Source: Parabacteroides sp. (GTDB lineage: Bacteria > Bacteroidota > Bacteroidia > Bacteroidales > Tannerellaceae). From it: 61,982 nucleotides of DNA. The translations under genes and the position numbers were made by a program. This document shows, piece after piece, positions 1 through 61,982 of the stretch (the stretch's first letter is position 1; every line of letters begins with the position of its first letter). The DNA is taken from positions 1-61,982 of the forward strand of contig JALFJR010000092.1 in NCBI GenBank assembly GCA_022775005.1, in the 5' to 3' direction. The notes below the pieces were generated by a model. It was not told where the DNA came from and did no database searches. It saw nothing but the letters and a program-made list of their open reading frames with translations.

Positions 1-143
1 TAAAGTTTGGAGAACGATTTAAATTATTGTAATTTTACGCTCGTCGGGACGGGTGGTCCCGCCCCTTGGCGCTGGCCGTTCCCCGACCGATGAGTTTTCT
101 AATAGGAAATAATGCGTGACACAGTTTATTTTACACTACCCCG

Positions 144-399
144 GCTTGCGCACCCTTTACTACACCATGAAAAAACTCTCTGCGAGTTGCGCGCTCCTTA
201 CTACACCATGTAGTAAACCTGTCGCGGGCTTGCGCGCTCCTTACTACACCGTGTAGTAAACCCGTCGCGGGCTTGCGCGCTCCTTACTACACCGTGTAGT
301 AAACCTGTCGCGGACTTGCGCGCACCTTACTACACCATGTAGTAAACCCGTCGCAGGCTTGCGCGCACCTTACTACACCGTGTAGTAAACCCGTCGCCT
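144..399. repeat. 43-bp tandem repeat with a nested palindrome, about six copies
   Basis: Units begin at about 144, 185, 228, 271, 314 and 357. The last five are spaced exactly 43 bp and the first is degenerate. Each good unit carries a 19-bp palindrome, TTACTACACCGTGTAGTAA or its ATGTAGTAA variant, at about 198-216, 241-259, 284-302, 327-345 and 370-388. Units are contiguous with no unique spacers, so this is not a CRISPR array. No ORF runs through it convincingly. Candidate roles are a protein-binding array or a structured RNA; the sequence alone does not decide. Confidence 0.9.
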
Positions 400-743
400 A
401 CTGAAGCGAGGTTATCTTTTTAATAAAAAAGTGCGTATCACTTGTTTTTTAGAAAAAATCCTTACCTTTGCTTTTGAGTGAGAGGCTGCCGAAGGCGTAG
501 CGCTTTTGAAAGGAGAAGCATAAAAGAGCCGAAGAGACACCTCCAACGAATCGACGATGACGAAAGAGTATAGACTTATTTGAAAGAATATACTGCTTTT
601 GAAAAGACCGCCAGATGGAGCAACGCTAACCAGAAAGGCGGATGTATTTGACTCCATAAATGATGGAGAGGGGAACATGAGGGAGCCTTCTAAATCGACG
701 GGTGAACTTGTGGATAGATAATGTTTTACCAAAAATTTATTTC
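400..743 (+). promoter_or_regulatory. Promoter and long leader of the DUF6261 gene
   Basis: A candidate -7 box TACCTTTG lies at 463-470 with a TTGT -33-like box at 442-445. Transcription would start near 475 and leave a leader of about 270 nt before the ATG at 744. I see no convincing coding sequence in this stretch on either strand. The leader length is inferred from the promoter call. Confidence 0.4.
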
Positions 744-1583
744 ATGAAGGAAGTAAATAGTAATTTCAATTTCAGAGGTGCACTCAATGCAGAGCATTAT
801 CAAGTGCACAGTGATTTGTTAGATGCGATACCTACTGAGGTAGCATCAGGTTTAGGTTTAATTGGTTTGAGAAACCAGTATGTGGAGCTGTTTAAGGAAG
901 AGAACAGCTGTTATCTATTAAATCGCTCCTACGCCCAGTCTGACGAGATCAGAGAGAAACATGCTTCCCGGGTGCAGCAGTTCAGCTACATCTTAAAGCG
1001 CATTGATAATGAATCAGAAACAGGAGGTGAGGAGACTCAGCAAGCGGCAAAAGCCCTGCTCCATCCTGTTAAGCCCTATCGAGCAGCAAAGCGAATGCGT
1101 TATGCAGCTACCACCGGTGCGTTGACCGATTTTATCAATCGAATGCGAGAATCGGATTGCGCAACGCATATCGAGACGTTGCAGCTGACGGAGCCGTTGA
1201 GCCGATTGGAAACGCTGAACCAAGCGTTCAACGCCATCTATCAGGAGCGATCGGGACAACGGCTCACCAAGGCCACCTCGCACAACATGGCCACTATCCG
1301 CCCGTTGGTGGATAAGGCTTTCAAGGAGTTGGCTCGTGCGATCAATGCGCTCTATCAAGCGAATGCGTTGACCGAGCAATCGGAGACGAAGGAGCAGCAG
1401 TTGGTGGCCATTATTGATCGGATGAACGCGATCCTCTATCAGCTTCAGCTGACGCTCTCGCGAGTGAAGGCCGGAGCGAAGCCTAATCCGAGCGAGGAAT
1501 CAAAACCGACCACTCCCTCTGATCCCGAGCCTCCTGTGGAGCCGGAACCAGAACCGGAGCCGGAAAATCCTGATGTCGTTTAG
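744..1583 (+). CDS. DUF6261 family protein
   Basis: A 279-residue protein without signal peptide or membrane segment, predicted to be mostly alpha-helical. It matches the general pattern of DUF6261, a Bacteroidota family of unknown function: an N-terminal N.EHYQ.H motif followed by long helices. I chose the ATG at 744 because the reading from 702 adds a poorly conserved extension. The C-terminus is a low-complexity tail rich in Pro and Glu ending in PENPDVV. A second family member lies at 53041-53895 and carries the same PEPENPDVV string internally. A hairpin terminator follows about 30 bp after the stop. Function unknown. Confidence 0.7.
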   Translation: MKEVNSNFNFRGALNAEHYQVHSDLLDAIPTEVASGLGLIGLRNQYVELFKEENSCYLLNRSYAQSDEIREKHASRVQQFSYILKRIDNESETGGEETQQAAKALLHPVKPYRAAKRMRYAATTGALTDFINRMRESDCATHIETLQLTEPLSRLETLNQAFNAIYQERSGQRLTKATSHNMATIRPLVDKAFKELARAINALYQANALTEQSETKEQQLVAIIDRMNAILYQLQLTLSRVKAGAKPNPSEESKPTTPSDPEPPVEPEPEPEPENPDVV

Positions 1584-1593
1584 CCCATTCGTG

Positions 1594-1645
1594 GCTGAAT
1601 AGTTTAGAAGGAGGAGTTGGCAGAAGAGCCTACTCCTCTTTTTTT
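1594..1645 (+). terminator. Rho-independent terminator, first copy of a duplicated element
   Basis: Stem GAGGAGT (1611-1617) pairs with ACTCCTC (1632-1638). An inner GGC/GCC stem closes a 6-nt loop, and a run of T follows. About 48 bp here are nearly identical to 6018-6065. The two copies flank the efflux operon. Confidence 0.85.
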
Positions 1646-1902
1646 TCAAAGCGCGCAATCGTCATCAATAGGCTTCTGTATAGAAAATTCGGAAGGCAGG
1701 ATGCATCCTATTTTAAATTTTTCTTTGTACTTTCGCACCGGATTTCTTAATCAATAGTGCTTGATAGGCGGTTCACATCTTTAATGTTCCCTGATGAGAC
1801 CGCTTGTAGAGCATTGTGGCAGATGTGATGCTGTCCGGACGCTTAAGTTCATTATTAGTATTTCCGAGGGAATGACCAAGATTAACTGTTAAAGGAATAA
1901 TA
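1646..1902 (+). promoter_or_regulatory. Promoter and structured leader of the efflux operon
   Basis: A -7-like TACTTTCG lies at 1729-1736. The following roughly 165 nt contain an 8-bp perfect inverted repeat, TCACATCT (1773-1780) and AGATGTGA (1821-1828), enclosing 40 nt that can fold further. The region ends in an AAAGGA stretch just before a short upstream ORF. I infer a folded mRNA leader. I do not recognise a known riboswitch class. Confidence 0.45.
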
Positions 1903-1935
1903 ATGAACAACCAGATATCTATTTTTATTTCATGA
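1903..1935 (+). CDS. Short leader peptide overlapping the tolC-like start codon
   Basis: A 10-codon ORF reads MNNQISIFIS and then TGA. Its stop overlaps the ATG of the outer-membrane efflux gene as ATGA at 1932-1935. A purine-rich stretch (AAAGGAATAA) precedes it. This layout fits translational coupling or ribosome-dependent attenuation, as known for several antibiotic-resistance genes including Bacteroidota ones. No conservation data are available here, so the call rests on position and overlap alone. Confidence 0.5.
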   Translation: MNNQISIFIS

Positions 1936-3326
1936 ACAAGCTTATGGTTTATTCCACTTTGGCCATCGGTCTGATGGCTGAAGGGACTTTTTTTGTGCCT
2001 CTATGCGCACAAGACAAGGCTGTGCAGGTGATGTCGCTCACCACGTTATACAACCTTGCTGACCAACAGAGTCAAAAGGTGAGAGTGAGTGAGGCCGCGC
2101 TGCGGGCAGCCAATGAAGGGGTGGCAGCTGCTAAATCGGCATTGCTGCCGAGTGTGGACTTGAACCTTCAGGGCAGCTATACGGGCAATGCTTTCATGCT
2201 GTCGAGAGGTTTTTCGACCCATGGGACGACTGATTACGTTGTGCCGGGCATAGGGGCTGTTCCCGTGGCAAACGGTAAACAGGACACGCCCCACTGGGGA
2301 AACAGTTTTACGGCTCAGGTGGCTCAGGTAGTCTATGCGGGCGGTGCGATCCGTTCGGGTATCCGCATGGCGGAACTGGGGAAAGAGATGGCGGAACTGG
2401 ATGTAGAGAAGAACCGCCAGGAGGTACGCTTCTTGTTGACAGGTTATTGCCTTGACCTTTGCAAACTGAACAATCAGATAGAGGTGGTTCGCCAGCATAT
2501 CGCACTGACGCAGAAAGAGATCGAGCAGATGAAAGCCCGCCGCGAGCAAGGCACCGTCTTACAGAACGACATCACTCGCTACGAACTGCAGTTGCAGGGA
2601 CTGGAACTCACGCTGACGAAGCTCACCGATGCTTCTACGGTCATCAATTATCAGTTGGTCACGACCCTGCATTTACCCGCGCAGACGGTTGTTCTACCCG
2701 ATAAGCATGAACTGGATACAGAAATAAATGCGCTCTCAGCCATCGCTTCTCAAGAGCTATGGCAGCAGACAGCAGCGGACAACAACCTGGGTATTCGTCA
2801 AGCAGCAGTGGCCACCAATCTGGCGGAGCAGAAGGTGAAGCAAGCAAAAGCAGCGTCATTGCCATCAGTTGCTTTAGTGGCGGAGAATCAGCTTTTTGGT
2901 CCATATACGCAAGACCTTATTCCGAAAGATTGCAATGTCAACGTATGGTTCGTCGGGGTAGGTGTAAAATTCAGCCTTGGCAATCTTTGGAAGAATAAAC
3001 ACCAGATCCGCAAAGCACGGATGGAGCATCAGCAGTCTCAAGAAGCCCTCTCCTTGGCACGTGAAGGGGTGGAGCATGGCGTACAGGCAAGCTATACCCA
3101 TCTGCTGACCTCCTACACCGAGGTGAAGACACAGCAGAAACAGGTGGAACTGGCCAATCAGAACTACTCCGTGGTGCAAAACCGTTATCAGAATGACCTT
3201 GCGCTGCTTACTGATATGGTAGATGCCTCCAACATGAAACTCTCTGCCGAAATGGCACTGGTCAATGCCCGCATCGATCTGCTTTATCATTTCTATAAAC
3301 TCAAATATGTAACAAATACTTTATAA
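1932..3326 (+). CDS. TolC-family outer membrane efflux protein
   Basis: A 464-residue protein with an N-terminal signal peptide (cleavage likely after the Ala of PLCAQ, near residue 26). The two related halves have the heptad-like, Gln/Ala/Glu-rich helices of TolC proteins (for example around residues 180-230 and 370-420) separated by beta segments. It would form the outer-membrane channel of a tripartite pump. The gene is first in a three-gene operon: the HlyD-type adaptor starts 2 bp after its stop and an MFS pump follows. The start overlaps a leader ORF as ATGA. Substrate unknown; drug or bile-acid efflux is an inference from the EmrAB-TolC-like layout. Confidence 0.88.
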   Translation: MNKLMVYSTLAIGLMAEGTFFVPLCAQDKAVQVMSLTTLYNLADQQSQKVRVSEAALRAANEGVAAAKSALLPSVDLNLQGSYTGNAFMLSRGFSTHGTTDYVVPGIGAVPVANGKQDTPHWGNSFTAQVAQVVYAGGAIRSGIRMAELGKEMAELDVEKNRQEVRFLLTGYCLDLCKLNNQIEVVRQHIALTQKEIEQMKARREQGTVLQNDITRYELQLQGLELTLTKLTDASTVINYQLVTTLHLPAQTVVLPDKHELDTEINALSAIASQELWQQTAADNNLGIRQAAVATNLAEQKVKQAKAASLPSVALVAENQLFGPYTQDLIPKDCNVNVWFVGVGVKFSLGNLWKNKHQIRKARMEHQQSQEALSLAREGVEHGVQASYTHLLTSYTEVKTQQKQVELANQNYSVVQNRYQNDLALLTDMVDASNMKLSAEMALVNARIDLLYHFYKLKYVTNTL

Positions 3327-3328
3327 TC

Positions 3329-4357
3329 ATGGAAAAGAACAAGATACACGTTTATTTATATAATACACTCATCGTACTTTGCCTTTTGGGCGGAGCAGCT
3401 TATGTGATCAGCCAGTTTATGCACTTTGGCCGTGGAGAGTTTACCGACAATGCCCGTGTCCGTCAAAATATCGTGCCTCAGAGCAGCCGTGTGCAAGGTT
3501 TTATCCGAGAGGTACGCTTTACCGATTTTCAGCAGGTTAAGAAGGGAGACACACTTGTCATTATTGAGGATGCTGAATTTCGCTTGCGGCTGGCACAAGC
3601 CGAGGCAGACCTTCTCCGCGCGGAACAGGGTTCGAAGGGAACGGCCAGCAGTATCGTTACCACCCAGACAAGCATGACCGTTACGGAGGCAGGGATCGAA
3701 TCGGCACGTGCGCAGATGGAGAATGCCCTGCGCGAGGAGAACCGTTTCAAGAACCTCCTCAGTCAGGATGCCGTCACCCCACAACAGTATGATAAGGTGC
3801 ACACGGCCTATCTGAGCGCCAAGGCAGCCTATGAGCAGGCAGTTCGTTCACGCCAGATGCAGTCAGCAGTTGTAGCCGAGCAGGGATATCATCTTTCCGC
3901 TTCGGAACAGGGTATAGAACTGGCCCGTCGTGCCGTTGACCTTGCCCGCCTGAATCTTTCGTATTGCTACATCATTGCCACGTGCGACGGTACGGTCGGC
4001 ACGAAGGATATTCATGCAGGACAGCTGGTCAATCCGGGGCAGACACTGGTGAGTATCGTCGATAAAGATGAACGTTGGATTGAGGCGAACTACAAGGAAA
4101 GCCAGTTGCCGCATATCAAGGTGGGCGATAAGGTGGAGATTACAGCTGATGCCGTTCCGGATGTGGAATATATGGGTACGGTGGAACGCATCTCCGATGC
4201 TACCGGCAGTGCCTTCTCACTGATTCCTATCGACAATGCTACCGGTAATTTCGTGAAGGTGGAACAGCGTGTTACTGTACGCATCAAGCTCGACACGAGC
4301 AGTGATGTCGCCAAGCTAAAGGGTGGTTATAATGTGGAATGCATCGTTAAGGAGTAA
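3329..4357 (+). CDS. HlyD/EmrA-type periplasmic adaptor of an efflux pump
   Basis: A 342-residue membrane fusion protein with one N-terminal transmembrane helix (residues about 12-30), a split lipoyl/barrel-sandwich domain (VVKKGD-like turn near residues 68-73 and the NLSYCYIIATCDGTVG segment near 210) and a central coiled-coil hairpin (about 80-200). The C-terminal beta-barrel contains GQTLVSIVD. This matches the EmrA/HlyD family that links an inner-membrane MFS pump to TolC. It sits between the TolC and MFS genes with gaps of 2 and 6 bp, so co-translation as one operon is very likely. Confidence 0.9.
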   Translation: MEKNKIHVYLYNTLIVLCLLGGAAYVISQFMHFGRGEFTDNARVRQNIVPQSSRVQGFIREVRFTDFQQVKKGDTLVIIEDAEFRLRLAQAEADLLRAEQGSKGTASSIVTTQTSMTVTEAGIESARAQMENALREENRFKNLLSQDAVTPQQYDKVHTAYLSAKAAYEQAVRSRQMQSAVVAEQGYHLSASEQGIELARRAVDLARLNLSYCYIIATCDGTVGTKDIHAGQLVNPGQTLVSIVDKDERWIEANYKESQLPHIKVGDKVEITADAVPDVEYMGTVERISDATGSAFSLIPIDNATGNFVKVEQRVTVRIKLDTSSDVAKLKGGYNVECIVKE

Positions 4358-4363
4358 TGCGCG

Positions 4364-5989
4364 ATGGGACAATTAACCGAATTTTTCATGAAGAGCGCCG
4401 GCGGTCCTCCTCCAAGCATGGGCTTTTCCATGCCGATGATGAAGGGATGGGTGCCTCGTCGCATCCAGCCCTGGCTGTACGTGCTGACCGCCTTTTGCTT
4501 TCAGTTTAGTGGAGGTATTTACCTCGGTGCCTTAGATGGTATCCGTGGCACCACCAACTTCATGATTGAGGATGTGCTCTTCTTGCTTTACGCCACGCTT
4601 GCGGGCATGGCTGTCTATTTTCCTATGCTCTTCCGCATGAAGTTCCGTTTCACCAACCAGCAGTTGCTTTGCGGTTCGGCCATTGTGCTTGGCGTATGCA
4701 ATGTGTTGACCATGTATAGCCAGTCGTTACCGCTACTCACGGTAGTCTGCTTCATTGCCGGAATGGCCAAGATACAAGGAACCTTCGAGTGTATGAGCAA
4801 CATCCAGCTGTGGATTACTCCCAGACGCGATTTTGCAGTCTTCTTCCCTGTACTCCACATTATCTTGCTCACGGCTATTGAGGGTAGTGGATGGCTGGCG
4901 GCTTGGTTTGGTCATCATTTCACCTGGCAGATGATGCACGTCTTTACGATAGGTACTATGTCGTTCGTGTTGCTCACACAAGTCATCTTCTGCCGCCCGT
5001 TCTGTCCCATGCCACAGCGACTTTCACTGAAAGGAATTGACTTTCAGGGAGCATTGCTCATCTGTGGGCTGATGTTGGTGTTGTCGTACATCGTGGTGTA
5101 TGGCGACTATCTCATGTGGTTAGACACGTTCCGTATTCGCTTCTTGGCAGGTGTCGCCATTGTCCTTTTCGGCATGGTGCTCTATCGCCTTCGCTTTTAC
5201 CGTTACCCTTACGTCGAACTCAGTCTTTTCACACGTCGAAATGTTGTTCCCATTCTCATCGTCACTTTCTTTGCCGAACTGGCTTTCGGTGCTGAACACA
5301 CCCTGGAAGAGATACTTTACAGTGAAGTCATTCGGTTGGAGGAACTGACTAAAGAGGAGCAGTATATGTGGGTACTTCCCGGTATGTATGTCGGCATCCT
5401 GCTGGATCTCTATTGGCTGAAAGTCAGGAAATGGAAGATATGGAAACTCTTCGGAATCGCTTTTATCAGTATAGCGTTCTATGGTATGTTGATGTACTTC
5501 ACGTTGGATATGCCTGTCAATATCGAGCAGTACCGGCTTGCCATCTTCTTGCGAGGTTTTGCGTATGCCATATTGGCCCCTGCGTTGATGTGGGCTTTAG
5601 ATGAATCGGTACCCAGCCTTGAACAATTTTTCATGGGCTTGTTTGTGTTCAACATCCTACACATGTATCTGGCAGGAGCGGCAGGTTATGGCATTTATAC
5701 CACCATCTTCTCGCATCTTTTGAACGAAAACATGATGAGTTACGGACAGCAGCTTACCCTAACCCATTTGGATATGGCGCACTTTGACTTCGGTGGCTAC
5801 GTTGGGCATGAGTTCCTGCACTCCATGATGATGGTGACAATCAAACAGGTGTATGGCTATGTCATTTGGTTCGCCTTAGCGCTTGCAGCCCTCTTCCTGT
5901 TGTGCGACATTCCCCCTGTCCGTACAAATATCCGAAAAGTTCCCCGTTGGCCGGTTTACGCCATCGAGTATCTGGCAAGAAAGAGGTAA
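4364..5989 (+). CDS. MFS-type inner-membrane efflux transporter (EmrB-like position)
   Basis: A 541-residue polytopic protein with 12-14 hydrophobic helices, starting after a cytoplasmic N-terminal stretch rich in Gly, Pro and Met (about residues 12-35). It occupies the pump slot of an EmrAB-TolC-like operon, directly after the HlyD adaptor. Sequence identity to classic EmrB is not obvious by eye, and the usual MFS motif A is weak. I therefore call the superfamily from topology and context. A terminator follows about 40 bp after the stop. Substrate unknown. Confidence 0.75.
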   Translation: MGQLTEFFMKSAGGPPPSMGFSMPMMKGWVPRRIQPWLYVLTAFCFQFSGGIYLGALDGIRGTTNFMIEDVLFLLYATLAGMAVYFPMLFRMKFRFTNQQLLCGSAIVLGVCNVLTMYSQSLPLLTVVCFIAGMAKIQGTFECMSNIQLWITPRRDFAVFFPVLHIILLTAIEGSGWLAAWFGHHFTWQMMHVFTIGTMSFVLLTQVIFCRPFCPMPQRLSLKGIDFQGALLICGLMLVLSYIVVYGDYLMWLDTFRIRFLAGVAIVLFGMVLYRLRFYRYPYVELSLFTRRNVVPILIVTFFAELAFGAEHTLEEILYSEVIRLEELTKEEQYMWVLPGMYVGILLDLYWLKVRKWKIWKLFGIAFISIAFYGMLMYFTLDMPVNIEQYRLAIFLRGFAYAILAPALMWALDESVPSLEQFFMGLFVFNILHMYLAGAAGYGIYTTIFSHLLNENMMSYGQQLTLTHLDMAHFDFGGYVGHEFLHSMMMVTIKQVYGYVIWFALALAALFLLCDIPPVRTNIRKVPRWPVYAIEYLARKR

Positions 5990-6017
5990 GAGCATGTAAG
6001 TGCTACCCCATGTAGAG

Positions 6018-6067
6018 GCAGAATAGCTTAGAAGGAGGAGTTGGCAGAAGAGTCAACTCCTCTTTTT
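6018..6067 (+). terminator. Rho-independent terminator, second copy of a duplicated element
   Basis: Nearly the same sequence as 1594-1641. Here the stem is GAGGAGTT/AACTCCTC (8 bp) with the same AGAAGA loop and a T-run. The differences from the first copy keep the fold: one turns a T-T mismatch into a pair, the other turns G-C into G-U. It ends the efflux operon. Confidence 0.85.
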
Positions 6068-6076
6068 CACTTGGAT

Positions 6077-6607
6077 TCATCCAAAAATCCATTTCGCCCA
6101 TTTCGGAGCGACCTTGTAGCCTGTCGCCACAAAAGCCCAGCTAATCGCAAAGGCGATGACCGCCGTGACCGGTATGCGCAGAGAGACCGGAACGGCAAGG
6201 GCATCCGCCAAGGCATAGCAGAAGCCTACGACAAAATAGTGAGCCATATAGATACCGAGACCACATTGGGTGATATTGGCTAACACAGCGATAATGCTTT
6301 CCGACTCGATCTTTATCTTACGCACGATCAAGAAGAGCGCAATCGTCATCAACACCACATTCGGGGAGCAATAGAGGAAGAAGAGCTCCATCTCCTGCTC
6401 GGAATACCCAAGCAACAGATAGCCATTGAACCCAGCAAAATAGTAGAAGGTCCCAAAGCTATTCCATGCGCAAAGCCCGAATAGTTCCGGCATGAAGAAA
6501 GTATAGGCGTAAGGCAGGAAAAGCGTGACCGCCCAGATCGCCAAGAAGAGTTGCTTCTGCTTCAAGGTAGACAAATTTCTGTTTCCATTTCTTTTCGTTT
6601 TTTTCGT
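6077..6607 (-). pseudogene. C-terminal remnant of an acyltransferase-3 membrane protein
   Basis: The open frame has no ATG in a sensible place (the first usable codon is TTG at 6574). It encodes only about 165-177 residues with five or so membrane helices. The end resembles the C-terminal half of acyltransferase family 3 proteins (OatA/WecH-like): GLGIYMAHYF, a Pro before the last helices, then SW near the end. Intact members are about 330-380 residues, so roughly half is missing. The reading frame stays open to a TAA at 6608-6610 and then meets the fucosidase promoter region. I infer a decaying gene truncated at its 5' end. Confidence 0.7.
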
Positions 6608-6626
6608 TTATTACAGAGATTTTCCG

Positions 6627-6634
6627 TAAGTTCG
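6627..6634 (+). promoter_or_regulatory. -7 box of the fucosidase operon
   Basis: TAAGTTCG fits the Bacteroidota TAnnTTTG box. A TTTCG stretch about 20 nt upstream (near 6602) could be the -33 box. Start of translation is at 6666. Confidence 0.5.
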
Positions 6635-6665
6635 CGATCAACCTATTATTTATAAAGACATACAC

Positions 6666-7970
6666 ATGAAAAAAGGAATCATCAGTTTATTGCTGGCTGC
6701 CGGACTGACACTCCCGGCATTGGCACAAGAGGGCTATCAGCCTACACCCGAGAACCTAAAGGCTCGACAAGAGTTTCAAGATAATAAGTTCGGTATCTTT
6801 CTCCATTATGGCATCTACAGCATGATGGCTGATGGCGAATGGGTGATGAACAACCGCAACCTCAACTGGGAGGAGTATGCCAAGTTGGCCGGGGGCTTCT
6901 ATCCTGCCAATTTCAACGCTGCCGAATGGGTGGCGGCTTTTAAGGCGGCCGGCGCAAAATACATCTGCTTCACGACCCGTCACCACGACGGTTTCTCGAT
7001 GTTCAACAGTCGCTACTCTGACTTCAACATCGTGCAGGCCACTCCTTTCAAGCGCGACATCGTGAAGGAGCTGGTGGATGAGTGCCACAAGCAGGGCATC
7101 AACGTCCACTTCTACTACTCACTGCTCGACTGGCGGCGAGAGGACTACTATCCTTTAGGTAGCTCCGGGCATGGCACCGGACGTGAGGAGCATGGCGACT
7201 TCAAGACCTATCATCAGTTCATGAAGGATCAATTAAGTGAGCTGCTGACCAACTACGGCAAGATTGATGCGATCTGGTTTGATGGAGAATGGGACCAGAA
7301 CGTAAACGCCGACTTCGACTGGGGCTTGGCGGACATCTACAGCCACATCCACAGCCTGCAACCGGCCTGCATGATTGGCAACAACCACCACAAGGCGTTG
7401 CATCCCGGCGAGGACTTCCAGCTTTTCGAGCGTGACCTGCCCGGACAGAACACCGCCGGCTATTCTGCTGGACAGACCGTGGGCGAGCTGCCTTTGGAGA
7501 CCTGCGAGACGATGAATGGGATGTGGGGCTATAAGATCACTGATCAGAACTACAAGACTACCGAGCGACTGATTCATTACCTCGTGAAAGCTGCCGGAAT
7601 GAATGCCAACCTCCTGATGAACATCGGCCCGCAGCCAGACGGCTCCTTGCCCGCTATCTCCGTGGAGCGACTGAAGGAGATGGGCGACTGGATGAAGATC
7701 TATGGCGAAACTATTTATGGCACACGAGGCGGACAGATCTCACCACGAAACTGGGGTGTGACCACACAGAAGGGCAACACGCTTTTCGTCCATATTCTCA
7801 ACTTGAAGGATAAGGGATTGTTCTTGCCGATCACCGACAAGAAGATCAAACAGGCAACGCTCTTCAAGAATGGCGAGAAGGTGCGCTTCCAGCAAGACAA
7901 AGAGGGTGTGCTGCTACGATTAGCGGAGGTGCCGACAGACATCGACTATGTAGTGCGGCTCGATTTTTAA
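6666..7970 (+). CDS. Alpha-L-fucosidase, GH29
   Basis: A 434-residue secreted enzyme with a signal peptide (residues 1-20, ...LPALAQ). It has the GH29 hallmarks: FGIFLHYGIYS near the N-terminus, TTRHHDGF (about residue 104) and IDAIWFDG, in which Asp206 is the expected catalytic nucleophile. A short C-terminal beta domain follows. It releases alpha-linked L-fucose from glycans, acting in the periplasm or at the cell surface. The thioredoxin-like gene begins 34 bp downstream on the same strand. Linkage specificity cannot be read from the sequence. Confidence 0.92.
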   Translation: MKKGIISLLLAAGLTLPALAQEGYQPTPENLKARQEFQDNKFGIFLHYGIYSMMADGEWVMNNRNLNWEEYAKLAGGFYPANFNAAEWVAAFKAAGAKYICFTTRHHDGFSMFNSRYSDFNIVQATPFKRDIVKELVDECHKQGINVHFYYSLLDWRREDYYPLGSSGHGTGREEHGDFKTYHQFMKDQLSELLTNYGKIDAIWFDGEWDQNVNADFDWGLADIYSHIHSLQPACMIGNNHHKALHPGEDFQLFERDLPGQNTAGYSAGQTVGELPLETCETMNGMWGYKITDQNYKTTERLIHYLVKAAGMNANLLMNIGPQPDGSLPAISVERLKEMGDWMKIYGETIYGTRGGQISPRNWGVTTQKGNTLFVHILNLKDKGLFLPITDKKIKQATLFKNGEKVRFQQDKEGVLLRLAEVPTDIDYVVRLDF

Positions 7971-8004
7971 GTACGAATGAGATAACTAATAATTATAGCG
8001 AAAT

Positions 8005-8493
8005 ATGAACAGATTGAAAAATGTATGGTTGATCGCCTTTTTCCTCTGCGTGGTCAGCTGCAATGCCTCTGCCTCGACGGAGGGGGGCAACGATGCAGAG
8101 CCAGCCAAAAAGGAGGCTCCCGCAAAGGGTGAAGTAATCGTCTTGACAAAAGCGGAGTTTTTGGAGAAGGTGTTCAACTACGAGAAACACCCCAACGAGT
8201 GGGTATATGAGGGCAGCAAACCCTGTATCGTCGATTTCTATGCCGACTGGTGTGGTCCCTGCAAGCAGGTAGCGCCAATCTTGCGCGACTTGGCTATCCT
8301 CTACAAAAAAGACATTATTGTCTATAAGATCAATGTGGATCAAGAGAAGGAATTAGCTGCGGCCTTTGGCATCCAAAGCATCCCGACTTTCCTTTTTATC
8401 CCGAAAGAGGGCAAGCCGATGATGTCGATGGGGGCTTTGCCTCGTGAGGACTTCGTGAAGCAGATTGACGAATATCTATTGAAGAAGAAATAA
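8005..8493 (+). CDS. Thioredoxin-like lipoprotein
   Basis: A 162-residue protein with a lipoprotein signal (VVSC, Cys19 as lipidation site), a linker rich in Ala, Glu and Lys (residues 20-45) and a thioredoxin fold. The active site is WCGPC (Cys83 and Cys86) and the cis-Pro is in SIPTF. It probably acts as a membrane-anchored periplasmic thiol reductase or oxidase. It follows the fucosidase by 34 bp and is probably co-transcribed; a functional link is not evident. The stop is followed after 8 bp by a 22-bp repeat array and then a strong terminator. Confidence 0.88.
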   Translation: MNRLKNVWLIAFFLCVVSCNASASTEGGNDAEPAKKEAPAKGEVIVLTKAEFLEKVFNYEKHPNEWVYEGSKPCIVDFYADWCGPCKQVAPILRDLAILYKKDIIVYKINVDQEKELAAAFGIQSIPTFLFIPKEGKPMMSMGALPREDFVKQIDEYLLKKK

Positions 8494-8501
8494 TCATTTT
8501 T

Positions 8502-8623
8502 CGTTGCCCATCGTTTCAAAAAACATTGCCGATGGTTTTGAAAAACGTTGCCCGTGTTTTTTGAAAACATTGCCCGTCGTTTTTTCAGGCGTTGCCCATC
8601 GTTTTTGAAAATTACGGGCAATG
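8502..8623 (+). repeat. 22-bp tandem array, five copies plus inverted half copy (copy A)
   Basis: Direct units start at 8502, 8524, 8546, 8568 and 8590, each exactly 22 bp, based on CGTTGCCCATCG followed by T-rich then A-rich bases. The array ends with an inverted partial unit (TTACGGGCAATG, 8612-8623) that can pair perfectly over 10 bp with CATTGCCCGT in unit 4. The same architecture recurs at 43536-43657. It begins 8 bp after the thioredoxin stop codon. Confidence 0.93.
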
Positions 8624-8654
8624 AAAATTAGACGATCCAAAAGGGCGTATATAA

Positions 8655-8702
8655 AACAAATAATCCGCTGGCATACACTGCTGGCGGATTATTTATTTGT
8701 TA
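8655..8702. terminator. Bidirectional hairpin terminator
   Basis: An 11-bp perfect stem AAATAATCCGC (8658-8668) and GCGGATTATTT (8684-8694) with a 15-nt loop and A/T-rich flanks on both sides. It lies downstream of the fucosidase-thioredoxin operon, about 100 bp from the stop of the convergent esterase-GH30 gene. The rest of 8703-8807 shows nothing notable. Confidence 0.85.
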
Positions 8703-8807
8703 CCCTCCCGATTCTCGCGAACAAGGAGAAGTGGTGTAATCTGACTTAATCTAATACCATGAAAAACACTATGTACCTATATAACACAAGTCTGTTCCAA
8801 AATGTTT

Positions 8808-11012
8808 TCATTTTTTCCATTTAAATGAAACGACCGCATGAGCCGGCACCTTATAGGCGAAGGGTTGCTTTCCGTCGTTCACCTCAATCTGCCGCTCCTG
8901 ATCACTGTCGTTGAGCAAGACCAACGCATGGCTGCCATCCGTATTCTCGAAGGCAGCATAGGTCACACCGGCCTGTTTCGATTCGGAGGAGGCGATGCGC
9001 ACGGCTCCAGGTTTCACCACAGCGGAGAGATGACCAATAATATAATAATGCGAGTTACGAGTGATGGTCTTGTAGTCTGACCGCTCAATATCCACCGCTC
9101 CGTAGCAGGTCTGGCAACCGCCTTTTCGATTGGGACCCCGATCGTTATCGAGCATCAAGTTCCAAACGATCACCGCCTTACAGCCGTTGTTCACCGTACC
9201 CAAGGCCACCTCACGCATATCCTCCATCAAACGCTTAGACAGGTTACGCCCATCGTTCCACATACCGATGGAGGTCTCCGTGAAAATCAGCTCCTTCTGC
9301 GGGAAGCGGGCACCCACCGTCTTCAGCTCAGCCCGATCACCTCCGTAGTTATGATAAGCGGCACCGGTCAAGAAAGAGGCGGCATTGGGATCCTCGTAAA
9401 GCTTCATCGGATAGCCCTGTTGATCCAGCATATCGTCGTAGTTATAATTGTGGTCGAAAGCGTAGATCTTCGTCTGCAATCCGGCCGCCTTCAACTGCGG
9501 ACCTAACGCATCCCGTACGAAAGCCTGCTGCTCCTCCCAACCCATAAAGAGCGAAGCGGAGTTGCCTCGGTTCAACGGCTCATTCTGTGGCGTGATTGCC
9601 TCAATGGGCACGCCCGCTGCCTCCATCACCTGGATCCACTTCACGAAGTAGGTGGCATAATCCTGATAATAGGCGGGGTTGAGCTGGCCACTCGTCCACG
9701 ACTCAAACGGCTGCAAATCTTGCAGGTTGTTCACCTTCATCCAACGGGGACAGGTCCAGGGCGAGCCTAAGATTTTCAATTTGGGATTGATGGCCAACAC
9801 CTCCTTCAAGACCGGAATCACATAGTAGATCTCCTCGCTTTGCAGAGCGAAATGCTCGATGCCCTTCTCGTCGCAACAGGTGTATTCACTCAACGAGAAG
9901 TCGGAGCAGCCGATCGAGATACGGATGTAGCTATAGCCCATTCCCTCCCGTTCAGAGAAGGTCTCCGTCAAGAAACGTTTCCGATCCTCGGGAGCCATAC
10001 GCAGCAGGTTGTAGCAGGTGGAGCCGGTCAAAGCCGCTCCGAAACCATCCATCGTTTGGAATCGCTTCGTCGGGTCAAGCGTAATGGTCAATGGCTTCTC
10101 CGCATTCGTCTTGCCAAAAGGTATGTACTCCTTAGCGAAGTCTCGTCGGCGATCGGTTGTCGTCACGAAAGCAGTCACCGCTTGCGAGCGGTTCATCTGA
10201 TAGAAATTGTCCGGGCAGATACGACGAATGTGATCCAACAGAATCTTGTGCGCCGGATTAGCCATCGAGCCATGGTCGTAGCCATCCAGTTCATAAAGGT
10301 AAGTGGCTTTATGGCCAGCTACCTGCATCATACGCCACAGATAGGCGGTCTCCTCATAACGACCTAACAGCTCCTTCTCCCGATCACCGGAGATAATCAC
10401 CAAAGGTGGTGCATCCGGGCGCACGTAATAAAGTGGTGCGAACTCATCGATACTGGGTTGTGTCACCTTCATGCCCTTAGCCTCTCGATAGGCGAAATGG
10501 CTGATGGCATGACCGCTATAGGGCACCAAAGCCGCAATGCTATCCGGATCTATCTGGTATTTCGCCAACCACTTTTTATCCAAGCCGATCATGTTGGTCA
10601 GATAGCCGCCTGCGGAATGGCCAGAGACAAAAATCTTGTGGCGATCACCGCCGTAACGCTCAATCTCACGGAACGTCCAAGCCACCGCCGCAGCCGCATC
10701 GTCGATACAGTCGCTCAACGAAGCCTTCGGTAGCAGGCGATAGTTCACCGCTACCACCGCAATACCTTTGTTCTTCAACTCCTCCGGCACGAACTTGTTA
10801 CCCGAAGTCAATCCTCCCCCATGAAACCAAACCACCGTGGGGAAGCCCGTCGCCTCCTCCGGGTAATAGAGATCCAATCGGCAACGCTCCTTGGCATACG
10901 CATCAGCCGATGTCGAGTAAGGCAGGTTGTCCACCTGCTTGTAGGTCAGCTCTTGTGCCTTCAGCCAAGGGGCCAGCAAGAGCGACACCAAAATCAATAG
11001 AAACTGCTTCAT
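8808..11012 (-). CDS. Secreted fusion of an alpha/beta-hydrolase esterase and a GH30 glycosidase
   Basis: A 734-residue protein with a signal peptide (about 1-19). Residues 25-270 are a BD-FAE/carboxylesterase-like alpha/beta hydrolase: oxyanion loop HGGG (64-67), nucleophile elbow GHSAG with Ser133, likely acid Asp210 (SGDRE) and His247 (YDHG). Residues about 300-734 are GH30: MDGFGAALTG (321-330), acid/base Glu478 in TPQNEP and nucleophile Glu579 in FTETS, followed by a C-terminal beta domain. GH30 enzymes cut beta-glucosides, beta-1,6-glucan or glucosylceramide among others. The esterase would remove acyl groups from the same substrate, which is inference. It lies 139 bp downstream of the GH20 gene on the same strand. 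Confidence 0.88.
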   Translation of the reverse strand: MKQFLLILVSLLLAPWLKAQELTYKQVDNLPYSTSADAYAKERCRLDLYYPEEATGFPTVVWFHGGGLTSGNKFVPEELKNKGIAVVAVNYRLLPKASLSDCIDDAAAAVAWTFREIERYGGDRHKIFVSGHSAGGYLTNMIGLDKKWLAKYQIDPDSIAALVPYSGHAISHFAYREAKGMKVTQPSIDEFAPLYYVRPDAPPLVIISGDREKELLGRYEETAYLWRMMQVAGHKATYLYELDGYDHGSMANPAHKILLDHIRRICPDNFYQMNRSQAVTAFVTTTDRRRDFAKEYIPFGKTNAEKPLTITLDPTKRFQTMDGFGAALTGSTCYNLLRMAPEDRKRFLTETFSEREGMGYSYIRISIGCSDFSLSEYTCCDEKGIEHFALQSEEIYYVIPVLKEVLAINPKLKILGSPWTCPRWMKVNNLQDLQPFESWTSGQLNPAYYQDYATYFVKWIQVMEAAGVPIEAITPQNEPLNRGNSASLFMGWEEQQAFVRDALGPQLKAAGLQTKIYAFDHNYNYDDMLDQQGYPMKLYEDPNAASFLTGAAYHNYGGDRAELKTVGARFPQKELIFTETSIGMWNDGRNLSKRLMEDMREVALGTVNNGCKAVIVWNLMLDNDRGPNRKGGCQTCYGAVDIERSDYKTITRNSHYYIIGHLSAVVKPGAVRIASSESKQAGVTYAAFENTDGSHALVLLNDSDQERQIEVNDGKQPFAYKVPAHAVVSFKWKK

Positions 11013-11151
11013 AACACCCTATTTTTGAATTTTGAATTTTGAGTTATGAATTATCTCCATAATTAAGAATTATAAATTATGAATTAAGGATTATGCCCTA
11101 TTTAACTCATAATTCATAACTTATAATTTTTAATTCATAATTCATAATTCC
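11013..11151. repeat. AT-rich gap with repeated AATTCATAATTC-like words
   Basis: The gap is built of many variants of GAATTATGAATTA and its complement. A perfect 13-bp inverted repeat, AGTTATGAATTAT (11042-11054) and ATAATTCATAACT (11109-11121), could fold between the GH20 and esterase-GH30 genes. Similar simple words are common in Bacteroidota intergenic DNA. It could reduce read-through between the two genes. Confidence 0.7.
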
Positions 11152-12873
11152 TCAAAATACTAACGATGATTTAAAGTAATTCCATCCTGCTTTCTCCAAG
11201 AGCGGAGCTTGCCCAGCAAGACGCTGACGATACTCCTCCCAGTTGGTCTTTTCCACCTGGCTCCATCCCTTCTCAGCCACACCGGCCAAGCGAGGCATCA
11301 AGAGGAACTGCAGATCGCTGAAGTTGTTCACCGTCTCACACCAGATAGCTGCCTCGATGCCCGCCACCTTCTGTGTCGGCTCCTCGACCGTCGGGTTAAA
11401 GGTCATCGGATCCCAATCATACATCTCGGCAACAGTCTGTTTGTCGTAGGCCATCATGCCCAGTCGGGCCTGCTCCGCTGCCTGCGTGCTGTCAGCACTC
11501 TGCTCCGCATAAGGCGTGTCCATATAGACATAGCGGCTCGGCGAGAGAATCACCTGCGCCCCCTTACCGATACCCAGCTCGGGATCCTTCGAAGCCTCCT
11601 TCATGAAGTCGGCATAGAGCTTCATCAACTTGCGGTAAGACTCCGGCTTGTCTTTCATCTTCTCACCAGAGTTGATCGCATCCGTATTGCTCTGTTTCAG
11701 GAAAATCCAATGTTGGAAGAGATCGCCCTCGCCAATGTCGGCACGAGCCGTCTCCTGCCAACCAATCATTCGCTTGCCAGTGGCCTTTACCAGCTCACGA
11801 ATCGTGTTGATATAGCGCACGAACTTATCGTGCGGCAAGCCTACCGCCTCGTCACCACCAATATGCAGATAAGCACCGGGAGCCAAGGCTGCCATCTCTT
11901 TGACCACCGCCTCCGTCAAGGCCATCGCCTGCGGATCATCCACGTCGAGGGCGTTCAGCGCCTGTCCAGAGAAATTGGCATCAATTTTCAGCTTCACCGC
12001 ATTAGTCAATTCCGGATAGGCCGCAAAGACCGCCTTCGTGTGACCTGGCAAATCCACCTCTGGGATAATCGTTACCTGACGTTCCGCCGCATAGCGCACC
12101 AACTCTTTGAATTGCTCCTGTGTGTAGTAGCCACCTGGCTTACCCTCGTTGGGAATCTGTCCGCCCACCTCGGCCAACTTCGGATAGGCCTTGATCTCGA
12201 TGCGCCATCCCTGATTGTCGGAGAGGTGCATGTGCAACACGTTCATCTTATAGAGCGAGATCAGGTCGATCACCTGCTTCACCTCCTCCACCGTGAAGAA
12301 ACAGCGAGAGACATCCAGTGAGAGACCGCGCCAAGCGAAGCGAGGCGCATCCTTCACCTCTAAGATCGGCAGATAGAGCTTGCCGTTCTCCGCCGGCGTA
12401 GCGTTTTGCGCCACAATCTGCGTCAAGGTAGCTATGCCTCGGTAGAGTCCTTCGATCGCCGGAGCCTTGATGTAAATATTCTCCCGCTCGATCGAAAGCG
12501 AGTAGCGCTCATCCATCGGATCCCCACCCTTCGGGCTATTACCATAGGTAGCGGGAAGGTCGGCAAACTCTTCCGGCTTCAGCAGCTCCATGAAGATGAT
12601 GCAATTCGATTCCTTGCAAGAGGCATACGCCAACTTCATGCCACTGACTCGCTCGATCTCTTCCGAAAGCCGAGCCGCCGCACCTCGCAACGCCTCGTCG
12701 TTATAACCAATCTCCGTGCGAGGACCGATCGGGAAAAGCCCCTCCCCTCTCACCAACTCCACGGGAGCCGGAATCACGTTTACTTGCCGCTCACCCACAT
12801 CGGGATCGGCACAACCTACCATCATACAGAGGGCACACGCTACTGCCGCCCAACCAAACAGTCTTTTTCTCAT
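11152..12873 (-). CDS. Beta-N-acetylhexosaminidase lipoprotein, GH20
   Basis: A 573-residue protein from the ATG at 12873; the in-frame extension to 12891 would need TTG and would disrupt the signal. A lipoprotein signal ends in MVGC (Cys21). A GH20b-type domain (about 30-160) precedes the GH20 barrel, with FAWRGLSLDVSR, HMHLSDNQGWR and the catalytic pair Asp341-Glu342 in HIGGDE. It removes terminal beta-linked GlcNAc or GalNAc from host glycans by substrate-assisted catalysis, probably in the periplasm or at the surface. The barrel carries an insertion near residues 380-440. It heads a likely operon with the esterase-GH30 fusion. Confidence 0.92.
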   Translation of the reverse strand: MRKRLFGWAAVACALCMMVGCADPDVGERQVNVIPAPVELVRGEGLFPIGPRTEIGYNDEALRGAAARLSEEIERVSGMKLAYASCKESNCIIFMELLKPEEFADLPATYGNSPKGGDPMDERYSLSIERENIYIKAPAIEGLYRGIATLTQIVAQNATPAENGKLYLPILEVKDAPRFAWRGLSLDVSRCFFTVEEVKQVIDLISLYKMNVLHMHLSDNQGWRIEIKAYPKLAEVGGQIPNEGKPGGYYTQEQFKELVRYAAERQVTIIPEVDLPGHTKAVFAAYPELTNAVKLKIDANFSGQALNALDVDDPQAMALTEAVVKEMAALAPGAYLHIGGDEAVGLPHDKFVRYINTIRELVKATGKRMIGWQETARADIGEGDLFQHWIFLKQSNTDAINSGEKMKDKPESYRKLMKLYADFMKEASKDPELGIGKGAQVILSPSRYVYMDTPYAEQSADSTQAAEQARLGMMAYDKQTVAEMYDWDPMTFNPTVEEPTQKVAGIEAAIWCETVNNFSDLQFLLMPRLAGVAEKGWSQVEKTNWEEYRQRLAGQAPLLEKAGWNYFKSSLVF

Positions 12874-12923
12874 GCTCGATGTATTAATCAATGATTATTT
12901 GCTCTGATTTTATTAACTACCGA

Positions 12924-12931
12924 CAAATATA
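12924..12931 (-). promoter_or_regulatory. -7 box of the GH20 gene
   Basis: TATATTTG on the minus strand, 50 bp before the ATG at 12873. I do not see a good -33 box. Confidence 0.55.
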
Positions 12932-13116
12932 TTTATTGTTTCCCGATAAATAGACTGCAATGTCTCTTTTTCCCAATAATTATCCCATTCATCTTTCTGC
13001 TTGGCTGGAGTGAAACGGAAAAGCACCGTCTTAACAGAATTGTAACATCTATTTCATGTGGTAGAAATAGAAAATCCCGATCTTTGCGGTCGTAACATAA
13101 CAATGGAATCAGTGAT

Positions 13117-13812
13117 ATGGCAACAGCAAAGACAATACGGATATTAGTGGTTGACGACGAGGAAGATCTGTGCGAAATCTTGCGTTTCAATTTAGAGACC
13201 GAGGGTTATACGGTAGATACGGCATACAGTGCAGAGGAAGCGCTCCAGAGGGATTTGACGCTCTATGACCTATTTCTACTCGATGTCATGATGGGAGAAA
13301 TCTCCGGTTTCAAGATGGCTCACCTGTTGCAGCGAGATCCCAAGACAGCCTCTATCCCCATCATTTTTTTGACAGCGAAAGATACAGAGAATGATTTGCT
13401 GACCGGTTTCAATATAGGTGCGGACGATTATATCTCCAAGCCCTTCTCCATTCGCCAGGTGATTGCCCGCATCAAGGCTGTCCTTCGGCGTACACAGGCT
13501 ACAATAAAGGAACCATCCGATGATCAACTGACATTTGAGACACTCACATTGGACATTCGACGCATCAAGGCAACCGTTGACGGGGAAGAAATTCCCCTCA
13601 CTAAAAAGGAATTCGAGATCTTGCGTCTGCTGTTAGCGGATCGAGGGAATGTCTTTTCTCGGGAAGAGATCCTCTCCCGCGTATGGAAAGAGGAGGTCTA
13701 TGTGCTGGATCGCACTATTGACGTTAATATCACTCGCTTACGCAAAAAGATCGGTCGCTATGGCAAGAATATTGTCACCCGATTGGGATTCGGTTATTGT
13801 TTCGAGTGCTAA
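13117..13812 (+). CDS. OmpR/PhoB-family response regulator
   Basis: A 231-residue two-domain regulator. The receiver domain (residues 7-122) has the acidic pair in VDDEED, phospho-acceptor Asp56 (LLDVMM), Thr87 region (LTAK) and Lys108 (SKPF). The winged-helix DNA-binding domain (about 137-229) has the DRTIDVNITRLRKKIG recognition helix and GFGYCFE wing. The cognate kinase gene starts 20 bp downstream, so the two form an operon. Target genes are not apparent. It most resembles PhoB or RprY-type regulators of Bacteroidales; orthology is uncertain. Confidence 0.92.
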   Translation: MATAKTIRILVVDDEEDLCEILRFNLETEGYTVDTAYSAEEALQRDLTLYDLFLLDVMMGEISGFKMAHLLQRDPKTASIPIIFLTAKDTENDLLTGFNIGADDYISKPFSIRQVIARIKAVLRRTQATIKEPSDDQLTFETLTLDIRRIKATVDGEEIPLTKKEFEILRLLLADRGNVFSREEILSRVWKEEVYVLDRTIDVNITRLRKKIGRYGKNIVTRLGFGYCFEC

Positions 13813-13832
13813 TTATCCGATGAATAAAAAAC

Positions 13833-15602
13833 ATGAATAGAGTAAGCATAAATAACGGGAGCCGTATCCATTTCAGCCAACGGTTGTTTTGGACAATCTT
13901 CGCTATGTTCTTAGTGTTTATCTCCTGTTTCCTGTTGTTTCAATACCAACGGGAAAAGGAATTTGCGGAAGAGAAGCTGAACAACGTGTTGAGCAATTAT
14001 AACTATCAGCTATTCCGCAAATGCTACAAGAGCGAGGATATAGCGACCACTGTCAAAACTTTCATGCAAGACATTCCACAGCGAGACCTACGTGTGACCA
14101 TTATCGACCCTTCTGGCCGTGTGCTTTTCGACAACAGCGGCACGGATGAATTAGATAACCACAATAATCGAAGCGAAGTACGAAAAGCACGCTTGCAGAA
14201 TGAGGGGTTTGCCATTCGCTCCTCCGCCTCCACAAGGAAACGTTATTTCTATTCCGCCTCCAATATCGGTGGTTACATCTACCGATCTGCCTTAGAGTAT
14301 GATCCATACGTAAAAGGCGTGCTCAAGATTAACATGGATTTTATCTATTTCATGGGATTTATGACCTTGATTTTCTTCTTCGTGCTTGCCCGCTTTACCA
14401 CAAGCATCGGCAAAACCATCTCCAAGCTACGGGATTTTGCTCGAACAGCGGAGAAAGAGCAGATGCCCGACTTGGATTATATATTCCCCAATGATGAATT
14501 GGGAGACATCTCCAAAAATATCGTCACGCTCTATCACCAACAACAACGAGCCAAGTATGCGCTTACCATGGAACGGGAAAAACTGGTCAAGCATTTTCAA
14601 TATTCCAAGGAGGGATTTGCCATGTTCGATGGAGATGGACGGGAGATCCTCTCCAACATCCTCTTTATCCAGTTCATGAACGTAATTTCTGATACACAAT
14701 TACATTATGTGGAAGAGGCACTTGAAGTGCCTGAGTTGGAGCCTATCCGCACCTTCTTGGTCAAGAATAGCCACGATCCAAACCGCAAGAAAAAGGTGTT
14801 GCGCAACGTCTTGACCATTGATAAGAACGGCAAGATTTTCTTAATCGAATGCATCCTCTTCTTGGATCACTCCTATGAGCTTTCCATCAACGATATCAGT
14901 CGCCAAGAAGAGGAGAGTCGCATGAAACGGCAACTAACACAAAATGTCTCTCACGAGCTGAAAACCCCGGTCAGCAGTATCCAGGGCTATTTGGAAACCA
15001 TCCTGTCAAATCCAGACCTGGATCCAGAGCGATGCCGCTTCTTCTTGGAACGTTGCTATTCGCAAAGCACGAGGCTCACCGGTTTGCTGCGCGACATCTC
15101 TGTCCTCAATCGCTTAGACGAAGCCTCTGCCCTGTTTGATTTGACAGAGGTGAATATCCCGAAACTGATTGCAGAAATCGAGAAGGAATGCTCACAAGAG
15201 ATGGAGATTAGACACATCACCACAGAAGTGATCCTACCGGGCAATCCGACGGTCATCGGAAACAACTCCCTACTCTACTCCATCTTCCGCAATCTCTACG
15301 ACAATGCGATTGCCTATGCGGGTGAAGGTGTTAAGATCACGGTCAATTGCTATAAGGAGGATCCCAAGTATTACTATTTCAGCTTCTCAGACAATGGTGT
15401 AGGCATTGCTACCGAGCACATCAACCGTATCTTCGAGCGTTTTTACCGGGTGGATAAGGGCCGAAGCCGCAAGATGGGTGGCACCGGGTTAGGACTCTCT
15501 ATCGTGAAAAACAGCGTCCATTTTCACAAGGGACAGATCTCTGCCAAGAGCAGCCCTGGCCGTGGCGTGACCTTTTTCTTCACCTTGAAGAAAAAGATAT
15601 AA
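13833..15602 (+). CDS. Membrane sensor histidine kinase
   Basis: A 589-residue kinase. Transmembrane helices at about 18-37 and 170-188 enclose a periplasmic sensor domain of about 130 residues. A HAMP-like segment (about 190-235), a PAS-like domain (about 255-355) and the H-box NVSHELKTPVSS with His374 follow. The ATPase domain has an N box (NLYDNAIAYA), G1 (DNGVGI), an F box (FERFYR) and G2 (GGTGLGLSIV). All catalytic motifs are intact, unlike the kinase-like protein at 41990. It pairs with the upstream response regulator. The architecture is PhoR-like. The signal is unknown. Confidence 0.92.
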   Translation: MNRVSINNGSRIHFSQRLFWTIFAMFLVFISCFLLFQYQREKEFAEEKLNNVLSNYNYQLFRKCYKSEDIATTVKTFMQDIPQRDLRVTIIDPSGRVLFDNSGTDELDNHNNRSEVRKARLQNEGFAIRSSASTRKRYFYSASNIGGYIYRSALEYDPYVKGVLKINMDFIYFMGFMTLIFFFVLARFTTSIGKTISKLRDFARTAEKEQMPDLDYIFPNDELGDISKNIVTLYHQQQRAKYALTMEREKLVKHFQYSKEGFAMFDGDGREILSNILFIQFMNVISDTQLHYVEEALEVPELEPIRTFLVKNSHDPNRKKKVLRNVLTIDKNGKIFLIECILFLDHSYELSINDISRQEEESRMKRQLTQNVSHELKTPVSSIQGYLETILSNPDLDPERCRFFLERCYSQSTRLTGLLRDISVLNRLDEASALFDLTEVNIPKLIAEIEKECSQEMEIRHITTEVILPGNPTVIGNNSLLYSIFRNLYDNAIAYAGEGVKITVNCYKEDPKYYYFSFSDNGVGIATEHINRIFERFYRVDKGRSRKMGGTGLGLSIVKNSVHFHKGQISAKSSPGRGVTFFFTLKKKI

Positions 15603-15610
15603 ACAAAAGA

Positions 15611-15690
15611 ACCCCACGGTATAACGCTGTACACCGTGGGGTATTTCTTTATGAACCGTGGGATTGATCACCCTTGTACCGTGGGGTCTA
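15611..15690. terminator. Terminator hairpin merged with a 22/23-bp repeat
   Basis: ACCCCACGGT (15611-15620) pairs perfectly with ACCGTGGGGT (15633-15642) and a T-rich stretch follows. ACCGTGGG recurs at 15655 and 15678, spacings of 22 and 23 bp. The array separates the convergent kinase and dapA genes and can form several alternative hairpins. Confidence 0.8.
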
Positions 15691-15699
15691 TTCCTACGA

Positions 15700-16593
15700 T
15701 TAGCACTTGATGCTTAACTGACGCAGTACCTCACGAATCTTCTCGTAGGTGACGATGCGTGTAGGAACCAATGGCAGACGTAACTTATTCTCAATGAAAC
15801 CCATCATGCTCAACATACTCTTCGCTCCTGCCGGATTACCATCTACGAAAAGCAGGCTGAACAGCTCCGTGAAACTATGATGGATGGTGCGTGCGCTATC
15901 ATAATCACCTGCCAAAGCCAACCGAACCATACGGCTGAACTCACGCGGGAAAGCATTACCAATCACCGAAATCACGCCGATCGCTCCTAACGTCACCAAG
16001 GGGAAGGTAATGCCGTCATCACCTGAGATGACATTGAAACGGGCCGGCTTGTTCTTGATGATATCATCCATCTGCGTGATATTGCCAGAAGCCTCCTTCA
16101 CCGCTACGACATTCTCAAACTCGCGAGCGATACGCAAAGTGGTCTCAGCCGTCATATTTACACCTGTACGACCGGGTACGTTGTAAAGGATAATCGGCAG
16201 CTTCGTAGCATTAGCGATAGCCTTGTAATGTTGATAGATACCCTCTTGCGAAGGTTTATTGTAGTAAGGCACGACTGAAAGGATTGCGTCAATGCCAGTG
16301 AAATCACCATTTTTCAGCTGCTCTACGACATTGCGTGTACAGTTGCCGCCCACACCGAGCACGATGGGAATGCGACCACGCACGTGATTCACTACCAAAT
16401 CTATGATGTTTCGCTTCTCCTCCTCTGTCAGTGTAGGGGTTTCCGCTGTGGTTCCTAAAACGACCAAATAATCTGTTCCATTCTGCACTTGATAATCCAC
16501 CAATCGGCCAAGTGCTTCATAATCTACACTTTCATCTTCTTTGAATGGGGTAATCAACGCTACACCCATTCCCTTTAAATTTATATCTGCCAT
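15700..16593 (-). CDS. dapA: 4-hydroxy-tetrahydrodipicolinate synthase
   Basis: A 297-residue (beta/alpha)8 enzyme of normal family length. It condenses pyruvate with aspartate semialdehyde in lysine and diaminopimelate synthesis, in the cytoplasm. Schiff-base Lys166 is in VVAVKEASG, Tyr137 in ILYNVPGRT, and the TTAE substrate loop is at 48-51. The TTAE motif and full motif set favour DapA over N-acetylneuraminate lyase; the lyase-like paralogue of this window is at 50060. It lies 57 bp downstream of the DUF6913 gene with its own -7 box, so it may be read both alone and with the cluster upstream. Confidence 0.92.
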   Translation of the reverse strand: MADINLKGMGVALITPFKEDESVDYEALGRLVDYQVQNGTDYLVVLGTTAETPTLTEEEKRNIIDLVVNHVRGRIPIVLGVGGNCTRNVVEQLKNGDFTGIDAILSVVPYYNKPSQEGIYQHYKAIANATKLPIILYNVPGRTGVNMTAETTLRIAREFENVVAVKEASGNITQMDDIIKNKPARFNVISGDDGITFPLVTLGAIGVISVIGNAFPREFSRMVRLALAGDYDSARTIHHSFTELFSLLFVDGNPAGAKSMLSMMGFIENKLRLPLVPTRIVTYEKIREVLRQLSIKC

Positions 16594-16627
16594 GGGAAAA
16601 TCTCTTCCGTTTTGTTATTTAGCACCG

Positions 16628-16635
16628 CAAAAATA
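16628..16635 (-). promoter_or_regulatory. -7 box of dapA
   Basis: TATTTTTG on the minus strand, 35 bp before the dapA ATG. The -33 region, which would fall inside the end of the upstream gene, is weak. Confidence 0.5.
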
Positions 16636-16650
16636 GCGAAATATTGTCAT

Positions 16651-19172
<2,522 letters not shown>

Positions 19173-20147
19173 TCAATAGATTAATGCTACATTATCAATC
19201 CAAAACGTATTACCCGGTGTGCCAACATAGGCTCCTCCATGACTGGAGACAAACTGCAATATCAAATGTGTTGGTTGCTCATCCGCTTCCGCCCAGCCAA
19301 TCTCTTGGATAGGAACACTCTCGCCTTTGCTATTCACGGTATAGCGGGTCTCCACTTGAATACGCATATAGGGCTGATAATCGGCTCTCGAACGAATATC
19401 ACCATAGTGAATTGGGAAAGTTGCCTCATTGACCCAATCAGTTGATTGTGCGAAGCGTTGCACCATTGTGCCTACCCGTTTGGCATAAACATTACCCTGT
19501 TTGTCTTCCCAACGTTTCTGTAAAAACAGGATGACTGCCATCGAGTCTTGTCCAGCGACTGTGCTCTTTCGGCTGAATCCTGTGCTACGCATACGGTTCT
19601 TCTCCGTGGAGGCCTTCACTTTGTAATCAAAGCGTAGCGCTTCCGGTCGTTTGGTGAAAGGAATACCCGATTGAATGTTCGCTTCCGCATTTTTGGTACC
19701 TGTAATGGGCTCGCAAACACTACCTAAAAAGATGGATCCCGCTGCGATCACCTCGATATTGACCAATCCCAGCACCTTTACGCTCTCATAGTGCGTTTCC
19801 AAGCGAGCGCACTGCCCAGCGCCTCTTTGCTCAGCATACACAGAGGTATTGGTTTTCACGATACCAGCCACCTTGGCTAAAACGTTGGAGTTGCCCCAAG
19901 GGGAACCACCCCGATTGCGGTAAGGCTCATTACCCACGATTGTCTCTTTGGGTCCCAATTCATACAATAATTTGGTCTGTCCACCGATGATCCCTGATTC
20001 ATGGATCTCACGAACAACCCATTGATCCATGTCGCCGAATGCAATCGGCTCCACGGTACCCTTCGTTGGCTGCTCTTCTGCCCAAAGGAAACTCAACGGC
20101 AGGTAACAGAGCACCACACTCAACCATTGCACCCATTGGATTTTCAT
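19173..20147 (-). CDS. Exported PCMD-domain-like protein in the sulfonation operon
   Basis: A 324-residue protein with a signal peptide (about 1-23). The rest looks all-beta. The end, SSHGGAYVGTPGNTFWIDNVALIY-like (last residues ...TFWIDNVALIY), matches the C-terminal signature of PCMD, the putative carbohydrate-metabolism domain of Bacteroidota surface proteins. The start overlaps the sulfotransferase stop (ATGA, 20144-20147) and ligA follows 6 bp later. Context suggests an envelope protein linked to whatever is sulfonated, perhaps a binding protein for the acceptor. That role is speculation. Confidence 0.6.
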   Translation of the reverse strand: MKIQWVQWLSVVLCYLPLSFLWAEEQPTKGTVEPIAFGDMDQWVVREIHESGIIGGQTKLLYELGPKETIVGNEPYRNRGGSPWGNSNVLAKVAGIVKTNTSVYAEQRGAGQCARLETHYESVKVLGLVNIEVIAAGSIFLGSVCEPITGTKNAEANIQSGIPFTKRPEALRFDYKVKASTEKNRMRSTGFSRKSTVAGQDSMAVILFLQKRWEDKQGNVYAKRVGTMVQRFAQSTDWVNEATFPIHYGDIRSRADYQPYMRIQVETRYTVNSKGESVPIQEIGWAEADEQPTHLILQFVSSHGGAYVGTPGNTFWIDNVALIY

Positions 20148-21247
20148 AAGCTATAACCCCATTTCTCCAGTGCCATACCCCAGTGTTTCTCGACCAACTG
20201 CACGGTACGGTCCTCATACTTATATTGGTTCTTCTTGTAACCCTTTTTCTTACCTAAATATTGCTCAATAGCCGCCCTCGACTCTGGGAATCCGGGTAAT
20301 TGCAACTGCTGATAGATCTGCTCCGTCATGGCAAAAGCATCACGTTCGAAATCCTCAAACTTCACCTCCACCAGGTTACCTTCAGGAATCAGGTGTTTCT
20401 CCTCCTCAAACTTGTAGAAAAGCCGACGATAGACCTCCAGTACGTTCGCCTCGATCTGCTCGTTAGAGATCTCCTGCAAACGCAACGGCTGGATCGTGTT
20501 GGTGAAGAAACTACGTGTACTCTCAAACACAGTATAAGGATTGCGCTTCAAATAGATGAACTTAGCATTGGGGAACATCTCCAAAAGTGTCTTCACACGA
20601 CCCGTATGAGGTGGGTTCTTGCTCAAGTATTGCGAGCCATTCGTGTTCCATAAGGAGACCTTCACCAAACGCAGGAAGGTGTTTTTGAATACTTGACGCT
20701 CCTCCTCCGTGATGCCGTTAAACAGCAAGTATTTATCGCAATATTCCATCCAACGCTTCGGGAAGAACCAGAAGTTATAATAGGTATAGGGCATCATGTT
20801 TGAGAGCGCAAACTCCTCCTCCTGAGGCAAGTCCACCTTCAACTCCATGTTGTCGGTCGGGCGTTTGTCCGGCATCAAGAAGGCCATATTCTTCTTGAAG
20901 AAGGGTTGTCCCCACAGCATCAAATGCGGGAAGACCGTCTGATAGGTGGTCGTGAATCCGAAATGCTTATCGCAAGCGAACACATTGTGCACGAAGGTCG
21001 TACCACTGCGCCAATGGCCCAAGATAAAGAGCGGATCCATCTCCAAGGGTTTGTCTGCCAATTTTTTGTAGCGGCTATCCTCCAACGGTTTCAAGCTGCT
21101 GAGCAGGCGCCCGACAGCTGTCGTCAAACGATACTTGCCCTTGAATCGAGGGTCGATCTGCTGTCCGGCAGTCACCTTGCGGAAGGTGTCCCAATCCGCA
21201 CCTACCAATGTATTGATTGGCAACTTATTAAATTCCAATAATCCCAT
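20144..21247 (-). CDS. PAPS-dependent sulfotransferase
   Basis: A 367-residue cytosolic-type sulfotransferase. The 5'-phosphosulfate loop is ILGHWRSGTTF (Arg80, Ser81, Gly82, Thr83, Thr84). The 3'-phosphate motif is YLKRNPYTVFEST with Arg235 and Ser243 region, and LSKNPPHTGR is typical of the Sulfotransfer_3 group. It moves sulfonate from PAPS to an unknown hydroxyl acceptor. It sits 11 bp after cysN in an operon that makes PAPS and removes PAP. From memory, the Bacteroides thetaiotaomicron sulfotransferase BT_0416, reported to sulfonate cholesterol and other steroids, lies in a comparable cluster. Whether this is its orthologue needs alignment; the acceptor could also be a lipid or glycan. 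Confidence 0.88.
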   Translation of the reverse strand: MGLLEFNKLPINTLVGADWDTFRKVTAGQQIDPRFKGKYRLTTAVGRLLSSLKPLEDSRYKKLADKPLEMDPLFILGHWRSGTTFVHNVFACDKHFGFTTTYQTVFPHLMLWGQPFFKKNMAFLMPDKRPTDNMELKVDLPQEEEFALSNMMPYTYYNFWFFPKRWMEYCDKYLLFNGITEEERQVFKNTFLRLVKVSLWNTNGSQYLSKNPPHTGRVKTLLEMFPNAKFIYLKRNPYTVFESTRSFFTNTIQPLRLQEISNEQIEANVLEVYRRLFYKFEEEKHLIPEGNLVEVKFEDFERDAFAMTEQIYQQLQLPGFPESRAAIEQYLGKKKGYKKNQYKYEDRTVQLVEKHWGMALEKWGYSL

Positions 21248-21258
21248 GTCGTTTACGT

Positions 21259-22698
21259 TTATTTATCGGTTATACATTTGATAGGTAATCCCTGTTTGCC
21301 TAAGGCCTCGCACACTTGGCGAATAGCCTCGTAGTGAATCGGTTCAATGCCCATCTCTGGCAGGTTAAGCACGGCTAAGGCCTCCTCGCTCACCATATCC
21401 TTCGCGTCTACACGGTCGATAATCATACCGACAGCAGAAGTGTTGTTCGTGATTGGGTCGATCAAGATGAAGGCACCGGTCTGTTTGTTGCGTGCGTAGG
21501 GATCGAAGAAAAGCTCCTTACCCGTCGTGAAGACCACCCGTCCGATCTCATTCAGTTTCAGCTTATCCACAGAGGAGTGCTCCATCGTATTGACATCCAC
21601 CTTGTAGCGAATGCTATCTACTCGAGCACGAGTCGTATTGGTGGTCTGCTTAATATAGAATTGCTTGTTGACATCCATCTCCTCCTCATCCATCCAGACC
21701 AACATCGCCTCGAAGTTACGATCCGAAATAGGCAGGTTGTCCGGGTGTACAATCATTTCGCCTCGGGAGATATCAATCTCATCCTCCAAGGTCAAGGTCA
21801 CACAGAGCGGCGGGAAAGCGCACTCCAATTCGCCCTCATAGGTGACAATACTCTTTACCTTAGAGGTCTTGCCCGACGGCAAAGCCATGACCGTATCTCC
21901 CTTGCGAACCACACCACTAGCCACCTTACCACAGAAGCCACGGAAGTTTTGGTTCGGACGCAGCACATACTGCACCGGGTAACGGAAATCGGCATAATTA
22001 CGATCCAAATCGATAGGTACGGTCTCCAAGAAATCCAGCAAAGCGGGACCCTCATACCAAGGCGTACGTGCGCTCTTCTCCACCACATTGTCACCATCCA
22101 AGGCCGACAAAGGAATACAGGTGATATCAGGAATCTGCAGCGGCTCCACAAAGCGCATGTAGTCAGCTACGATCCGGTCGAATATTGCCTTGTCGAAATC
22201 GACCAAGTCCATCTTATTCACGGCCAAGACCACATGCTTGATGCCCAACAAAGAAACCAAGAAGGTGTGCCGACGGGTCTGTGTGATCACACCCGCACGG
22301 GCGTCTACCAAGATAATCGCCAAGTTGGCGGTAGAACCACCCGTGATCATGTTGCGGGTATATTGCTCATGCCCCGGCGTGTCAGCGATAATAAATTTAC
22401 GGTTGTTGGTACTAAAGTAACGATAAGCCACATCAATCGTAATGCCCTGTTCCCGTTCCGCCTTCAGGCCATCAAGCAACAGCGCATAGTCGATATGCTC
22501 ACCCGCATTGCCGACACGTTTGCTATCTCGTTCCAACGCATCGAGTTGATCCTCGTAAATCTTCTTGCTATCGAACAGCAATCGACCGATCAAAGTCGAT
22601 TTGCCATCATCCACGGAACCTGCGGTCAGGAAGCGAAGCAGATCCTTCTGCTCATCCTTATCAAGAAATTCCTTAATATTTAATGCTGATTCTGCCAT
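21259..22698 (-). CDS. cysN: Sulfate adenylyltransferase subunit 1 (GTPase)
   Basis: A 479-residue EF-Tu-like GTPase. P-loop GSVDDGKST (27-35), switch regions with [12 protein letters not shown] and DTPGHEQY, and NKMD for guanine recognition are all present, followed by beta-barrel domains II and III. With CysD it makes adenosine 5'-phosphosulfate from sulfate and ATP, driven by GTP. There is no C-terminal APS kinase fusion; CysC is a separate gene here. The gene starts 15 bp after cysD. Confidence 0.95.
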
Positions 22699-22713
22699 GT
22701 TCTCTCCTCTCGC

Positions 22714-23622
22714 TTAAAAATAACCTTCACGTTTCTTTTGCTCCATACTTGCGTCTTGATCGAAGTCGATCACACGGGTCGTGCGCTCACTCTTCGTCGT
22801 GGTCATCATCTCCTCCACAATCTTCTCGATCGTGTCCGCATCGCTCTCCACAGCGCCGGTCAACGGCCAGCAACCCAAGGTGCGGAAACGAACCTTGCGC
22901 ATTTGGATCTGATCCCGATACTTCTCCGGCAAGCGGTCGTCGTCGGCCATGATCAGGTTACCATCGATCTCCACGATCGGACGCTCCTTCGCATAGTAAA
23001 GCGGCACGATAGGAATCTGCTCCAAGCGGATGTATTGCCAGATGTCCAGCTCTGTCCAGTTGGAGAGCGGGAAGACACGAATGCTCTCCCCTTTGTGTAC
23101 ACGGGCGTTGTAGATGTCCCACAACTCCGGGCGCTGGTTCTTTGGATCCCACTGGTGGAACTTGTCACGGAAGGAGAAGATACGCTCTTTCGCACGGCTC
23201 TTCTCCTCGTCCCGACGAGCACCGCCGAATGCGGCATCGAACTTGTATTTGTCCAAGGCCTGCAACAACGCTTGCGTTTTCATCAAATCCGTATGCACCT
23301 TACTGCCGTGTGTGAACGGACCTACACCGGCGTTGAACGCCTCCATATTGGACTCGACGATCAGGTTCCAACCATGCTCCTTCGCATAGCTGTCACGGAA
23401 AGTGATCATCTCCTTGAATTTCCATTTCGAATCAATGTGCATCAATGGGAAAGGCACCTTTCCCGGGGCAAAAGCTTTCTCTGCCAAGCGAACCATCACT
23501 GAGGAATCCTTGCCGATCGAATAGAGCATGACCGGATTCTCAAACTCAGCGGCAACCTCGCGGATGATATGAATACTCTCCGCTTCCAGCTCTTGCAGGT
23601 GGCTCAATTTGTAATCAGACAT
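22714..23622 (-). CDS. cysD: Sulfate adenylyltransferase subunit 2
   Basis: A 302-residue catalytic subunit of the CysDN complex. The PP-loop SIGKDSS (35-41) binds ATP, and [15 protein letters not shown] is the conserved substrate loop. Length and the C-terminal EQKKREGYF match family norms. It begins 2 bp after cysC and ends 15 bp before cysN. Confidence 0.96.
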
Positions 23623-23624
23623 AG

Positions 23625-24245
23625 TTATTCTTTGTTTTTTAATTGCACTTTAGGTAATATTAACGCCAATAGCTGCTCGACGGATTGCTGCACATCTAAC
23701 TGCGTGGTGTCGAGCGTTAAAGCTGGATGCTCCGGGGCCTCAAACGGAGCGGAGACGCCAGTGAAGGCTTTTATCTCTCCCTTCCGGGCCTTTGCGTACA
23801 GTCCCTTCACGTCCCGTCGCTCGCATTCGGCCAACGGGGTGCTGACATAGATTTCCAAAAAATCATCCGGGCCAATGATGCGGGCGGCCATCTGTCGCAG
23901 GTCGTTATTCGGACTGATAAAGGCGGCCAAGGTGATGATACCAGTATCAACAAACAACTTGCCCACCTCAGCGATGCGACGAATATTCTCGACCCGATCC
24001 TCCGGTGAGAAGCCTAAGTTGTTGTTGATGCCACTCCGGATGTTGTCACCATCCAGGATGCGGCATAGCAAACCACGTTGTTGCAATTCTCGCTCTAAGG
24101 CAATGGCCAAGGTGCTTTTTCCCGAGCCGCTCAGGCCGGTGAACCAGACCATCAACCCTCTCTGTCCCAACAGCTGCTCTTTCGACGACCGATCGAGCAT
24201 ACGGTCAAAAATCGGATAAATGTGATTCGGTGTCAAAACTTCCAT
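23625..24245 (-). CDS. cysC: Adenylylsulfate kinase
   Basis: A 206-residue kinase with Walker [10 protein letters not shown] (37-45), LDGDNIR, and the mobile lid [16 protein letters not shown]. It phosphorylates APS to PAPS in the cytoplasm. The start overlaps the end of the SLC13 permease gene by 13 bp and cysD follows 2 bp after its stop. Since no PAPS reductase is seen in the cluster, the PAPS is most simply read as sulfonate donor for the adjacent sulfotransferase. Confidence 0.95.
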
Positions 24246-25786
24246 ATCAATGGGATTACAAACACGGAGATCAAGAACGTGATCACGTTGAGTGGAAGAC
24301 CCACCTTGACGAAATCGGTGAACTTATAACTGCCCACACCTTGTACGATCAGGTTGGTCTGATAACCGATCGGCGTAGCGAAGCTGGCCGATGCCGCCAT
24401 GCAGATCACGACAAAGAAAGGTGTAGGATCTACCCCTAACTGGGTCGCTACCGAAAGCGCGATCGGAAAACTCAAAGCTGCTGCCGCATTGTTGGTGATC
24501 AACTCCGTGAATATATTAGTAATGATAAATATGATCGCTAAGAGGGCATAAGGGCCAAAGCTGTCTGCCATGCTGATGATATGACGGGCAATCAAAGCCG
24601 CAAAGCCGGAATTCTCCATGGCCTTGCTGATTGCGAACGCACAGGCGATCGTAATCAGGATGTCCCACGAGATGTATTTGGTGTATTTCTTCGGTGGGAA
24701 GATCTTGGTCCAGGCCATGATAATGGTCGTGATGGAGACAAAGAAGAACATGTCCAACCGAATGCTGGTGATACGCTCTTTCACGAAAGGCAACTCACCT
24801 ACCGTCGCTCCTACAATCATGAAAATCAGCAAGCCCAAAGCCAACCAACGTTTCTTCTTGGAAACCGGCTCCTCCGATTCGCTACCATTCGCCAGCAACA
24901 GGAAGACGCTTGACTCACCCCAGGTAGGGATGAAGGAGTCGTCCGCCCAGAGCACCAAGGTGTCGCCCTCATGCAATACAACTTTATCCAAGTCATGAGT
25001 AAAACGCTGACCGCCACTCTTCACCTCCTTTACGATCGCTCCATAGTGGCGGGTAAAGTTAAACTCGCCCAACGACTTATTGATACCGGGGAAACGGGCT
25101 CCCAACACGGCCTCTACCCGATGCAGGTTGCCTCTGTCGCTCTCGTCTACCTCCTCTTCTGCCTGTTGCACTCGCTGATCAGGCAACAACTTATTGGAGA
25201 ACAGGAAGAGATAGAGCAAACCGGCTATAGCCACGAAGATACCCACCTGCCCCAACTCAAACATGGAGAAGCCCTCATAACCGGCTTCCAAGATCATACC
25301 ATGCACCACCAGGTTAGTCGATGTACCAATCAAGGTACAGATACCGCCTAAAATCGTCACGTATGAGAGGGGAATCAGGAATTTCGTAGCTGGCAAACCT
25401 ACCGACTCCGCCCAACGCTTGATAATCGGAGCGAAGATGACCACCACAGGCGTATTATTCAAGAAAGCGGAAACAAACGCCACTGGTGGTAACATACGTA
25501 CCTGCGCTTTCAAGATCGTTGTCCGCTTTTCCGGCAACAAGCGCTTGATTAACTGGCCCAATGCACCACTCTGACGTACGCCCTCGCTCACGAGAAACAA
25601 CATACCGACCGTGATCATTCCCTTGTTGCTGAATCCCTCCAGCATCTCTTTCGGAGATAAAATGCCGACGCATAGGAAAAAGACCACTACCGTCAGCAAG
25701 ACCATGCCCGGGCGCATCTTATCCCAAATAAGAGCCGCAAGCATCCCTATTAAAGCCAATAAGACCAGTACGATTTCCGTTGTCAT
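24233..25786 (-). CDS. SLC13-family permease with RCK-type domain, likely sulfate importer
   Basis: A 517-residue membrane protein with about 11 helices. The inverted-repeat substrate motifs of the divalent anion:sodium symporter family are visible: FLNNTPVV with GTSTNLVVHG in the first half, and TNNAAAAL with TPIGYQTNL in the second. A soluble TrkA_C/RCK_C-like domain (about residues 210-290) sits in the middle; many sulfate SLC13 transporters carry two, here I see one. Sulfate as substrate follows from its place between cysQ and cysC. It overlaps cysQ by 4 bp and cysC by 13 bp. Confidence 0.88.
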   Translation of the reverse strand: MTTEIVLVLLALIGMLAALIWDKMRPGMVLLTVVVFFLCVGILSPKEMLEGFSNKGMITVGMLFLVSEGVRQSGALGQLIKRLLPEKRTTILKAQVRMLPPVAFVSAFLNNTPVVVIFAPIIKRWAESVGLPATKFLIPLSYVTILGGICTLIGTSTNLVVHGMILEAGYEGFSMFELGQVGIFVAIAGLLYLFLFSNKLLPDQRVQQAEEEVDESDRGNLHRVEAVLGARFPGINKSLGEFNFTRHYGAIVKEVKSGGQRFTHDLDKVVLHEGDTLVLWADDSFIPTWGESSVFLLLANGSESEEPVSKKKRWLALGLLIFMIVGATVGELPFVKERITSIRLDMFFFVSITTIIMAWTKIFPPKKYTKYISWDILITIACAFAISKAMENSGFAALIARHIISMADSFGPYALLAIIFIITNIFTELITNNAAAALSFPIALSVATQLGVDPTPFFVVICMAASASFATPIGYQTNLIVQGVGSYKFTDFVKVGLPLNVITFLISVFVIPLIWKF

Positions 25787-26589
25787 TTCACGATAAACCA
25801 GGGGTTATGCAAATCCTCTTTGTTATAACGCAATGGCGTTTTCTCGTCGATGTGATAGACCTCACAACCTGCTGCTTTAGCGATAGCATGCCCAGCCGCC
25901 GTATCCCACTCCATCGTAGGTGCGAAGCGCGGATAAACATCCGCTGAACCTTCCGCCACTAAACAGATCTTCAAGCTGCTTCCACTACTGATCAGTGTAA
26001 CAGGCACACCTTGCTTCCGTAAGTTATCGATATACATACGAGTGTCCTCCGTCATGTGCGAACGAGAAGCCACAACCACTACTCCTTGGTGAAACGAGCT
26101 GACTGGCATTCGTTTCGCCTTTGATCGGATCTCAGTAGACGCTGGCTGATGGTCATAATCAATGCCAGCAGCCTTGAATGCACCCTCATTGAAAGAGCCA
26201 AAATAAAGTTCCTTACGCACAGGCACATAAATCACACCAGCAGTAGGGACACCATTCTCTATCAAAGCGATATTGACCGTGAACTCGCCATTTCGTTTGA
26301 TAAACTCCTTTGTGCCATCTAATGGGTCAACTAACCAGAACGTATGCCATCCCTTTCGCTCATTATAAGGAATATCTGCCCCCTCCTCACTCAAGACAGG
26401 AAAAGGAGTAACAGACAACAAATGCGTAATCATGCAGTGGGCAGCCTTGTCTGCCTTTGTCAGGGGAGAATTATCGGCCTTTTGCTCAACACCAAAATCT
26501 GCGTTAGGATCATTATAAATATCCATGATGGCTTTCCCGGCATCTAAAGCCGCACGGATAGCTAAATATAAATAATTGCTATTGCACAT
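25783..26589 (-). CDS. cysQ: 3'(2'),5'-bisphosphate nucleotidase
   Basis: A 268-residue inositol-monophosphatase-fold enzyme. Metal-site motifs SEEG, DPLDGTKEF and WDTAAGHAI are intact. It hydrolyses PAP, the by-product of PAPS-dependent sulfotransfer, to AMP and so relieves product inhibition. It is first in the operon, 30 bp after a good -7 box, and its stop overlaps the permease start (ATGA). Confidence 0.94.
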   Translation of the reverse strand: MCNSNYLYLAIRAALDAGKAIMDIYNDPNADFGVEQKADNSPLTKADKAAHCMITHLLSVTPFPVLSEEGADIPYNERKGWHTFWLVDPLDGTKEFIKRNGEFTVNIALIENGVPTAGVIYVPVRKELYFGSFNEGAFKAAGIDYDHQPASTEIRSKAKRMPVSSFHQGVVVVASRSHMTEDTRMYIDNLRKQGVPVTLISSGSSLKICLVAEGSADVYPRFAPTMEWDTAAGHAIAKAAGCEVYHIDEKTPLRYNKEDLHNPWFIVK

Positions 26590-26618
26590 GTTCTGAATAA
26601 AGTGTTTTATTTAGCTGG

Positions 26619-26650
26619 CAAAGTTACGAAATTTATCGCTAACGCGCCAA
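26619..26650 (-). promoter_or_regulatory. Promoter of the sulfate activation and sulfonation operon
   Basis: On the minus strand TTGG (26650-26647), 20 nt, then TAACTTTG (26626-26619). This is a close match to the Bacteroidota -33/-7 pattern, 30 bp before cysQ. All genes from cysQ to DUF6913 have gaps of 15 bp or less or overlap, so this is the likely main promoter for all nine. Confidence 0.75.
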
Positions 26651-26741
26651 CCGCACTTTGCTCATTTATCGCATTCTTCGCGCATAAATTGGTCTGTTTT
26701 TCCTTTCTTTTGTCTCAAAAACAGATAAATATCCCTTCTGC

Positions 26742-27803
26742 CTACAAAAACAACAGACAAACAGGCTTCGAGGTATGAATATCCAGCTCCGTATCATGCA
26801 AGAAGCCGGTTTGCAGATCCCTCCTGAACACTTGAATAACATTGCTGTCTCGACAAGCGCACAACAATAGTTTCCCATTGGGAGTGATATTAAAGTTACG
26901 CGGATGAATGCCGGTTAAACGATACCCTAACTTCTCCAACTTGCCGGATTGCGGGTTGATCTCGAAGATAGCGATACCATCCCCTTTCAATCGGTTGGAG
27001 GCATAGAGGTAACGACCGTCAGGAGAGATGTGAATATCCGCGCTTCCCGCTGCGTTGAACGGGTCAGCTTCGATAAACTGGAAGGGGATCAGGTTTCCCT
27101 CCTCATAGCGCATGGCAGCCACACGCCCGGACAACTCGCTAATCAAATAGGCCCATTTCCCATTCGGATGGAAGATGGTGTGACGAGGCCCCTCACCTGC
27201 CGGCAAGGCGAACTCCGCCGGAGTGCCAGTTTGAGCCTCCAAGCGTGCTTGCTTGCTCCGTAAGTCATACTTATAGATGCGATCGCAACCCAAGTCATTA
27301 CCATACAAGAAACGCTCATCTGGCGAGGCATAGATACAGTGCAAGTGCGGCCTCTCCTGCCGGGCGGAACCCAGTGTCCCCCCTTGGAAATCCACTACCT
27401 TGGCGGGGAGCAATGAGCCATCTGCGGCAATCGGGAAAAAGCTGATATTACCGCCCGTATAGTTCGCTGTAACCGCCAACCGCCGCAAACTATCCACCCA
27501 TACGAAACAGGGGTCACTACCGCCTGTTGGCTGCGCATTAAGCAAGCATAGTTCCTTCTTTTCTTTATCGAAAGCGTATGCCACCAACTTAGCCTCCGGA
27601 GCTGCGGTCTCACTGACCGCATATAAGAACTTTCCATCTCGACTCAACGCTAAGTAAGAGGGATTGAGGATGCCAGCGAATGTTTTCAAAAGATGGCTCT
27701 CTCCAGTCTCGCTATCCAAATGATACAGAGAGATACCAGGAGTCGAAGCCTCGGCGTATGACCCCACAAAAAGATATAAATCATTTGTATGCAATGTATC
27801 CAT
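26742..27803 (-). CDS. Lactonase family beta-propeller protein (6-phosphogluconolactonase-like)
   Basis: A 353-residue seven-bladed propeller of the YbhE/Pgl lactonase family. Typical blade motifs are visible: DLYLFVGSYAE at the start, NPSYLALSRDGKFLYAVSE, and RHTIFHPNGKWAYLISELSG, HISPDGRYLYASNR and RNFNITPNGKLLL in later blades. E. coli Pgl hydrolyses 6-phosphogluconolactone; many relatives have untested activity. The frame is open to 27869, but a strong promoter at 27829-27860 lies inside that stretch. The leaderless extension is therefore unlikely and ATG 27803 (or 27815) is preferred. It follows the TonB receptor on the same strand with its own promoter. Confidence 0.8.
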   Translation of the reverse strand: MDTLHTNDLYLFVGSYAEASTPGISLYHLDSETGESHLLKTFAGILNPSYLALSRDGKFLYAVSETAAPEAKLVAYAFDKEKKELCLLNAQPTGGSDPCFVWVDSLRRLAVTANYTGGNISFFPIAADGSLLPAKVVDFQGGTLGSARQERPHLHCIYASPDERFLYGNDLGCDRIYKYDLRSKQARLEAQTGTPAEFALPAGEGPRHTIFHPNGKWAYLISELSGRVAAMRYEEGNLIPFQFIEADPFNAAGSADIHISPDGRYLYASNRLKGDGIAIFEINPQSGKLEKLGYRLTGIHPRNFNITPNGKLLLCACRDSNVIQVFRRDLQTGFLHDTELDIHTSKPVCLLFL

Positions 27804-27828
27804 GTCTATTTTCATATCATTGACTCGC

Positions 27829-27860
27829 CAAATGTATGGATAAACTTTGGTTCCGACAAA
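27829..27860 (-). promoter_or_regulatory. Promoter of the lactonase gene, deciding its start
   Basis: TTTG (27860-27857), 20 nt, TACATTTG (27836-27829) on the minus strand: a perfect match to the Bacteroidota consensus. Transcription would start near 27824, so translation must begin at the ATG at 27815 or 27803 and not upstream. Confidence 0.75.
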
Positions 27861-27865
27861 TTTTG

Positions 27866-29737
27866 TCAAAACGAGAAGTCTATACCCGCCATGACTGTCG
27901 CTTTCGGCATGGGAAAACCTTCGTTGATCGTGTAACGAGTGGCCGTCAGGTTCTCTCCCTTGACAAAGAGATTGAGCCCTTTGTCTCGTGTGCCGAAACG
28001 ATAGGCAGCCTTGGCATTTAGCAAAGTATAGTCCTCCTGCACGGCATTCTCCGTATTCACATACAAGTCGAATATGGATTGTACATACACATTGAACGTG
28101 AAACGACCAGGCGCATAAGTGACGCCGGCAAACAGTTTATGTGCCGGAGCCGCCAGCATCGGCTTGCTTGTATGCAAGTAGCTGTAGTTCATATCCCAAC
28201 TGAGGTTCGGAAGAATCCGATAGCGGGTTTCGAACTCGATACCCTTGTTGGTGAAAGTACCGACATTCACATTCTTGGGGCGCCCATCTATACGAGTAGT
28301 TTGAATCAGGTTAGAGCCATCAATGAAGAAAGCGGTCACCTCTAAAGAGAGATTTCCATCCAATAGAGTCTGTCCAACAGATACCTCATAATTGAGCATA
28401 CGCTCCGGCTTCAGGTCTGGATTCTGCGGAGGATACATGTACATCTCGCGAATGTTGGGACTACGGAAGCCTTTCGAGAAGGAAAACTTGATCGCATTTC
28501 CCTCAAACGGACGAAACGCTAACCCGGCCTGCGGAACCCACTCCCCGCCAAACACGCTATTATGCTCATAGCGCACACCAGCATTCACACTAAGCTTCTC
28601 GAAAAGCTCCTGTTGCATCACCACATAACCGGCTACCTCATGAACACTCTCATTGACGATCTCAGCTTGCCGACCGTTGATGCTGTCGTTCCAAGCATGA
28701 CCACCCCAATTCTTATAATCGATACCTGCTGTCAAGTTGTTTCCAGGAAGCAGTCGGAAGGATTGGTAAAGCTGGAGCCCGGCGTTATGGTCGTTCGAGA
28801 AGAACAGATACCCCCGTGGTGTTGAGCCTTCGCTGTAGCCATCATTGATTTTGTGATGTCCCCAGTTGAAGAAGACCCGCAAAGCGCCACTGGTACGATC
28901 AAAATGGTTCTCTAAAGCCGCTGAGGTGGTTCCACGCAAGATGTGCATAATGTTATCGAGGATTGGCTTATCCACCTTACCGGGGTTCTGGTTTTTGTAT
29001 TTCGCCAAGCTCAAATCGCCTGTCAAGTTGAAATGTTCGTTGAAACGATAGCCTAACTTCAAGAATCCATTGGTGATATGGAAAGCCGAGTTAAGTCGAT
29101 GGCCATCTGTCCGATCATGGTTGATGGAGAGGTAACTACTGAACTTACCAGCGTTATACCCGTTGTTCAACATATATTTCTGCGTGTTATAGGAACCGAA
29201 CATCAAGCGTCCGTTGGTCCGCCGTCCCGGTTGGTCATGTTTGCGAGTGATGATATTGATCACACCACCCATCGCATTGGAGCCATACAACAATGAGCCC
29301 GGACCACGGATCACCTCTACTCGCTCCACGTCAGAGGCAACATAAGTATCTGGCAAGGCATGACCAAACACACCTGCCCATTGCGGCTGACCGTCGAACA
29401 ACATCAGCACCTTATTGCCTTGGCCTACTCCACGCACATTCACCGTGCCTGCTGCACCCTCTGAGACACCAAAACCTGTGATACCCTTCTCCGTCACGAA
29501 TAGACCTGGTACACGCTCAGAGAGTACGGGTAACAGGGCCGACTCACTGCTGGCCTCAATCTCCTCCCGCTCGATAACAGAGATAGAAAGTGGCACACTT
29601 CCTCGGTTCACTTGAATTTTGTTTGCCGTAACCACCACCCCGTTCAAATTGATCAAACTATCAGTCGGAATTACATCTGATGCAAAAACCGATGTTGCCA
29701 TCAACAGGCTGGATAACACTAAAATCTGCTTTTTCAT
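27866..29737 (-). CDS. TonB-dependent outer membrane receptor
   Basis: A 623-residue receptor with a signal peptide (about 1-19), a plug domain (about 30-150: NGVVVTANKI, GTVNVRGVGQGNKVLMLFDG, ERVEVIRGPGSLLYGSNAMGGVINI) and a 22-strand-type barrel ending in aromatic IDFSF. It is of the BtuB/FepA class, with no SusD partner and no N-terminal carboxypeptidase-like extension, so a metal, siderophore or cofactor ligand is more likely than a glycan. A NikR-like regulator gene lies 74 bp upstream on the same strand and probably controls it. An AAGGAGGT stretch lies 15 bp before the ATG. Confidence 0.88.
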   Translation of the reverse strand: MKKQILVLSSLLMATSVFASDVIPTDSLINLNGVVVTANKIQVNRGSVPLSISVIEREEIEASSESALLPVLSERVPGLFVTEKGITGFGVSEGAAGTVNVRGVGQGNKVLMLFDGQPQWAGVFGHALPDTYVASDVERVEVIRGPGSLLYGSNAMGGVINIITRKHDQPGRRTNGRLMFGSYNTQKYMLNNGYNAGKFSSYLSINHDRTDGHRLNSAFHITNGFLKLGYRFNEHFNLTGDLSLAKYKNQNPGKVDKPILDNIMHILRGTTSAALENHFDRTSGALRVFFNWGHHKINDGYSEGSTPRGYLFFSNDHNAGLQLYQSFRLLPGNNLTAGIDYKNWGGHAWNDSINGRQAEIVNESVHEVAGYVVMQQELFEKLSVNAGVRYEHNSVFGGEWVPQAGLAFRPFEGNAIKFSFSKGFRSPNIREMYMYPPQNPDLKPERMLNYEVSVGQTLLDGNLSLEVTAFFIDGSNLIQTTRIDGRPKNVNVGTFTNKGIEFETRYRILPNLSWDMNYSYLHTSKPMLAAPAHKLFAGVTYAPGRFTFNVYVQSIFDLYVNTENAVQEDYTLLNAKAAYRFGTRDKGLNLFVKGENLTATRYTINEGFPMPKATVMAGIDFSF

Positions 29738-29811
29738 ATTCTTTCTGTTTTTACCTCCTTCGTGTTACGATTACATGAAAACGTGCTACGCTGTGCGCAA
29801 AAAAAAGAGCG

Positions 29812-30213
29812 TCAATCCGCTCTGCTCATGACCAACTTGCCATGCTTCAACCCCTTGATTGTTGTCAACTTATCTGCCAATTCAGTCAGTCGATGCGCCT
29901 CACCCATGATGGTCACCGTATGCAAGCAACAAGAGCGATTCAAGTAATACTGCGAAGAGGAAAGGATTACCTCCTTAAATTCCTGCTGGATCAACGTGAT
30001 CTTCGCTGGGATCTCTCGCTTAGCCTGATCAAAAAGCAATACCACCGTACCTGCCACAATGTGGTTACATTGCCATTTCCGCTCTGCCAGGTTTTTCTCA
30101 ATCAAGAAACGGATCGCCTGTGACCGGTTGGCATACCCATTCTCCAGCACATATTGATCCAGTTGCTCCAACAACTCATCCTCCAACGAAACTCCGAATC
30201 GCTTCAATGTCAT
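29812..30213 (-). CDS. NikR-like ribbon-helix-helix regulator with altered metal site
   Basis: A 133-residue protein from ATG 30213. The N-terminal ribbon-helix-helix DNA-binding domain (residues 2-45: KRFGVSLEDELLEQLD, GYANRSQAIR) and the C-terminal ACT-like metal domain (52-128, ending KGLKHGKL) follow NikR closely. Aligned by eye to E. coli NikR, the nickel ligands His76, His87, His89 and Cys95 correspond to Gln77, Gln88, Tyr90 and Cys96. Three of four are lost, though Cys95, Cys96 and His98 form a new cluster. It may sense another metal or ligand. It is upstream of and likely co-transcribed with the TonB receptor. Confidence 0.82.
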   Translation of the reverse strand: MTLKRFGVSLEDELLEQLDQYVLENGYANRSQAIRFLIEKNLAERKWQCNHIVAGTVVLLFDQAKREIPAKITLIQQEFKEVILSSSQYYLNRSCCLHTVTIMGEAHRLTELADKLTTIKGLKHGKLVMSRAD

Positions 30214-30235
30214 AGTTCGTTTCCTTTTTCGGGCA

Positions 30236-30243
30236 CAAATATA
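30236..30243 (-). promoter_or_regulatory. -7 box of the NikR-like and TonB receptor operon
   Basis: TATATTTG on the minus strand, 22 bp before the ATG. The -33 region is poor. I see no clear long inverted repeat of the NikR operator type. Confidence 0.5.
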
Positions 30244-30415
30244 ATGCAACAAAACCATTCTTACGTTTTAGGGAAGGCATAAATTTCTCGAAATGTAGTT
30301 TTCTTACACATGCGTGTCCGTGTGATTAAGCATACCTATGTGATACACATAACCTTTTCCTAACGGAATCATAACCAAGCTCAAAGCACAGTCAATCTTA
30401 ATGGCCGAACACAAG

Positions 30416-30507
30416 CATTAGTAATTACCAAGCATAGACATTAGTAATAACCAAGCTCAGCCATTGGTAATGATCAAACTTATCCATTGGTAGTGACTAA
30501 TCCTGTT
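30416..30507. repeat. 23-bp tandem array, four copies
   Basis: Units start at 30416, 30439, 30462 and 30485, each 23 bp and based on CATTAGTAATAACCAAGC. The last two change AGTAAT to GGTAAT or GGTAGT. A partial relative (CATAACCAAGCTCAAAG) lies at about 30370. The array sits between the divergent NikR-like and mscL genes, upstream of the mscL promoter. The remaining sequence between 30259 and 30415 shows nothing else that I recognise. Confidence 0.88.
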
Positions 30508-30538
30508 TCTGTCTTATTTCTCTTTTTGTAAGCAACTA

Positions 30539-30570
30539 TTTGGATTCATCATGAAAAGATAGTATTTTTG
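30539..30570 (+). promoter_or_regulatory. Promoter of mscL
   Basis: TTTG (30539-30542), 20 nt, TATTTTTG (30563-30570), 31 bp before the ATG. A textbook Bacteroidota promoter. Confidence 0.8.
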
Positions 30571-30600
30571 CCCAATAAAGTTTAAAAAGAAAAAGTAGTT

Positions 30601-31026
30601 ATGAAACAAATCTTACAAGAGTTTAAGCAATTTGCCATGCGAGGCAATGTAGTCGATATGGCAGTCGGTATTATCATTGGTGGTGCATTCGGGAAAATCG
30701 TCACTTCGATTGTTGGTGATGTGATTATGCCTGCTGTAGGTGTGCTGGTGGGAGGTGTAAATTTCACTGATTTAAAGATTACGCTGAAAGATGCCGTTAT
30801 GGAGGGTGGAGAGGTTGTCGCTCCCGCTGTCACGATTAACTACGGCAACTTCATTCAAGTTACTTTTGACTTTTTGATCATTGCTTTCGCTGTCTTTATG
30901 TTGGTTAAAGGCGTGAATGCGCTCAGCCGTAAGAAGAAAGAGGAAAAGCCCGCTACGCCTCCGGCTCCTCCCGCAGACATCCAGTTGCTTACGGAGATTC
31001 GCGATTTGCTGAAAACACAGAAATAA
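30601..31026 (+). CDS. mscL: Large-conductance mechanosensitive channel
   Basis: A 141-residue channel subunit. The amphipathic N-terminus and first helix [31 protein letters not shown] are characteristic. A second helix (about residues 78-100) and a charged C-terminal bundle ([11 protein letters not shown]...) follow. It opens under membrane tension to release solutes during osmotic downshock. A bidirectional terminator follows. Single-gene transcript by context. Confidence 0.97.
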
Positions 31027-31046
31027 TCTTTGGCAACGCAACAAAA

Positions 31047-31083
31047 AAACGGGTGTGCTCATTTCGAGGGCACACCCATTTTT
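31047..31083. terminator. Bidirectional terminator between mscL and nhaA
   Basis: GGGTGTGC (31051-31058) and GCACACCC (31070-31077) form a perfect 8-bp stem, with an A-run on the left and a T-run on the right. It can end both convergent transcripts. Confidence 0.88.
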
Positions 31084-31106
31084 ATACCTTAAAATTGCGA
31101 ATTACC

Positions 31107-32462
31107 TTATGCCTCTTCTGGCTTCTTCAAAAGAGCATGGAGGAAACAGTAACCAACTACACCTGATACAAATGTGCCGGTGAATACACCTAATTTCGCT
31201 TGATTCAAGAAATCAATACCCTCCTGTGTAGAGGCGTCAAAAGAGAGGTTGGCAATGAAGAGCGCTACCGTGAAACCAATACCACCCAACATAGAGACAC
31301 CGAAGAGGCTTCGCTTCGTCATACCCTCCGGCATAGACACCAACGGTGTGTGTGCAAACAACCAAGAGAAACTGAAGATACCGATAGACTTACCCAAGAA
31401 AAGACCCAAAAAGACGGCCAATGGAACTTGTGCTAAAGTCTCGGGCTGGATGTCACCAAAGGTCACTCCTGCGTTCACGAACGCAAATAACGGCAAAATC
31501 ATATAATTTACCATAGGATGCAGCTTATCAGCAATAATCTGCAAAGGGCTGATCGTACGATCCGCCAATATATGAATATTGTTAAGCACCTGAATATGTT
31601 TCGGAGTCAAAACCTCCGCTTTATCAGTCTGCACTACATCTTTCGGATCAAGCATTTGCAAATAACTTCCCATTTCATCGGTAAATTTATCCAACTGAAT
31701 ATCTGGGCTTGCCGGTACCGTAAAGGCAACCAAGACACCAGCAATTGTAGGATGCACACCCGACTGCATGAAGAGCAACCAGACAATAAAACCACCGACA
31801 TAGAAAAACCAGCGATTATGAATGCCATATTTACCACCCAAATAAAGAAGGATCAACAAGGCCAGCGAGATTAACAACGGATTGAAAGCAATATGCGTAC
31901 TATAGAAAAGCGCAATGATAATAATGCCACCTATATCGTCAACCACAGCCAAGGCAGTCAAAAAGATACGCATACTCAAGGGAACTCGGTTACCTAATAA
32001 ACCTAAAACCGCCAATGCAAAAGCAATGTCTGTCGCCATCGGAATAGCTGCACCATTCGCAGCAGGCCCCTCATGACACACTAAAAAATAAAATAGGACA
32101 GGCATGATCATACCACCGCAAGCAGCAATAATCGGCAACAGAGCCTTACGGATAGAGCTTAGCTCTCCTACTAATACTTCTTGCTTGATCTCCAAGCCAA
32201 TGATAAAAAAGAAGACCGCCATCAACGCATCGTTGACAAACGCCAGCATCGACATAGGCTCTCCGTGATGGGCAAAGAAAGTGAACGATCCCATCTGAAG
32301 ATCAATCGGGAACGCCAACAGTTGATGATACCACGATGCCCAGGGAGAGTTCGCTAAAAACATGGCAATAATGGTTGCCGTAAAAAGCAATGCGCTGGCG
32401 TTTGGCTTCATGATTGCGAAACGTCTCAGCGGCTTCAGGATTACATTAAATGTCTTGTCCAT
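31107..32462 (-). CDS. nhaA: Na+/H+ antiporter NhaA
   Basis: A 451-residue inner-membrane antiporter with about 12 helices. The ion-binding core is visible in MATDIAFALAVLGLLGNRVP and TALAVVDDIGGI, where the adjacent Asp pair corresponds to Asp163-Asp164 of E. coli. IPL-type half helices and FALFIANLSF also fit. It exports sodium in exchange for protons. It is longer than E. coli NhaA (388), with an insert around residues 245-290, as is common in Bacteroidota. Monocistronic by context. Confidence 0.95.
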   Translation of the reverse strand: MDKTFNVILKPLRRFAIMKPNASALLFTATIIAMFLANSPWASWYHQLLAFPIDLQMGSFTFFAHHGEPMSMLAFVNDALMAVFFFIIGLEIKQEVLVGELSSIRKALLPIIAACGGMIMPVLFYFLVCHEGPAANGAAIPMATDIAFALAVLGLLGNRVPLSMRIFLTALAVVDDIGGIIIIALFYSTHIAFNPLLISLALLILLYLGGKYGIHNRWFFYVGGFIVWLLFMQSGVHPTIAGVLVAFTVPASPDIQLDKFTDEMGSYLQMLDPKDVVQTDKAEVLTPKHIQVLNNIHILADRTISPLQIIADKLHPMVNYMILPLFAFVNAGVTFGDIQPETLAQVPLAVFLGLFLGKSIGIFSFSWLFAHTPLVSMPEGMTKRSLFGVSMLGGIGFTVALFIANLSFDASTQEGIDFLNQAKLGVFTGTFVSGVVGYCFLHALLKKPEEA

Positions 32463-32497
32463 ACTTTAAGTTTTTCAAATGATATTGATTTTTGTCG

Positions 32498-32505
32498 CAA
32501 ATATA
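32498..32505 (-). promoter_or_regulatory. -7 box of nhaA
   Basis: TATATTTG on the minus strand, 35 bp before the ATG. The -33 box is not clear. Confidence 0.5.
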
Positions 32506-32527
32506 CACATTTCATACCAATGAAACA

Positions 32528-33136
32528 CTATTTAGAAATATCTTTCAGATAGGCTGTCTCCACTTTAAGCAACCGATTTTTCAGTTTTTCAGCTTCTCCT
32601 TTACGAATACGCAAGGTCATCTCACAATCCATCTCAAAACGTTGTGCAATAATTTGCGGTCCATCTTCCTTGACAATACGCATGATCCCGTTTAGGTAAG
32701 GATACTCAAACACCACCGTAATATCCTCATCCACGGTTCGCTCCTCGATCTCCGCCGCAGCAATAGCCTCCGCTGCCGCTGTACGATAGGCAACAATCAA
32801 ACCGCTTGTGCCTAACTCTATACCTCCGAAATAACGGATCACAACAATCAAGATGTCGGTCAGCTCATTGGAATTGATCTGACCCAAAATCGGCTTTCCG
32901 GCCGTTGATGAGGGTTCTCCATCGTCATTAGCCCGGAAGGTCTGCCGCTCGGGACCTAACATATAGGCCCAGCAGACATGGCGTGCGTCATAATATTGCT
33001 TGCGATAGGCAGCCACTCGCTCTTTCACCTCCTCTACCGTACGCACTGGAATGGCATACGAGATGAAACGGCTGCGTTTCTCTGTGTAATAGCCTTCGGA
33101 AACGGCTTTAATGGTCTTGTAACTATCTTCAGCCAT
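32528..33136 (-). CDS. IMPACT (YigZ) family protein
   Basis: A 202-residue protein. The N-terminal UPF0029 domain shows KRSRFISYAIPV, ARHVCWAYMLG and DDGEPSSTAGKPIL, and then VVIRYFGGIELGTSGL. A C-terminal DUF1949-like domain (about 135-200) follows. Relatives bind nucleic acid or ribosomes and the eukaryotic member regulates GCN2; the bacterial role is poorly known. It is last in the uvrA operon, 2 bp after the small gene before it. Confidence 0.88.
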   Translation of the reverse strand: MAEDSYKTIKAVSEGYYTEKRSRFISYAIPVRTVEEVKERVAAYRKQYYDARHVCWAYMLGPERQTFRANDDGEPSSTAGKPILGQINSNELTDILIVVIRYFGGIELGTSGLIVAYRTAAAEAIAAAEIEERTVDEDITVVFEYPYLNGIMRIVKEDGPQIIAQRFEMDCEMTLRIRKGEAEKLKNRLLKVETAYLKDISK

Positions 33137-33138
33137 GT

Positions 33139-33360
33139 TTAATCTGGTATTTTTGTTTTAGCGATCTCTTCCCGATAGGCTCGGAAATCTTTCATTATCT
33201 CCTCGATCTCCTCCACGAAGTAAGGATCCTTGACCTGTTGACGCACCGCCTCGTAATAGGCTTCCACGGCCGCCAACGCACAACGGTCTTGTCCGCGTAG
33301 CACGAAATAGGGTTCCTCCTTCTCGACGCACTGCTTGATCATTTGTATGGGATTCTTCAT
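33139..33360 (-). CDS. Small conserved-looking hypothetical protein
   Basis: A 73-residue soluble, highly charged helical protein: MKNPIQMIKQCVEKEEPYF, then VLRGQDRCALAAVEAYYEA and a helix ending EEIAKTKIPD. I do not recognise the family by name. Tight coupling supports it being real: its ATG overlaps the uvrA stop by 4 bp (33357-33360) and the IMPACT gene starts 2 bp after its own stop. Confidence 0.75.
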   Translation of the reverse strand: MKNPIQMIKQCVEKEEPYFVLRGQDRCALAAVEAYYEAVRQQVKDPYFVEEIEEIMKDFRAYREEIAKTKIPD

Positions 33361-36218
33361 GATTCTTTTTGTTTTAATGAAGCGTTTATTTCCTCTTTCA
33401 AAAAAGGTGCGGTAAATCCTATACCGCTCTCGGCCAAGGCCTCTGGTGTACCAGTAAAGAGCACGTTTCCTCCTCGGCGACCACCCTCCGGCCCCATGTC
33501 GATCAGATAGTCCGCACTCTTTATCACATCTAAGTTATGCTCAATAACAATGACCGTATTACCTTTGTCCACCAAGCGGTTCAACACGCCCAACAACACC
33601 CGAATATCCTCAAAGTGCAACCCGGTTGTTGGCTCATCAAGTACATATAGCGTCTTGCCTGTATCCCGCTTCGCTAATTCGGTGGCCAACTTAACTCGTT
33701 GGCTTTCTCCACCGGAGAGCGTGGTAGATGGCTGTCCCAATTTGATGTATCCTAAGCCCACATCCTGCAAGACCTTGATCTTGCCGAGGATCGTCGGCAC
33801 GTTTTCGAAAAACTCCACAGCCATGTTGATAGTCATATCTAATACATCAGCAATCGACTTACCCCGAAAACGCACCTCCAAGGTCTCTCGATTGTAACGC
33901 TTGCCTTGGCAATCCTCGCACGGCACCAATACATCAGGTAGGAAGTTCATCTCGATTGTTTTGTAGCCATTGCCTTTGCAGGTCTCGCAACGCCCCCCCG
34001 ACACGTTGAAAGAGAAACGTCCTGGTTTGTAACCTCTCAATTTTGCCTCCGGTAGTTCTACAAAAAGGTTACGAATATCTGAAAAAACGCCGGTATAGGT
34101 GGCAGGATTGCTACGGGGTGAACGTCCGATCGGTGATTGATCGACATTGACAATCTTGTCAATGAACTCAATGCCTTCCAATGCATCGTAAGGCAGCGGA
34201 TCCTCCAACGAGCGATAGAAATGCTGGCTTAAAATAGGTTGCAACGTGCGATTAATCAACGAGGACTTGCCACTGCCCGACACGCCGGTCACGCAAATAA
34301 AAGTGCCTAACGGAAATTGCACATCCACTTTCTTCAAGTTGTTACCTCGTGCTCCCCGCAAAGTCAAGCAATGGCCATTACCCGCCCTACGCATCGCAGG
34401 CAATGCGATTCCTAACGCTCCATTCAAGTAGGAAGAGGTCAGTGTGTGCGCTTGCAACATCTCCTGCGGTGTGCCCGCAAAGACCACCTCACCTCCCAAT
34501 CGACCCGCTTTCGGCCCCATGTCAATGACATAATCAGCATTGAGCATCATGTCTTTATCATGTTCAACCACAATGATCGAGTTACCAGCATCACGCAACT
34601 GCTTCAAGGATTGAATCAGACGCACGTTGTCTCGTTGATGTAAACCGATACTAGGCTCATCCAAGATATAAAGCACATTGACTAACTGACTACCGATTTG
34701 TGTAGCCAACCGAATACGCTGGCTCTCTCCTCCTGACAAAGAGGCAGATGCTCGGTTAAGTGCCAAATAGTCCAAGCCAACATCCAACAAGAAGTGAAGA
34801 CGAGAACGGATCTCTTTCAATATCTCAGTGGCGATGACCCGCTGTTTGGGATCAAGCCGGTCCTCCAAATTCGTTAACCAACTGTTCAGCTCCGTGATAT
34901 CCATCGCAGATAGCTCCGCAATGTTCTTGCCATCCAACCGATAGCTTAACGCTTCTCGATTCAGCCGCTGTCCGTTGCACTCCGGACAGGTTGCGGTCTT
35001 AATAAATTGACCAGCCCATTTCTGTGCGGTCGCACTGGCATCCATCTCCTGTTGCATCAAGATGTATTTAGCCACTCCCTCGTAGCTCATGAAATAGTTG
35101 GAAGTGCCCAAAGACTCATGTTTCACCGGCACACGTTCATCAGTACCGTTCATGATCTCATCCATCGCCTCCTCCGGAATGTTACAAATCGGTGTCTTGA
35201 TTGTAACTCCATGTTTCTCGCAGAGGGATTCAATCTGCCAGAAGATCATGGATTGCTTGTATTTTCCCAAAGCAACGATTCCTCCTTGGTAAATGCTCAA
35301 CGAGGGATCCGGCACAATCTTCGTCATGTCCAACAGATTCACCTGTCCCAACCCCTTGCACTTGGGACAGGCTCCTTGAGGTGAGTTAAACGAGAAATTA
35401 TGCGGAGCAGGTTCGCTATACGAAAGTCCCGTCACGGGATCCATCAAACGGCGGCTGTAATGACGCACCTCACCTGTCCCGGCATCTAACAACAGTACCA
35501 AACCATCGCCCTGCTTCATCGCCACTTTCAAGCTCTCTTTGAGGCGTCGCTCGTCGGACTCACTGACCACCAACTTGTCAATCACCACCTCTATGCTGTG
35601 CATCTTGTAGCGATCCAGTTTCATGCCATGCGTGATTTCACGCAACTCGCCATCCACCCGCACATTCAGATAGCCCTTTTTGCGAACCTGTTCAAACAGC
35701 TCTTTGTAATGCCCCTTACGATTCCGAACTAAGGGAGCCAAGAGATAGGTTTTCTTCCCCTTGTAGGAATCCAGGATCAATTGGAGTACTTGCTCCTCGG
35801 TATATTTCACCATCTTCTCACCACTCAGGTAGGAATAGGCATCGCCCGCCCTTGCGTAAAGCAAACGCAAGAAATCATAAATCTCTGTGGTTGTTCCTAC
35901 GGTAGAACGGGGATTCTTGTTAGTCGTCTTCTGCTCAATGGAGATTACCGGGCTTAATCCAGTAATCTTATCCACGTCCGGACGTTCCATATTACCCAAG
36001 AAGTTTCGGGCATAGGCCGAGAAGGTCTCGACGTAGCGGCGTTGCCCCTCCGCAAAGAGCGTATCAAACGCTAACGAAGATTTGCCACTTCCGCTCATAC
36101 CGGTGATGACCGTCAATTTACCACGTGGGATTTCTACGTCAATATTCTTTAGATTGTGTACACGGGCACCCCAAACCGAGATCAGCCCCTCCTCCAATGC
36201 CGCTTTATCGTTTGCCAT
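33357..36218 (-). CDS. uvrA: Excinuclease ABC subunit A
   Basis: A 953-residue DNA damage recognition ATPase of normal length. Two ABC modules are complete: Walker A GMSGSGKSSLAFDT and GVSGSGKSSLINRT, signatures LSGGESQRIRLATQIGS and LSGGESQRVKLATELAK, and both Walker B (LDEPS.GLH, LDEPTTGLH). Zinc-binding Cys pairs appear in CPKCKG, CPECNGQRL, CETCKG and CEDCQGKRY. It acts with UvrB in nucleotide excision repair. It heads an operon with the small protein and the IMPACT protein. Confidence 0.98.
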   Translation of the reverse strand: MANDKAALEEGLISVWGARVHNLKNIDVEIPRGKLTVITGMSGSGKSSLAFDTLFAEGQRRYVETFSAYARNFLGNMERPDVDKITGLSPVISIEQKTTNKNPRSTVGTTTEIYDFLRLLYARAGDAYSYLSGEKMVKYTEEQVLQLILDSYKGKKTYLLAPLVRNRKGHYKELFEQVRKKGYLNVRVDGELREITHGMKLDRYKMHSIEVVIDKLVVSESDERRLKESLKVAMKQGDGLVLLLDAGTGEVRHYSRRLMDPVTGLSYSEPAPHNFSFNSPQGACPKCKGLGQVNLLDMTKIVPDPSLSIYQGGIVALGKYKQSMIFWQIESLCEKHGVTIKTPICNIPEEAMDEIMNGTDERVPVKHESLGTSNYFMSYEGVAKYILMQQEMDASATAQKWAGQFIKTATCPECNGQRLNREALSYRLDGKNIAELSAMDITELNSWLTNLEDRLDPKQRVIATEILKEIRSRLHFLLDVGLDYLALNRASASLSGGESQRIRLATQIGSQLVNVLYILDEPSIGLHQRDNVRLIQSLKQLRDAGNSIIVVEHDKDMMLNADYVIDMGPKAGRLGGEVVFAGTPQEMLQAHTLTSSYLNGALGIALPAMRRAGNGHCLTLRGARGNNLKKVDVQFPLGTFICVTGVSGSGKSSLINRTLQPILSQHFYRSLEDPLPYDALEGIEFIDKIVNVDQSPIGRSPRSNPATYTGVFSDIRNLFVELPEAKLRGYKPGRFSFNVSGGRCETCKGNGYKTIEMNFLPDVLVPCEDCQGKRYNRETLEVRFRGKSIADVLDMTINMAVEFFENVPTILGKIKVLQDVGLGYIKLGQPSTTLSGGESQRVKLATELAKRDTGKTLYVLDEPTTGLHFEDIRVLLGVLNRLVDKGNTVIVIEHNLDVIKSADYLIDMGPEGGRRGGNVLFTGTPEALAESGIGFTAPFLKEEINASLKQKES

Positions 36219-36275
36219 TTTACTGCTTTTTGTGCGACCTATCTTCGCATTTTTTGAACAAAGGTACAGAAAAAC

Positions 36276-37253
36276 TTAATTGGAGGCAACCACCCACGCT
36301 GGATTATGCACCACCGTGTTGGGTGTTTGATAATACAACTCACTCGTTTTAGGCAGGCTCAACTTGAAAGTACGTCCGCCTGTCAACAGTTTTCGATCAC
36401 GCAACCATGGGTTGAAACGCTTCAGGTCCGCATAAGTCAATCCTTTCTCTTTCGCAAAGGCCGCTAAATTCTGAATGTCCTGCTTCACCTCGATCTCATC
36501 CGTCGCAATCGGCTTATACAGATCTCGGGCCCTCATGACAAAACCATACTTTGATGGATGCTCAAAGATCTGCTTGATCGCCATGATGCGATAGACATAA
36601 CGCGTGGTCTCCTCTACGAGCCATAAATCGAACGAACTCTCTCCCTCCTGCTTAACTAACTCTCCCGAAATACGTCCCATACCTCCGTTGTAGCTGGCAG
36701 CCACGGTTGCCCAATCGCCATACTTCTCGTAAGCCTGTTTCAAATAACGGCAAGCCGCTTCTGTCGCTTTCGCCACATGACACCGTTCATCCACTGTCGG
36801 CGTAATCACCAAGCCGAAATCTCTTGCTGTTCCTTCCAACAATTGCCACATACCGACAGCTTTCGCATGGGAGGTGACTCGTGGATCCAAATTGCTCTCG
36901 ATCACCGCCAAATACTTGAAATCATCGGGAATGCCATTCGCTTTCAGGATCGGTTCAATCACCGGGAAATAGCGATTCGCCCGCTTGATCAACAACATTG
37001 TCGTCGAATGGAAATAGGTGAAGCTACTCAACTCACGGTCGAACGCCTCACGCCGATCATAGCGAGTAATATCTACCAACTGCCCACAAAAGGGTACTGA
37101 CTCCGGAATCTCCGGCGAGACCGTCAATGAAGCAACTACAGGATCACGCTCTGCCACCCGCTTCACATCGTCTGATCCCATGGAAATACAGGCAGTCAAA
37201 CAAGCTGCCCCTCCACATAAAAAACTGATTAAATTGCTTTTAGAAACTTTCAT
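36276..37253 (-). CDS. Lytic transglycosylase lipoprotein (MltD-like)
   Basis: A 325-residue protein from ATG 37253; a GTG at 37259 is possible but less likely. A lipoprotein signal ends LTAC with Cys22. The SLT domain has catalytic Glu in AVIESNLDPRVTS, then AVGMWQLLEGTARDFGL and VAASYNGGMGRISG. The C-terminus (about 265-325: AFAKEKGLTYADLKRFNPWL) looks like a single LysM-type peptidoglycan-binding module. It cleaves murein with 1,6-anhydro ends. The start lies inside the end of the T9SS protein gene (14-bp overlap), so it is the last gene of that operon. Confidence 0.88.
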   Translation of the reverse strand: MKVSKSNLISFLCGGAACLTACISMGSDDVKRVAERDPVVASLTVSPEIPESVPFCGQLVDITRYDRREAFDRELSSFTYFHSTTMLLIKRANRYFPVIEPILKANGIPDDFKYLAVIESNLDPRVTSHAKAVGMWQLLEGTARDFGLVITPTVDERCHVAKATEAACRYLKQAYEKYGDWATVAASYNGGMGRISGELVKQEGESSFDLWLVEETTRYVYRIMAIKQIFEHPSKYGFVMRARDLYKPIATDEIEVKQDIQNLAAFAKEKGLTYADLKRFNPWLRDRKLLTGGRTFKLSLPKTSELYYQTPNTVVHNPAWVVASN

Positions 37254-38610
37254 TACCACTGTTTACTTCTTGTTCTTCTTGAATGGTTTTAGGACGCAAG
37301 ATATTTATATCGCCTTTCTCTTTATACTTGATACCATCAGAACCCTCCGCCTCTATCACATAGAAATAGACACCCGGCACCACATATTTACCTCCTTTCT
37401 TACCATCCCAACCTTGTGAGGGATCAGTCCACTCGTAGAGCTTCAACCCCCATCGGTTGAAGATCGTTGCCTTGAAGCGAATCAACGACTTATAAGCCAC
37501 CTTGAACTCGTCGTTCACACCGGGAGTCGTACCCGGAGAAAAAGCGTTGGGAATCTTTAGATAAGACTCCGAGATGTCGATCTGTACCTCGTCCTCTACC
37601 GTACAGGTGGTCTGTTGATCACTGACCGTTAGCTTCACCACGAACGAACCAGCCTGACTAAAGGTATAATCAATTGTCTCGCCGGTGAAACGTAACAATA
37701 CATTCTCCTCTTCCCCCTGCGGATAAATCACCCAATTGAAAAGAGCCGCTGTCGGTTGGTTGGCTACTGCTGTGAACTCCACCTCTGCAGGTGCACAATA
37801 ACCCACTTTGGAAGTATTCATGTTCTCTGCAGCCTGCTCCACCAAGAATGTGTCGATATGGGCCTCTACAGCCGCCGCCTGGTAGTTGTCCACACACCAA
37901 GTGCCCTCTTTGCCGAAATGGCGAGCGAATGCATCGCCACGCACACAAATCTCCGTGTCGCACAAAGGAGCCGGGATGGCATGCTCAAACAGATTACCCT
38001 CAATGGTAGCCGTTTCTGTCTGCTCATTAAATCGTCTCTCCTCAGCATTATACACCATGGTTTGGTAGCTAATCTCATATTGTCGCTTCAACTCCCGGCG
38101 TGTACCCGTATTGGGCCAATAATAATAGATCGGTGTGATCGTGCCTGCGCCTGTCAACAGAATGCCACTACAAGGATCGCTGGTCTCTGAGACTCCCAGA
38201 CCGGAGATGCTCAAGCCATAACGGCTGTAATCCACGATCCAAACATAGTTAGAAACCGCTCCCTCTTCCACGAAATAACCATACTCCGGTTCGATATTGG
38301 CTATGGTTGAGGTTTGTCCTGATTGTGTACAGGGAATTGCCTCCGCCTCCAATCGCTTAGTCTTGTAGCGGTACCATTGATGCGTAGCCGTTGAGGAAGA
38401 GGTGTAACTGATAGAAAGGTCTTTCGTGCCATTGACGACATACACTGTAATGCGTTCAGCCTTATCAGCTGCGCTCTGCTCAACAGCCAAAGGAGTTCCC
38501 TCACCACCTCGCACGACGTATTGCGCCGCCAACAAACCGACACTGCCTGACAGCAAGACAATCATCACTAACCGTCTAAACAGGCTATAACCTAATTCCT
38601 CACTACTCAT
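37240..38610 (-). CDS. T9SS-secreted protein with PKD-like and type B sorting domains
   Basis: A 456-residue exported protein. A membrane-targeting signal lies at about 12-30. The middle contains Ig/PKD-like beta repeats (FNWVIYPQGEEENVLLRF ... GSFVVKLTVSD, about 290-340). The C-terminus is the gliding-motility-associated type B sorting domain: IPNAFSPGTTPGVNDEFKV, IFNRWGLKLYEW, GWDG, VPGVYFYVIEA and KGDINILR (about 355-440). An extra 17-residue acidic tail (PKTIQEEQEV...) follows. Such proteins cross the outer membrane by the type IX system and are often glycosylated or anchored. It lies 10 bp after manC in the GDP-fucose operon. Confidence 0.85.
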   Translation of the reverse strand: MSSEELGYSLFRRLVMIVLLSGSVGLLAAQYVVRGGEGTPLAVEQSAADKAERITVYVVNGTKDLSISYTSSSTATHQWYRYKTKRLEAEAIPCTQSGQTSTIANIEPEYGYFVEEGAVSNYVWIVDYSRYGLSISGLGVSETSDPCSGILLTGAGTITPIYYYWPNTGTRRELKRQYEISYQTMVYNAEERRFNEQTETATIEGNLFEHAIPAPLCDTEICVRGDAFARHFGKEGTWCVDNYQAAAVEAHIDTFLVEQAAENMNTSKVGYCAPAEVEFTAVANQPTAALFNWVIYPQGEEENVLLRFTGETIDYTFSQAGSFVVKLTVSDQQTTCTVEDEVQIDISESYLKIPNAFSPGTTPGVNDEFKVAYKSLIRFKATIFNRWGLKLYEWTDPSQGWDGKKGGKYVVPGVYFYVIEAEGSDGIKYKEKGDINILRPKTIQEEQEVNSGNESF

Positions 38611-38620
38611 CTCTCATTCC

Positions 38621-39688
38621 TTATTTTGAAAATGTCTCTATCACCTGTTTCAAATGATTCTCATCACCTAACGGGCAAATCATCAAGACATCCTCGGTGT
38701 CCGCCACCAAGAAGCCAGACAATCCATCAATCACCACCTTTTTGTTGGGGTTCGTCTCCTTCACCAAGTTACCATCCGAGGCCATCAAGCGGATCTGCTC
38801 CGTACCGGATGCGGCATTGAGTTGCTCATCTTTAGTCAGCAATCCATAAAGTGCCCCCCACGAACCGACATCACTCCACGCTAAGTCATTGGTGCAGCAT
38901 ACATAAACCTTGTCCGAACGCTCCATCACACCATAGTCAATCGAAATAGAAGGACTGGCCATGAATGCCGCATTTACGGCATCCTGCTCTTGTGGGGTGT
39001 CATACACATCACCTACTCCCTCAAAGAGCGAAGTCACCTCAGGCAAATAGGTACGCAAAGCCTCTACGATGGCTTGTGCCGACCAGACAAACATACCGGA
39101 ATTCCAATAATAATTACCCTCGTTCAGATAGCTCATTGCCGTGCGGAGATCCGGTTTCTCCTTGAAACGCTGTACGGGGGTAAAACAGGCTCCTTCTTGG
39201 CTCTGCGTCTGGATATAGCCGTAGCCGGTAGCAGGATAAGTCGGCGTTATGCCTACCGTCAGCAATGCAGGATGCTGACGAGCAAAGGTCAGACTCTCAG
39301 CCATGATTACCTCAAATGCCTGCTCATTACCAATGTATTGATCAGAAGGAGTCACCACAGCTACTGCCTCCGGATCTCGCTGGAAGAGCTTGCACATCGC
39401 ATAAGCAATACAAGGAGCGGTATTTCGCCGACAAGGCTCTGTCAGTACTTGCTCCGGACGGAGCATCGGCAACTGCTCCAACACCAAGTCCTTATATCCC
39501 TCACCCGTCATTACGAGGAAGTTTTCCGTTGGGATCAGCCGAGAGAACCGCTCGTAGGTCAGCTGAATGAAGGTCTTACCCACGCCCAAAGCATCCACAA
39601 ACTGCTTCGGTAGCTCCACACGGCTCAACGGCCAAAAGCGGGAACCGATACCTCCCGCCATGATCACACAGTAGTTATTTTGATTCAT
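38621..39688 (-). CDS. manC: Mannose-1-phosphate guanylyltransferase
   Basis: A 355-residue nucleotidyltransferase making GDP-mannose. The nucleotide loop is MAGGIGSRFWPLSR, followed by LPKQF, EPCRRNTAPC, TPSDQYI, FKEKP and NSGMFVWSA. It lacks the C-terminal isomerase domain of bifunctional enzymes (about 470 residues). It feeds Gmd and Fcl encoded just upstream in the same operon, with a 12-bp gap after fcl. Confidence 0.93.
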   Translation of the reverse strand: MNQNNYCVIMAGGIGSRFWPLSRVELPKQFVDALGVGKTFIQLTYERFSRLIPTENFLVMTGEGYKDLVLEQLPMLRPEQVLTEPCRRNTAPCIAYAMCKLFQRDPEAVAVVTPSDQYIGNEQAFEVIMAESLTFARQHPALLTVGITPTYPATGYGYIQTQSQEGACFTPVQRFKEKPDLRTAMSYLNEGNYYWNSGMFVWSAQAIVEALRTYLPEVTSLFEGVGDVYDTPQEQDAVNAAFMASPSISIDYGVMERSDKVYVCCTNDLAWSDVGSWGALYGLLTKDEQLNAASGTEQIRLMASDGNLVKETNPNKKVVIDGLSGFLVADTEDVLMICPLGDENHLKQVIETFSK

Positions 39689-39700
39689 TTTGTTTTATGC

Positions 39701-40774
39701 TTAATGTTGTAAATACCATTGATACAGACGTGCTACACCCTCCTCAATTTCAATCTGATGGTGCCAGCCCAATGCGTGCAGTTTAGACACATCGGTCAGT
39801 TTACGCATCGTGCCGTCAGGCTTAGAGGCATCAAACCGAATCGTTCCCTCATAGCCCACTGCCCGCTTAATCAAAGCAGCCAATTCCGCAATGGTCAACT
39901 CTTTTCCTGTACCTATATTTATATGGCAATTCCGAATATCTCGTTCACCGGCAGCGTAAGTGTCCTTGAAATCTACCCGCTCCAAAATATAGACACTGGC
40001 ATCAGCCATCTCCTCGCTCCACAAGAACTCACGGAGCGGCTTACCCGTACCCCAAAGCTCCACTCGGTCGGCGAAGATACCATATTTACCCAATATGCGC
40101 AAAATTTCCTCCTCAGCCGCTGAGCCATTCACACCCTCCACCGGCCGACGATTCAGGTCTTTGCGGACAGCCTCCCAGTTTCCATTCAAGAGGCAGTTGG
40201 CCAAATAAATCTTACGCAGCATAGCGGGCAACACATGGCTATTCTCTAAATGAAAGTTATCATTCGGACCATAGAGATTAGTAGGCATCACTGCAATGTA
40301 ATTGGTGCCATATTGCAAGTTGAAGCTCTCACACAGTTTCAACCCAGCAATCTTGGCAATCGCATACGGCTCATTCGTATATTCCAAGGGAGAGGTTAGC
40401 AACGCCTCCTCTTTCATCGGTTGCTCCGCATCCCTGGGATAAATACAGGTACTTCCCAAGAAGAGCAGTTTCTTCACTCCGTGACGAAAACTCTCACCAA
40501 TCACATTTTGCTGAATCTGCAAGTTTTGGTAAATGAAATCAGCTCGATAACGGCTATTCGCCATGATACCACCCACATGGGCAGCGGCTAAGATCACATA
40601 CTCCGGACGCTCTTCATCGAAGAATGTACGAACTGCTACGCCGTCCAGCAGGTCCAACTCCGCATGAGTACGCCCCACCAAGTTGGTATAGCCTTTCGCT
40701 TGCAGGTTCTTCCAAATAGCGGAACCCACCAATCCTCGGTGGCCAGCCACATAGATTTTCGCTGTCTTATCCAT
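39701..40774 (-). CDS. fcl: GDP-L-fucose synthase
   Basis: A 357-residue short-chain dehydrogenase/reductase-type epimerase-reductase. The NADP loop is VAGHRGLVGSA, with LAAAHVGGI, LGSTCIYP and the catalytic Tyr-x3-Lys in EPYAIAKIAG. It converts GDP-4-keto-6-deoxymannose to GDP-L-fucose. It is about 35-40 residues longer than E. coli Fcl because of an insert around residues 195-235, common in Bacteroidota. Its ATG lies 3 bp after the gmd stop. Confidence 0.94.
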   Translation of the reverse strand: MDKTAKIYVAGHRGLVGSAIWKNLQAKGYTNLVGRTHAELDLLDGVAVRTFFDEERPEYVILAAAHVGGIMANSRYRADFIYQNLQIQQNVIGESFRHGVKKLLFLGSTCIYPRDAEQPMKEEALLTSPLEYTNEPYAIAKIAGLKLCESFNLQYGTNYIAVMPTNLYGPNDNFHLENSHVLPAMLRKIYLANCLLNGNWEAVRKDLNRRPVEGVNGSAAEEEILRILGKYGIFADRVELWGTGKPLREFLWSEEMADASVYILERVDFKDTYAAGERDIRNCHINIGTGKELTIAELAALIKRAVGYEGTIRFDASKPDGTMRKLTDVSKLHALGWHHQIEIEEGVARLYQWYLQH

Positions 40775-40777
40775 CGA

Positions 40778-41860
40778 CTAATCCTCCATGTGCGATTTCA
40801 GATAGAGCTTCTTAACAAAGTGCATATCATGTTGCACCATGATGCGTACCAACTCCGGGAAGGAGGTCTTACGCGGGTTCCATCCCAATAGCGTTTTCGC
40901 CTTGGTCGGGTCGCCCAAGAGCTGCTCCACCTCTGCCGGACGGAAATATTTCGGATCCACCTCTACCAAGACACGTCCAGTAGCGATGTCAATACCCTTC
41001 TCGGCGACACCCTCACCTTCCCAACGCAACGTGATACCCACCTCTTGGAAAGCCAACGTACAAAACTCGCGCACCGTATGATATTCACCCGTTGCGATCA
41101 CGAAATCCTCTGGCGTGGGATGCTGCAAAATCATCCACATACACTCCACGTAATCCTTGGCATAACCCCAGTCGCGCAAAGCATTGAGATTACCTAAGTA
41201 TAATTTATCTTGATAACCTTGTGCGATACGTGCTGCCGCAAGAGTAATCTTACGAGTCACAAAGGTTTCGCCTCGACGCTCGCTCTCGTGATTAAACAAA
41301 ATGCCGTTCACAGCAAACATACCGTAGCTCTCACGGTAATTCTTAGTGATCCAAAAGCCATACTGCTTCGCCACACCATAAGGAGAACGTGGATAGAAAG
41401 GAGTTGTCTCTCGCTGCGGCACCTCTTGCACCAATCCAAACAGCTCGGAAGTAGAGGCTTGATAAATCTTCGTCCGCTGCTCATAACCCAACAGACGCAC
41501 CGCTTCCAACAGACGCAACGTGCCGACCGCATCCGCTTCCGCTGTATATTCCGGCACATCAAAACTGACCTTCACATGGCTTTGGGCGGCCAAATTATAG
41601 ATCTCGTCCGGCTTCGTCTCCCGAATGATGCGCACCAGCGAGCTGGAATCGGTCATGTCGCCCCAATGCAGGTTGACTAATCGCTTATTCTTCATGTCGC
41701 GTACCCATTCATCCAAATAAAGATGCTCGATACGCCCTGTATTGAAAGAGGAAGAACGACGCATAATGCCATGCACCTCATACCCTTTCTCTATTAAGAA
41801 CTCGGCTAAAAACGAGCCATCCTGTCCCGTAATGCCTGTGATCAATGCTACTTTTGCCAT
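40778..41860 (-). CDS. gmd: GDP-mannose 4,6-dehydratase
   Basis: A 360-residue enzyme with NADP-binding [43 protein letters not shown] and catalytic YGVAKQYG region (Tyr-x3-Lys). It makes the 4-keto intermediate for GDP-L-fucose. It is the first gene of the operon gmd, fcl, manC, T9SS protein, lytic transglycosylase. Fucose from this route would decorate capsule or O-glycoproteins; the downstream secreted protein hints at the envelope. Confidence 0.96.
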
Positions 41861-41896
41861 ATTTTGGAATTAGCTATTTTTTTGATTAAGAACGGG

Positions 41897-41904
41897 CAAA
41901 GTTA
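41897..41904 (-). promoter_or_regulatory. -7 box of the GDP-fucose operon
   Basis: TAACTTTG on the minus strand, 37 bp before gmd. The divergent kinase-like gene has a weaker TACTTTTA box at 41948-41955 with GTTG upstream, so the two promoters share about 100 bp. Confidence 0.6.
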
Positions 41905-41989
41905 CAATTTATTCTCTAAAAAGTTGCACAACTGACAAAGAAGGCTTACTTTTACGTTTTTAAGACAGAAACATATATAGTAAAATACA

Positions 41990-43525
41990 ATGAAACTAAA
42001 CTTCTTATTCTTATGGATGCTCTTAGGGTTGATAGAGGGTCAATTGTGGGGACAAACCGCACCAGAGCTCTTGCAACAGGCACAAAACAGCCTGGAGAAC
42101 AAAAACTACGGACAAGCGAAAACGCTCTTTCTGAACGCATACCAAGCCTTTGCTGACGCGGGAGATGTCAAACAGGCCATCGAGGCCGGAACAGAGGTGA
42201 CGACACTCTATTATCGAGAGAATCTATACAACGACGCTTTCGAATTTTGTCGCCAAATGACACAGTACCTAATCACCGAGGAGCAGAAACAACAACGGCA
42301 ATTCTACACACAACGTTTTCAAATCACCCGTGAGCGGTTACGTATGTACATCAAATTGAGGAATCCCCAGCAAGCCGAAGGACAGCTTAACGCTTTGGAA
42401 GCGATCAAAAACCAAACCGGAGACGGTAGCCTTACTTATGATTGGCTCACTGCGCAAGCCGAATTTTATTACACGTTCGGACAAAAGCGAGAGGGCGATG
42501 CAGCCTTCCAGAAGCTCATTGAGGCCGCAAAAAGCCAGAAAAACTATGCTGCTGTCAATGAGCGTTACGAAAACTTGATTGATGTGGCCCGCTTTGGTAA
42601 TAACACGGCCTTGATGGAACAGGCTTGCAAGGGATTGATGAATTGGAATGACTCCGTGAAGCAACTGACTGCCAAGGATGAGTTAGGCGCTTTACAGCAG
42701 AAATACGATGAGAGCATTCAGTTGATCGAAGAAAAAGAGAGTAGCCTCTCCACCCGGCAATACATCATTTTCGCCCTATTAGTGGTCGTGGCTGGATTGG
42801 CCATTGTGCTTGTTTTGGGTGGATTGATGTTAGCTCGCCTTACGTTAGGTAATCGTAAGCTCAAACAAATCATTGAGACCTCAAAGGCACACAGCGAACA
42901 GCAAGCAGCTTTCATCCAGCATATCGCGGAACAGATGGAACCCACCTTAGAGAAAGTCACCGTTCTGTCTCGCCAGGCTCAGCCAGAGGTGCGTGAGCCC
43001 ATCGAAGGACGTGTAGAAGCATTACGCACATTCGCAGCACATATTCAAGAGCTCTCTGCTCTGGAAAGCTCGTTGACAACTCCTTTTGAATCCAAGCCGT
43101 TGAATGTATCGAAACTGGGTAAGAAGCTGGTCGAAAACTTCAAAGACCATCTAAAACCGGGTGTAGAGTTGTTGACCGACCTTCCTTCCATTGAGATCAA
43201 AAGCAATGCGGAGCAACTTGAAAATCTTCTCTCCTATCTGTTGTATGGGGCAGCCCAGCACACAGAAGAGGGCCATATCCGCTTGGAGTTTAAGCGCAAA
43301 GGAGCACATGTCTGCCAATTCTTGATCACAGACACCGGTTGCGGTATTCCCGAAGAGTTGAAAGAGAGCATCTTTACTCCTTTCGCTTCAACGCACGACC
43401 TGATGAAAGGAGACGGATTAGGCTTGCCAATCTGCGCATTGATTGCTACTAAGCTAAATGGAGAGCTCTCGCTCGACACGGCCTATAAGAAGGGCTGTCG
43501 CTTCGTCTTGGTCTTACATATTTAA
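41990..43525 (+). CDS. TPR and histidine-kinase-like membrane protein lacking catalytic residues
   Basis: A 511-residue protein. A signal peptide (1-21) precedes TPR-like helical repeats (about 25-225) in the periplasm, one membrane helix (about 257-283), a dimerisation-like helix pair and an HATPase domain (about 380-511). In the H-box region FIQHIAEQMEPTL the catalytic His position is Glu314. The N box (ENLLSYLLYGAAQHT) lacks the Mg-binding Asn. G1 (DTGCGI) and G2 (GDGLGLPI) remain. It may bind ATP without autophosphorylating, acting as a scaffold or sensor. No response regulator is adjacent. Confidence 0.78.
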   Translation: MKLNFLFLWMLLGLIEGQLWGQTAPELLQQAQNSLENKNYGQAKTLFLNAYQAFADAGDVKQAIEAGTEVTTLYYRENLYNDAFEFCRQMTQYLITEEQKQQRQFYTQRFQITRERLRMYIKLRNPQQAEGQLNALEAIKNQTGDGSLTYDWLTAQAEFYYTFGQKREGDAAFQKLIEAAKSQKNYAAVNERYENLIDVARFGNNTALMEQACKGLMNWNDSVKQLTAKDELGALQQKYDESIQLIEEKESSLSTRQYIIFALLVVVAGLAIVLVLGGLMLARLTLGNRKLKQIIETSKAHSEQQAAFIQHIAEQMEPTLEKVTVLSRQAQPEVREPIEGRVEALRTFAAHIQELSALESSLTTPFESKPLNVSKLGKKLVENFKDHLKPGVELLTDLPSIEIKSNAEQLENLLSYLLYGAAQHTEEGHIRLEFKRKGAHVCQFLITDTGCGIPEELKESIFTPFASTHDLMKGDGLGLPICALIATKLNGELSLDTAYKKGCRFVLVLHI

Positions 43526-43535
43526 GCCAATTTTT

Positions 43536-43657
43536 CGTTGTCCATGGTTTCGCAAAACGTTGCCCATCATTTTGGAAAACGTTGCCCGTGTTTTTTTCAA
43601 ACATTGCCCATAGTTTTTTATTTCTTTGCCCATCATTTTGGAAAACTACAGGCAATG
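43536..43657 (+). repeat. 22-bp tandem array, five copies plus inverted half copy (copy B)
   Basis: Direct units start at 43536, 43558, 43580, 43602 and 43624, each 22 bp. An inverted partial unit (CTACAGGCAATG, 43646-43657) caps the array. Sequence family, copy number, cap and distance to the preceding stop (10 bp here, 8 bp there) all match the array at 8502-8623. Confidence 0.93.
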
Positions 43658-43705
43658 TTTTTTCCCCTGCAAACAAGCGCAACACAAGAGTAAGAGAGGT
43701 GAAAA

Positions 43706-43736
43706 TTCTCAATATTCCCAATATTCTCACCTTCTC
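43706..43736. repeat. Left 31-bp inverted repeat around the BspA-like fragment
   Basis: Built of a repeated CAATATTC word (core CTCAATATTCCCAATATTC). It matches the reverse complement of 44310-44340 at 29 of 31 positions by my count. Confidence 0.8.
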
Positions 43737-43750
43737 AAATTTCTCATGTA

Positions 43751-44224
43751 TCACTGCTTGTTCACACTTCTGAATATAAAAAAGTGGTTCATCCGACATT
43801 TGATCACATGCGAGAGGTCGAGGCTCACTACTCCGCAGCCATCAAATACCTCAGAGCCCATTTTTGTTACGCTGGCAGGAATGGTAACCGTGGTGAGCTT
43901 GGCGCAATCCCGGAATGTATCGTTAGGGAGTTCCTTAAGGTTCTCAGGCAATTTGACATTCGTCAGATTGGTACACCCGAAGAACATTTCCCCGCTCACC
44001 GCACCCACATATCGTGGAAGTTCAATGCTCTGCAGCGCGGTGCAACGCTGGAAGCAGCCCGATAGCTTATCCAGACGGTCTCCCTCGAAGACAACCTTCT
44101 TAAGATTCTTGCAATTCGCAAAGACTGAGCCCTTGATGATTTTTACCGAAGCCGGAATAACAATCTCGCTGATGCCCGACCCCATGAATGCGAGGAAGGG
44201 AACAGGTTTGCAAATATACGCCAA
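43751..44224 (-). pseudogene. BspA-like leucine-rich repeat fragment
   Basis: About 145-157 residues encoding five to six LRR_5 (BspA/treponemal type) repeats with the pattern IPxSVxxIxxxxFxxCxxLxxVxLP: examples are EIVIPASVKIIKGSVFANC and VTIPASVTKMGSEVFDGC. There is no signal peptide, and the frame opens with a TTG in sequence unlike the family. The first complete repeat begins around residue 12, so the 5' part looks missing. A TATATTTG box sits at 44211-44218 on the same strand and an ATG at 44185 could start a shorter product. Intact BspA-like surface proteins are much longer. The fragment lies between 31-bp inverted repeats. Confidence 0.65.
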
Positions 44225-44309
44225 TTCGGGATAAAAAGCAGTCTAAGAATTTGGTAATCTGAGATATTTATAAAGAATGAAATCTATCAACCTTTTTTTC
44301 TCAAAAAAC

Positions 44310-44340
44310 GAGAAAGTGAGAATATTGAGAATATTGAGAA
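44310..44340. repeat. Right 31-bp inverted repeat around the BspA-like fragment
   Basis: Core GTGAGAATATTGAGAATATT, the inverted partner of 43706-43736, about 570 bp away. The sequence between here and the stop codon at 44403 includes a small GAAA-loop hairpin (AGGGC/GCCCT near 44386-44399) that may end the sialic-acid operon transcript. Confidence 0.8.
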
Positions 44341-44402
44341 AAACTCAATCAATCCTTCTTTGGTCGCTACTTCAAGAAGCGCAAAGGGCTTTCGCCCTCA
44401 CG

Positions 44403-47400
44403 CTATCGTTTACGCAGGGATCTTATATCCAATTGGTTGACCTGCGGCGTACGAATCCCCGGTTTCAGCTCGCCACAGATCACGATTAGCCGCTGATCGA
44501 TGAGAACCGCTCCCGCACCCGCCCGGGCAAGAGGCTCATAGCTACCTAATTGTTCCCATTGCTTGTTCTCGGTATCATACACCAACAAATCGGTATTGAA
44601 GCGATACCACTCCACGGGATGACGCAGGTATTGGGCCGCCACGGCACGCAAACGGTCCAGCGTGACGGTATCTGCAGCCTCCTCCGCCGCTTTTAGGCGT
44701 AGCGGACGATTCACTGCATCGGCGAACTTTTGGTAGTTGACCCCTCCGAAATAGAGGATCCGATGAGCACCCCACAAGAGCGCATTGCCACCCGTCAAGG
44801 TGCGTGGACCCCCATCCTCTAATGAGGGCAGTTCACTCTCCATGCGCCACATACGAGTGGATGTGTCGAAAGTAAGCAGCTCTGTGGGTAAAAGGGCATC
44901 TTGATTACCTTCGATCGGTTGGAATCCGCCCGCTAAATAGAGTTGTTGCGTTTCTCCATTACCCTTTGCGACCAAGACCGGTTGTACCCGACAGGTTCCT
45001 GAGAAATCGGGCAACGCCTCCCAAGCGAGGGCAGTTTGCCTCAAATCGAGGTGGTAGAGGCTGCGGCAAGGTGCGCCATCGGCATTCCCTCCCGCCACGA
45101 AAAGCTGTCCATCAGCGTATGCGGCAGCCATATTGTCCATCGTCACGGGCAACGAGGGCAAGGTGTCGATCTCCAACACATCGCCTCCGGTTGATACAGC
45201 AAGGCGAATCACCTCCTTCATACTTCGATCCGCATTGTTACCACCGATGCAGATCACCCCCTCCGGCGTGCTCACGGCAGCACCATAGGCTACCGGCGTA
45301 GGTAGGTGACCTATCATTTTCCAACCCTCCGAACCGAGCAGGAAGACTTCGTCGTAATAGCGTTTGGTTCCTCCCTCCGCTACCGGTTTATCCGGGAAGT
45401 TACATCCTCCAGCCACGATCAGCGACCCGTTGTGGGCCCCGGCGAAGGGGGCAGAGACACCTAATGCCTCACGCTGATCCACACCCGGCAGATCAGCCAA
45501 TTTTGTCCATGCAGTCATAGGTTCAACGATTTTTGAATACGGATTTACGGAATCAGGTAAAATCTTGTCCGGCGAATAGATCAGTCCATCAACCGCCCGT
45601 TCGCCGTCAGGCGTGACACAGACGAAGGTGAACATCCACTTCACTAAACGTACCTCCGGTGTACGAAAAGCACCCACCGGAAGTTTCAGCAACACCTTGT
45701 TCCAGCCCTTTCTCAACTGGATCGGTGTCGGTTTCCGAACGGCACAGTTCTCATTACCCAAGGGAATCTCGTTCGATAATTCCGTATGGGAAGCAGTCCA
45801 TGTGGGTGGAGCGATCAGCTCGTCATTCACCCAAACACGACTACCCTTATAGTCCCACTCCCCTTGTCGAGGGGGAAGATCCTTTTCCGAGCGACTGTAA
45901 TTCTGGAACTCAATCCAAGCCCCTACCTCTTGCGCTTGGGGCGAATAGATCCAAGTCCACGCATAGGCCGTGTGGTTCTCTTGCGGCTCTGCATAAAAGC
46001 CGGGGACTGTCGTTCCCCATACATGACGCAGGTAAATGCCCGCACCAATGGCCTCACGACTACCATAGGTTTTCCCTTGATACGTATAGCTGGGCTGCAA
46101 CGCTGTCTCAGGTGGGAAGACACGAGCTAAATCGCCCTCGTTCGGAAAGGCATCCGTGATGCGCCACCTGACATCGGTTTGCCGCACATAGGCAAAGGGA
46201 TAATCTGGCAGATCATGTGCTTTGCGATACAGCATTCGCCGCTCAAAATCGACGAAAGCCTGATGGGCTGGATCCATTGGATCAAGGGGCAAACAGGTTC
46301 CAAACTGATCGAAATACTGGAATCCACCGCCTAACCAGGTCCGTTCAGCCAGTGCCAGGAGATTGGGATAAAGATTATTGGTACGGATCAGATCTGTCTC
46401 TGGCAGTGTCAAACGGTCATGCCATACAGCCAAGATCGCACCCGCCAAATCGGGACTGCCCTGCGGCTGATCGTAGATACGACTGGTATATAATCCGATC
46501 AGATCAGCAAAAGTGTCGAAATGGTTGATGTAATGAAACCGACAATCAATGGCAGGAATACCCGGTTGCGCTTTCCCCCGGTAGCTCCACAACTGGGTCA
46601 TGTCGATCTCACCCGGCTGGTAGATCCAACCGGGATTCCAAGAGATCACCCTCTTCCCTTTCGCCCGGATATAGGCCACCATCTCCGGCACGAAACGGGG
46701 ATTGGTAAACTGCACCTCGTCGGTACCAATATGCAGATAGGGCAACTCAGCGAACAGCTCACAGATCTCATCCAACAGCTGTTTCAGGATCGCCATCCCC
46801 TCCTCGCTCTGCATATCATGCCCCATCGCCTGCACGAAGGCAGCACTGTGCCCCGGCATGTCAATCTCCGGAATCAACAATACCTGTCGCTGCTTGCAAT
46901 AGGCCATTAGCTCCTTCGCCTCGGCCATCGTATAATACTGTCCCGGCATTCGGCTCATGTGGCAGCTATCGTTGAGTTGCGGAAACCGCTTGCTCTCCAA
47001 CCGCCACGCCTGGTTCTCCGTCAGGTGCCAGTGGAACACATTCATCTTGTAGTTGGACAGCGCATCAATCTCCCGCTTCAGCTCCTCCATGGAGATATAG
47101 CTTCGCCCCACATCCTGCATCAATCCCCGAATGCGGAAGGCGGGCCAGTCAGTGATCTCCCCTTGGGGCAAGCGCCATACATCGGCCTCTCGCATAGAGA
47201 GCTGGCGCAAAGTCTTAAATGCCCAATAAGCACCCCTCTCAGTGGTTGCTTGAATGGCTACTGCCCGATCCGTGATCTGGATGCGATAAGCCTCCTCCTG
47301 GTTGAGAGCAGCTCCCTCAATGGAGTCAGTCAGCGTGATGCGGATCTGGTGGGCACTTCCCTCAGCGATGGGTAGAGACAACGCTTCGCAGAAGGCCACA

Positions 47401-47582
47401 GCCATAGCCGTCGTGGCAGGATCTGCCTGCACCGAGACCTGCTTTGCCTCAAAGAGGCGGTCATTCAATGCGCAACGTTGAGGTTGGGGCAATAGCGCCA
47501 GTTTCCGGGGTTGTTCGGCCCCGGAAACTGCGCTAACAAAACATAGGCATAGGATTATAGATATAGCATAGATTCTCTTCAT
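44403..47582 (-). CDS. Fusion of GH20 beta-hexosaminidase and NanM-type sialic acid mutarotase
   Basis: A 1059-residue exported protein with a signal peptide (about 1-21). Residues about 28-140 are the GH20b domain. The GH20 barrel (about 145-470) has FRIRGLMQDVGR, FHWHLTENQAWR, LIPEIDMPGHS and the catalytic pair Asp288-Glu289 in HIGTDE. A beta-sandwich linker region (about 480-680) follows. Residues about 688-1059 are a six-bladed Kelch propeller of the cyclically permuted mutarotase family: WTKLADLPG, FAGAHNGSLIVAGGCNFP and blades ending GGxN. NanM interconverts sialic acid anomers. It is last in an operon with lyase, epimerase and transporter genes, and starts 12 bp after the transporter. 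Confidence 0.88.
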   Translation of the reverse strand: MKRIYAISIILCLCFVSAVSGAEQPRKLALLPQPQRCALNDRLFEAKQVSVQADPATTAMAVAFCEALSLPIAEGSAHQIRITLTDSIEGAALNQEEAYRIQITDRAVAIQATTERGAYWAFKTLRQLSMREADVWRLPQGEITDWPAFRIRGLMQDVGRSYISMEELKREIDALSNYKMNVFHWHLTENQAWRLESKRFPQLNDSCHMSRMPGQYYTMAEAKELMAYCKQRQVLLIPEIDMPGHSAAFVQAMGHDMQSEEGMAILKQLLDEICELFAELPYLHIGTDEVQFTNPRFVPEMVAYIRAKGKRVISWNPGWIYQPGEIDMTQLWSYRGKAQPGIPAIDCRFHYINHFDTFADLIGLYTSRIYDQPQGSPDLAGAILAVWHDRLTLPETDLIRTNNLYPNLLALAERTWLGGGFQYFDQFGTCLPLDPMDPAHQAFVDFERRMLYRKAHDLPDYPFAYVRQTDVRWRITDAFPNEGDLARVFPPETALQPSYTYQGKTYGSREAIGAGIYLRHVWGTTVPGFYAEPQENHTAYAWTWIYSPQAQEVGAWIEFQNYSRSEKDLPPRQGEWDYKGSRVWVNDELIAPPTWTASHTELSNEIPLGNENCAVRKPTPIQLRKGWNKVLLKLPVGAFRTPEVRLVKWMFTFVCVTPDGERAVDGLIYSPDKILPDSVNPYSKIVEPMTAWTKLADLPGVDQREALGVSAPFAGAHNGSLIVAGGCNFPDKPVAEGGTKRYYDEVFLLGSEGWKMIGHLPTPVAYGAAVSTPEGVICIGGNNADRSMKEVIRLAVSTGGDVLEIDTLPSLPVTMDNMAAAYADGQLFVAGGNADGAPCRSLYHLDLRQTALAWEALPDFSGTCRVQPVLVAKGNGETQQLYLAGGFQPIEGNQDALLPTELLTFDTSTRMWRMESELPSLEDGGPRTLTGGNALLWGAHRILYFGGVNYQKFADAVNRPLRLKAAEEAADTVTLDRLRAVAAQYLRHPVEWYRFNTDLLVYDTENKQWEQLGSYEPLARAGAGAVLIDQRLIVICGELKPGIRTPQVNQLDIRSLRKR

Positions 47583-47594
47583 CCGAGCACCATC

Positions 47595-48845
47595 TCAATC
47601 ATCCAATTTGTTATTGACCGTCGGACGGAGGAAGATAAGCTGGATCACCAAAGCGACCAATACCACTCCGGCCAACATGGCGAAGTCATGGCCCAGATTG
47701 CCCGCATCGGTCGAACGTCCCAGAAAGTCCGTGATTGCCGCACCCGCAAATACACCGGTCATGTTCATCAATCCGTATGCCGTAGCACGATAACGTGGAG
47801 AGATAAATTGACAAAGGATCGGCATGTTGTTGGCGTCGAAAATGCCAAAGCCCAAACCAAAGCAAAGACCTCCTCCTAAGATCATCAGCAGATTAGAGCC
47901 AAAACCTAACAGCAGCAGTGCCGGAATCGTCAATGCCAAACCAATCGCACCGGTATAGACACGCCCTCTTACGTTGCGCTGCACCCATTTATCCGACAAG
48001 ACACCGCCGATGATGACTCCACAGAAGGAGGCGAAAGCGATGGTAATGGTCGATAAGGGACCGGCCTGCGCCATGTCTAACGACAGATTCTCAGAGAAGA
48101 GCGTAGGCAGCCAGTTCTTAGTGGCCCAACCCGGCAAACTCGGGGTGGTAAAATAGAGCAGGATAATCCAGAAAGCAAACGTATTGAAGATGACCCCCAA
48201 CCCCTTGATCGCACCACGCACGGGATGCTCTTGCAGCGGCGGTGCGACAGTAGCCCGAAACGGTTGCTGTTCATTCTTCTTGTCATGCAGGAACAGGATC
48301 AAGACCAACGCATAGCTGATACCGATCAAACCGAAGGTGAAAAAGGCCTGTTCCCAACCATACCGACTGGCCACGGTAGCACCGAAACCACCCAGGGCCT
48401 GTCCTAAATAAAGTCCGGTCATGTGGATGCCCACAGCTAACGAACGTGTTTTTTCTTGGTGATAATCGGTGATGAGCGAAAGACCTGCGGGGATGTAAAG
48501 TGCCTCACTGACCCCCATCAACGCTCTCAGGTAATAGATCTGATTGAAATCGGTACAGAAACCCATCATCAGCGTGACGAATGACCATACAAACAGGCTA
48601 CCGACGATCAGCCATTTACGGTTGACACGGTCTGCGATCATTCCGGCCACGGGACTCATGAAGCCATAAATCCATAGGAAGATAGACATTAACCGACCAA
48701 AGTTGGCAGCAGATTCCAACTCAATAATATCGACCATCATGGCCGATTTCATCGTAGATAGCATTTGGCGATCCATGTAGTTGAGTAGGGCCACTACCCA
48801 AAGCAGCCCTACTACAACCCAAGGATAATAAGTTTTATTTCTCAT
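47595..48845 (-). CDS. nanT: MFS transporter, likely for N-acetylneuraminate
   Basis: A 416-residue, 12-helix transporter. MFS signatures appear in NYMDRQML and ADRVNRKWLIVGSLFVWS (motif A loop), then MGVSEALYIPAGLSLI. It belongs to the ACS/phthalate-like part of the superfamily, and hexuronate and sialate porters fall there. Sialic acid as substrate is inferred from position: 8 bp after the epimerase gene and downstream of the lyase gene. Bacteroidota such as B. fragilis and Tannerella use an MFS NanT in equivalent operons. The symbol is a context call. Confidence 0.78.
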   Translation of the reverse strand: MRNKTYYPWVVVGLLWVVALLNYMDRQMLSTMKSAMMVDIIELESAANFGRLMSIFLWIYGFMSPVAGMIADRVNRKWLIVGSLFVWSFVTLMMGFCTDFNQIYYLRALMGVSEALYIPAGLSLITDYHQEKTRSLAVGIHMTGLYLGQALGGFGATVASRYGWEQAFFTFGLIGISYALVLILFLHDKKNEQQPFRATVAPPLQEHPVRGAIKGLGVIFNTFAFWIILLYFTTPSLPGWATKNWLPTLFSENLSLDMAQAGPLSTITIAFASFCGVIIGGVLSDKWVQRNVRGRVYTGAIGLALTIPALLLLGFGSNLLMILGGGLCFGLGFGIFDANNMPILCQFISPRYRATAYGLMNMTGVFAGAAITDFLGRSTDAGNLGHDFAMLAGVVLVALVIQLIFLRPTVNNKLDD

Positions 48846-48853
48846 TATTTCTA

Positions 48854-50047
48854 TTACTTAGCCGTTAGTTCATCACACAATAAAGCGCATTTCATCAGCA
48901 TTCTCGGGATGTGGAACGGCCCCTTGAACAGGTTGCCCTTCGCCGGCTGCGAGACGCTGCCATCAAAATGCAGGTAGCCATACCATTCGCCAAATTCTCT
49001 ATCCGGAAAATGTTTGAAGGTATAGTCATTGATAAGCTGGTGCATTTCGAGGTATTTCGGATCCCTCGTCGCCTGGTAAGCATACAGCGTAGCGATGATC
49101 GCCTCGCACTGCGGCCACCAGAATTTCATGTCGTGCCAATAGTCCTGCGGCGGGAAATGCTTGCAATCCTTGAAGTAGTTGATACCTCCATATTGTTGGT
49201 CCCATCCCCAGTCCCACGACCAGTTAAAGATCTGCAAGCCCATCTCCGTGAGTTGCGGATCCCAGTTGCGATGCTTCGCCTCGTCCAGGATAAACCAAGC
49301 GGTCTCGATGGAATGGCCGGGATTGATGGTGCGACCCGCCATCGTGTCGATAAACTCGCCGTTCGGCCCCACCGTCTCCAAGATCGCCTTGTATTCCGGG
49401 TGAACGAAATCCTTGCGCAGCTCCGCGATCGACTCGTCGATCTGCTGCGTCAAGACAGGATCGTCAATCGCTTCCCGGATGCGTGCGGCCGTGTCGATCA
49501 GGATCATGCAGAAAGAGTGTCCCTTCGCCACCAATCCCTCCCTGAACTTCGGCTCCGTAGAGCCCGGGGTATTCTTGTAGTGCAAGATCATCTTAAACAG
49601 CTCGACCGCCTTCTCCGCATAGCTCTTGTCGCCGGAAGCCAACGCGTAATGCGCCATAGCGATCGCCGCGAAGGTCTCCGAAAAGAGATAACGACGTTTC
49701 CGGACGGGAACGCCATCCGCCGTGATCTCGAAAAACATGCGACCATCCTTGTCAAAGCAATACTTCTCTATGAAGTCAATGCCGCTTTTGCAGGCCTCCA
49801 ACCACGCCTCGTTCCGCTCGATGTGGTTGTATGCGTAGGCCAGCACGAACGCAAACCGGCCCTGGAACCAAACCGATTTGGTCGTGTCCATCAAGTTGCC
49901 TGCTCTGTCAAGGCAGGTAAAATAACCACCGTTCTTCTTGTCCAAGCCATACTTCATCCAGAATGGCATGACATTTTCTAAGAACTCACGACGATAAGTC
50001 TCCCCCCATTGTTTCAGGTAGGCTGTGGGATTATTAATTGGGTTCAT
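48854..50047 (-). CDS. nanE: N-acylglucosamine 2-epimerase
   Basis: A 397-residue (alpha/alpha)6-barrel epimerase of the AGE family. Conserved pieces include NGGYFTCLDR, WFQGRFAFVLAYAYN, KGHSFCMILIDTA and NPGHSIETAWFIL with the catalytic His residues. It converts N-acetylmannosamine, released by the lyase, to N-acetylglucosamine. This is the AGE-type replacement for NanE used by Bacteroidota and is unrelated to the E. coli NanE fold. It starts 12 bp after the lyase stop. Confidence 0.9.
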   Translation of the reverse strand: MNPINNPTAYLKQWGETYRREFLENVMPFWMKYGLDKKNGGYFTCLDRAGNLMDTTKSVWFQGRFAFVLAYAYNHIERNEAWLEACKSGIDFIEKYCFDKDGRMFFEITADGVPVRKRRYLFSETFAAIAMAHYALASGDKSYAEKAVELFKMILHYKNTPGSTEPKFREGLVAKGHSFCMILIDTAARIREAIDDPVLTQQIDESIAELRKDFVHPEYKAILETVGPNGEFIDTMAGRTINPGHSIETAWFILDEAKHRNWDPQLTEMGLQIFNWSWDWGWDQQYGGINYFKDCKHFPPQDYWHDMKFWWPQCEAIIATLYAYQATRDPKYLEMHQLINDYTFKHFPDREFGEWYGYLHFDGSVSQPAKGNLFKGPFHIPRMLMKCALLCDELTAK

Positions 50048-50059
50048 ATACCTTTTGAT

Positions 50060-50977
50060 TTAAAATTGATTACATCTATCGAAGAAATGGATAGCCTTCA
50101 GCTCCGCTTTCATGGCCGCCTCCTCGTCATCCGTTAGGTTACGGAACGGCGTACGGTTGGGCCCCAGATCCAAACCGATCAATTTCATGATCCGTTTGCC
50201 ACCGACAATATTACCCCGATAGCGGCAGATCACGTTGATCACCTCTTGCGAGAAATTCTGTCGCTCACGAGCCGTCTCCAAGTCGCCGGCGGCCCAGGCC
50301 TCCAAGATACCGGTCAACTCCTTACCGTTGTAATTGGTCGTACCACCAATACCGCCTTGCGCACCACCCATCGCCAAGCAGGGAAGGATCGTCTCATCCT
50401 GGCCATGCAGCATGTCAAACTTACCCTCCTTATACAACCGACACTGGTTATACTCATACAGGCTCTCGTAGGTATATTTGATACCGGCAAAGTTAGGGAT
50501 GCGTCCATCCACCGCTTTCAGGAAATCCAGCATCGGCAAGTAAGCATTGTTAAATGCCGGGATGTGGTAGTAATAGAAGGGCAGATGGGGCGCTCCGCAA
50601 GCAATCTCCTCGCAATACTTCACCAGCTCCTCGATCCGTCCGATCCGTGGGAACGGCGTAGCCATCGCACCAATGCCCCACGCACCAATCTGCTCAGCAT
50701 GTTGAGCCAGGCGGAAGCTGGATTTGACGCAGGTGCTGCCCACATGCACGATCACCTTGAATCCATCCGGCACCACGCTGACCCATTTTTCAGCTAACCG
50801 CATTCGCTCCTCTTCGGTGAGCATATAGCCCTCACCCGATGATCCATTGATAAACACACCCTTCAACCCATTTTTTACCAACATGTTGGCATACGCTTCG
50901 ATCGGCTCGTAGTTCACTTCACCATTCGCATAGAAGGGAGTAAACGGCGCATCAATCAGCCCAAAAATCTTTTCCAT
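50060..50977 (-). CDS. nanA: N-acetylneuraminate lyase
   Basis: A 305-residue (beta/alpha)8 aldolase. The Schiff-base Lys is in FAGIKYTYESLYEY, the catalytic Tyr in FYYYHIPAFNN, and the pyruvate-binding loop GSSGEGY (with GEG rather than the TTAE of DapA) supports a sialate lyase. It splits N-acetylneuraminate to pyruvate and N-acetylmannosamine. It is the first gene of the operon followed by the epimerase, transporter and GH20-NanM fusion. In Bacteroides literature the gene is also called nanL. Confidence 0.9.
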   Translation of the reverse strand: MEKIFGLIDAPFTPFYANGEVNYEPIEAYANMLVKNGLKGVFINGSSGEGYMLTEEERMRLAEKWVSVVPDGFKVIVHVGSTCVKSSFRLAQHAEQIGAWGIGAMATPFPRIGRIEELVKYCEEIACGAPHLPFYYYHIPAFNNAYLPMLDFLKAVDGRIPNFAGIKYTYESLYEYNQCRLYKEGKFDMLHGQDETILPCLAMGGAQGGIGGTTNYNGKELTGILEAWAAGDLETARERQNFSQEVINVICRYRGNIVGGKRIMKLIGLDLGPNRTPFRNLTDDEEAAMKAELKAIHFFDRCNQF

Positions 50978-51028
50978 TATTCGTATTAATTAATTCAACC
51001 TCGAAACCTCAGTATTTTAAATATGCCA

Positions 51029-51059
51029 CAAATGTAAATAAATTATTTTCGATTTCAAG
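51029..51059 (-). promoter_or_regulatory. Promoter of the sialic-acid operon
   Basis: On the minus strand CTTG (51059-51056), 19 nt, TACATTTG (51036-51029). It lies 52 bp before the lyase ATG. Confidence 0.65.
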
Positions 51060-51155
51060 CAGCCACTCCCTATTATTCTTTCATTTTTCCTGCTCAAACT
51101 GTAAAAGGAACGACATAAACTTCCATTATCCGACTCTGAAACGCAAAAAACGAAA

Positions 51156-51197
51156 TATGCCATATACCTTGGGGAATTACACAAGATATATGGCATA
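51156..51197 (-). terminator. 11-bp perfect inverted repeat between the DUF1703 and sialate genes
   Basis: TATGCCATATA (51156-51166) and TATATGGCATA (51187-51197) enclose 20 nt. Read on the minus strand the stem is followed by TTTCGTTTTTT, so it can act as terminator of the DUF1703 gene. It also lies about 100 bp upstream of the sialate operon -33 box and could be an operator. The rest of 51060-51250 shows nothing else. Confidence 0.55.
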
Positions 51198-51250
51198 CGA
51201 ATTTCCTGCTGGCTTACCGCAGGCACAGAATCGTCAGTTAAATCACATCC

Positions 51251-52825
51251 TCATTCCGGCTCGATCACCCAATCTTTGAGCGTATGTCGCTCCGCGTCAA
51301 AGTTGATGCCCACCTTCACGATCGGGAGGCCAGAGAGGCGGAAACGCTCCGGGTATTGCTTCAAGTCGATTTGGTTCATGGCGGCCTCGGCGCTTTGGTT
51401 CAATTTGAGTTCTACAATATATAAGGTAGTAGCCGTCCGCAGCACCATATCCACACGGCCCACCGGCGTGCGCACCTCTACATCTAAATAATCATACTGC
51501 CCAATGAGCGAGAATATGATATAGAGTACCTGCTGATAATGACCCTCATATTGGGTGTTGTCCGTATAAGGAACAGTGCTCAAGAAAGTCTGAAGCAGGC
51601 GCAACGCACCCTCCATATCCTCTTGAAGGATCGCCCGCACCAACCCGCGTATCGTTGATTTCGTAGCCGTAGGGTTAGGCTCGATGCAATAGGCAATCAG
51701 ACTACGCATCAAGCCAATACGCACCTCATTATTCGGTATATCTAAGTGATAACTCTCTATGAACGGATCATAGTCCTTAATCGTGATGTAACCGCTCTGG
51801 AACAACAATGGGACGATGGACTCCATAGCATGGGTTGGCTGATCAAACTCCGAAGCATCCGCATCATAGCCTCCTATACAGGAAGGCAGCACATGATACT
51901 TCCGCATCATCTCGATCAGATAGGTGGGCGTACCGCTGCCGAACCAGTAATCATTCAATTTATAATCGGTGAAGGCATTCAGTAGGCTATAAGGATTATA
52001 AATGTCAGGCGAGGGCCAAGTGAAGTGGTAGCCATCATATTTTCTGCGCAATTTTTGAATCATCTCTTCCCGGGAATAAGCCAACTTTTGAGCCATATCA
52101 TCAATATAGCCAGACATCTGCGTCAGCATCTCCTCCTCCGTAATACCACAGATGGAAGCATACGTATCATCCATACTGATATTCTTGATATTGTTCAGCT
52201 CACTAAAGATACTGAGCTGCGAGAACTTGGTGATGCCCGTCAGGAAGACGAAGCGCAGGTAGGGATCGCAGGCCTTCAGTGGAGAGTAGAAGTTGCGCAT
52301 CGTGTGGCGCAGGCGCTCCAATTCCCCCTCCTTGTGCACCACGTCGAGCAACGGTGCGTCATACTCATCGATCAAGACCACCACCTGCTTGCCGGTCTGC
52401 CGATAGGCACGCTCGATCAAGCCCCGCAAGCGTTGATTCGGATTGACATCATCCGCCGGCCCTTTGCCATAGATCGCCTCGTAGGAGGTCAGCTTGCTGC
52501 TCAGCTCCAGGTCCAGGTCCTTCTTCTCCATGTGCTTGGCGGTACTCATGTCGAACCGCAGCACAGGGTATTGCGTCCACTCCTTCTCCAATTGCTCGAT
52601 GGCCAATCCCTCGAACAGCTCCCGCCGCCCTTCGAAGTAGGCAGCCAAGGTGGAGAGCAACAGCGACTTGCCAAACCGACGGGGACGGCTCAGGAAAACT
52701 GATTTCGGAGCCCCATGCGTCAGCCGATAGACCAAAGCAGTCTTATCCACATAGAGATAATTCTCTTTTCGAATCTTCTCGAATGTCTGTATGCCCACCG
52801 GGCAAAGTTGCAATGTCTGTTCCAT
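51251..52825 (-). CDS. DUF1703-type AAA ATPase with PD-(D/E)XK nuclease domain
   Basis: A 524-residue protein from ATG 52825. The N-terminal AAA-ATPase-like domain has YLYVDKTALVYRL, a P-loop-like SRPRRFGKSLLLSTL (about 46-60) and Walker B VVLIDEYDAPLLD. The C-terminal PDDEXK_9 nuclease domain has VGRVDMVLRTATTLYIVELKLN, with Asp and Glu-x-Lys catalytic residues. Such genes are multicopy in Bacteroidota and Clostridia with unproven roles, possibly mobile or defensive. It is flanked by hairpins and is probably monocistronic. A TATCTTTG box lies at 52869-52876. Confidence 0.88.
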   Translation of the reverse strand: MEQTLQLCPVGIQTFEKIRKENYLYVDKTALVYRLTHGAPKSVFLSRPRRFGKSLLLSTLAAYFEGRRELFEGLAIEQLEKEWTQYPVLRFDMSTAKHMEKKDLDLELSSKLTSYEAIYGKGPADDVNPNQRLRGLIERAYRQTGKQVVVLIDEYDAPLLDVVHKEGELERLRHTMRNFYSPLKACDPYLRFVFLTGITKFSQLSIFSELNNIKNISMDDTYASICGITEEEMLTQMSGYIDDMAQKLAYSREEMIQKLRRKYDGYHFTWPSPDIYNPYSLLNAFTDYKLNDYWFGSGTPTYLIEMMRKYHVLPSCIGGYDADASEFDQPTHAMESIVPLLFQSGYITIKDYDPFIESYHLDIPNNEVRIGLMRSLIAYCIEPNPTATKSTIRGLVRAILQEDMEGALRLLQTFLSTVPYTDNTQYEGHYQQVLYIIFSLIGQYDYLDVEVRTPVGRVDMVLRTATTLYIVELKLNQSAEAAMNQIDLKQYPERFRLSGLPIVKVGINFDAERHTLKDWVIEPE

Positions 52826-52868
52826 AACCAATCATTTTGTGGCGCGATCTATCTTCGCCGTTGTGGGG

Positions 52869-52876
52869 CAAAGATA
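52869..52876 (-). promoter_or_regulatory. -7 box of the DUF1703 gene
   Basis: TATCTTTG on the minus strand, 43 bp before the ATG. I do not find a clear -33 box. Confidence 0.5.
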
Positions 52877-52940
52877 CATATTCTGATTCAATTGCGATTT
52901 CCCGCGCCGGCTTATAGTTGCCTCCCAATCGCCGCGGAGG

Positions 52941-52990
52941 GAAAAAAAGAGCCGAAGGCGCGATCCGGAAATCGTCAACGCCTTCGGCTC
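52941..52990 (-). terminator. Strong terminator of the second DUF6261 gene
   Basis: GAGCCGAAGGCG (52949-52960) and CGCCTTCGGCTC (52979-52990) form a perfect 12-bp stem. On the minus strand it is followed by TTTTTTT. It lies 50 bp after the stop at 53041. Confidence 0.92.
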
Positions 52991-53040
52991 CGTTAGCTCT
53001 CGCCGGCTGCCGGATGGGCAGGGCGGAAAAACACGGAGGG

Positions 53041-53895
53041 CTATGCCTCCGGCTGGGTCGGCTCCGATTCGGCAGGCTTCGAAGCCTCCTCCTGTTTCTT
53101 GTTCGCCGCTTTGGTCTGACGGGCTTTGATCACCGTCTTGTGCTCGTCGATAATCACATTGACATGATCAATGAAGGTGGCGTAGTTCGCGTCGCCCTCA
53201 ATCAACGCCAACGCGTTCACGGTGTTAGCCAAGGCCGTATAGGCAGCCTCCATCTCGCCACGCGCGATCTTCACCGCGCCCAGCTCCAACTGCGCTTTCG
53301 CCTCGGTACGCGCCTTTTGCGCCTCCTTGAAGGCGTTTTGCGTCGCTTCCAAAGCCTCTAACCAAGGCGTGAAACCGGTCTGCGTCAAGAGGCTGGCCGA
53401 AAGGCTGCGCAGGTCTTGAATCAAGTTGTCCAATACGCCCGTCTCTTGATCCAACCCCAGCTGGAGCGGATAGCCGTAGCGGGAATAACAACGTGCGAGC
53501 TCCAGTGCCTTCTCCGCCGTCTCGGGATAGGGATGCTTGACGATCGCCTTCACATAAGCATTCGAATCCGCCCAAGCCTTGTCGCGATTCTCGTCGGCCA
53601 TTGTCGTGGCTGAGGAATCCACCAAGGCCAGTTTCATCACTCGGTCGAACTCGCGGTAGCAACTCTCAAACTGGTCGATGGGCTTCGTCAACGCGGGATT
53701 GACCGCCTCTGCCGCCGAGAGCGGGGTTGGCGTGCCTCCCTCCTCGTCCAAGAGGCTGACAACGTCCGGGTTCTCCGGTTCCGGCTCCTTCAGCAGGTTA
53801 GGCAGCTCGGCATACACACGGGTTATAAAACCATAATACTCTTCGTTTCGGTCAGATTTCTGCGAAAACGATTTAATTTGCTTTACTTCGCTCAT
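53041..53895 (-). CDS. DUF6261 family protein, second copy
   Basis: A 284-residue helical cytoplasmic protein from the ATG at 53895 (MSEVKQIKSFSQ), which follows a -7 box at 53926-53933; the upstream extension in frame crosses that promoter. The pattern NEEYYGFITRVY and long helices resemble DUF6261. Near residues 37-46 it carries KEPEPENPDVV, the same peptide that ends the first copy at 744-1583, then an acidic Pro-rich linker. The C-terminus is a Lys/Ala/Glu tail ending SEPTQPEA. Overall identity to the first copy is low. Function unknown. Confidence 0.68.
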   Translation of the reverse strand: MSEVKQIKSFSQKSDRNEEYYGFITRVYAELPNLLKEPEPENPDVVSLLDEEGGTPTPLSAAEAVNPALTKPIDQFESCYREFDRVMKLALVDSSATTMADENRDKAWADSNAYVKAIVKHPYPETAEKALELARCYSRYGYPLQLGLDQETGVLDNLIQDLRSLSASLLTQTGFTPWLEALEATQNAFKEAQKARTEAKAQLELGAVKIARGEMEAAYTALANTVNALALIEGDANYATFIDHVNVIIDEHKTVIKARQTKAANKKQEEASKPAESEPTQPEA

Positions 53896-53925
53896 ATCAA
53901 AAATTTTTTTTGATGAATACTGCTC

Positions 53926-53954
53926 CAAAGATAAGCAAAATATACATACACAAA
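53926..53954 (-). promoter_or_regulatory. Promoter of the second DUF6261 gene
   Basis: TTTG (53954-53951) and TATCTTTG (53933-53926) on the minus strand, with a 17-nt spacing that is shorter than usual. It fixes the start at 53895. Confidence 0.55.
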
Positions 53955-53959
53955 CCATT

Positions 53960-54305
53960 TGCCGATTTTTACGGCCCGGAAAATGGTGCTACGGCGTTCG
54001 CAGCCGTTTTGAAGCCTGGGAAAATAGTGTTACTGCCGTAATGGCCTCGTTTCTTGCCGGGAAAAAGGTTTTACCGCCGTAGAGGCCGATTTCCACGCCG
54101 GGAAAGTGGTGTCATCCCATTTAAAGGCTCTTTTGAAGCCCGGGAAAATGGCTCTAAACAATTAGCACCCCTTTCCCACTCCCGGACGCTCTTGTTACAG
54201 CCGTAGCACTATTTTCCCAGGCTCGGAAAGTGTCGTTACACCGTTAGAGGTGTTTTTCCATGCCGGGAAAGTGCCTCTAAACATTTAGAGCCATTTTCCC
54301 AGCAG
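53960..54305. repeat. 41-bp tandem array, about eight copies
   Basis: The anchor (C/G)GGAAA recurs at about 53977, 54018, 54059, 54100, 54142, 54183, 54224 and 54265, that is every 41 bp with one 42. Units follow GCCGGGAAAGTGGTGTTAC then CCGTAGAGGCC with many substitutions. One stretch near 54171-54181 reads as an inverted word (CTTTCCCACTCCCGG). The array fills the gap between the second DUF6261 gene and the end of the BlaR1-like gene. No coding frame is evident. Confidence 0.88.
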
Positions 54306-54325
54306 GCCCGATAGGCCCTCCCCGG

Positions 54326-55669
54326 CTACGATTCCGCTTTCACCAGGCCGAAGGTGACCGGAATGGTGTAATAGCAACGGACAGCCTTGCCTTCCTGCCG
54401 AGCGGGTGCCCAAGTGGGCATGGTCGTACAGACACGAATAGCCTCCGCATCCAAAAGGGGATCAATGCCCTTGACCACGTGGATATTCGAAATGCTGCCA
54501 TTGGTTTCCACCACGAATTTCACGATCACACGACCCTGCGCTCCTTTGCGCTGTGCCTCGGTAGGGTATTTGACGCGCTTGGCGACAAACTTCAGCAACT
54601 CAGTCTGCCCACCAGGAAACTCTGGCATCACTTCCGCCGATTCATAGACTTTGTTGTCTGTGAACTGTGCGTAGCCGGTCACCATGACTTCCCTGGCAGA
54701 AGTCGTTGTATCAATGGCCTCCGGTCGAGTCCTTTCCGCCGCTGTGGTTTGCACCATTCGCGACAAATCTGTAATTTTGGCACTTGAAATCTCCGCCATC
54801 TGCCGGGAGATTTCCGGACGGGCGAAAGCGGCCATTGCAGTGGCGGCCACGGGAAGCACAAAAGCGTACTTCATCCTCGCCCACGGATTGGATTTTCTTT
54901 TTTGCATCATAGTGATACGATTTATAAGTGAACTGTGATTAAGGCTGTTGGCCAAGGTGTAGCGACTGGAGCCAACAGCTTTTTCGATTAATAATAGTTT
55001 ATATTCCTTGCTGTCATAGCCCATGCCCAAGACCGCGGCGTCGGCCTCGAACTCATGCACCGATTGCAACTCCTGGCGGAGCAGCCAGGCGGCGGGATTG
55101 AACCATTGGAGCCAGAGGAACAGCTCCGTGAAGAGCAGATCCCAAGTGTGGCGCATCCGGATATGGGCCTGCTCGTGCGCCAAGATCAGTTCCGGCTTGC
55201 TCAGCAAATCCTTTTCAGCGAGGAAGATGTAGCGCAGCCAGCTGAAGGGTGCCAAGGGCAGTCGGTGCAGCACGAGCCAGCTGCCATCAGCCAATTGCTC
55301 TCGCCGTCCGGCACGAATCAAGCGGATAAGGCTCACCACGCCCCAGAGGAAGCGAGCGATGAAAAAGAGCACGCCCATCAGGTAAATAGCCAACCCTATG
55401 GAATAGCAGGAAACGGCGGGCGAGGCAGTGGCTGCCGGCTCGACAGGCGCAGCTATGCGCCCCCACTCCTCCAGGGCAGGCCCTAACGGCGATACCCCCT
55501 CCACCCCAACCCGCGCCAACGGCAGCAGGGCGGCCAGCACGAATCCACTCAGCAGGGCGAAACGGTTGAAGCGGAGAAACGTGTCGCGACTCAACAGGAG
55601 GCGATAGCCTAAGTAGAACAGCGCAAGGCAGATCGCCGACTTGAGGATATAGACAAAGAAGGCTCCCAT
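54326..55669 (-). CDS. BlaR1-like M56 metallopeptidase with TonB C-terminal domain
   Basis: A 447-residue protein from ATG 55669. Three N-terminal membrane helices lead to an M56 peptidase domain with the zinc motif HEQAH (His165, Glu166, His169) and VHEFEADAAVLG. A fourth helix (about 268-286) places the C-terminus in the periplasm. There the penicillin-binding sensor of classical BlaR1 is replaced by a TonB C-terminal domain (about 350-440: FPGGQTELLKFVAKRVKYPTEA, GRVIVKFVVETNGSI). It would cleave BlaI-type repressor on signal. It starts 4 bp after the BlaI stop, forming the regulatory pair. No beta-lactamase gene is adjacent. Confidence 0.88.
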   Translation of the reverse strand: MGAFFVYILKSAICLALFYLGYRLLLSRDTFLRFNRFALLSGFVLAALLPLARVGVEGVSPLGPALEEWGRIAAPVEPAATASPAVSCYSIGLAIYLMGVLFFIARFLWGVVSLIRLIRAGRREQLADGSWLVLHRLPLAPFSWLRYIFLAEKDLLSKPELILAHEQAHIRMRHTWDLLFTELFLWLQWFNPAAWLLRQELQSVHEFEADAAVLGMGYDSKEYKLLLIEKAVGSSRYTLANSLNHSSLINRITMMQKRKSNPWARMKYAFVLPVAATAMAAFARPEISRQMAEISSAKITDLSRMVQTTAAERTRPEAIDTTTSAREVMVTGYAQFTDNKVYESAEVMPEFPGGQTELLKFVAKRVKYPTEAQRKGAQGRVIVKFVVETNGSISNIHVVKGIDPLLDAEAIRVCTTMPTWAPARQEGKAVRCYYTIPVTFGLVKAES

Positions 55670-55673
55670 ACGC

Positions 55674-56039
55674 TTAAGCTTTAGGTTCCTCTTCCACACG
55701 CCTGATCAGTTCTTTCAGCTCATCGAGCGAAATCTCTTCCTCCTCGACCAACGAGGAGACGGCACCAAGATAGGAGTTGTTAAAGTATTTGCTGATCACC
55801 TGCTTCAACGTCTTTCGCTTGAACTCCTCGGCGGAAACGGCGGCGAAGTATTGATAGGTGTTGCCAAACTTGAGATGCGACACATAGCCCTTATCCTCCA
55901 AGATACGGATGGTAGTCGAGACGGTGTTGAAATGCGGACGCGGCTCGGGGTAGAGCTCGATCAATTGACGCACGAACATCGGTCCGTTTTGCCATAAAAA
56001 GGTCATTATCTCCTCTTCCTTAGGTGTTAATGTCTTCAT
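55674..56039 (-). CDS. BlaI/MecI-family transcriptional repressor
   Basis: A 121-residue winged-helix repressor: LTPKEEEIMTFLWQNGPMFV, a recognition helix with HFNTVSTTIRILEDKGYVSH, and a C-terminal dimerisation helix region (SSLVEEEEISLDELKELI). It likely binds the AACTAA/TTAGTT array upstream and represses its own operon, with release through cleavage by the BlaR1-like peptidase encoded next to it. The target beyond autoregulation is unknown. Confidence 0.92.
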   Translation of the reverse strand: MKTLTPKEEEIMTFLWQNGPMFVRQLIELYPEPRPHFNTVSTTIRILEDKGYVSHLKFGNTYQYFAAVSAEEFKRKTLKQVISKYFNNSYLGAVSSLVEEEEISLDELKELIRRVEEEPKA

Positions 56040-56072
56040 TTCTTTCAGTTTTAAAGTTCAACAACGCGAAAT

Positions 56073-56110
56073 AACTAAATAAATTAGTTGAGCAACTAAT
56101 CTTTTTAGTT
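56073..56110. promoter_or_regulatory. Candidate BlaI operator: four alternating AACTAA/TTAGTT half sites
   Basis: AACTAA (56073-56078), TTAGTT (56084-56089), AACTAA (56094-56099) and TTAGTT (56105-56110) alternate every 10-11 bp, one helical turn. The central TTAGTTG-AG-CAACTAA (56084-56099) is a 7-bp dyad. The position, 34 bp upstream of the BlaI ATG, suits an autoregulatory operator. Confidence 0.7.
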
Positions 56111-56212
56111 AAATAAAAAGAAAAGGGGAAAGATCGCTTCGTGGCGCTCCTTCGTCAGGCACTGCCCGCCATCGGAAGGCGCTTCCGGGGCTAAACAAAC
56201 CGGCAGACGAGG

Positions 56213-56243
56213 TTGGTTATGCGACGGGTTTGCATTATCTTCG
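56213..56243 (+). promoter_or_regulatory. Promoter of tgt
   Basis: TTGG (56213-56216), 19 nt, TATCTTCG (56236-56243), 27 bp before the tgt ATG. It may also drive the LptF/LptG-type gene downstream. Confidence 0.65.
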
Positions 56244-56270
56244 CGCCATTCTAATTTTTATAGGTAAAAA

Positions 56271-57401
56271 ATGACATTTGAACTACAGCATACCGACTCG
56301 CTCACGAACGCACGGGCGGGGTTGATCACGACCGATCACGGCACCATCGAGACACCGATTTTTATGCCGGTCGGCACGCAGGGCACCGTCAAAGGGGTGC
56401 ATTTCCCGGAATTGGAGGAGGAGATTCAGGCGCAAATCATCCTGGGCAACACCTATCACCTCTATCTGCGCCCCGGAACGACCATCCTCGAACAGGCGGG
56501 CGGCCTGCATCGCTTCAACACCTGGAGTAAACCGATCCTGACCGACAGCGGCGGCTTTCAGGTCTTTTCCCTCTCGGAGAATCGCAAACTGCACGAGGAG
56601 GGCGCCCTGTTCCGCTCGCACATCGACGGATCGAAGCACCTCTTCACGCCGGAGAAGGTGATGGACATCGAGCGCTCGATCGGTGCGGACATCATCATGG
56701 CCTTCGACGAGTGCTGCCCTGGCGACGCGGATTACGACTATGCCAAGCAATCGCTGGGCCTGACGGAGCGCTGGCTCGACCGCTGCTTCGCCCGCTTCAA
56801 CAGCACGGAGCCGAAATATGGCTACCGGCAGAGCCTCTTCCCCATCGTGCAGGGATGCACCTATCCCGACCTGCGGCGACGCGCGGCGGAGAACGTGGCG
56901 AGCAAGGGGGCCGACGGCAACGCCATCGGAGGCTTGGCCGTGGGCGAACCAACGGAGAAGATGTATGAGATGATCGAGGTGGTGAACGAGATCCTGCCGA
57001 AAGACCGCCCCCGCTACCTGATGGGCGTCGGCACGCCGATCAACATCTTAGAGGCGATCGAGCGAGGCGTGGATATGTTCGATTGCATCATGCCGACCCG
57101 TAACGGACGCAACGGGCAGCTCTTCACCCGCTTCGGCACGATCAACATGCGCAACAAGAAGTGGGAGAACGACTTCTCGCCCATCGACCCGGATGGCCAC
57201 TGCGCGGCCGACCTGCGCTACACGAAGGCCTACCTGCACCACCTGATCCACGTGAAGGAGATGCTGGGCTTGCAGATCGCCTCGATCCATAACTTGGCGT
57301 TCTACCTCTGGTTGGTGCGCGAGGCGCGGAAGCACATCCTCGCCGGGGATTTCAGTAGTTGGAAAAGCGGCATGGTGCGCCAGATGGCAAACCGCCTGTA
57401 A
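56271..57401 (+). CDS. tgt: Queuine/preQ1 tRNA-ribosyltransferase
   Basis: A 376-residue TIM-barrel enzyme of normal length. It exchanges guanine-34 of certain tRNAs for preQ1. The substrate loop LTDSGGFQVFSLS, FDECCPGD, GGLAVGEP and nucleophile region FDCIMPTRNGRNG are present. The usual zinc site CxCx2C...H is degenerate: the segment PIDPDGHCAAD keeps only Cys311 of the three Cys, with Gly309 and Asp314 in the other places. His340 of SIHN remains. The permease-like gene starts 21 bp downstream, so the two are likely co-transcribed. Confidence 0.95.
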   Translation: MTFELQHTDSLTNARAGLITTDHGTIETPIFMPVGTQGTVKGVHFPELEEEIQAQIILGNTYHLYLRPGTTILEQAGGLHRFNTWSKPILTDSGGFQVFSLSENRKLHEEGALFRSHIDGSKHLFTPEKVMDIERSIGADIIMAFDECCPGDADYDYAKQSLGLTERWLDRCFARFNSTEPKYGYRQSLFPIVQGCTYPDLRRRAAENVASKGADGNAIGGLAVGEPTEKMYEMIEVVNEILPKDRPRYLMGVGTPINILEAIERGVDMFDCIMPTRNGRNGQLFTRFGTINMRNKKWENDFSPIDPDGHCAADLRYTKAYLHHLIHVKEMLGLQIASIHNLAFYLWLVREARKHILAGDFSSWKSGMVRQMANRL

Positions 57402-57422
57402 CCCAATAAGCGGAAGAAGCAG

Positions 57423-58508
57423 ATGAATTTCAAACTGAAACGGATAGACTGGTATATCATCAAGCAATTCTTGGGGACCTACGTCTTCTCGATTGCCTTG
57501 ATCATCTCGATCTCGGTGGTGTTCGACATCAACGAGAAGATCGACAAGTTTCTGAATCCCGACGTGCCGCTGAAGGCGATCATCGTGGATTATTACTTCA
57601 ATTTCATCCCCTATTACGCCAACCTGTTCAGCCCGCTCTTCACCTTTATCGCCGTGATCTTCTTCACCTCCAAGTTGGCGGATCGGTCGGAGATCATCGC
57701 GATGTTGGCCAGCGGCATGAGCTTCCGGCGGCTGATGCTGCCCTACGGCATCTCGGCGGCGGTGATCGCGATCGTGACCTTCGTGCTCAATGCCTACATC
57801 ATCCCGCCCGCTACAGCGACCCGTATCGACTTTCAAAACAAGTATATCAAGAATAAGAAGGTGGATTACGTGAAGAACGCGCAGTTGGAGATCGAGCCTG
57901 GCGTGATCGCCTACTTCGACAGCTACGACGCCCGCTCGAACATGGGCTATCGCTTCTCGTTGGAGCATTTCGAGGAGAAGAAGCTGGTCTCACGCCTCAC
58001 GGCAAAGTCGATCAAGTATGACTCGCTCTACCAATGGACGGTGATCGACTACATGATCCGCGATTTCGACGGGATGCGGGAGCAGATTCGTAACGGCTCC
58101 CGCATGGACACGACACTGACGATTGTGCCCTCCGACTTCCTGATCTCCGTCAACGACTGTGAGACGATGACCACGCCCGAGCTGAACACCTACATCAACC
58201 GGCAGAAGAAGCGTGGCGTGGGTAATATCCAAACCTTCCAGATCGAGTATCACAAGCGGTTCGCCACGATCATGGCGGCCTTCATCCTGACCTCCATCGG
58301 AGCCTCACTCTCCTCGCGCAAGATCAAGGGCGGCATGGGTATGAATATCGGTATTGGTTTGGCATTAAGTTCCTCCTATATCCTCTTCATGACCATCACC
58401 TCGACCTTCGCCATCAGCGGCTATGTATCGCCGGGCGTGGCGGCTTGGATCCCGAATATTCTCTACACCTTCATCGCCATCTATCTCTACCGAAAAGCGC
58501 CGCGATAA
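57423..58508 (+). CDS. LptF/LptG family permease
   Basis: A 361-residue YjgP/YjgQ-type protein with six membrane helices, three on each side of a periplasmic jellyroll-like domain (about 100-270). Typical features are IDWYIIKQFLGTYVFSI at the start, LPYGISAAVIAI, and the cluster YHKRFATIMAAFILTSIGASLSSRKIKGG before the last helices. LptF and LptG form the inner-membrane part of the lipopolysaccharide exporter with LptB. I cannot tell F from G. The partner is not in the window. Confidence 0.92.
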   Translation: MNFKLKRIDWYIIKQFLGTYVFSIALIISISVVFDINEKIDKFLNPDVPLKAIIVDYYFNFIPYYANLFSPLFTFIAVIFFTSKLADRSEIIAMLASGMSFRRLMLPYGISAAVIAIVTFVLNAYIIPPATATRIDFQNKYIKNKKVDYVKNAQLEIEPGVIAYFDSYDARSNMGYRFSLEHFEEKKLVSRLTAKSIKYDSLYQWTVIDYMIRDFDGMREQIRNGSRMDTTLTIVPSDFLISVNDCETMTTPELNTYINRQKKRGVGNIQTFQIEYHKRFATIMAAFILTSIGASLSSRKIKGGMGMNIGIGLALSSSYILFMTITSTFAISGYVSPGVAAWIPNILYTFIAIYLYRKAPR

Positions 58509-58517
58509 ATGGACCGG

Positions 58518-59192
58518 TTACTGGCCGATGGCCTCCAGCACTAACTTCTCCATGATCTTGTAGCCCTCCAACGTCGGATGCACACCATCCTTGGAGAGAT
58601 TGGACGGTAAGCCGTTGCGCTCATCCTTCATGGCGGAGTGATAATCCACATAGGTCAATCCCTGCTTGTCGGCATAGGCCTTGATCATCTGGTTCAGGCG
58701 GATCACCTTATCCGCAGGCTCCAAGCCACGACGCCACGGGAAATCGTAAGCAGGCAGGACGGAGCAGAAGATCACACGGATGCCATTCACCTTCGCCAAC
58801 TCGGCCATCGAGACCAGATTGCCAAAGACATGCTCCAACGAGATCACGCCGTTGTTATGGGCGATGTCGTTGATTCCGGCCAAGATCACGACCGTCTTCG
58901 GATGCAAATCGATCACATCCTGGCGGAAACGTACCAACATCTCTGAAGTGGTCTGACCGCTGATGCCCCGATCCACGAAATTATGCTGAATAAAAAAGGT
59001 AGAGTCAGCCGGCCACCAGCCATCGGTGATAGAGTTGCCCATAAAGACAACGTTTGCCGGAACCTGCACCTTTTTGTTCGCCTCGGCGTAGCGTCCGAAC
59101 TGTGCCCAATCGCCCTTCTCGGTCTGGGCGGAGAGAGAGGAGACAGCGAGCAACCCGGCGGCCATCATCCCTAAAGTCTTCATCTTTTTCAT
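58518..59192 (-). CDS. Secreted SGNH/GDSL-family hydrolase
   Basis: A 224-residue esterase from ATG 59192, with a signal peptide (MKKMKTLGMMAAG...SLSAQ). The four SGNH blocks are clear: block I FMGNSITDG (Ser nucleophile), block II RGISGQTTSEML, block III ILAGINDIAHN and block V DGVHPTLEGY (Asp and His). Such enzymes deacylate glycans or lipids; sialate O-acetylesterase and platelet-activating-factor acetylhydrolase-like members occur in this branch. Longer in-frame extension crosses the promoter at 59246-59253 and is rejected. Confidence 0.9.
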   Translation of the reverse strand: MKKMKTLGMMAAGLLAVSSLSAQTEKGDWAQFGRYAEANKKVQVPANVVFMGNSITDGWWPADSTFFIQHNFVDRGISGQTTSEMLVRFRQDVIDLHPKTVVILAGINDIAHNNGVISLEHVFGNLVSMAELAKVNGIRVIFCSVLPAYDFPWRRGLEPADKVIRLNQMIKAYADKQGLTYVDYHSAMKDERNGLPSNLSKDGVHPTLEGYKIMEKLVLEAIGQ

Positions 59193-59245
59193 TTGATTCT
59201 GATTAGATTGCAATGATTCGTAAATAAAATTTGATTTCAACCGCA

Positions 59246-59272
59246 CAAAAGTAAATAATATCTCTATATTTG
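59246..59272. promoter_or_regulatory. Back-to-back -7 boxes of two divergent genes
   Basis: TACTTTTG on the minus strand (59253-59246) faces the SGNH hydrolase gene, and TATATTTG on the plus strand (59265-59272) faces the symporter gene. The boxes are 11 bp apart, so the -33 zone of each overlaps the other promoter. Confidence 0.6.
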
Positions 59273-59312
59273 CCGCCCAAGAAAAGAGATAAATCAAAAT
59301 TAGCATAACACC

Positions 59313-60476
59313 ATGTTGAAGAAAATTTTCTCAAACACTATCGTACGACTGCTCTTAGCGGTGATCATTGGTCTTTTAGCAGGTTTGGTTGTCAATGAGC
59401 CATTGCTCAAAGCCATCATGGTCGTGAAGCAACTCTCCGGCCAAGTGATCTTCTTCCTCGTTCCCTTGATTATCTTAGGCTTTGTCGCCCCTTCGATCGC
59501 ACGGCTCAAAAGCAATGCCTCTAAGATGCTGCTTTTTGCCTTCGCCATCGCCTACCTCTCGTCGGTTGGGGCTGCCTCATTTGGTGCGCTGGTCGGCTAT
59601 CAACTGATCCCCTCGCTCCACATCGAGACGGCCACAGAGGGATTGCGGGAGGCACCCGCCATGCTGTTCAACATCGAGATTCCACCGGTGATGAACGTCA
59701 TGTCGGCCTTGGTGCTCTCCATTTTTGTCGGTCTTTCCACGGCCTGGGTACGATCCGAGTTGATGGAGCGACTGTTAGATACCTTCCAGCAAATGATCCT
59801 GCGCCTTGTGGAGCGCATCTTAATGCCCCTCCTTCCGCTCTTTATCGCCGCCAACTTCTGCCTGCTAAGCTATGAGGGGGCACTGACTAAGCAACTGCCT
59901 ATCTTTCTGTCTGTATTGGTAGTAGTCATTCTCTGCCATTACCTTTGGCTCGCGCTCCTGTATGGCCTCGCTTCGCTCTATTCCCGTAAAAACGGTTGGC
60001 AGGTGTTGCGCCATTATGGTCCCGCCTATCTGACGGCATTAGGCACCATGTCTTCCGCCGCCACATTGGGTACGGCCTTGAAATGTGCCGGTCGTAGTCC
60101 GTTGCTGCGCAAGGAGATCATAGATGTCACCGTGCCGCTCTTCGCCAACATCCATCTCTGCGGCTCGATCCTGACGGAGACCTTCTTCGTGCTGACCGTC
60201 TCGCAGGTGCTCTATGGCTGCCTGCCCGATCCCACCACGATCGTCGTCTTCATCACCCTGCTGGGTCTCTTTGCCATTGGCGCACCGGGCGTTCCGGGTG
60301 GCACCGTGCTCGCCTCCCTCGGCTTGATCATTGCCATCTTAGGTTTTGACGAGGCTGGCACCGCCCTGTTGCTCACCATCTTCGCCCTGCAGGACAGTTT
60401 CGGTACCGCCTGCAACGTGACGGGAGATGGTGCCCTCACCCTCATCGTCGATACGTTCGAGGGAAAACAAAAATAA
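59313..60476 (+). CDS. Dicarboxylate/amino acid:cation symporter (DAACS family)
   Basis: A 387-residue transporter of the glutamate/dicarboxylate:sodium symporter fold. Helices 1-6 are followed by the first hairpin region (LGTMSSAATLGTALKCA, the serine-rich motif), helix 7 with NIHLCGSIL, the second hairpin GAPGVPGGTVLAS and helix 8 with DSFGTACNVTGDGALTLIVD. Substrate could be C4-dicarboxylate, glutamate/aspartate or Ser/Thr. It is divergently arranged with the SGNH gene. Confidence 0.9.
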   Translation: MLKKIFSNTIVRLLLAVIIGLLAGLVVNEPLLKAIMVVKQLSGQVIFFLVPLIILGFVAPSIARLKSNASKMLLFAFAIAYLSSVGAASFGALVGYQLIPSLHIETATEGLREAPAMLFNIEIPPVMNVMSALVLSIFVGLSTAWVRSELMERLLDTFQQMILRLVERILMPLLPLFIAANFCLLSYEGALTKQLPIFLSVLVVVILCHYLWLALLYGLASLYSRKNGWQVLRHYGPAYLTALGTMSSAATLGTALKCAGRSPLLRKEIIDVTVPLFANIHLCGSILTETFFVLTVSQVLYGCLPDPTTIVVFITLLGLFAIGAPGVPGGTVLASLGLIIAILGFDEAGTALLLTIFALQDSFGTACNVTGDGALTLIVDTFEGKQK

Positions 60477-60488
60477 CGGACTGATAAC

Positions 60489-60514
60489 GCACGCCTTCAA
60501 AAATGGGGGCGTGC
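60489..60514. terminator. Small hairpin between convergent genes
   Basis: GCACGCC (60489-60495) and GGCGTGC (60508-60514) form a 7-bp stem just before the end of the DUF1846 gene. There is no T-run, so termination is uncertain. Confidence 0.45.
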
Positions 60515-60515
60515 C

Positions 60516-61979
60516 TCACCGCTTCTTCACCGGCTCACAGGAGAGGCCCACTCCTAACTTCTTGAAGATCTTGCGGTCGATGTCGCTCAACATCACGGTA
60601 GTGTGCACCTGGCAACCACGCAGGGCAGGCAGCTGCTGCAACGCACGGGAACAGTTCTCGTCCGTATCGCTCAAGACAGAGAGCGCCACCAATACCTCGT
60701 CCGTGTGCAGGCGCGGGTTCTTACCTCCCAAATAGGAAATCTTGGTTTTCTGGATCGGTTCGATCATGCTCTGCGGGATCAGCTTCACGTCGTGGTCGAT
60801 CCCGGCTAAGTGCTTCATGGCATTGAGCAGAAGCGCCGCTGAGCAACCCATCAAGGGACCTGATTGCGAGGTGATGATCGTACCATCTGCCAACTCGATA
60901 GCTGCGCAGGAATGGCCGCACGCCCGGCTACGCTCCTTAGCCGCTCCAACTACCCGGCGGGTATCTAAAGAAATATTGGCCTGTGAGAAGAGGAGCTTGA
61001 TCTTGCTGATCTCCTCCTGGTTACTCGCACCATCAGCCGCCTTGTTCGTCGCCTCATAGTAACGGCGGATGATCTCCTGCCGGGAGGCCTGGCAACACAC
61101 CTCGTCATCACTGATGCAATACCCGATCATGTTCACACCCATATCCGTGGGCGATTTATAGGGACTCTCGCCATAGATCTGCTCAAACAGTACCTGCAGC
61201 ACGGGGAAGATCTCGATGTCTCGGTTGTAGTTGATCGCCACCTTGCCGTAGGCATCGAAATGGAACGGATCGATCATGTTCACGTCGTTCAGGTCGGCCG
61301 TGGCCGCCTCGTAGGCAATGTTCACCGGATGCTTCAGCGGAAGGTTCCAGACGGGGAAGGTCTCGAACTTGGCATATCCCGCACGCACGCCTCGCTTCAT
61401 CTCGTTGTAGAGCTGCGAAAGGCACACCGCCATCTTTCCGGATCCAGGTCCAGGAGCAGTGACCACCACTAACGGCCGCTCGGTTATGACATAATCATTC
61501 TTGCCAAATCCCTCATCAGAGGCGATCAGCTGCACATTGTGCGGATATTCGTCGATGAGGTAATGCAGATAGGTCTTAACTCCCATGTTCTCCAATCGCT
61601 GCCGATAGGAGACCGCCGAAGGCTGGCCATTGAAATGCGTGATCACAACTGACCCCACGAAAAAGCCTCGCTCCTGGAACTCTGAACGAAGACGCAGCAC
61701 ATCCTCGTCATAGGTGATACCCAGATCGGCACGCACCTTGTTCCGCTCGATGTCCTCCGCACTGATCACGATCACGATCTCCAGCCTATCCGCCAACTTC
61801 GAAAGCATACGAAGCTTGGAATCAGGCTCAAATCCCGGCAACACACGGCAGGCATGATGATCATCAAAAAGCTTTCCGCCCAGCTCTAAATAGAGTTTCC
61901 CATCGAATTGGGCAATCCGTTCACTAATATGCGCAGACTGAATGCTGCAATATTTCTCGTTGTCAAATCCTTTTTTCAT
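60516..61979 (-). CDS. DUF1846 family protein
   Basis: A 487-residue cytoplasmic protein starting 4 bp from the window edge (ATG at 61979-61977), so the coding region is complete but its promoter is not seen. It matches the DUF1846 pattern: MKKGFDNEKYCSIQSAHI, IVISAEDIERNKVRADLGITYD, a P-loop-like VVTAPGPGSGKMAVCLSQLYN and EVLVALSVLSDTDENC. Structures in the family show an ATP-binding Rossmann-type core, but the reaction is not established as far as I know. Confidence 0.9.
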   Translation of the reverse strand: MKKGFDNEKYCSIQSAHISERIAQFDGKLYLELGGKLFDDHHACRVLPGFEPDSKLRMLSKLADRLEIVIVISAEDIERNKVRADLGITYDEDVLRLRSEFQERGFFVGSVVITHFNGQPSAVSYRQRLENMGVKTYLHYLIDEYPHNVQLIASDEGFGKNDYVITERPLVVVTAPGPGSGKMAVCLSQLYNEMKRGVRAGYAKFETFPVWNLPLKHPVNIAYEAATADLNDVNMIDPFHFDAYGKVAINYNRDIEIFPVLQVLFEQIYGESPYKSPTDMGVNMIGYCISDDEVCCQASRQEIIRRYYEATNKAADGASNQEEISKIKLLFSQANISLDTRRVVGAAKERSRACGHSCAAIELADGTIITSQSGPLMGCSAALLLNAMKHLAGIDHDVKLIPQSMIEPIQKTKISYLGGKNPRLHTDEVLVALSVLSDTDENCSRALQQLPALRGCQVHTTVMLSDIDRKIFKKLGVGLSCEPVKKR

Positions 61980-61982
61980 CTG

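Follow-up and report, generated by a model that had tools for sequence, protein, structure and literature searches.

We found two copies of a 122-bp intergenic element in a 61,982-bp stretch of a Parabacteroides genome (contig JALFJR010000092.1; this whole stretch is called the window), and it is well supported that about forty similarly built elements are present per genome in a few related gut bacteria. The carriers are this Parabacteroides genome (G000), P. distasonis An897 (G028), and a related Parabacteroides genome that is 84% complete (G034). The account that we favor, to which we give an even chance of being correct, describes a MITE-like, lineage-restricted element that now serves as a helically phased platform for a putative DNA-binding protein. 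Its MITE-like spread is probable; a protein platform is the likeliest function, putative and unproven. Dispersed repeats in bacteria are often palindromes or MITEs whose use is uncertain; in this element, the geometry is constant almost to the base pair, selection appears to act on the core, and boxes can face either way.

The element is composed of six 12-bp boxes (CRTTGCCCRTNN) and five 10-bp linkers (TTTTNNAAAA), i.e., 6 x 12 + 5 x 10 = 122 bp. The sixth box is inverted, and inversion in place also occurs at other boxes. Because an inverted box (NNAYGGGCAAYG) fills the identical 12 positions, the 22-bp grid is unbroken at inversions. Between successive strong boxes, counted around the arrays without a grid (99 arrays, 556 strong boxes), 452 of 457 intervals were multiples of 22 bp (431 at 22 bp and 21 at 44 or 66 bp); the five exceptions were 6, 24, 32, 45, and 73 bp. 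By orientation, the 22-bp intervals were 299 >>, 90 ><, 23 <<, and 19 <>. The core was kept equally well in inverted and direct boxes (53 and 200, respectively, in G000). AAAAA precedes box 1 and TTTTT follows box 6, which gives short terminal inverted repeats (AAAAACRTTGCCCRT...AYGGGCAAYGTTTTT). Among 76 arrays retained after a crude redundancy filter, common sequence fades about 6 bp past the outer boxes, save for a faint decayed box upstream.

Six or seven slots were present in 86 of the 99 arrays with at least four slots. Four, five, six, seven, and eight slots were counted in 1, 2, 20, 15, and 2 of the 40 G000 arrays; five, six, seven, and eight slots in 4, 23, 12, and 1 of the 40 G028 arrays; and four, six, seven, and nine slots in 2, 6, 10, and 1 of the 19 G034 arrays. 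Some seventh slots are weak boxes with three mismatches. We discounted three more G000 rows, each with three slots, as chance matches. The commonest layout was >>>>>< (13, 14, and 4 arrays in G000, G028, and G034, respectively); others include >>>>>><, >>>>><<, >>><<<, <>>>><, and >>><><. Free variation in unit number and lack of the inverted cap, which the sequence-only reading had taken as the mark of chance slippage, were not what we saw in G000: 20 of 40 arrays had six slots, 15 had seven, and 33 ended in an inverted box according to the grid caller, with the proviso that the search patterns and the model were derived from intact arrays and so favor them. In 457,595 bases from the window and the loci (parts of which were counted twice, the loci being mostly picked around arrays), 308 perfect 10-mer boxes had a neighboring box and 6 were solitary; base composition predicts 3.4 solitary boxes. 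Solitary boxes are near the chance level.

Both window arrays, each 122 bp long and on the plus strand, were confirmed at the exact positions first read from the sequence (Table 1), and their reported starts shortly after stop codons also held, at 8 bp past the stop codon ending at 8493 for array 1 and 10 bp past that ending at 43525 for array 2. The five direct units described earlier were borne out, but the "inverted half unit" after them is really a whole sixth 12-bp box. Array 1 occupies the same place with the same layout, five direct boxes and the cap, in G028 (L080 and L151) and G034 (L079 and L225), and no array was found at this locus in seven relatives with a 64 to 73% identical thioredoxin (L081 to L087). 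An array also follows array 2's upstream gene in G028 (L150), but it has seven slots and different units. Three terminator-like sites were counted in 7900-9200, compared with 1.2 expected from shuffling.

Table 1. Positions of the two arrays in the window and of features next to them
Feature	Position	Strand	Basis
Array 1, six 12-bp boxes on a 22-bp grid, layout >>>>><	8502..8623	+	Sequence, grid caller
Array 1 box 1, direct	8502..8513	+	Sequence, grid caller
Array 1 further direct boxes	8524-8535, 8546-8557, 8568-8579, 8590-8601	+	Sequence, grid caller
Array 1 box 6, inverted in place (the cap)	8612..8623	-	Sequence, grid caller
Array 2, layout >>>>>< as in array 1	43536..43657	+	Sequence, grid caller
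Array 2 box 6, inverted in place	43646..43657	-	Sequence, grid caller
Thioredoxin gene, upstream of array 1	8005..8493	+	Pfam PF00085
GH30/esterase gene, convergent with the thioredoxin gene	8808..11012	-	Pfam PF02055, PF20434
Terminator-like hairpin between array 1 and the convergent GH30/esterase gene	8658..8694	+	Consensus match only
Gene with a histidine-kinase-type ATPase domain, upstream of array 2	41990..43525	+	Pfam PF02518
BspA-type leucine-rich-repeat ORF, convergent, downstream of array 2	43751..44224	-	Pfam PF13306

A chance origin of the arrays is excluded because the two-unit pattern had 9 matches in the window, compared with a mean of 0.04 in 100 shuffles, and the genome-wide pattern had 83 + 62 matches in G000, compared with 0 + 0 for a reversed control pattern. 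Using a sequence model built from 22 arrays, with overlapping and opposite-strand matches merged by eye, we counted distinct places among the matches listed, with 40 for G000, 41 for G028, and at least 20 for G034, and examined 40 of 40, 40 of 41, and 19 of 20 loci, respectively. The suggestion from the first two arrays of a dispersed family with constrained structure was thus upheld by the genome-wide search, which yielded 40 G000 places with arrays on a 22-bp grid. One window protein is 91 to 92% identical to Parabacteroides loci L001 and L007. In a survey of 59 genomes (G000, 34 congeners, and 24 genomes from other families of the order), pattern counts were far above the control, besides G000, only in G028 (43 + 97) and G034 (40 + 35). 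Counts for the 32 other congeners were near the control, a few differing by some matches, with a weak signal in G029 (8 + 1 versus 0 + 0). A strict pattern matched only G000 across 393 Bacteroidales genomes, a sample without G028 and G034.

A phage or plasmid origin was considered and rejected: the strict pattern had no exact match in viral contigs, and a 151-base BLAST query with array 1 (low-complexity filter on) found nothing among 72,556 plasmid records and 50,697 phage records. The kinase had no match in viral contigs either. Judged from search listings, there was no literature account of this repeat in Parabacteroides, and the literal box words returned only an unrelated match. In G029, a fitted 22-bp pattern had 12 matches, compared with 0 for the control and 0 to 1 in seven noncarrier congeners. 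These loci (L253, L258, L259, L261, L269, and L273) mostly hold two units (TTSCCCNGNKTTTY..GRAA), some then followed by an inverted GGGG-type end. Tentatively, they may represent a sister family in a fourth species, the pattern having been fitted on some of the same matches.

Equal length and copy number, noted earlier as signs of a constrained structure, reflect mainly common descent of the whole element, plus the position-specific constraint visible in the footprint described below. At linker positions 17-18, same-slot identity between arrays was 0.407 for 29 nonredundant >>>>>< arrays, compared with 0.267 when slots were shuffled within arrays (0 of 1,000 shuffles reached 0.407); without long-form copies (27 arrays), the values were 0.401 and 0.264. 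At variable box positions, identity between units was 0.458 within arrays and 0.444 between arrays. Since slot-specific linkers are shared and units are hardly more alike within arrays, the arrays are copies of one six-slot element.

Compared with the 40 G028 loci, 19 of 40 G000 arrays share both flanks, 12 share one, and 9 share none; with the 19 arrays of the 84% complete G034, the counts are 7, 7, and 26, respectively. Some absences are truncations or replaced intergenic DNA. Among these nine arrays without a shared flank at the G028 loci, the sites of L058 and L072 are present in G028 with truncated arrays, and the G028 place of L064 was found, with a continuous match across the array. At the L031 site, G028 keeps both flanks and has no array, and the site is empty in G034 too. 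At L154, both G028 and G034 carry an array, and G000 does not. No target-site duplication was recognizable at L031 versus L182/L187 (one clean empty site) or at L154 versus L201, flanks having diverged there, so that it is descent that argues for insertion as a unit. Unit number sometimes changes by whole units (e.g., 22 bp at L058 versus G034).

Some arrays mark rearrangement sites among the three species. An array-to-array rearrangement is seen at G028 L156, where the left flank matches that of G000 L050 and the right flank that of G000 L063; G034 L226 similarly combines the L069 left flank with the L068 right flank, and several other arrays are located at synteny breaks. At L056:1477 versus L143, the orthologous linkers that connect a direct box with an inverted one seem to run in opposite directions: the sequence is AAATAAAAAA in G000, and the G028 10-mer at L143 fits the reverse complement of this sequence at 9 of 10 positions, possibly through a small loop inversion. 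Long-form copies, which share longer upstream DNA, number only five in G000 (L035, L055, L057, L061, and L070) and six in G028 (L138, L139, L161, and L171 to L173). In the 900 bp upstream that were compared, long-form copies belong to mosaic repeat islands that end on the right with the array and carry a near-perfect palindrome around TTAGGAAAAAATTTTTCCCTAA. A 16-mer that differs from TGTTCCACGTGGAACA, a ParB-site consensus, by one or two letters is present in seven of the 11 long-form copies. A gene for a PD-(D/E)XK (PDDEXK_2) nuclease-family transposase, at L057:1638-2531, lies beside a long-form array.

The footprint was evaluated for 23 orthologous pairs from 19 G000 arrays (26 pairs were found, and 3 were dropped at <75% identity). 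Only boxes with two or fewer mismatches in the G000 copy were used, a mild bias toward conservation. Changes were counted at 28 of 840 TTGCCC sites (3.3%) and at 118 of the 560 sites in the four variable box positions (21%), compared with 10.7% over 12,619 bp of array flanks and 29% at third codon positions between the window and G028. The pace of the core is thus about three times below that of the flanks and eight to nine times below that of third codon positions. A and G were exchanged in 52 of the 53 changes seen at the two R positions, compared with a 37-kb window-G028 alignment in which a quarter to over a third of purine-site changes were transversions, depending on context. Exchange restricted to A and G would be expected of sites where recognition through the major groove requires a purine. 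CpG hypermutability was tried as a source of these exchanges and rejected (G in CG changed to A at 9.9% and other G at 11.3%). Indels other than 22 bp numbered 3 in 3,383 bp of array and 46 in 12,619 bp of flank (P = 0.008, with all 46 flank gaps counted). A looser earlier footprint had used 35 pairs, of which 33 had no more than two gap columns; some of the 35 were probably nonorthologous. As judged from these sequence comparisons, the box core is under purifying selection, with the purine held and other positions drifting; gene conversion between arrays may contribute to the conservation of the core.

The favored account would begin with a short noncoding element that multiplied whole, by MITE-like copying, before the three closely related Parabacteroides species split, after which the elements would mostly have been inherited at fixed intergenic places. 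The boxes would be double-stranded recognition sites for one putative sequence-specific DNA-binding protein. As 22 bp is about two helical turns, copies of this protein at successive boxes could line up along the same face of the DNA with cooperative binding, and an array of about six sites would act as a platform. The inverted last box with AAAAA/TTTTT forms terminal inverted repeats that may once have served transposition. A role as double-stranded DNA is favored because boxes and arrays are free in orientation. Candidate roles of the platform are a boundary between transcription units, nucleoid structure, or transposase binding only. A DNA-binding platform thus fits best among the three readings offered at the outset, and no protein for it was found. 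Genes near arrays are mixed (thioredoxin, LrgB, Hsp20, pyridine nucleotide-disulfide oxidoreductase, AraC-type regulator, HU-like protein, and LpxA-like acyltransferase), and no shared regulon was evident in the 28 proteins scanned, i.e., 8 from the window, not all array adjacent, and 20 of 72 flanking ORFs.

Helically phased rows of sites spaced about 22 bp apart are known from the 22-bp iterons of R6K and from ParR/omega-type centromeres with direct and inverted repeats, and some iteron and partition-site systems tolerate inverted sites. The Parabacteroides element differs in its roughly 40 copies per genome, and no replication or partition family was found among the 28 scanned proteins, not all of them direct neighbors; judged from a search listing, the iteron literature held no direct precedent. 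The ends of Tn7 and Mu carry several 22-bp transposase sites in a row at the element end. In contrast, neither cargo nor transposase was seen here, and both ends of the Parabacteroides element lie within 122 bp.

A bolder form of the platform account, which we regard as rather doubtful, is that about forty preassembled six-site platforms, one per about 80 kb, would serve a polymer-forming DNA-binding protein that organizes the chromosome or insulates transcription units. Mobile spread would have been followed by host takeover, with the 22-bp pitch selected and boxes placed either way, and a diverged short form (two direct boxes and an inverted box) may exist in a fourth species. If the platform account is true, a gut Bacteroidales lineage has its own chromosome-wide binding system, and the element is a case of a mobile element turned into host architecture.

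A decaying MITE family and nothing further, in which the boxes would be transposase-binding sites of a lost autonomous element and the copies inert and vertically inherited, is possible, with a clearly lower chance than the favored account. The element is short and noncoding, with terminal inverted repeats and many dispersed copies (40 arrays in G000), and this explanation is further supported by flanks that are unrelated past about 6 bp save for faint traces of further boxes, by whole-element descent, by truncated or lost copies in sister species, and by the five G000 long-form copies within larger repeat islands. However, inert DNA should show neither a core that changes about three times more slowly than flanks and eight to nine times more slowly than third codon positions nor rarer non-22-bp indels inside arrays. 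Also against this explanation, no target-site duplication was recognized at L031 or L154/L201, and a PF01797 search found no Y1 transposase. As for a parent transposase with the same ends, none of the model matches listed was an array split by a gene.

It is unlikely that the arrays act as a 3'-UTR RNA in which the inverted cap pairs with a unit to form a terminator or RNA stabilizer, as the sequence-only reading had offered for example. Both window arrays are placed just past stop codons, T-runs often follow the cap, and the plus strands fold better than shuffles (z = -3.7 and -4.4), the cap pairing with unit 4; the minus strands gave z = -2.3 and -3.1, and folding of this kind tends to result from an inverted box. 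Convergent placement was also frequent, at 15 of 39 arrays versus 5 of 43 adjacent gene pairs in the window. Yet according to a crude ORF finder, the remaining arrays lie between divergent genes (10 of 39) or co-oriented genes (13, of which 6 run along and 7 against them), with 1 undefined, and in-place inverted boxes are tolerated. Covariation between cap and units was unconvincing in 29 arrays: the lowest P values in 25 Watson-Crick tests were 0.015 (U2, one position) and 0.028 (U3, all four), and with G-U pairs allowed, the lowest of 10 tests was 0.111. Swapping caps shifted the mean plus-strand folding energy only from -36.75 to -36.56, although the real array folded lower than the cap-swapped mean in 19 of 29 cases; on the minus strand, the shift was from -37.00 to -36.98 (13 of 29 lower). 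Curated Rfam families had no match in the window at the gathering threshold.

The sequence-only reading had also named a REP-like element, which would have been moved by a RAYT (Y1) transposase; this is very improbable. Like REPs, the Parabacteroides elements are short, intergenic, and dispersed, with inverted copies possible. REPs, in the available part of their description (PMC3733652), are 20- to 40-bp palindromes with a GTAG or CGTC tag, often with a RAYT. In contrast, the units here are not palindromes and lack the GTAG/CGTC-tagged stem-loop layout of that description, and none of 8 genomes, among them the three carriers (one 84% complete), contained PF01797 in a search that was positive in 5 of 14 control genomes. 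Independent slippage-made tandem duplication at each site is scarcely credible and was rejected for the family as a whole: the occasional whole-unit change (L058 versus G034) would fit it, but slot-specific linkers are common across loci, and similarity within arrays is hardly above that between arrays. Nor are the arrays CRISPRs, as had been recognized from the start, since units are contiguous, linkers are conserved by slot, and there are no unique spacers.

The closest known kind of element, as far as the portion of its description available goes, is the BrickBuilt MITE of Porphyromonas gingivalis (PMC4596501), from the same order, Bacteroidales. It has imperfect tandem 23-nt units without spacers and 19 intergenic copies in ATCC 33277, no internal transposase is described there, and it was proposed to be a nonautonomous mobile element. 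Tandem units of 22 or 23 nt without spacers at intergenic places make the two the same general kind. Compared by description, the Parabacteroides element differs in its 22-bp pitch (431 of 457 intervals) and its inverted end box and in-place inverted boxes. Whereas BrickBuilt has 1 to 22.8 units, with a leader and tail of up to 285 and 318 nt and IS5-type terminal repeats (PMC4596501), 86 of 99 Parabacteroides arrays have six or seven slots and share little beyond about 6 bp, only the 5 G000 and 6 G028 long forms sharing more.

Other features of the window were also recorded. Divergence from G028 is patchy, with 97.7% identity over 367-5991 and 86.3% over 6603-43525, which suggests recombination. 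Another intergenic repeat, at 143-397, has six 43-bp units with the palindrome TTACTACACCRTGTAGTAA, and similar sequence was found upstream of array L042. The stretch immediately before the start of the GH30/esterase gene, at 11026-11150, contains two oppositely oriented runs of 7-bp repeats (TGAATTA, then TAATTCA).
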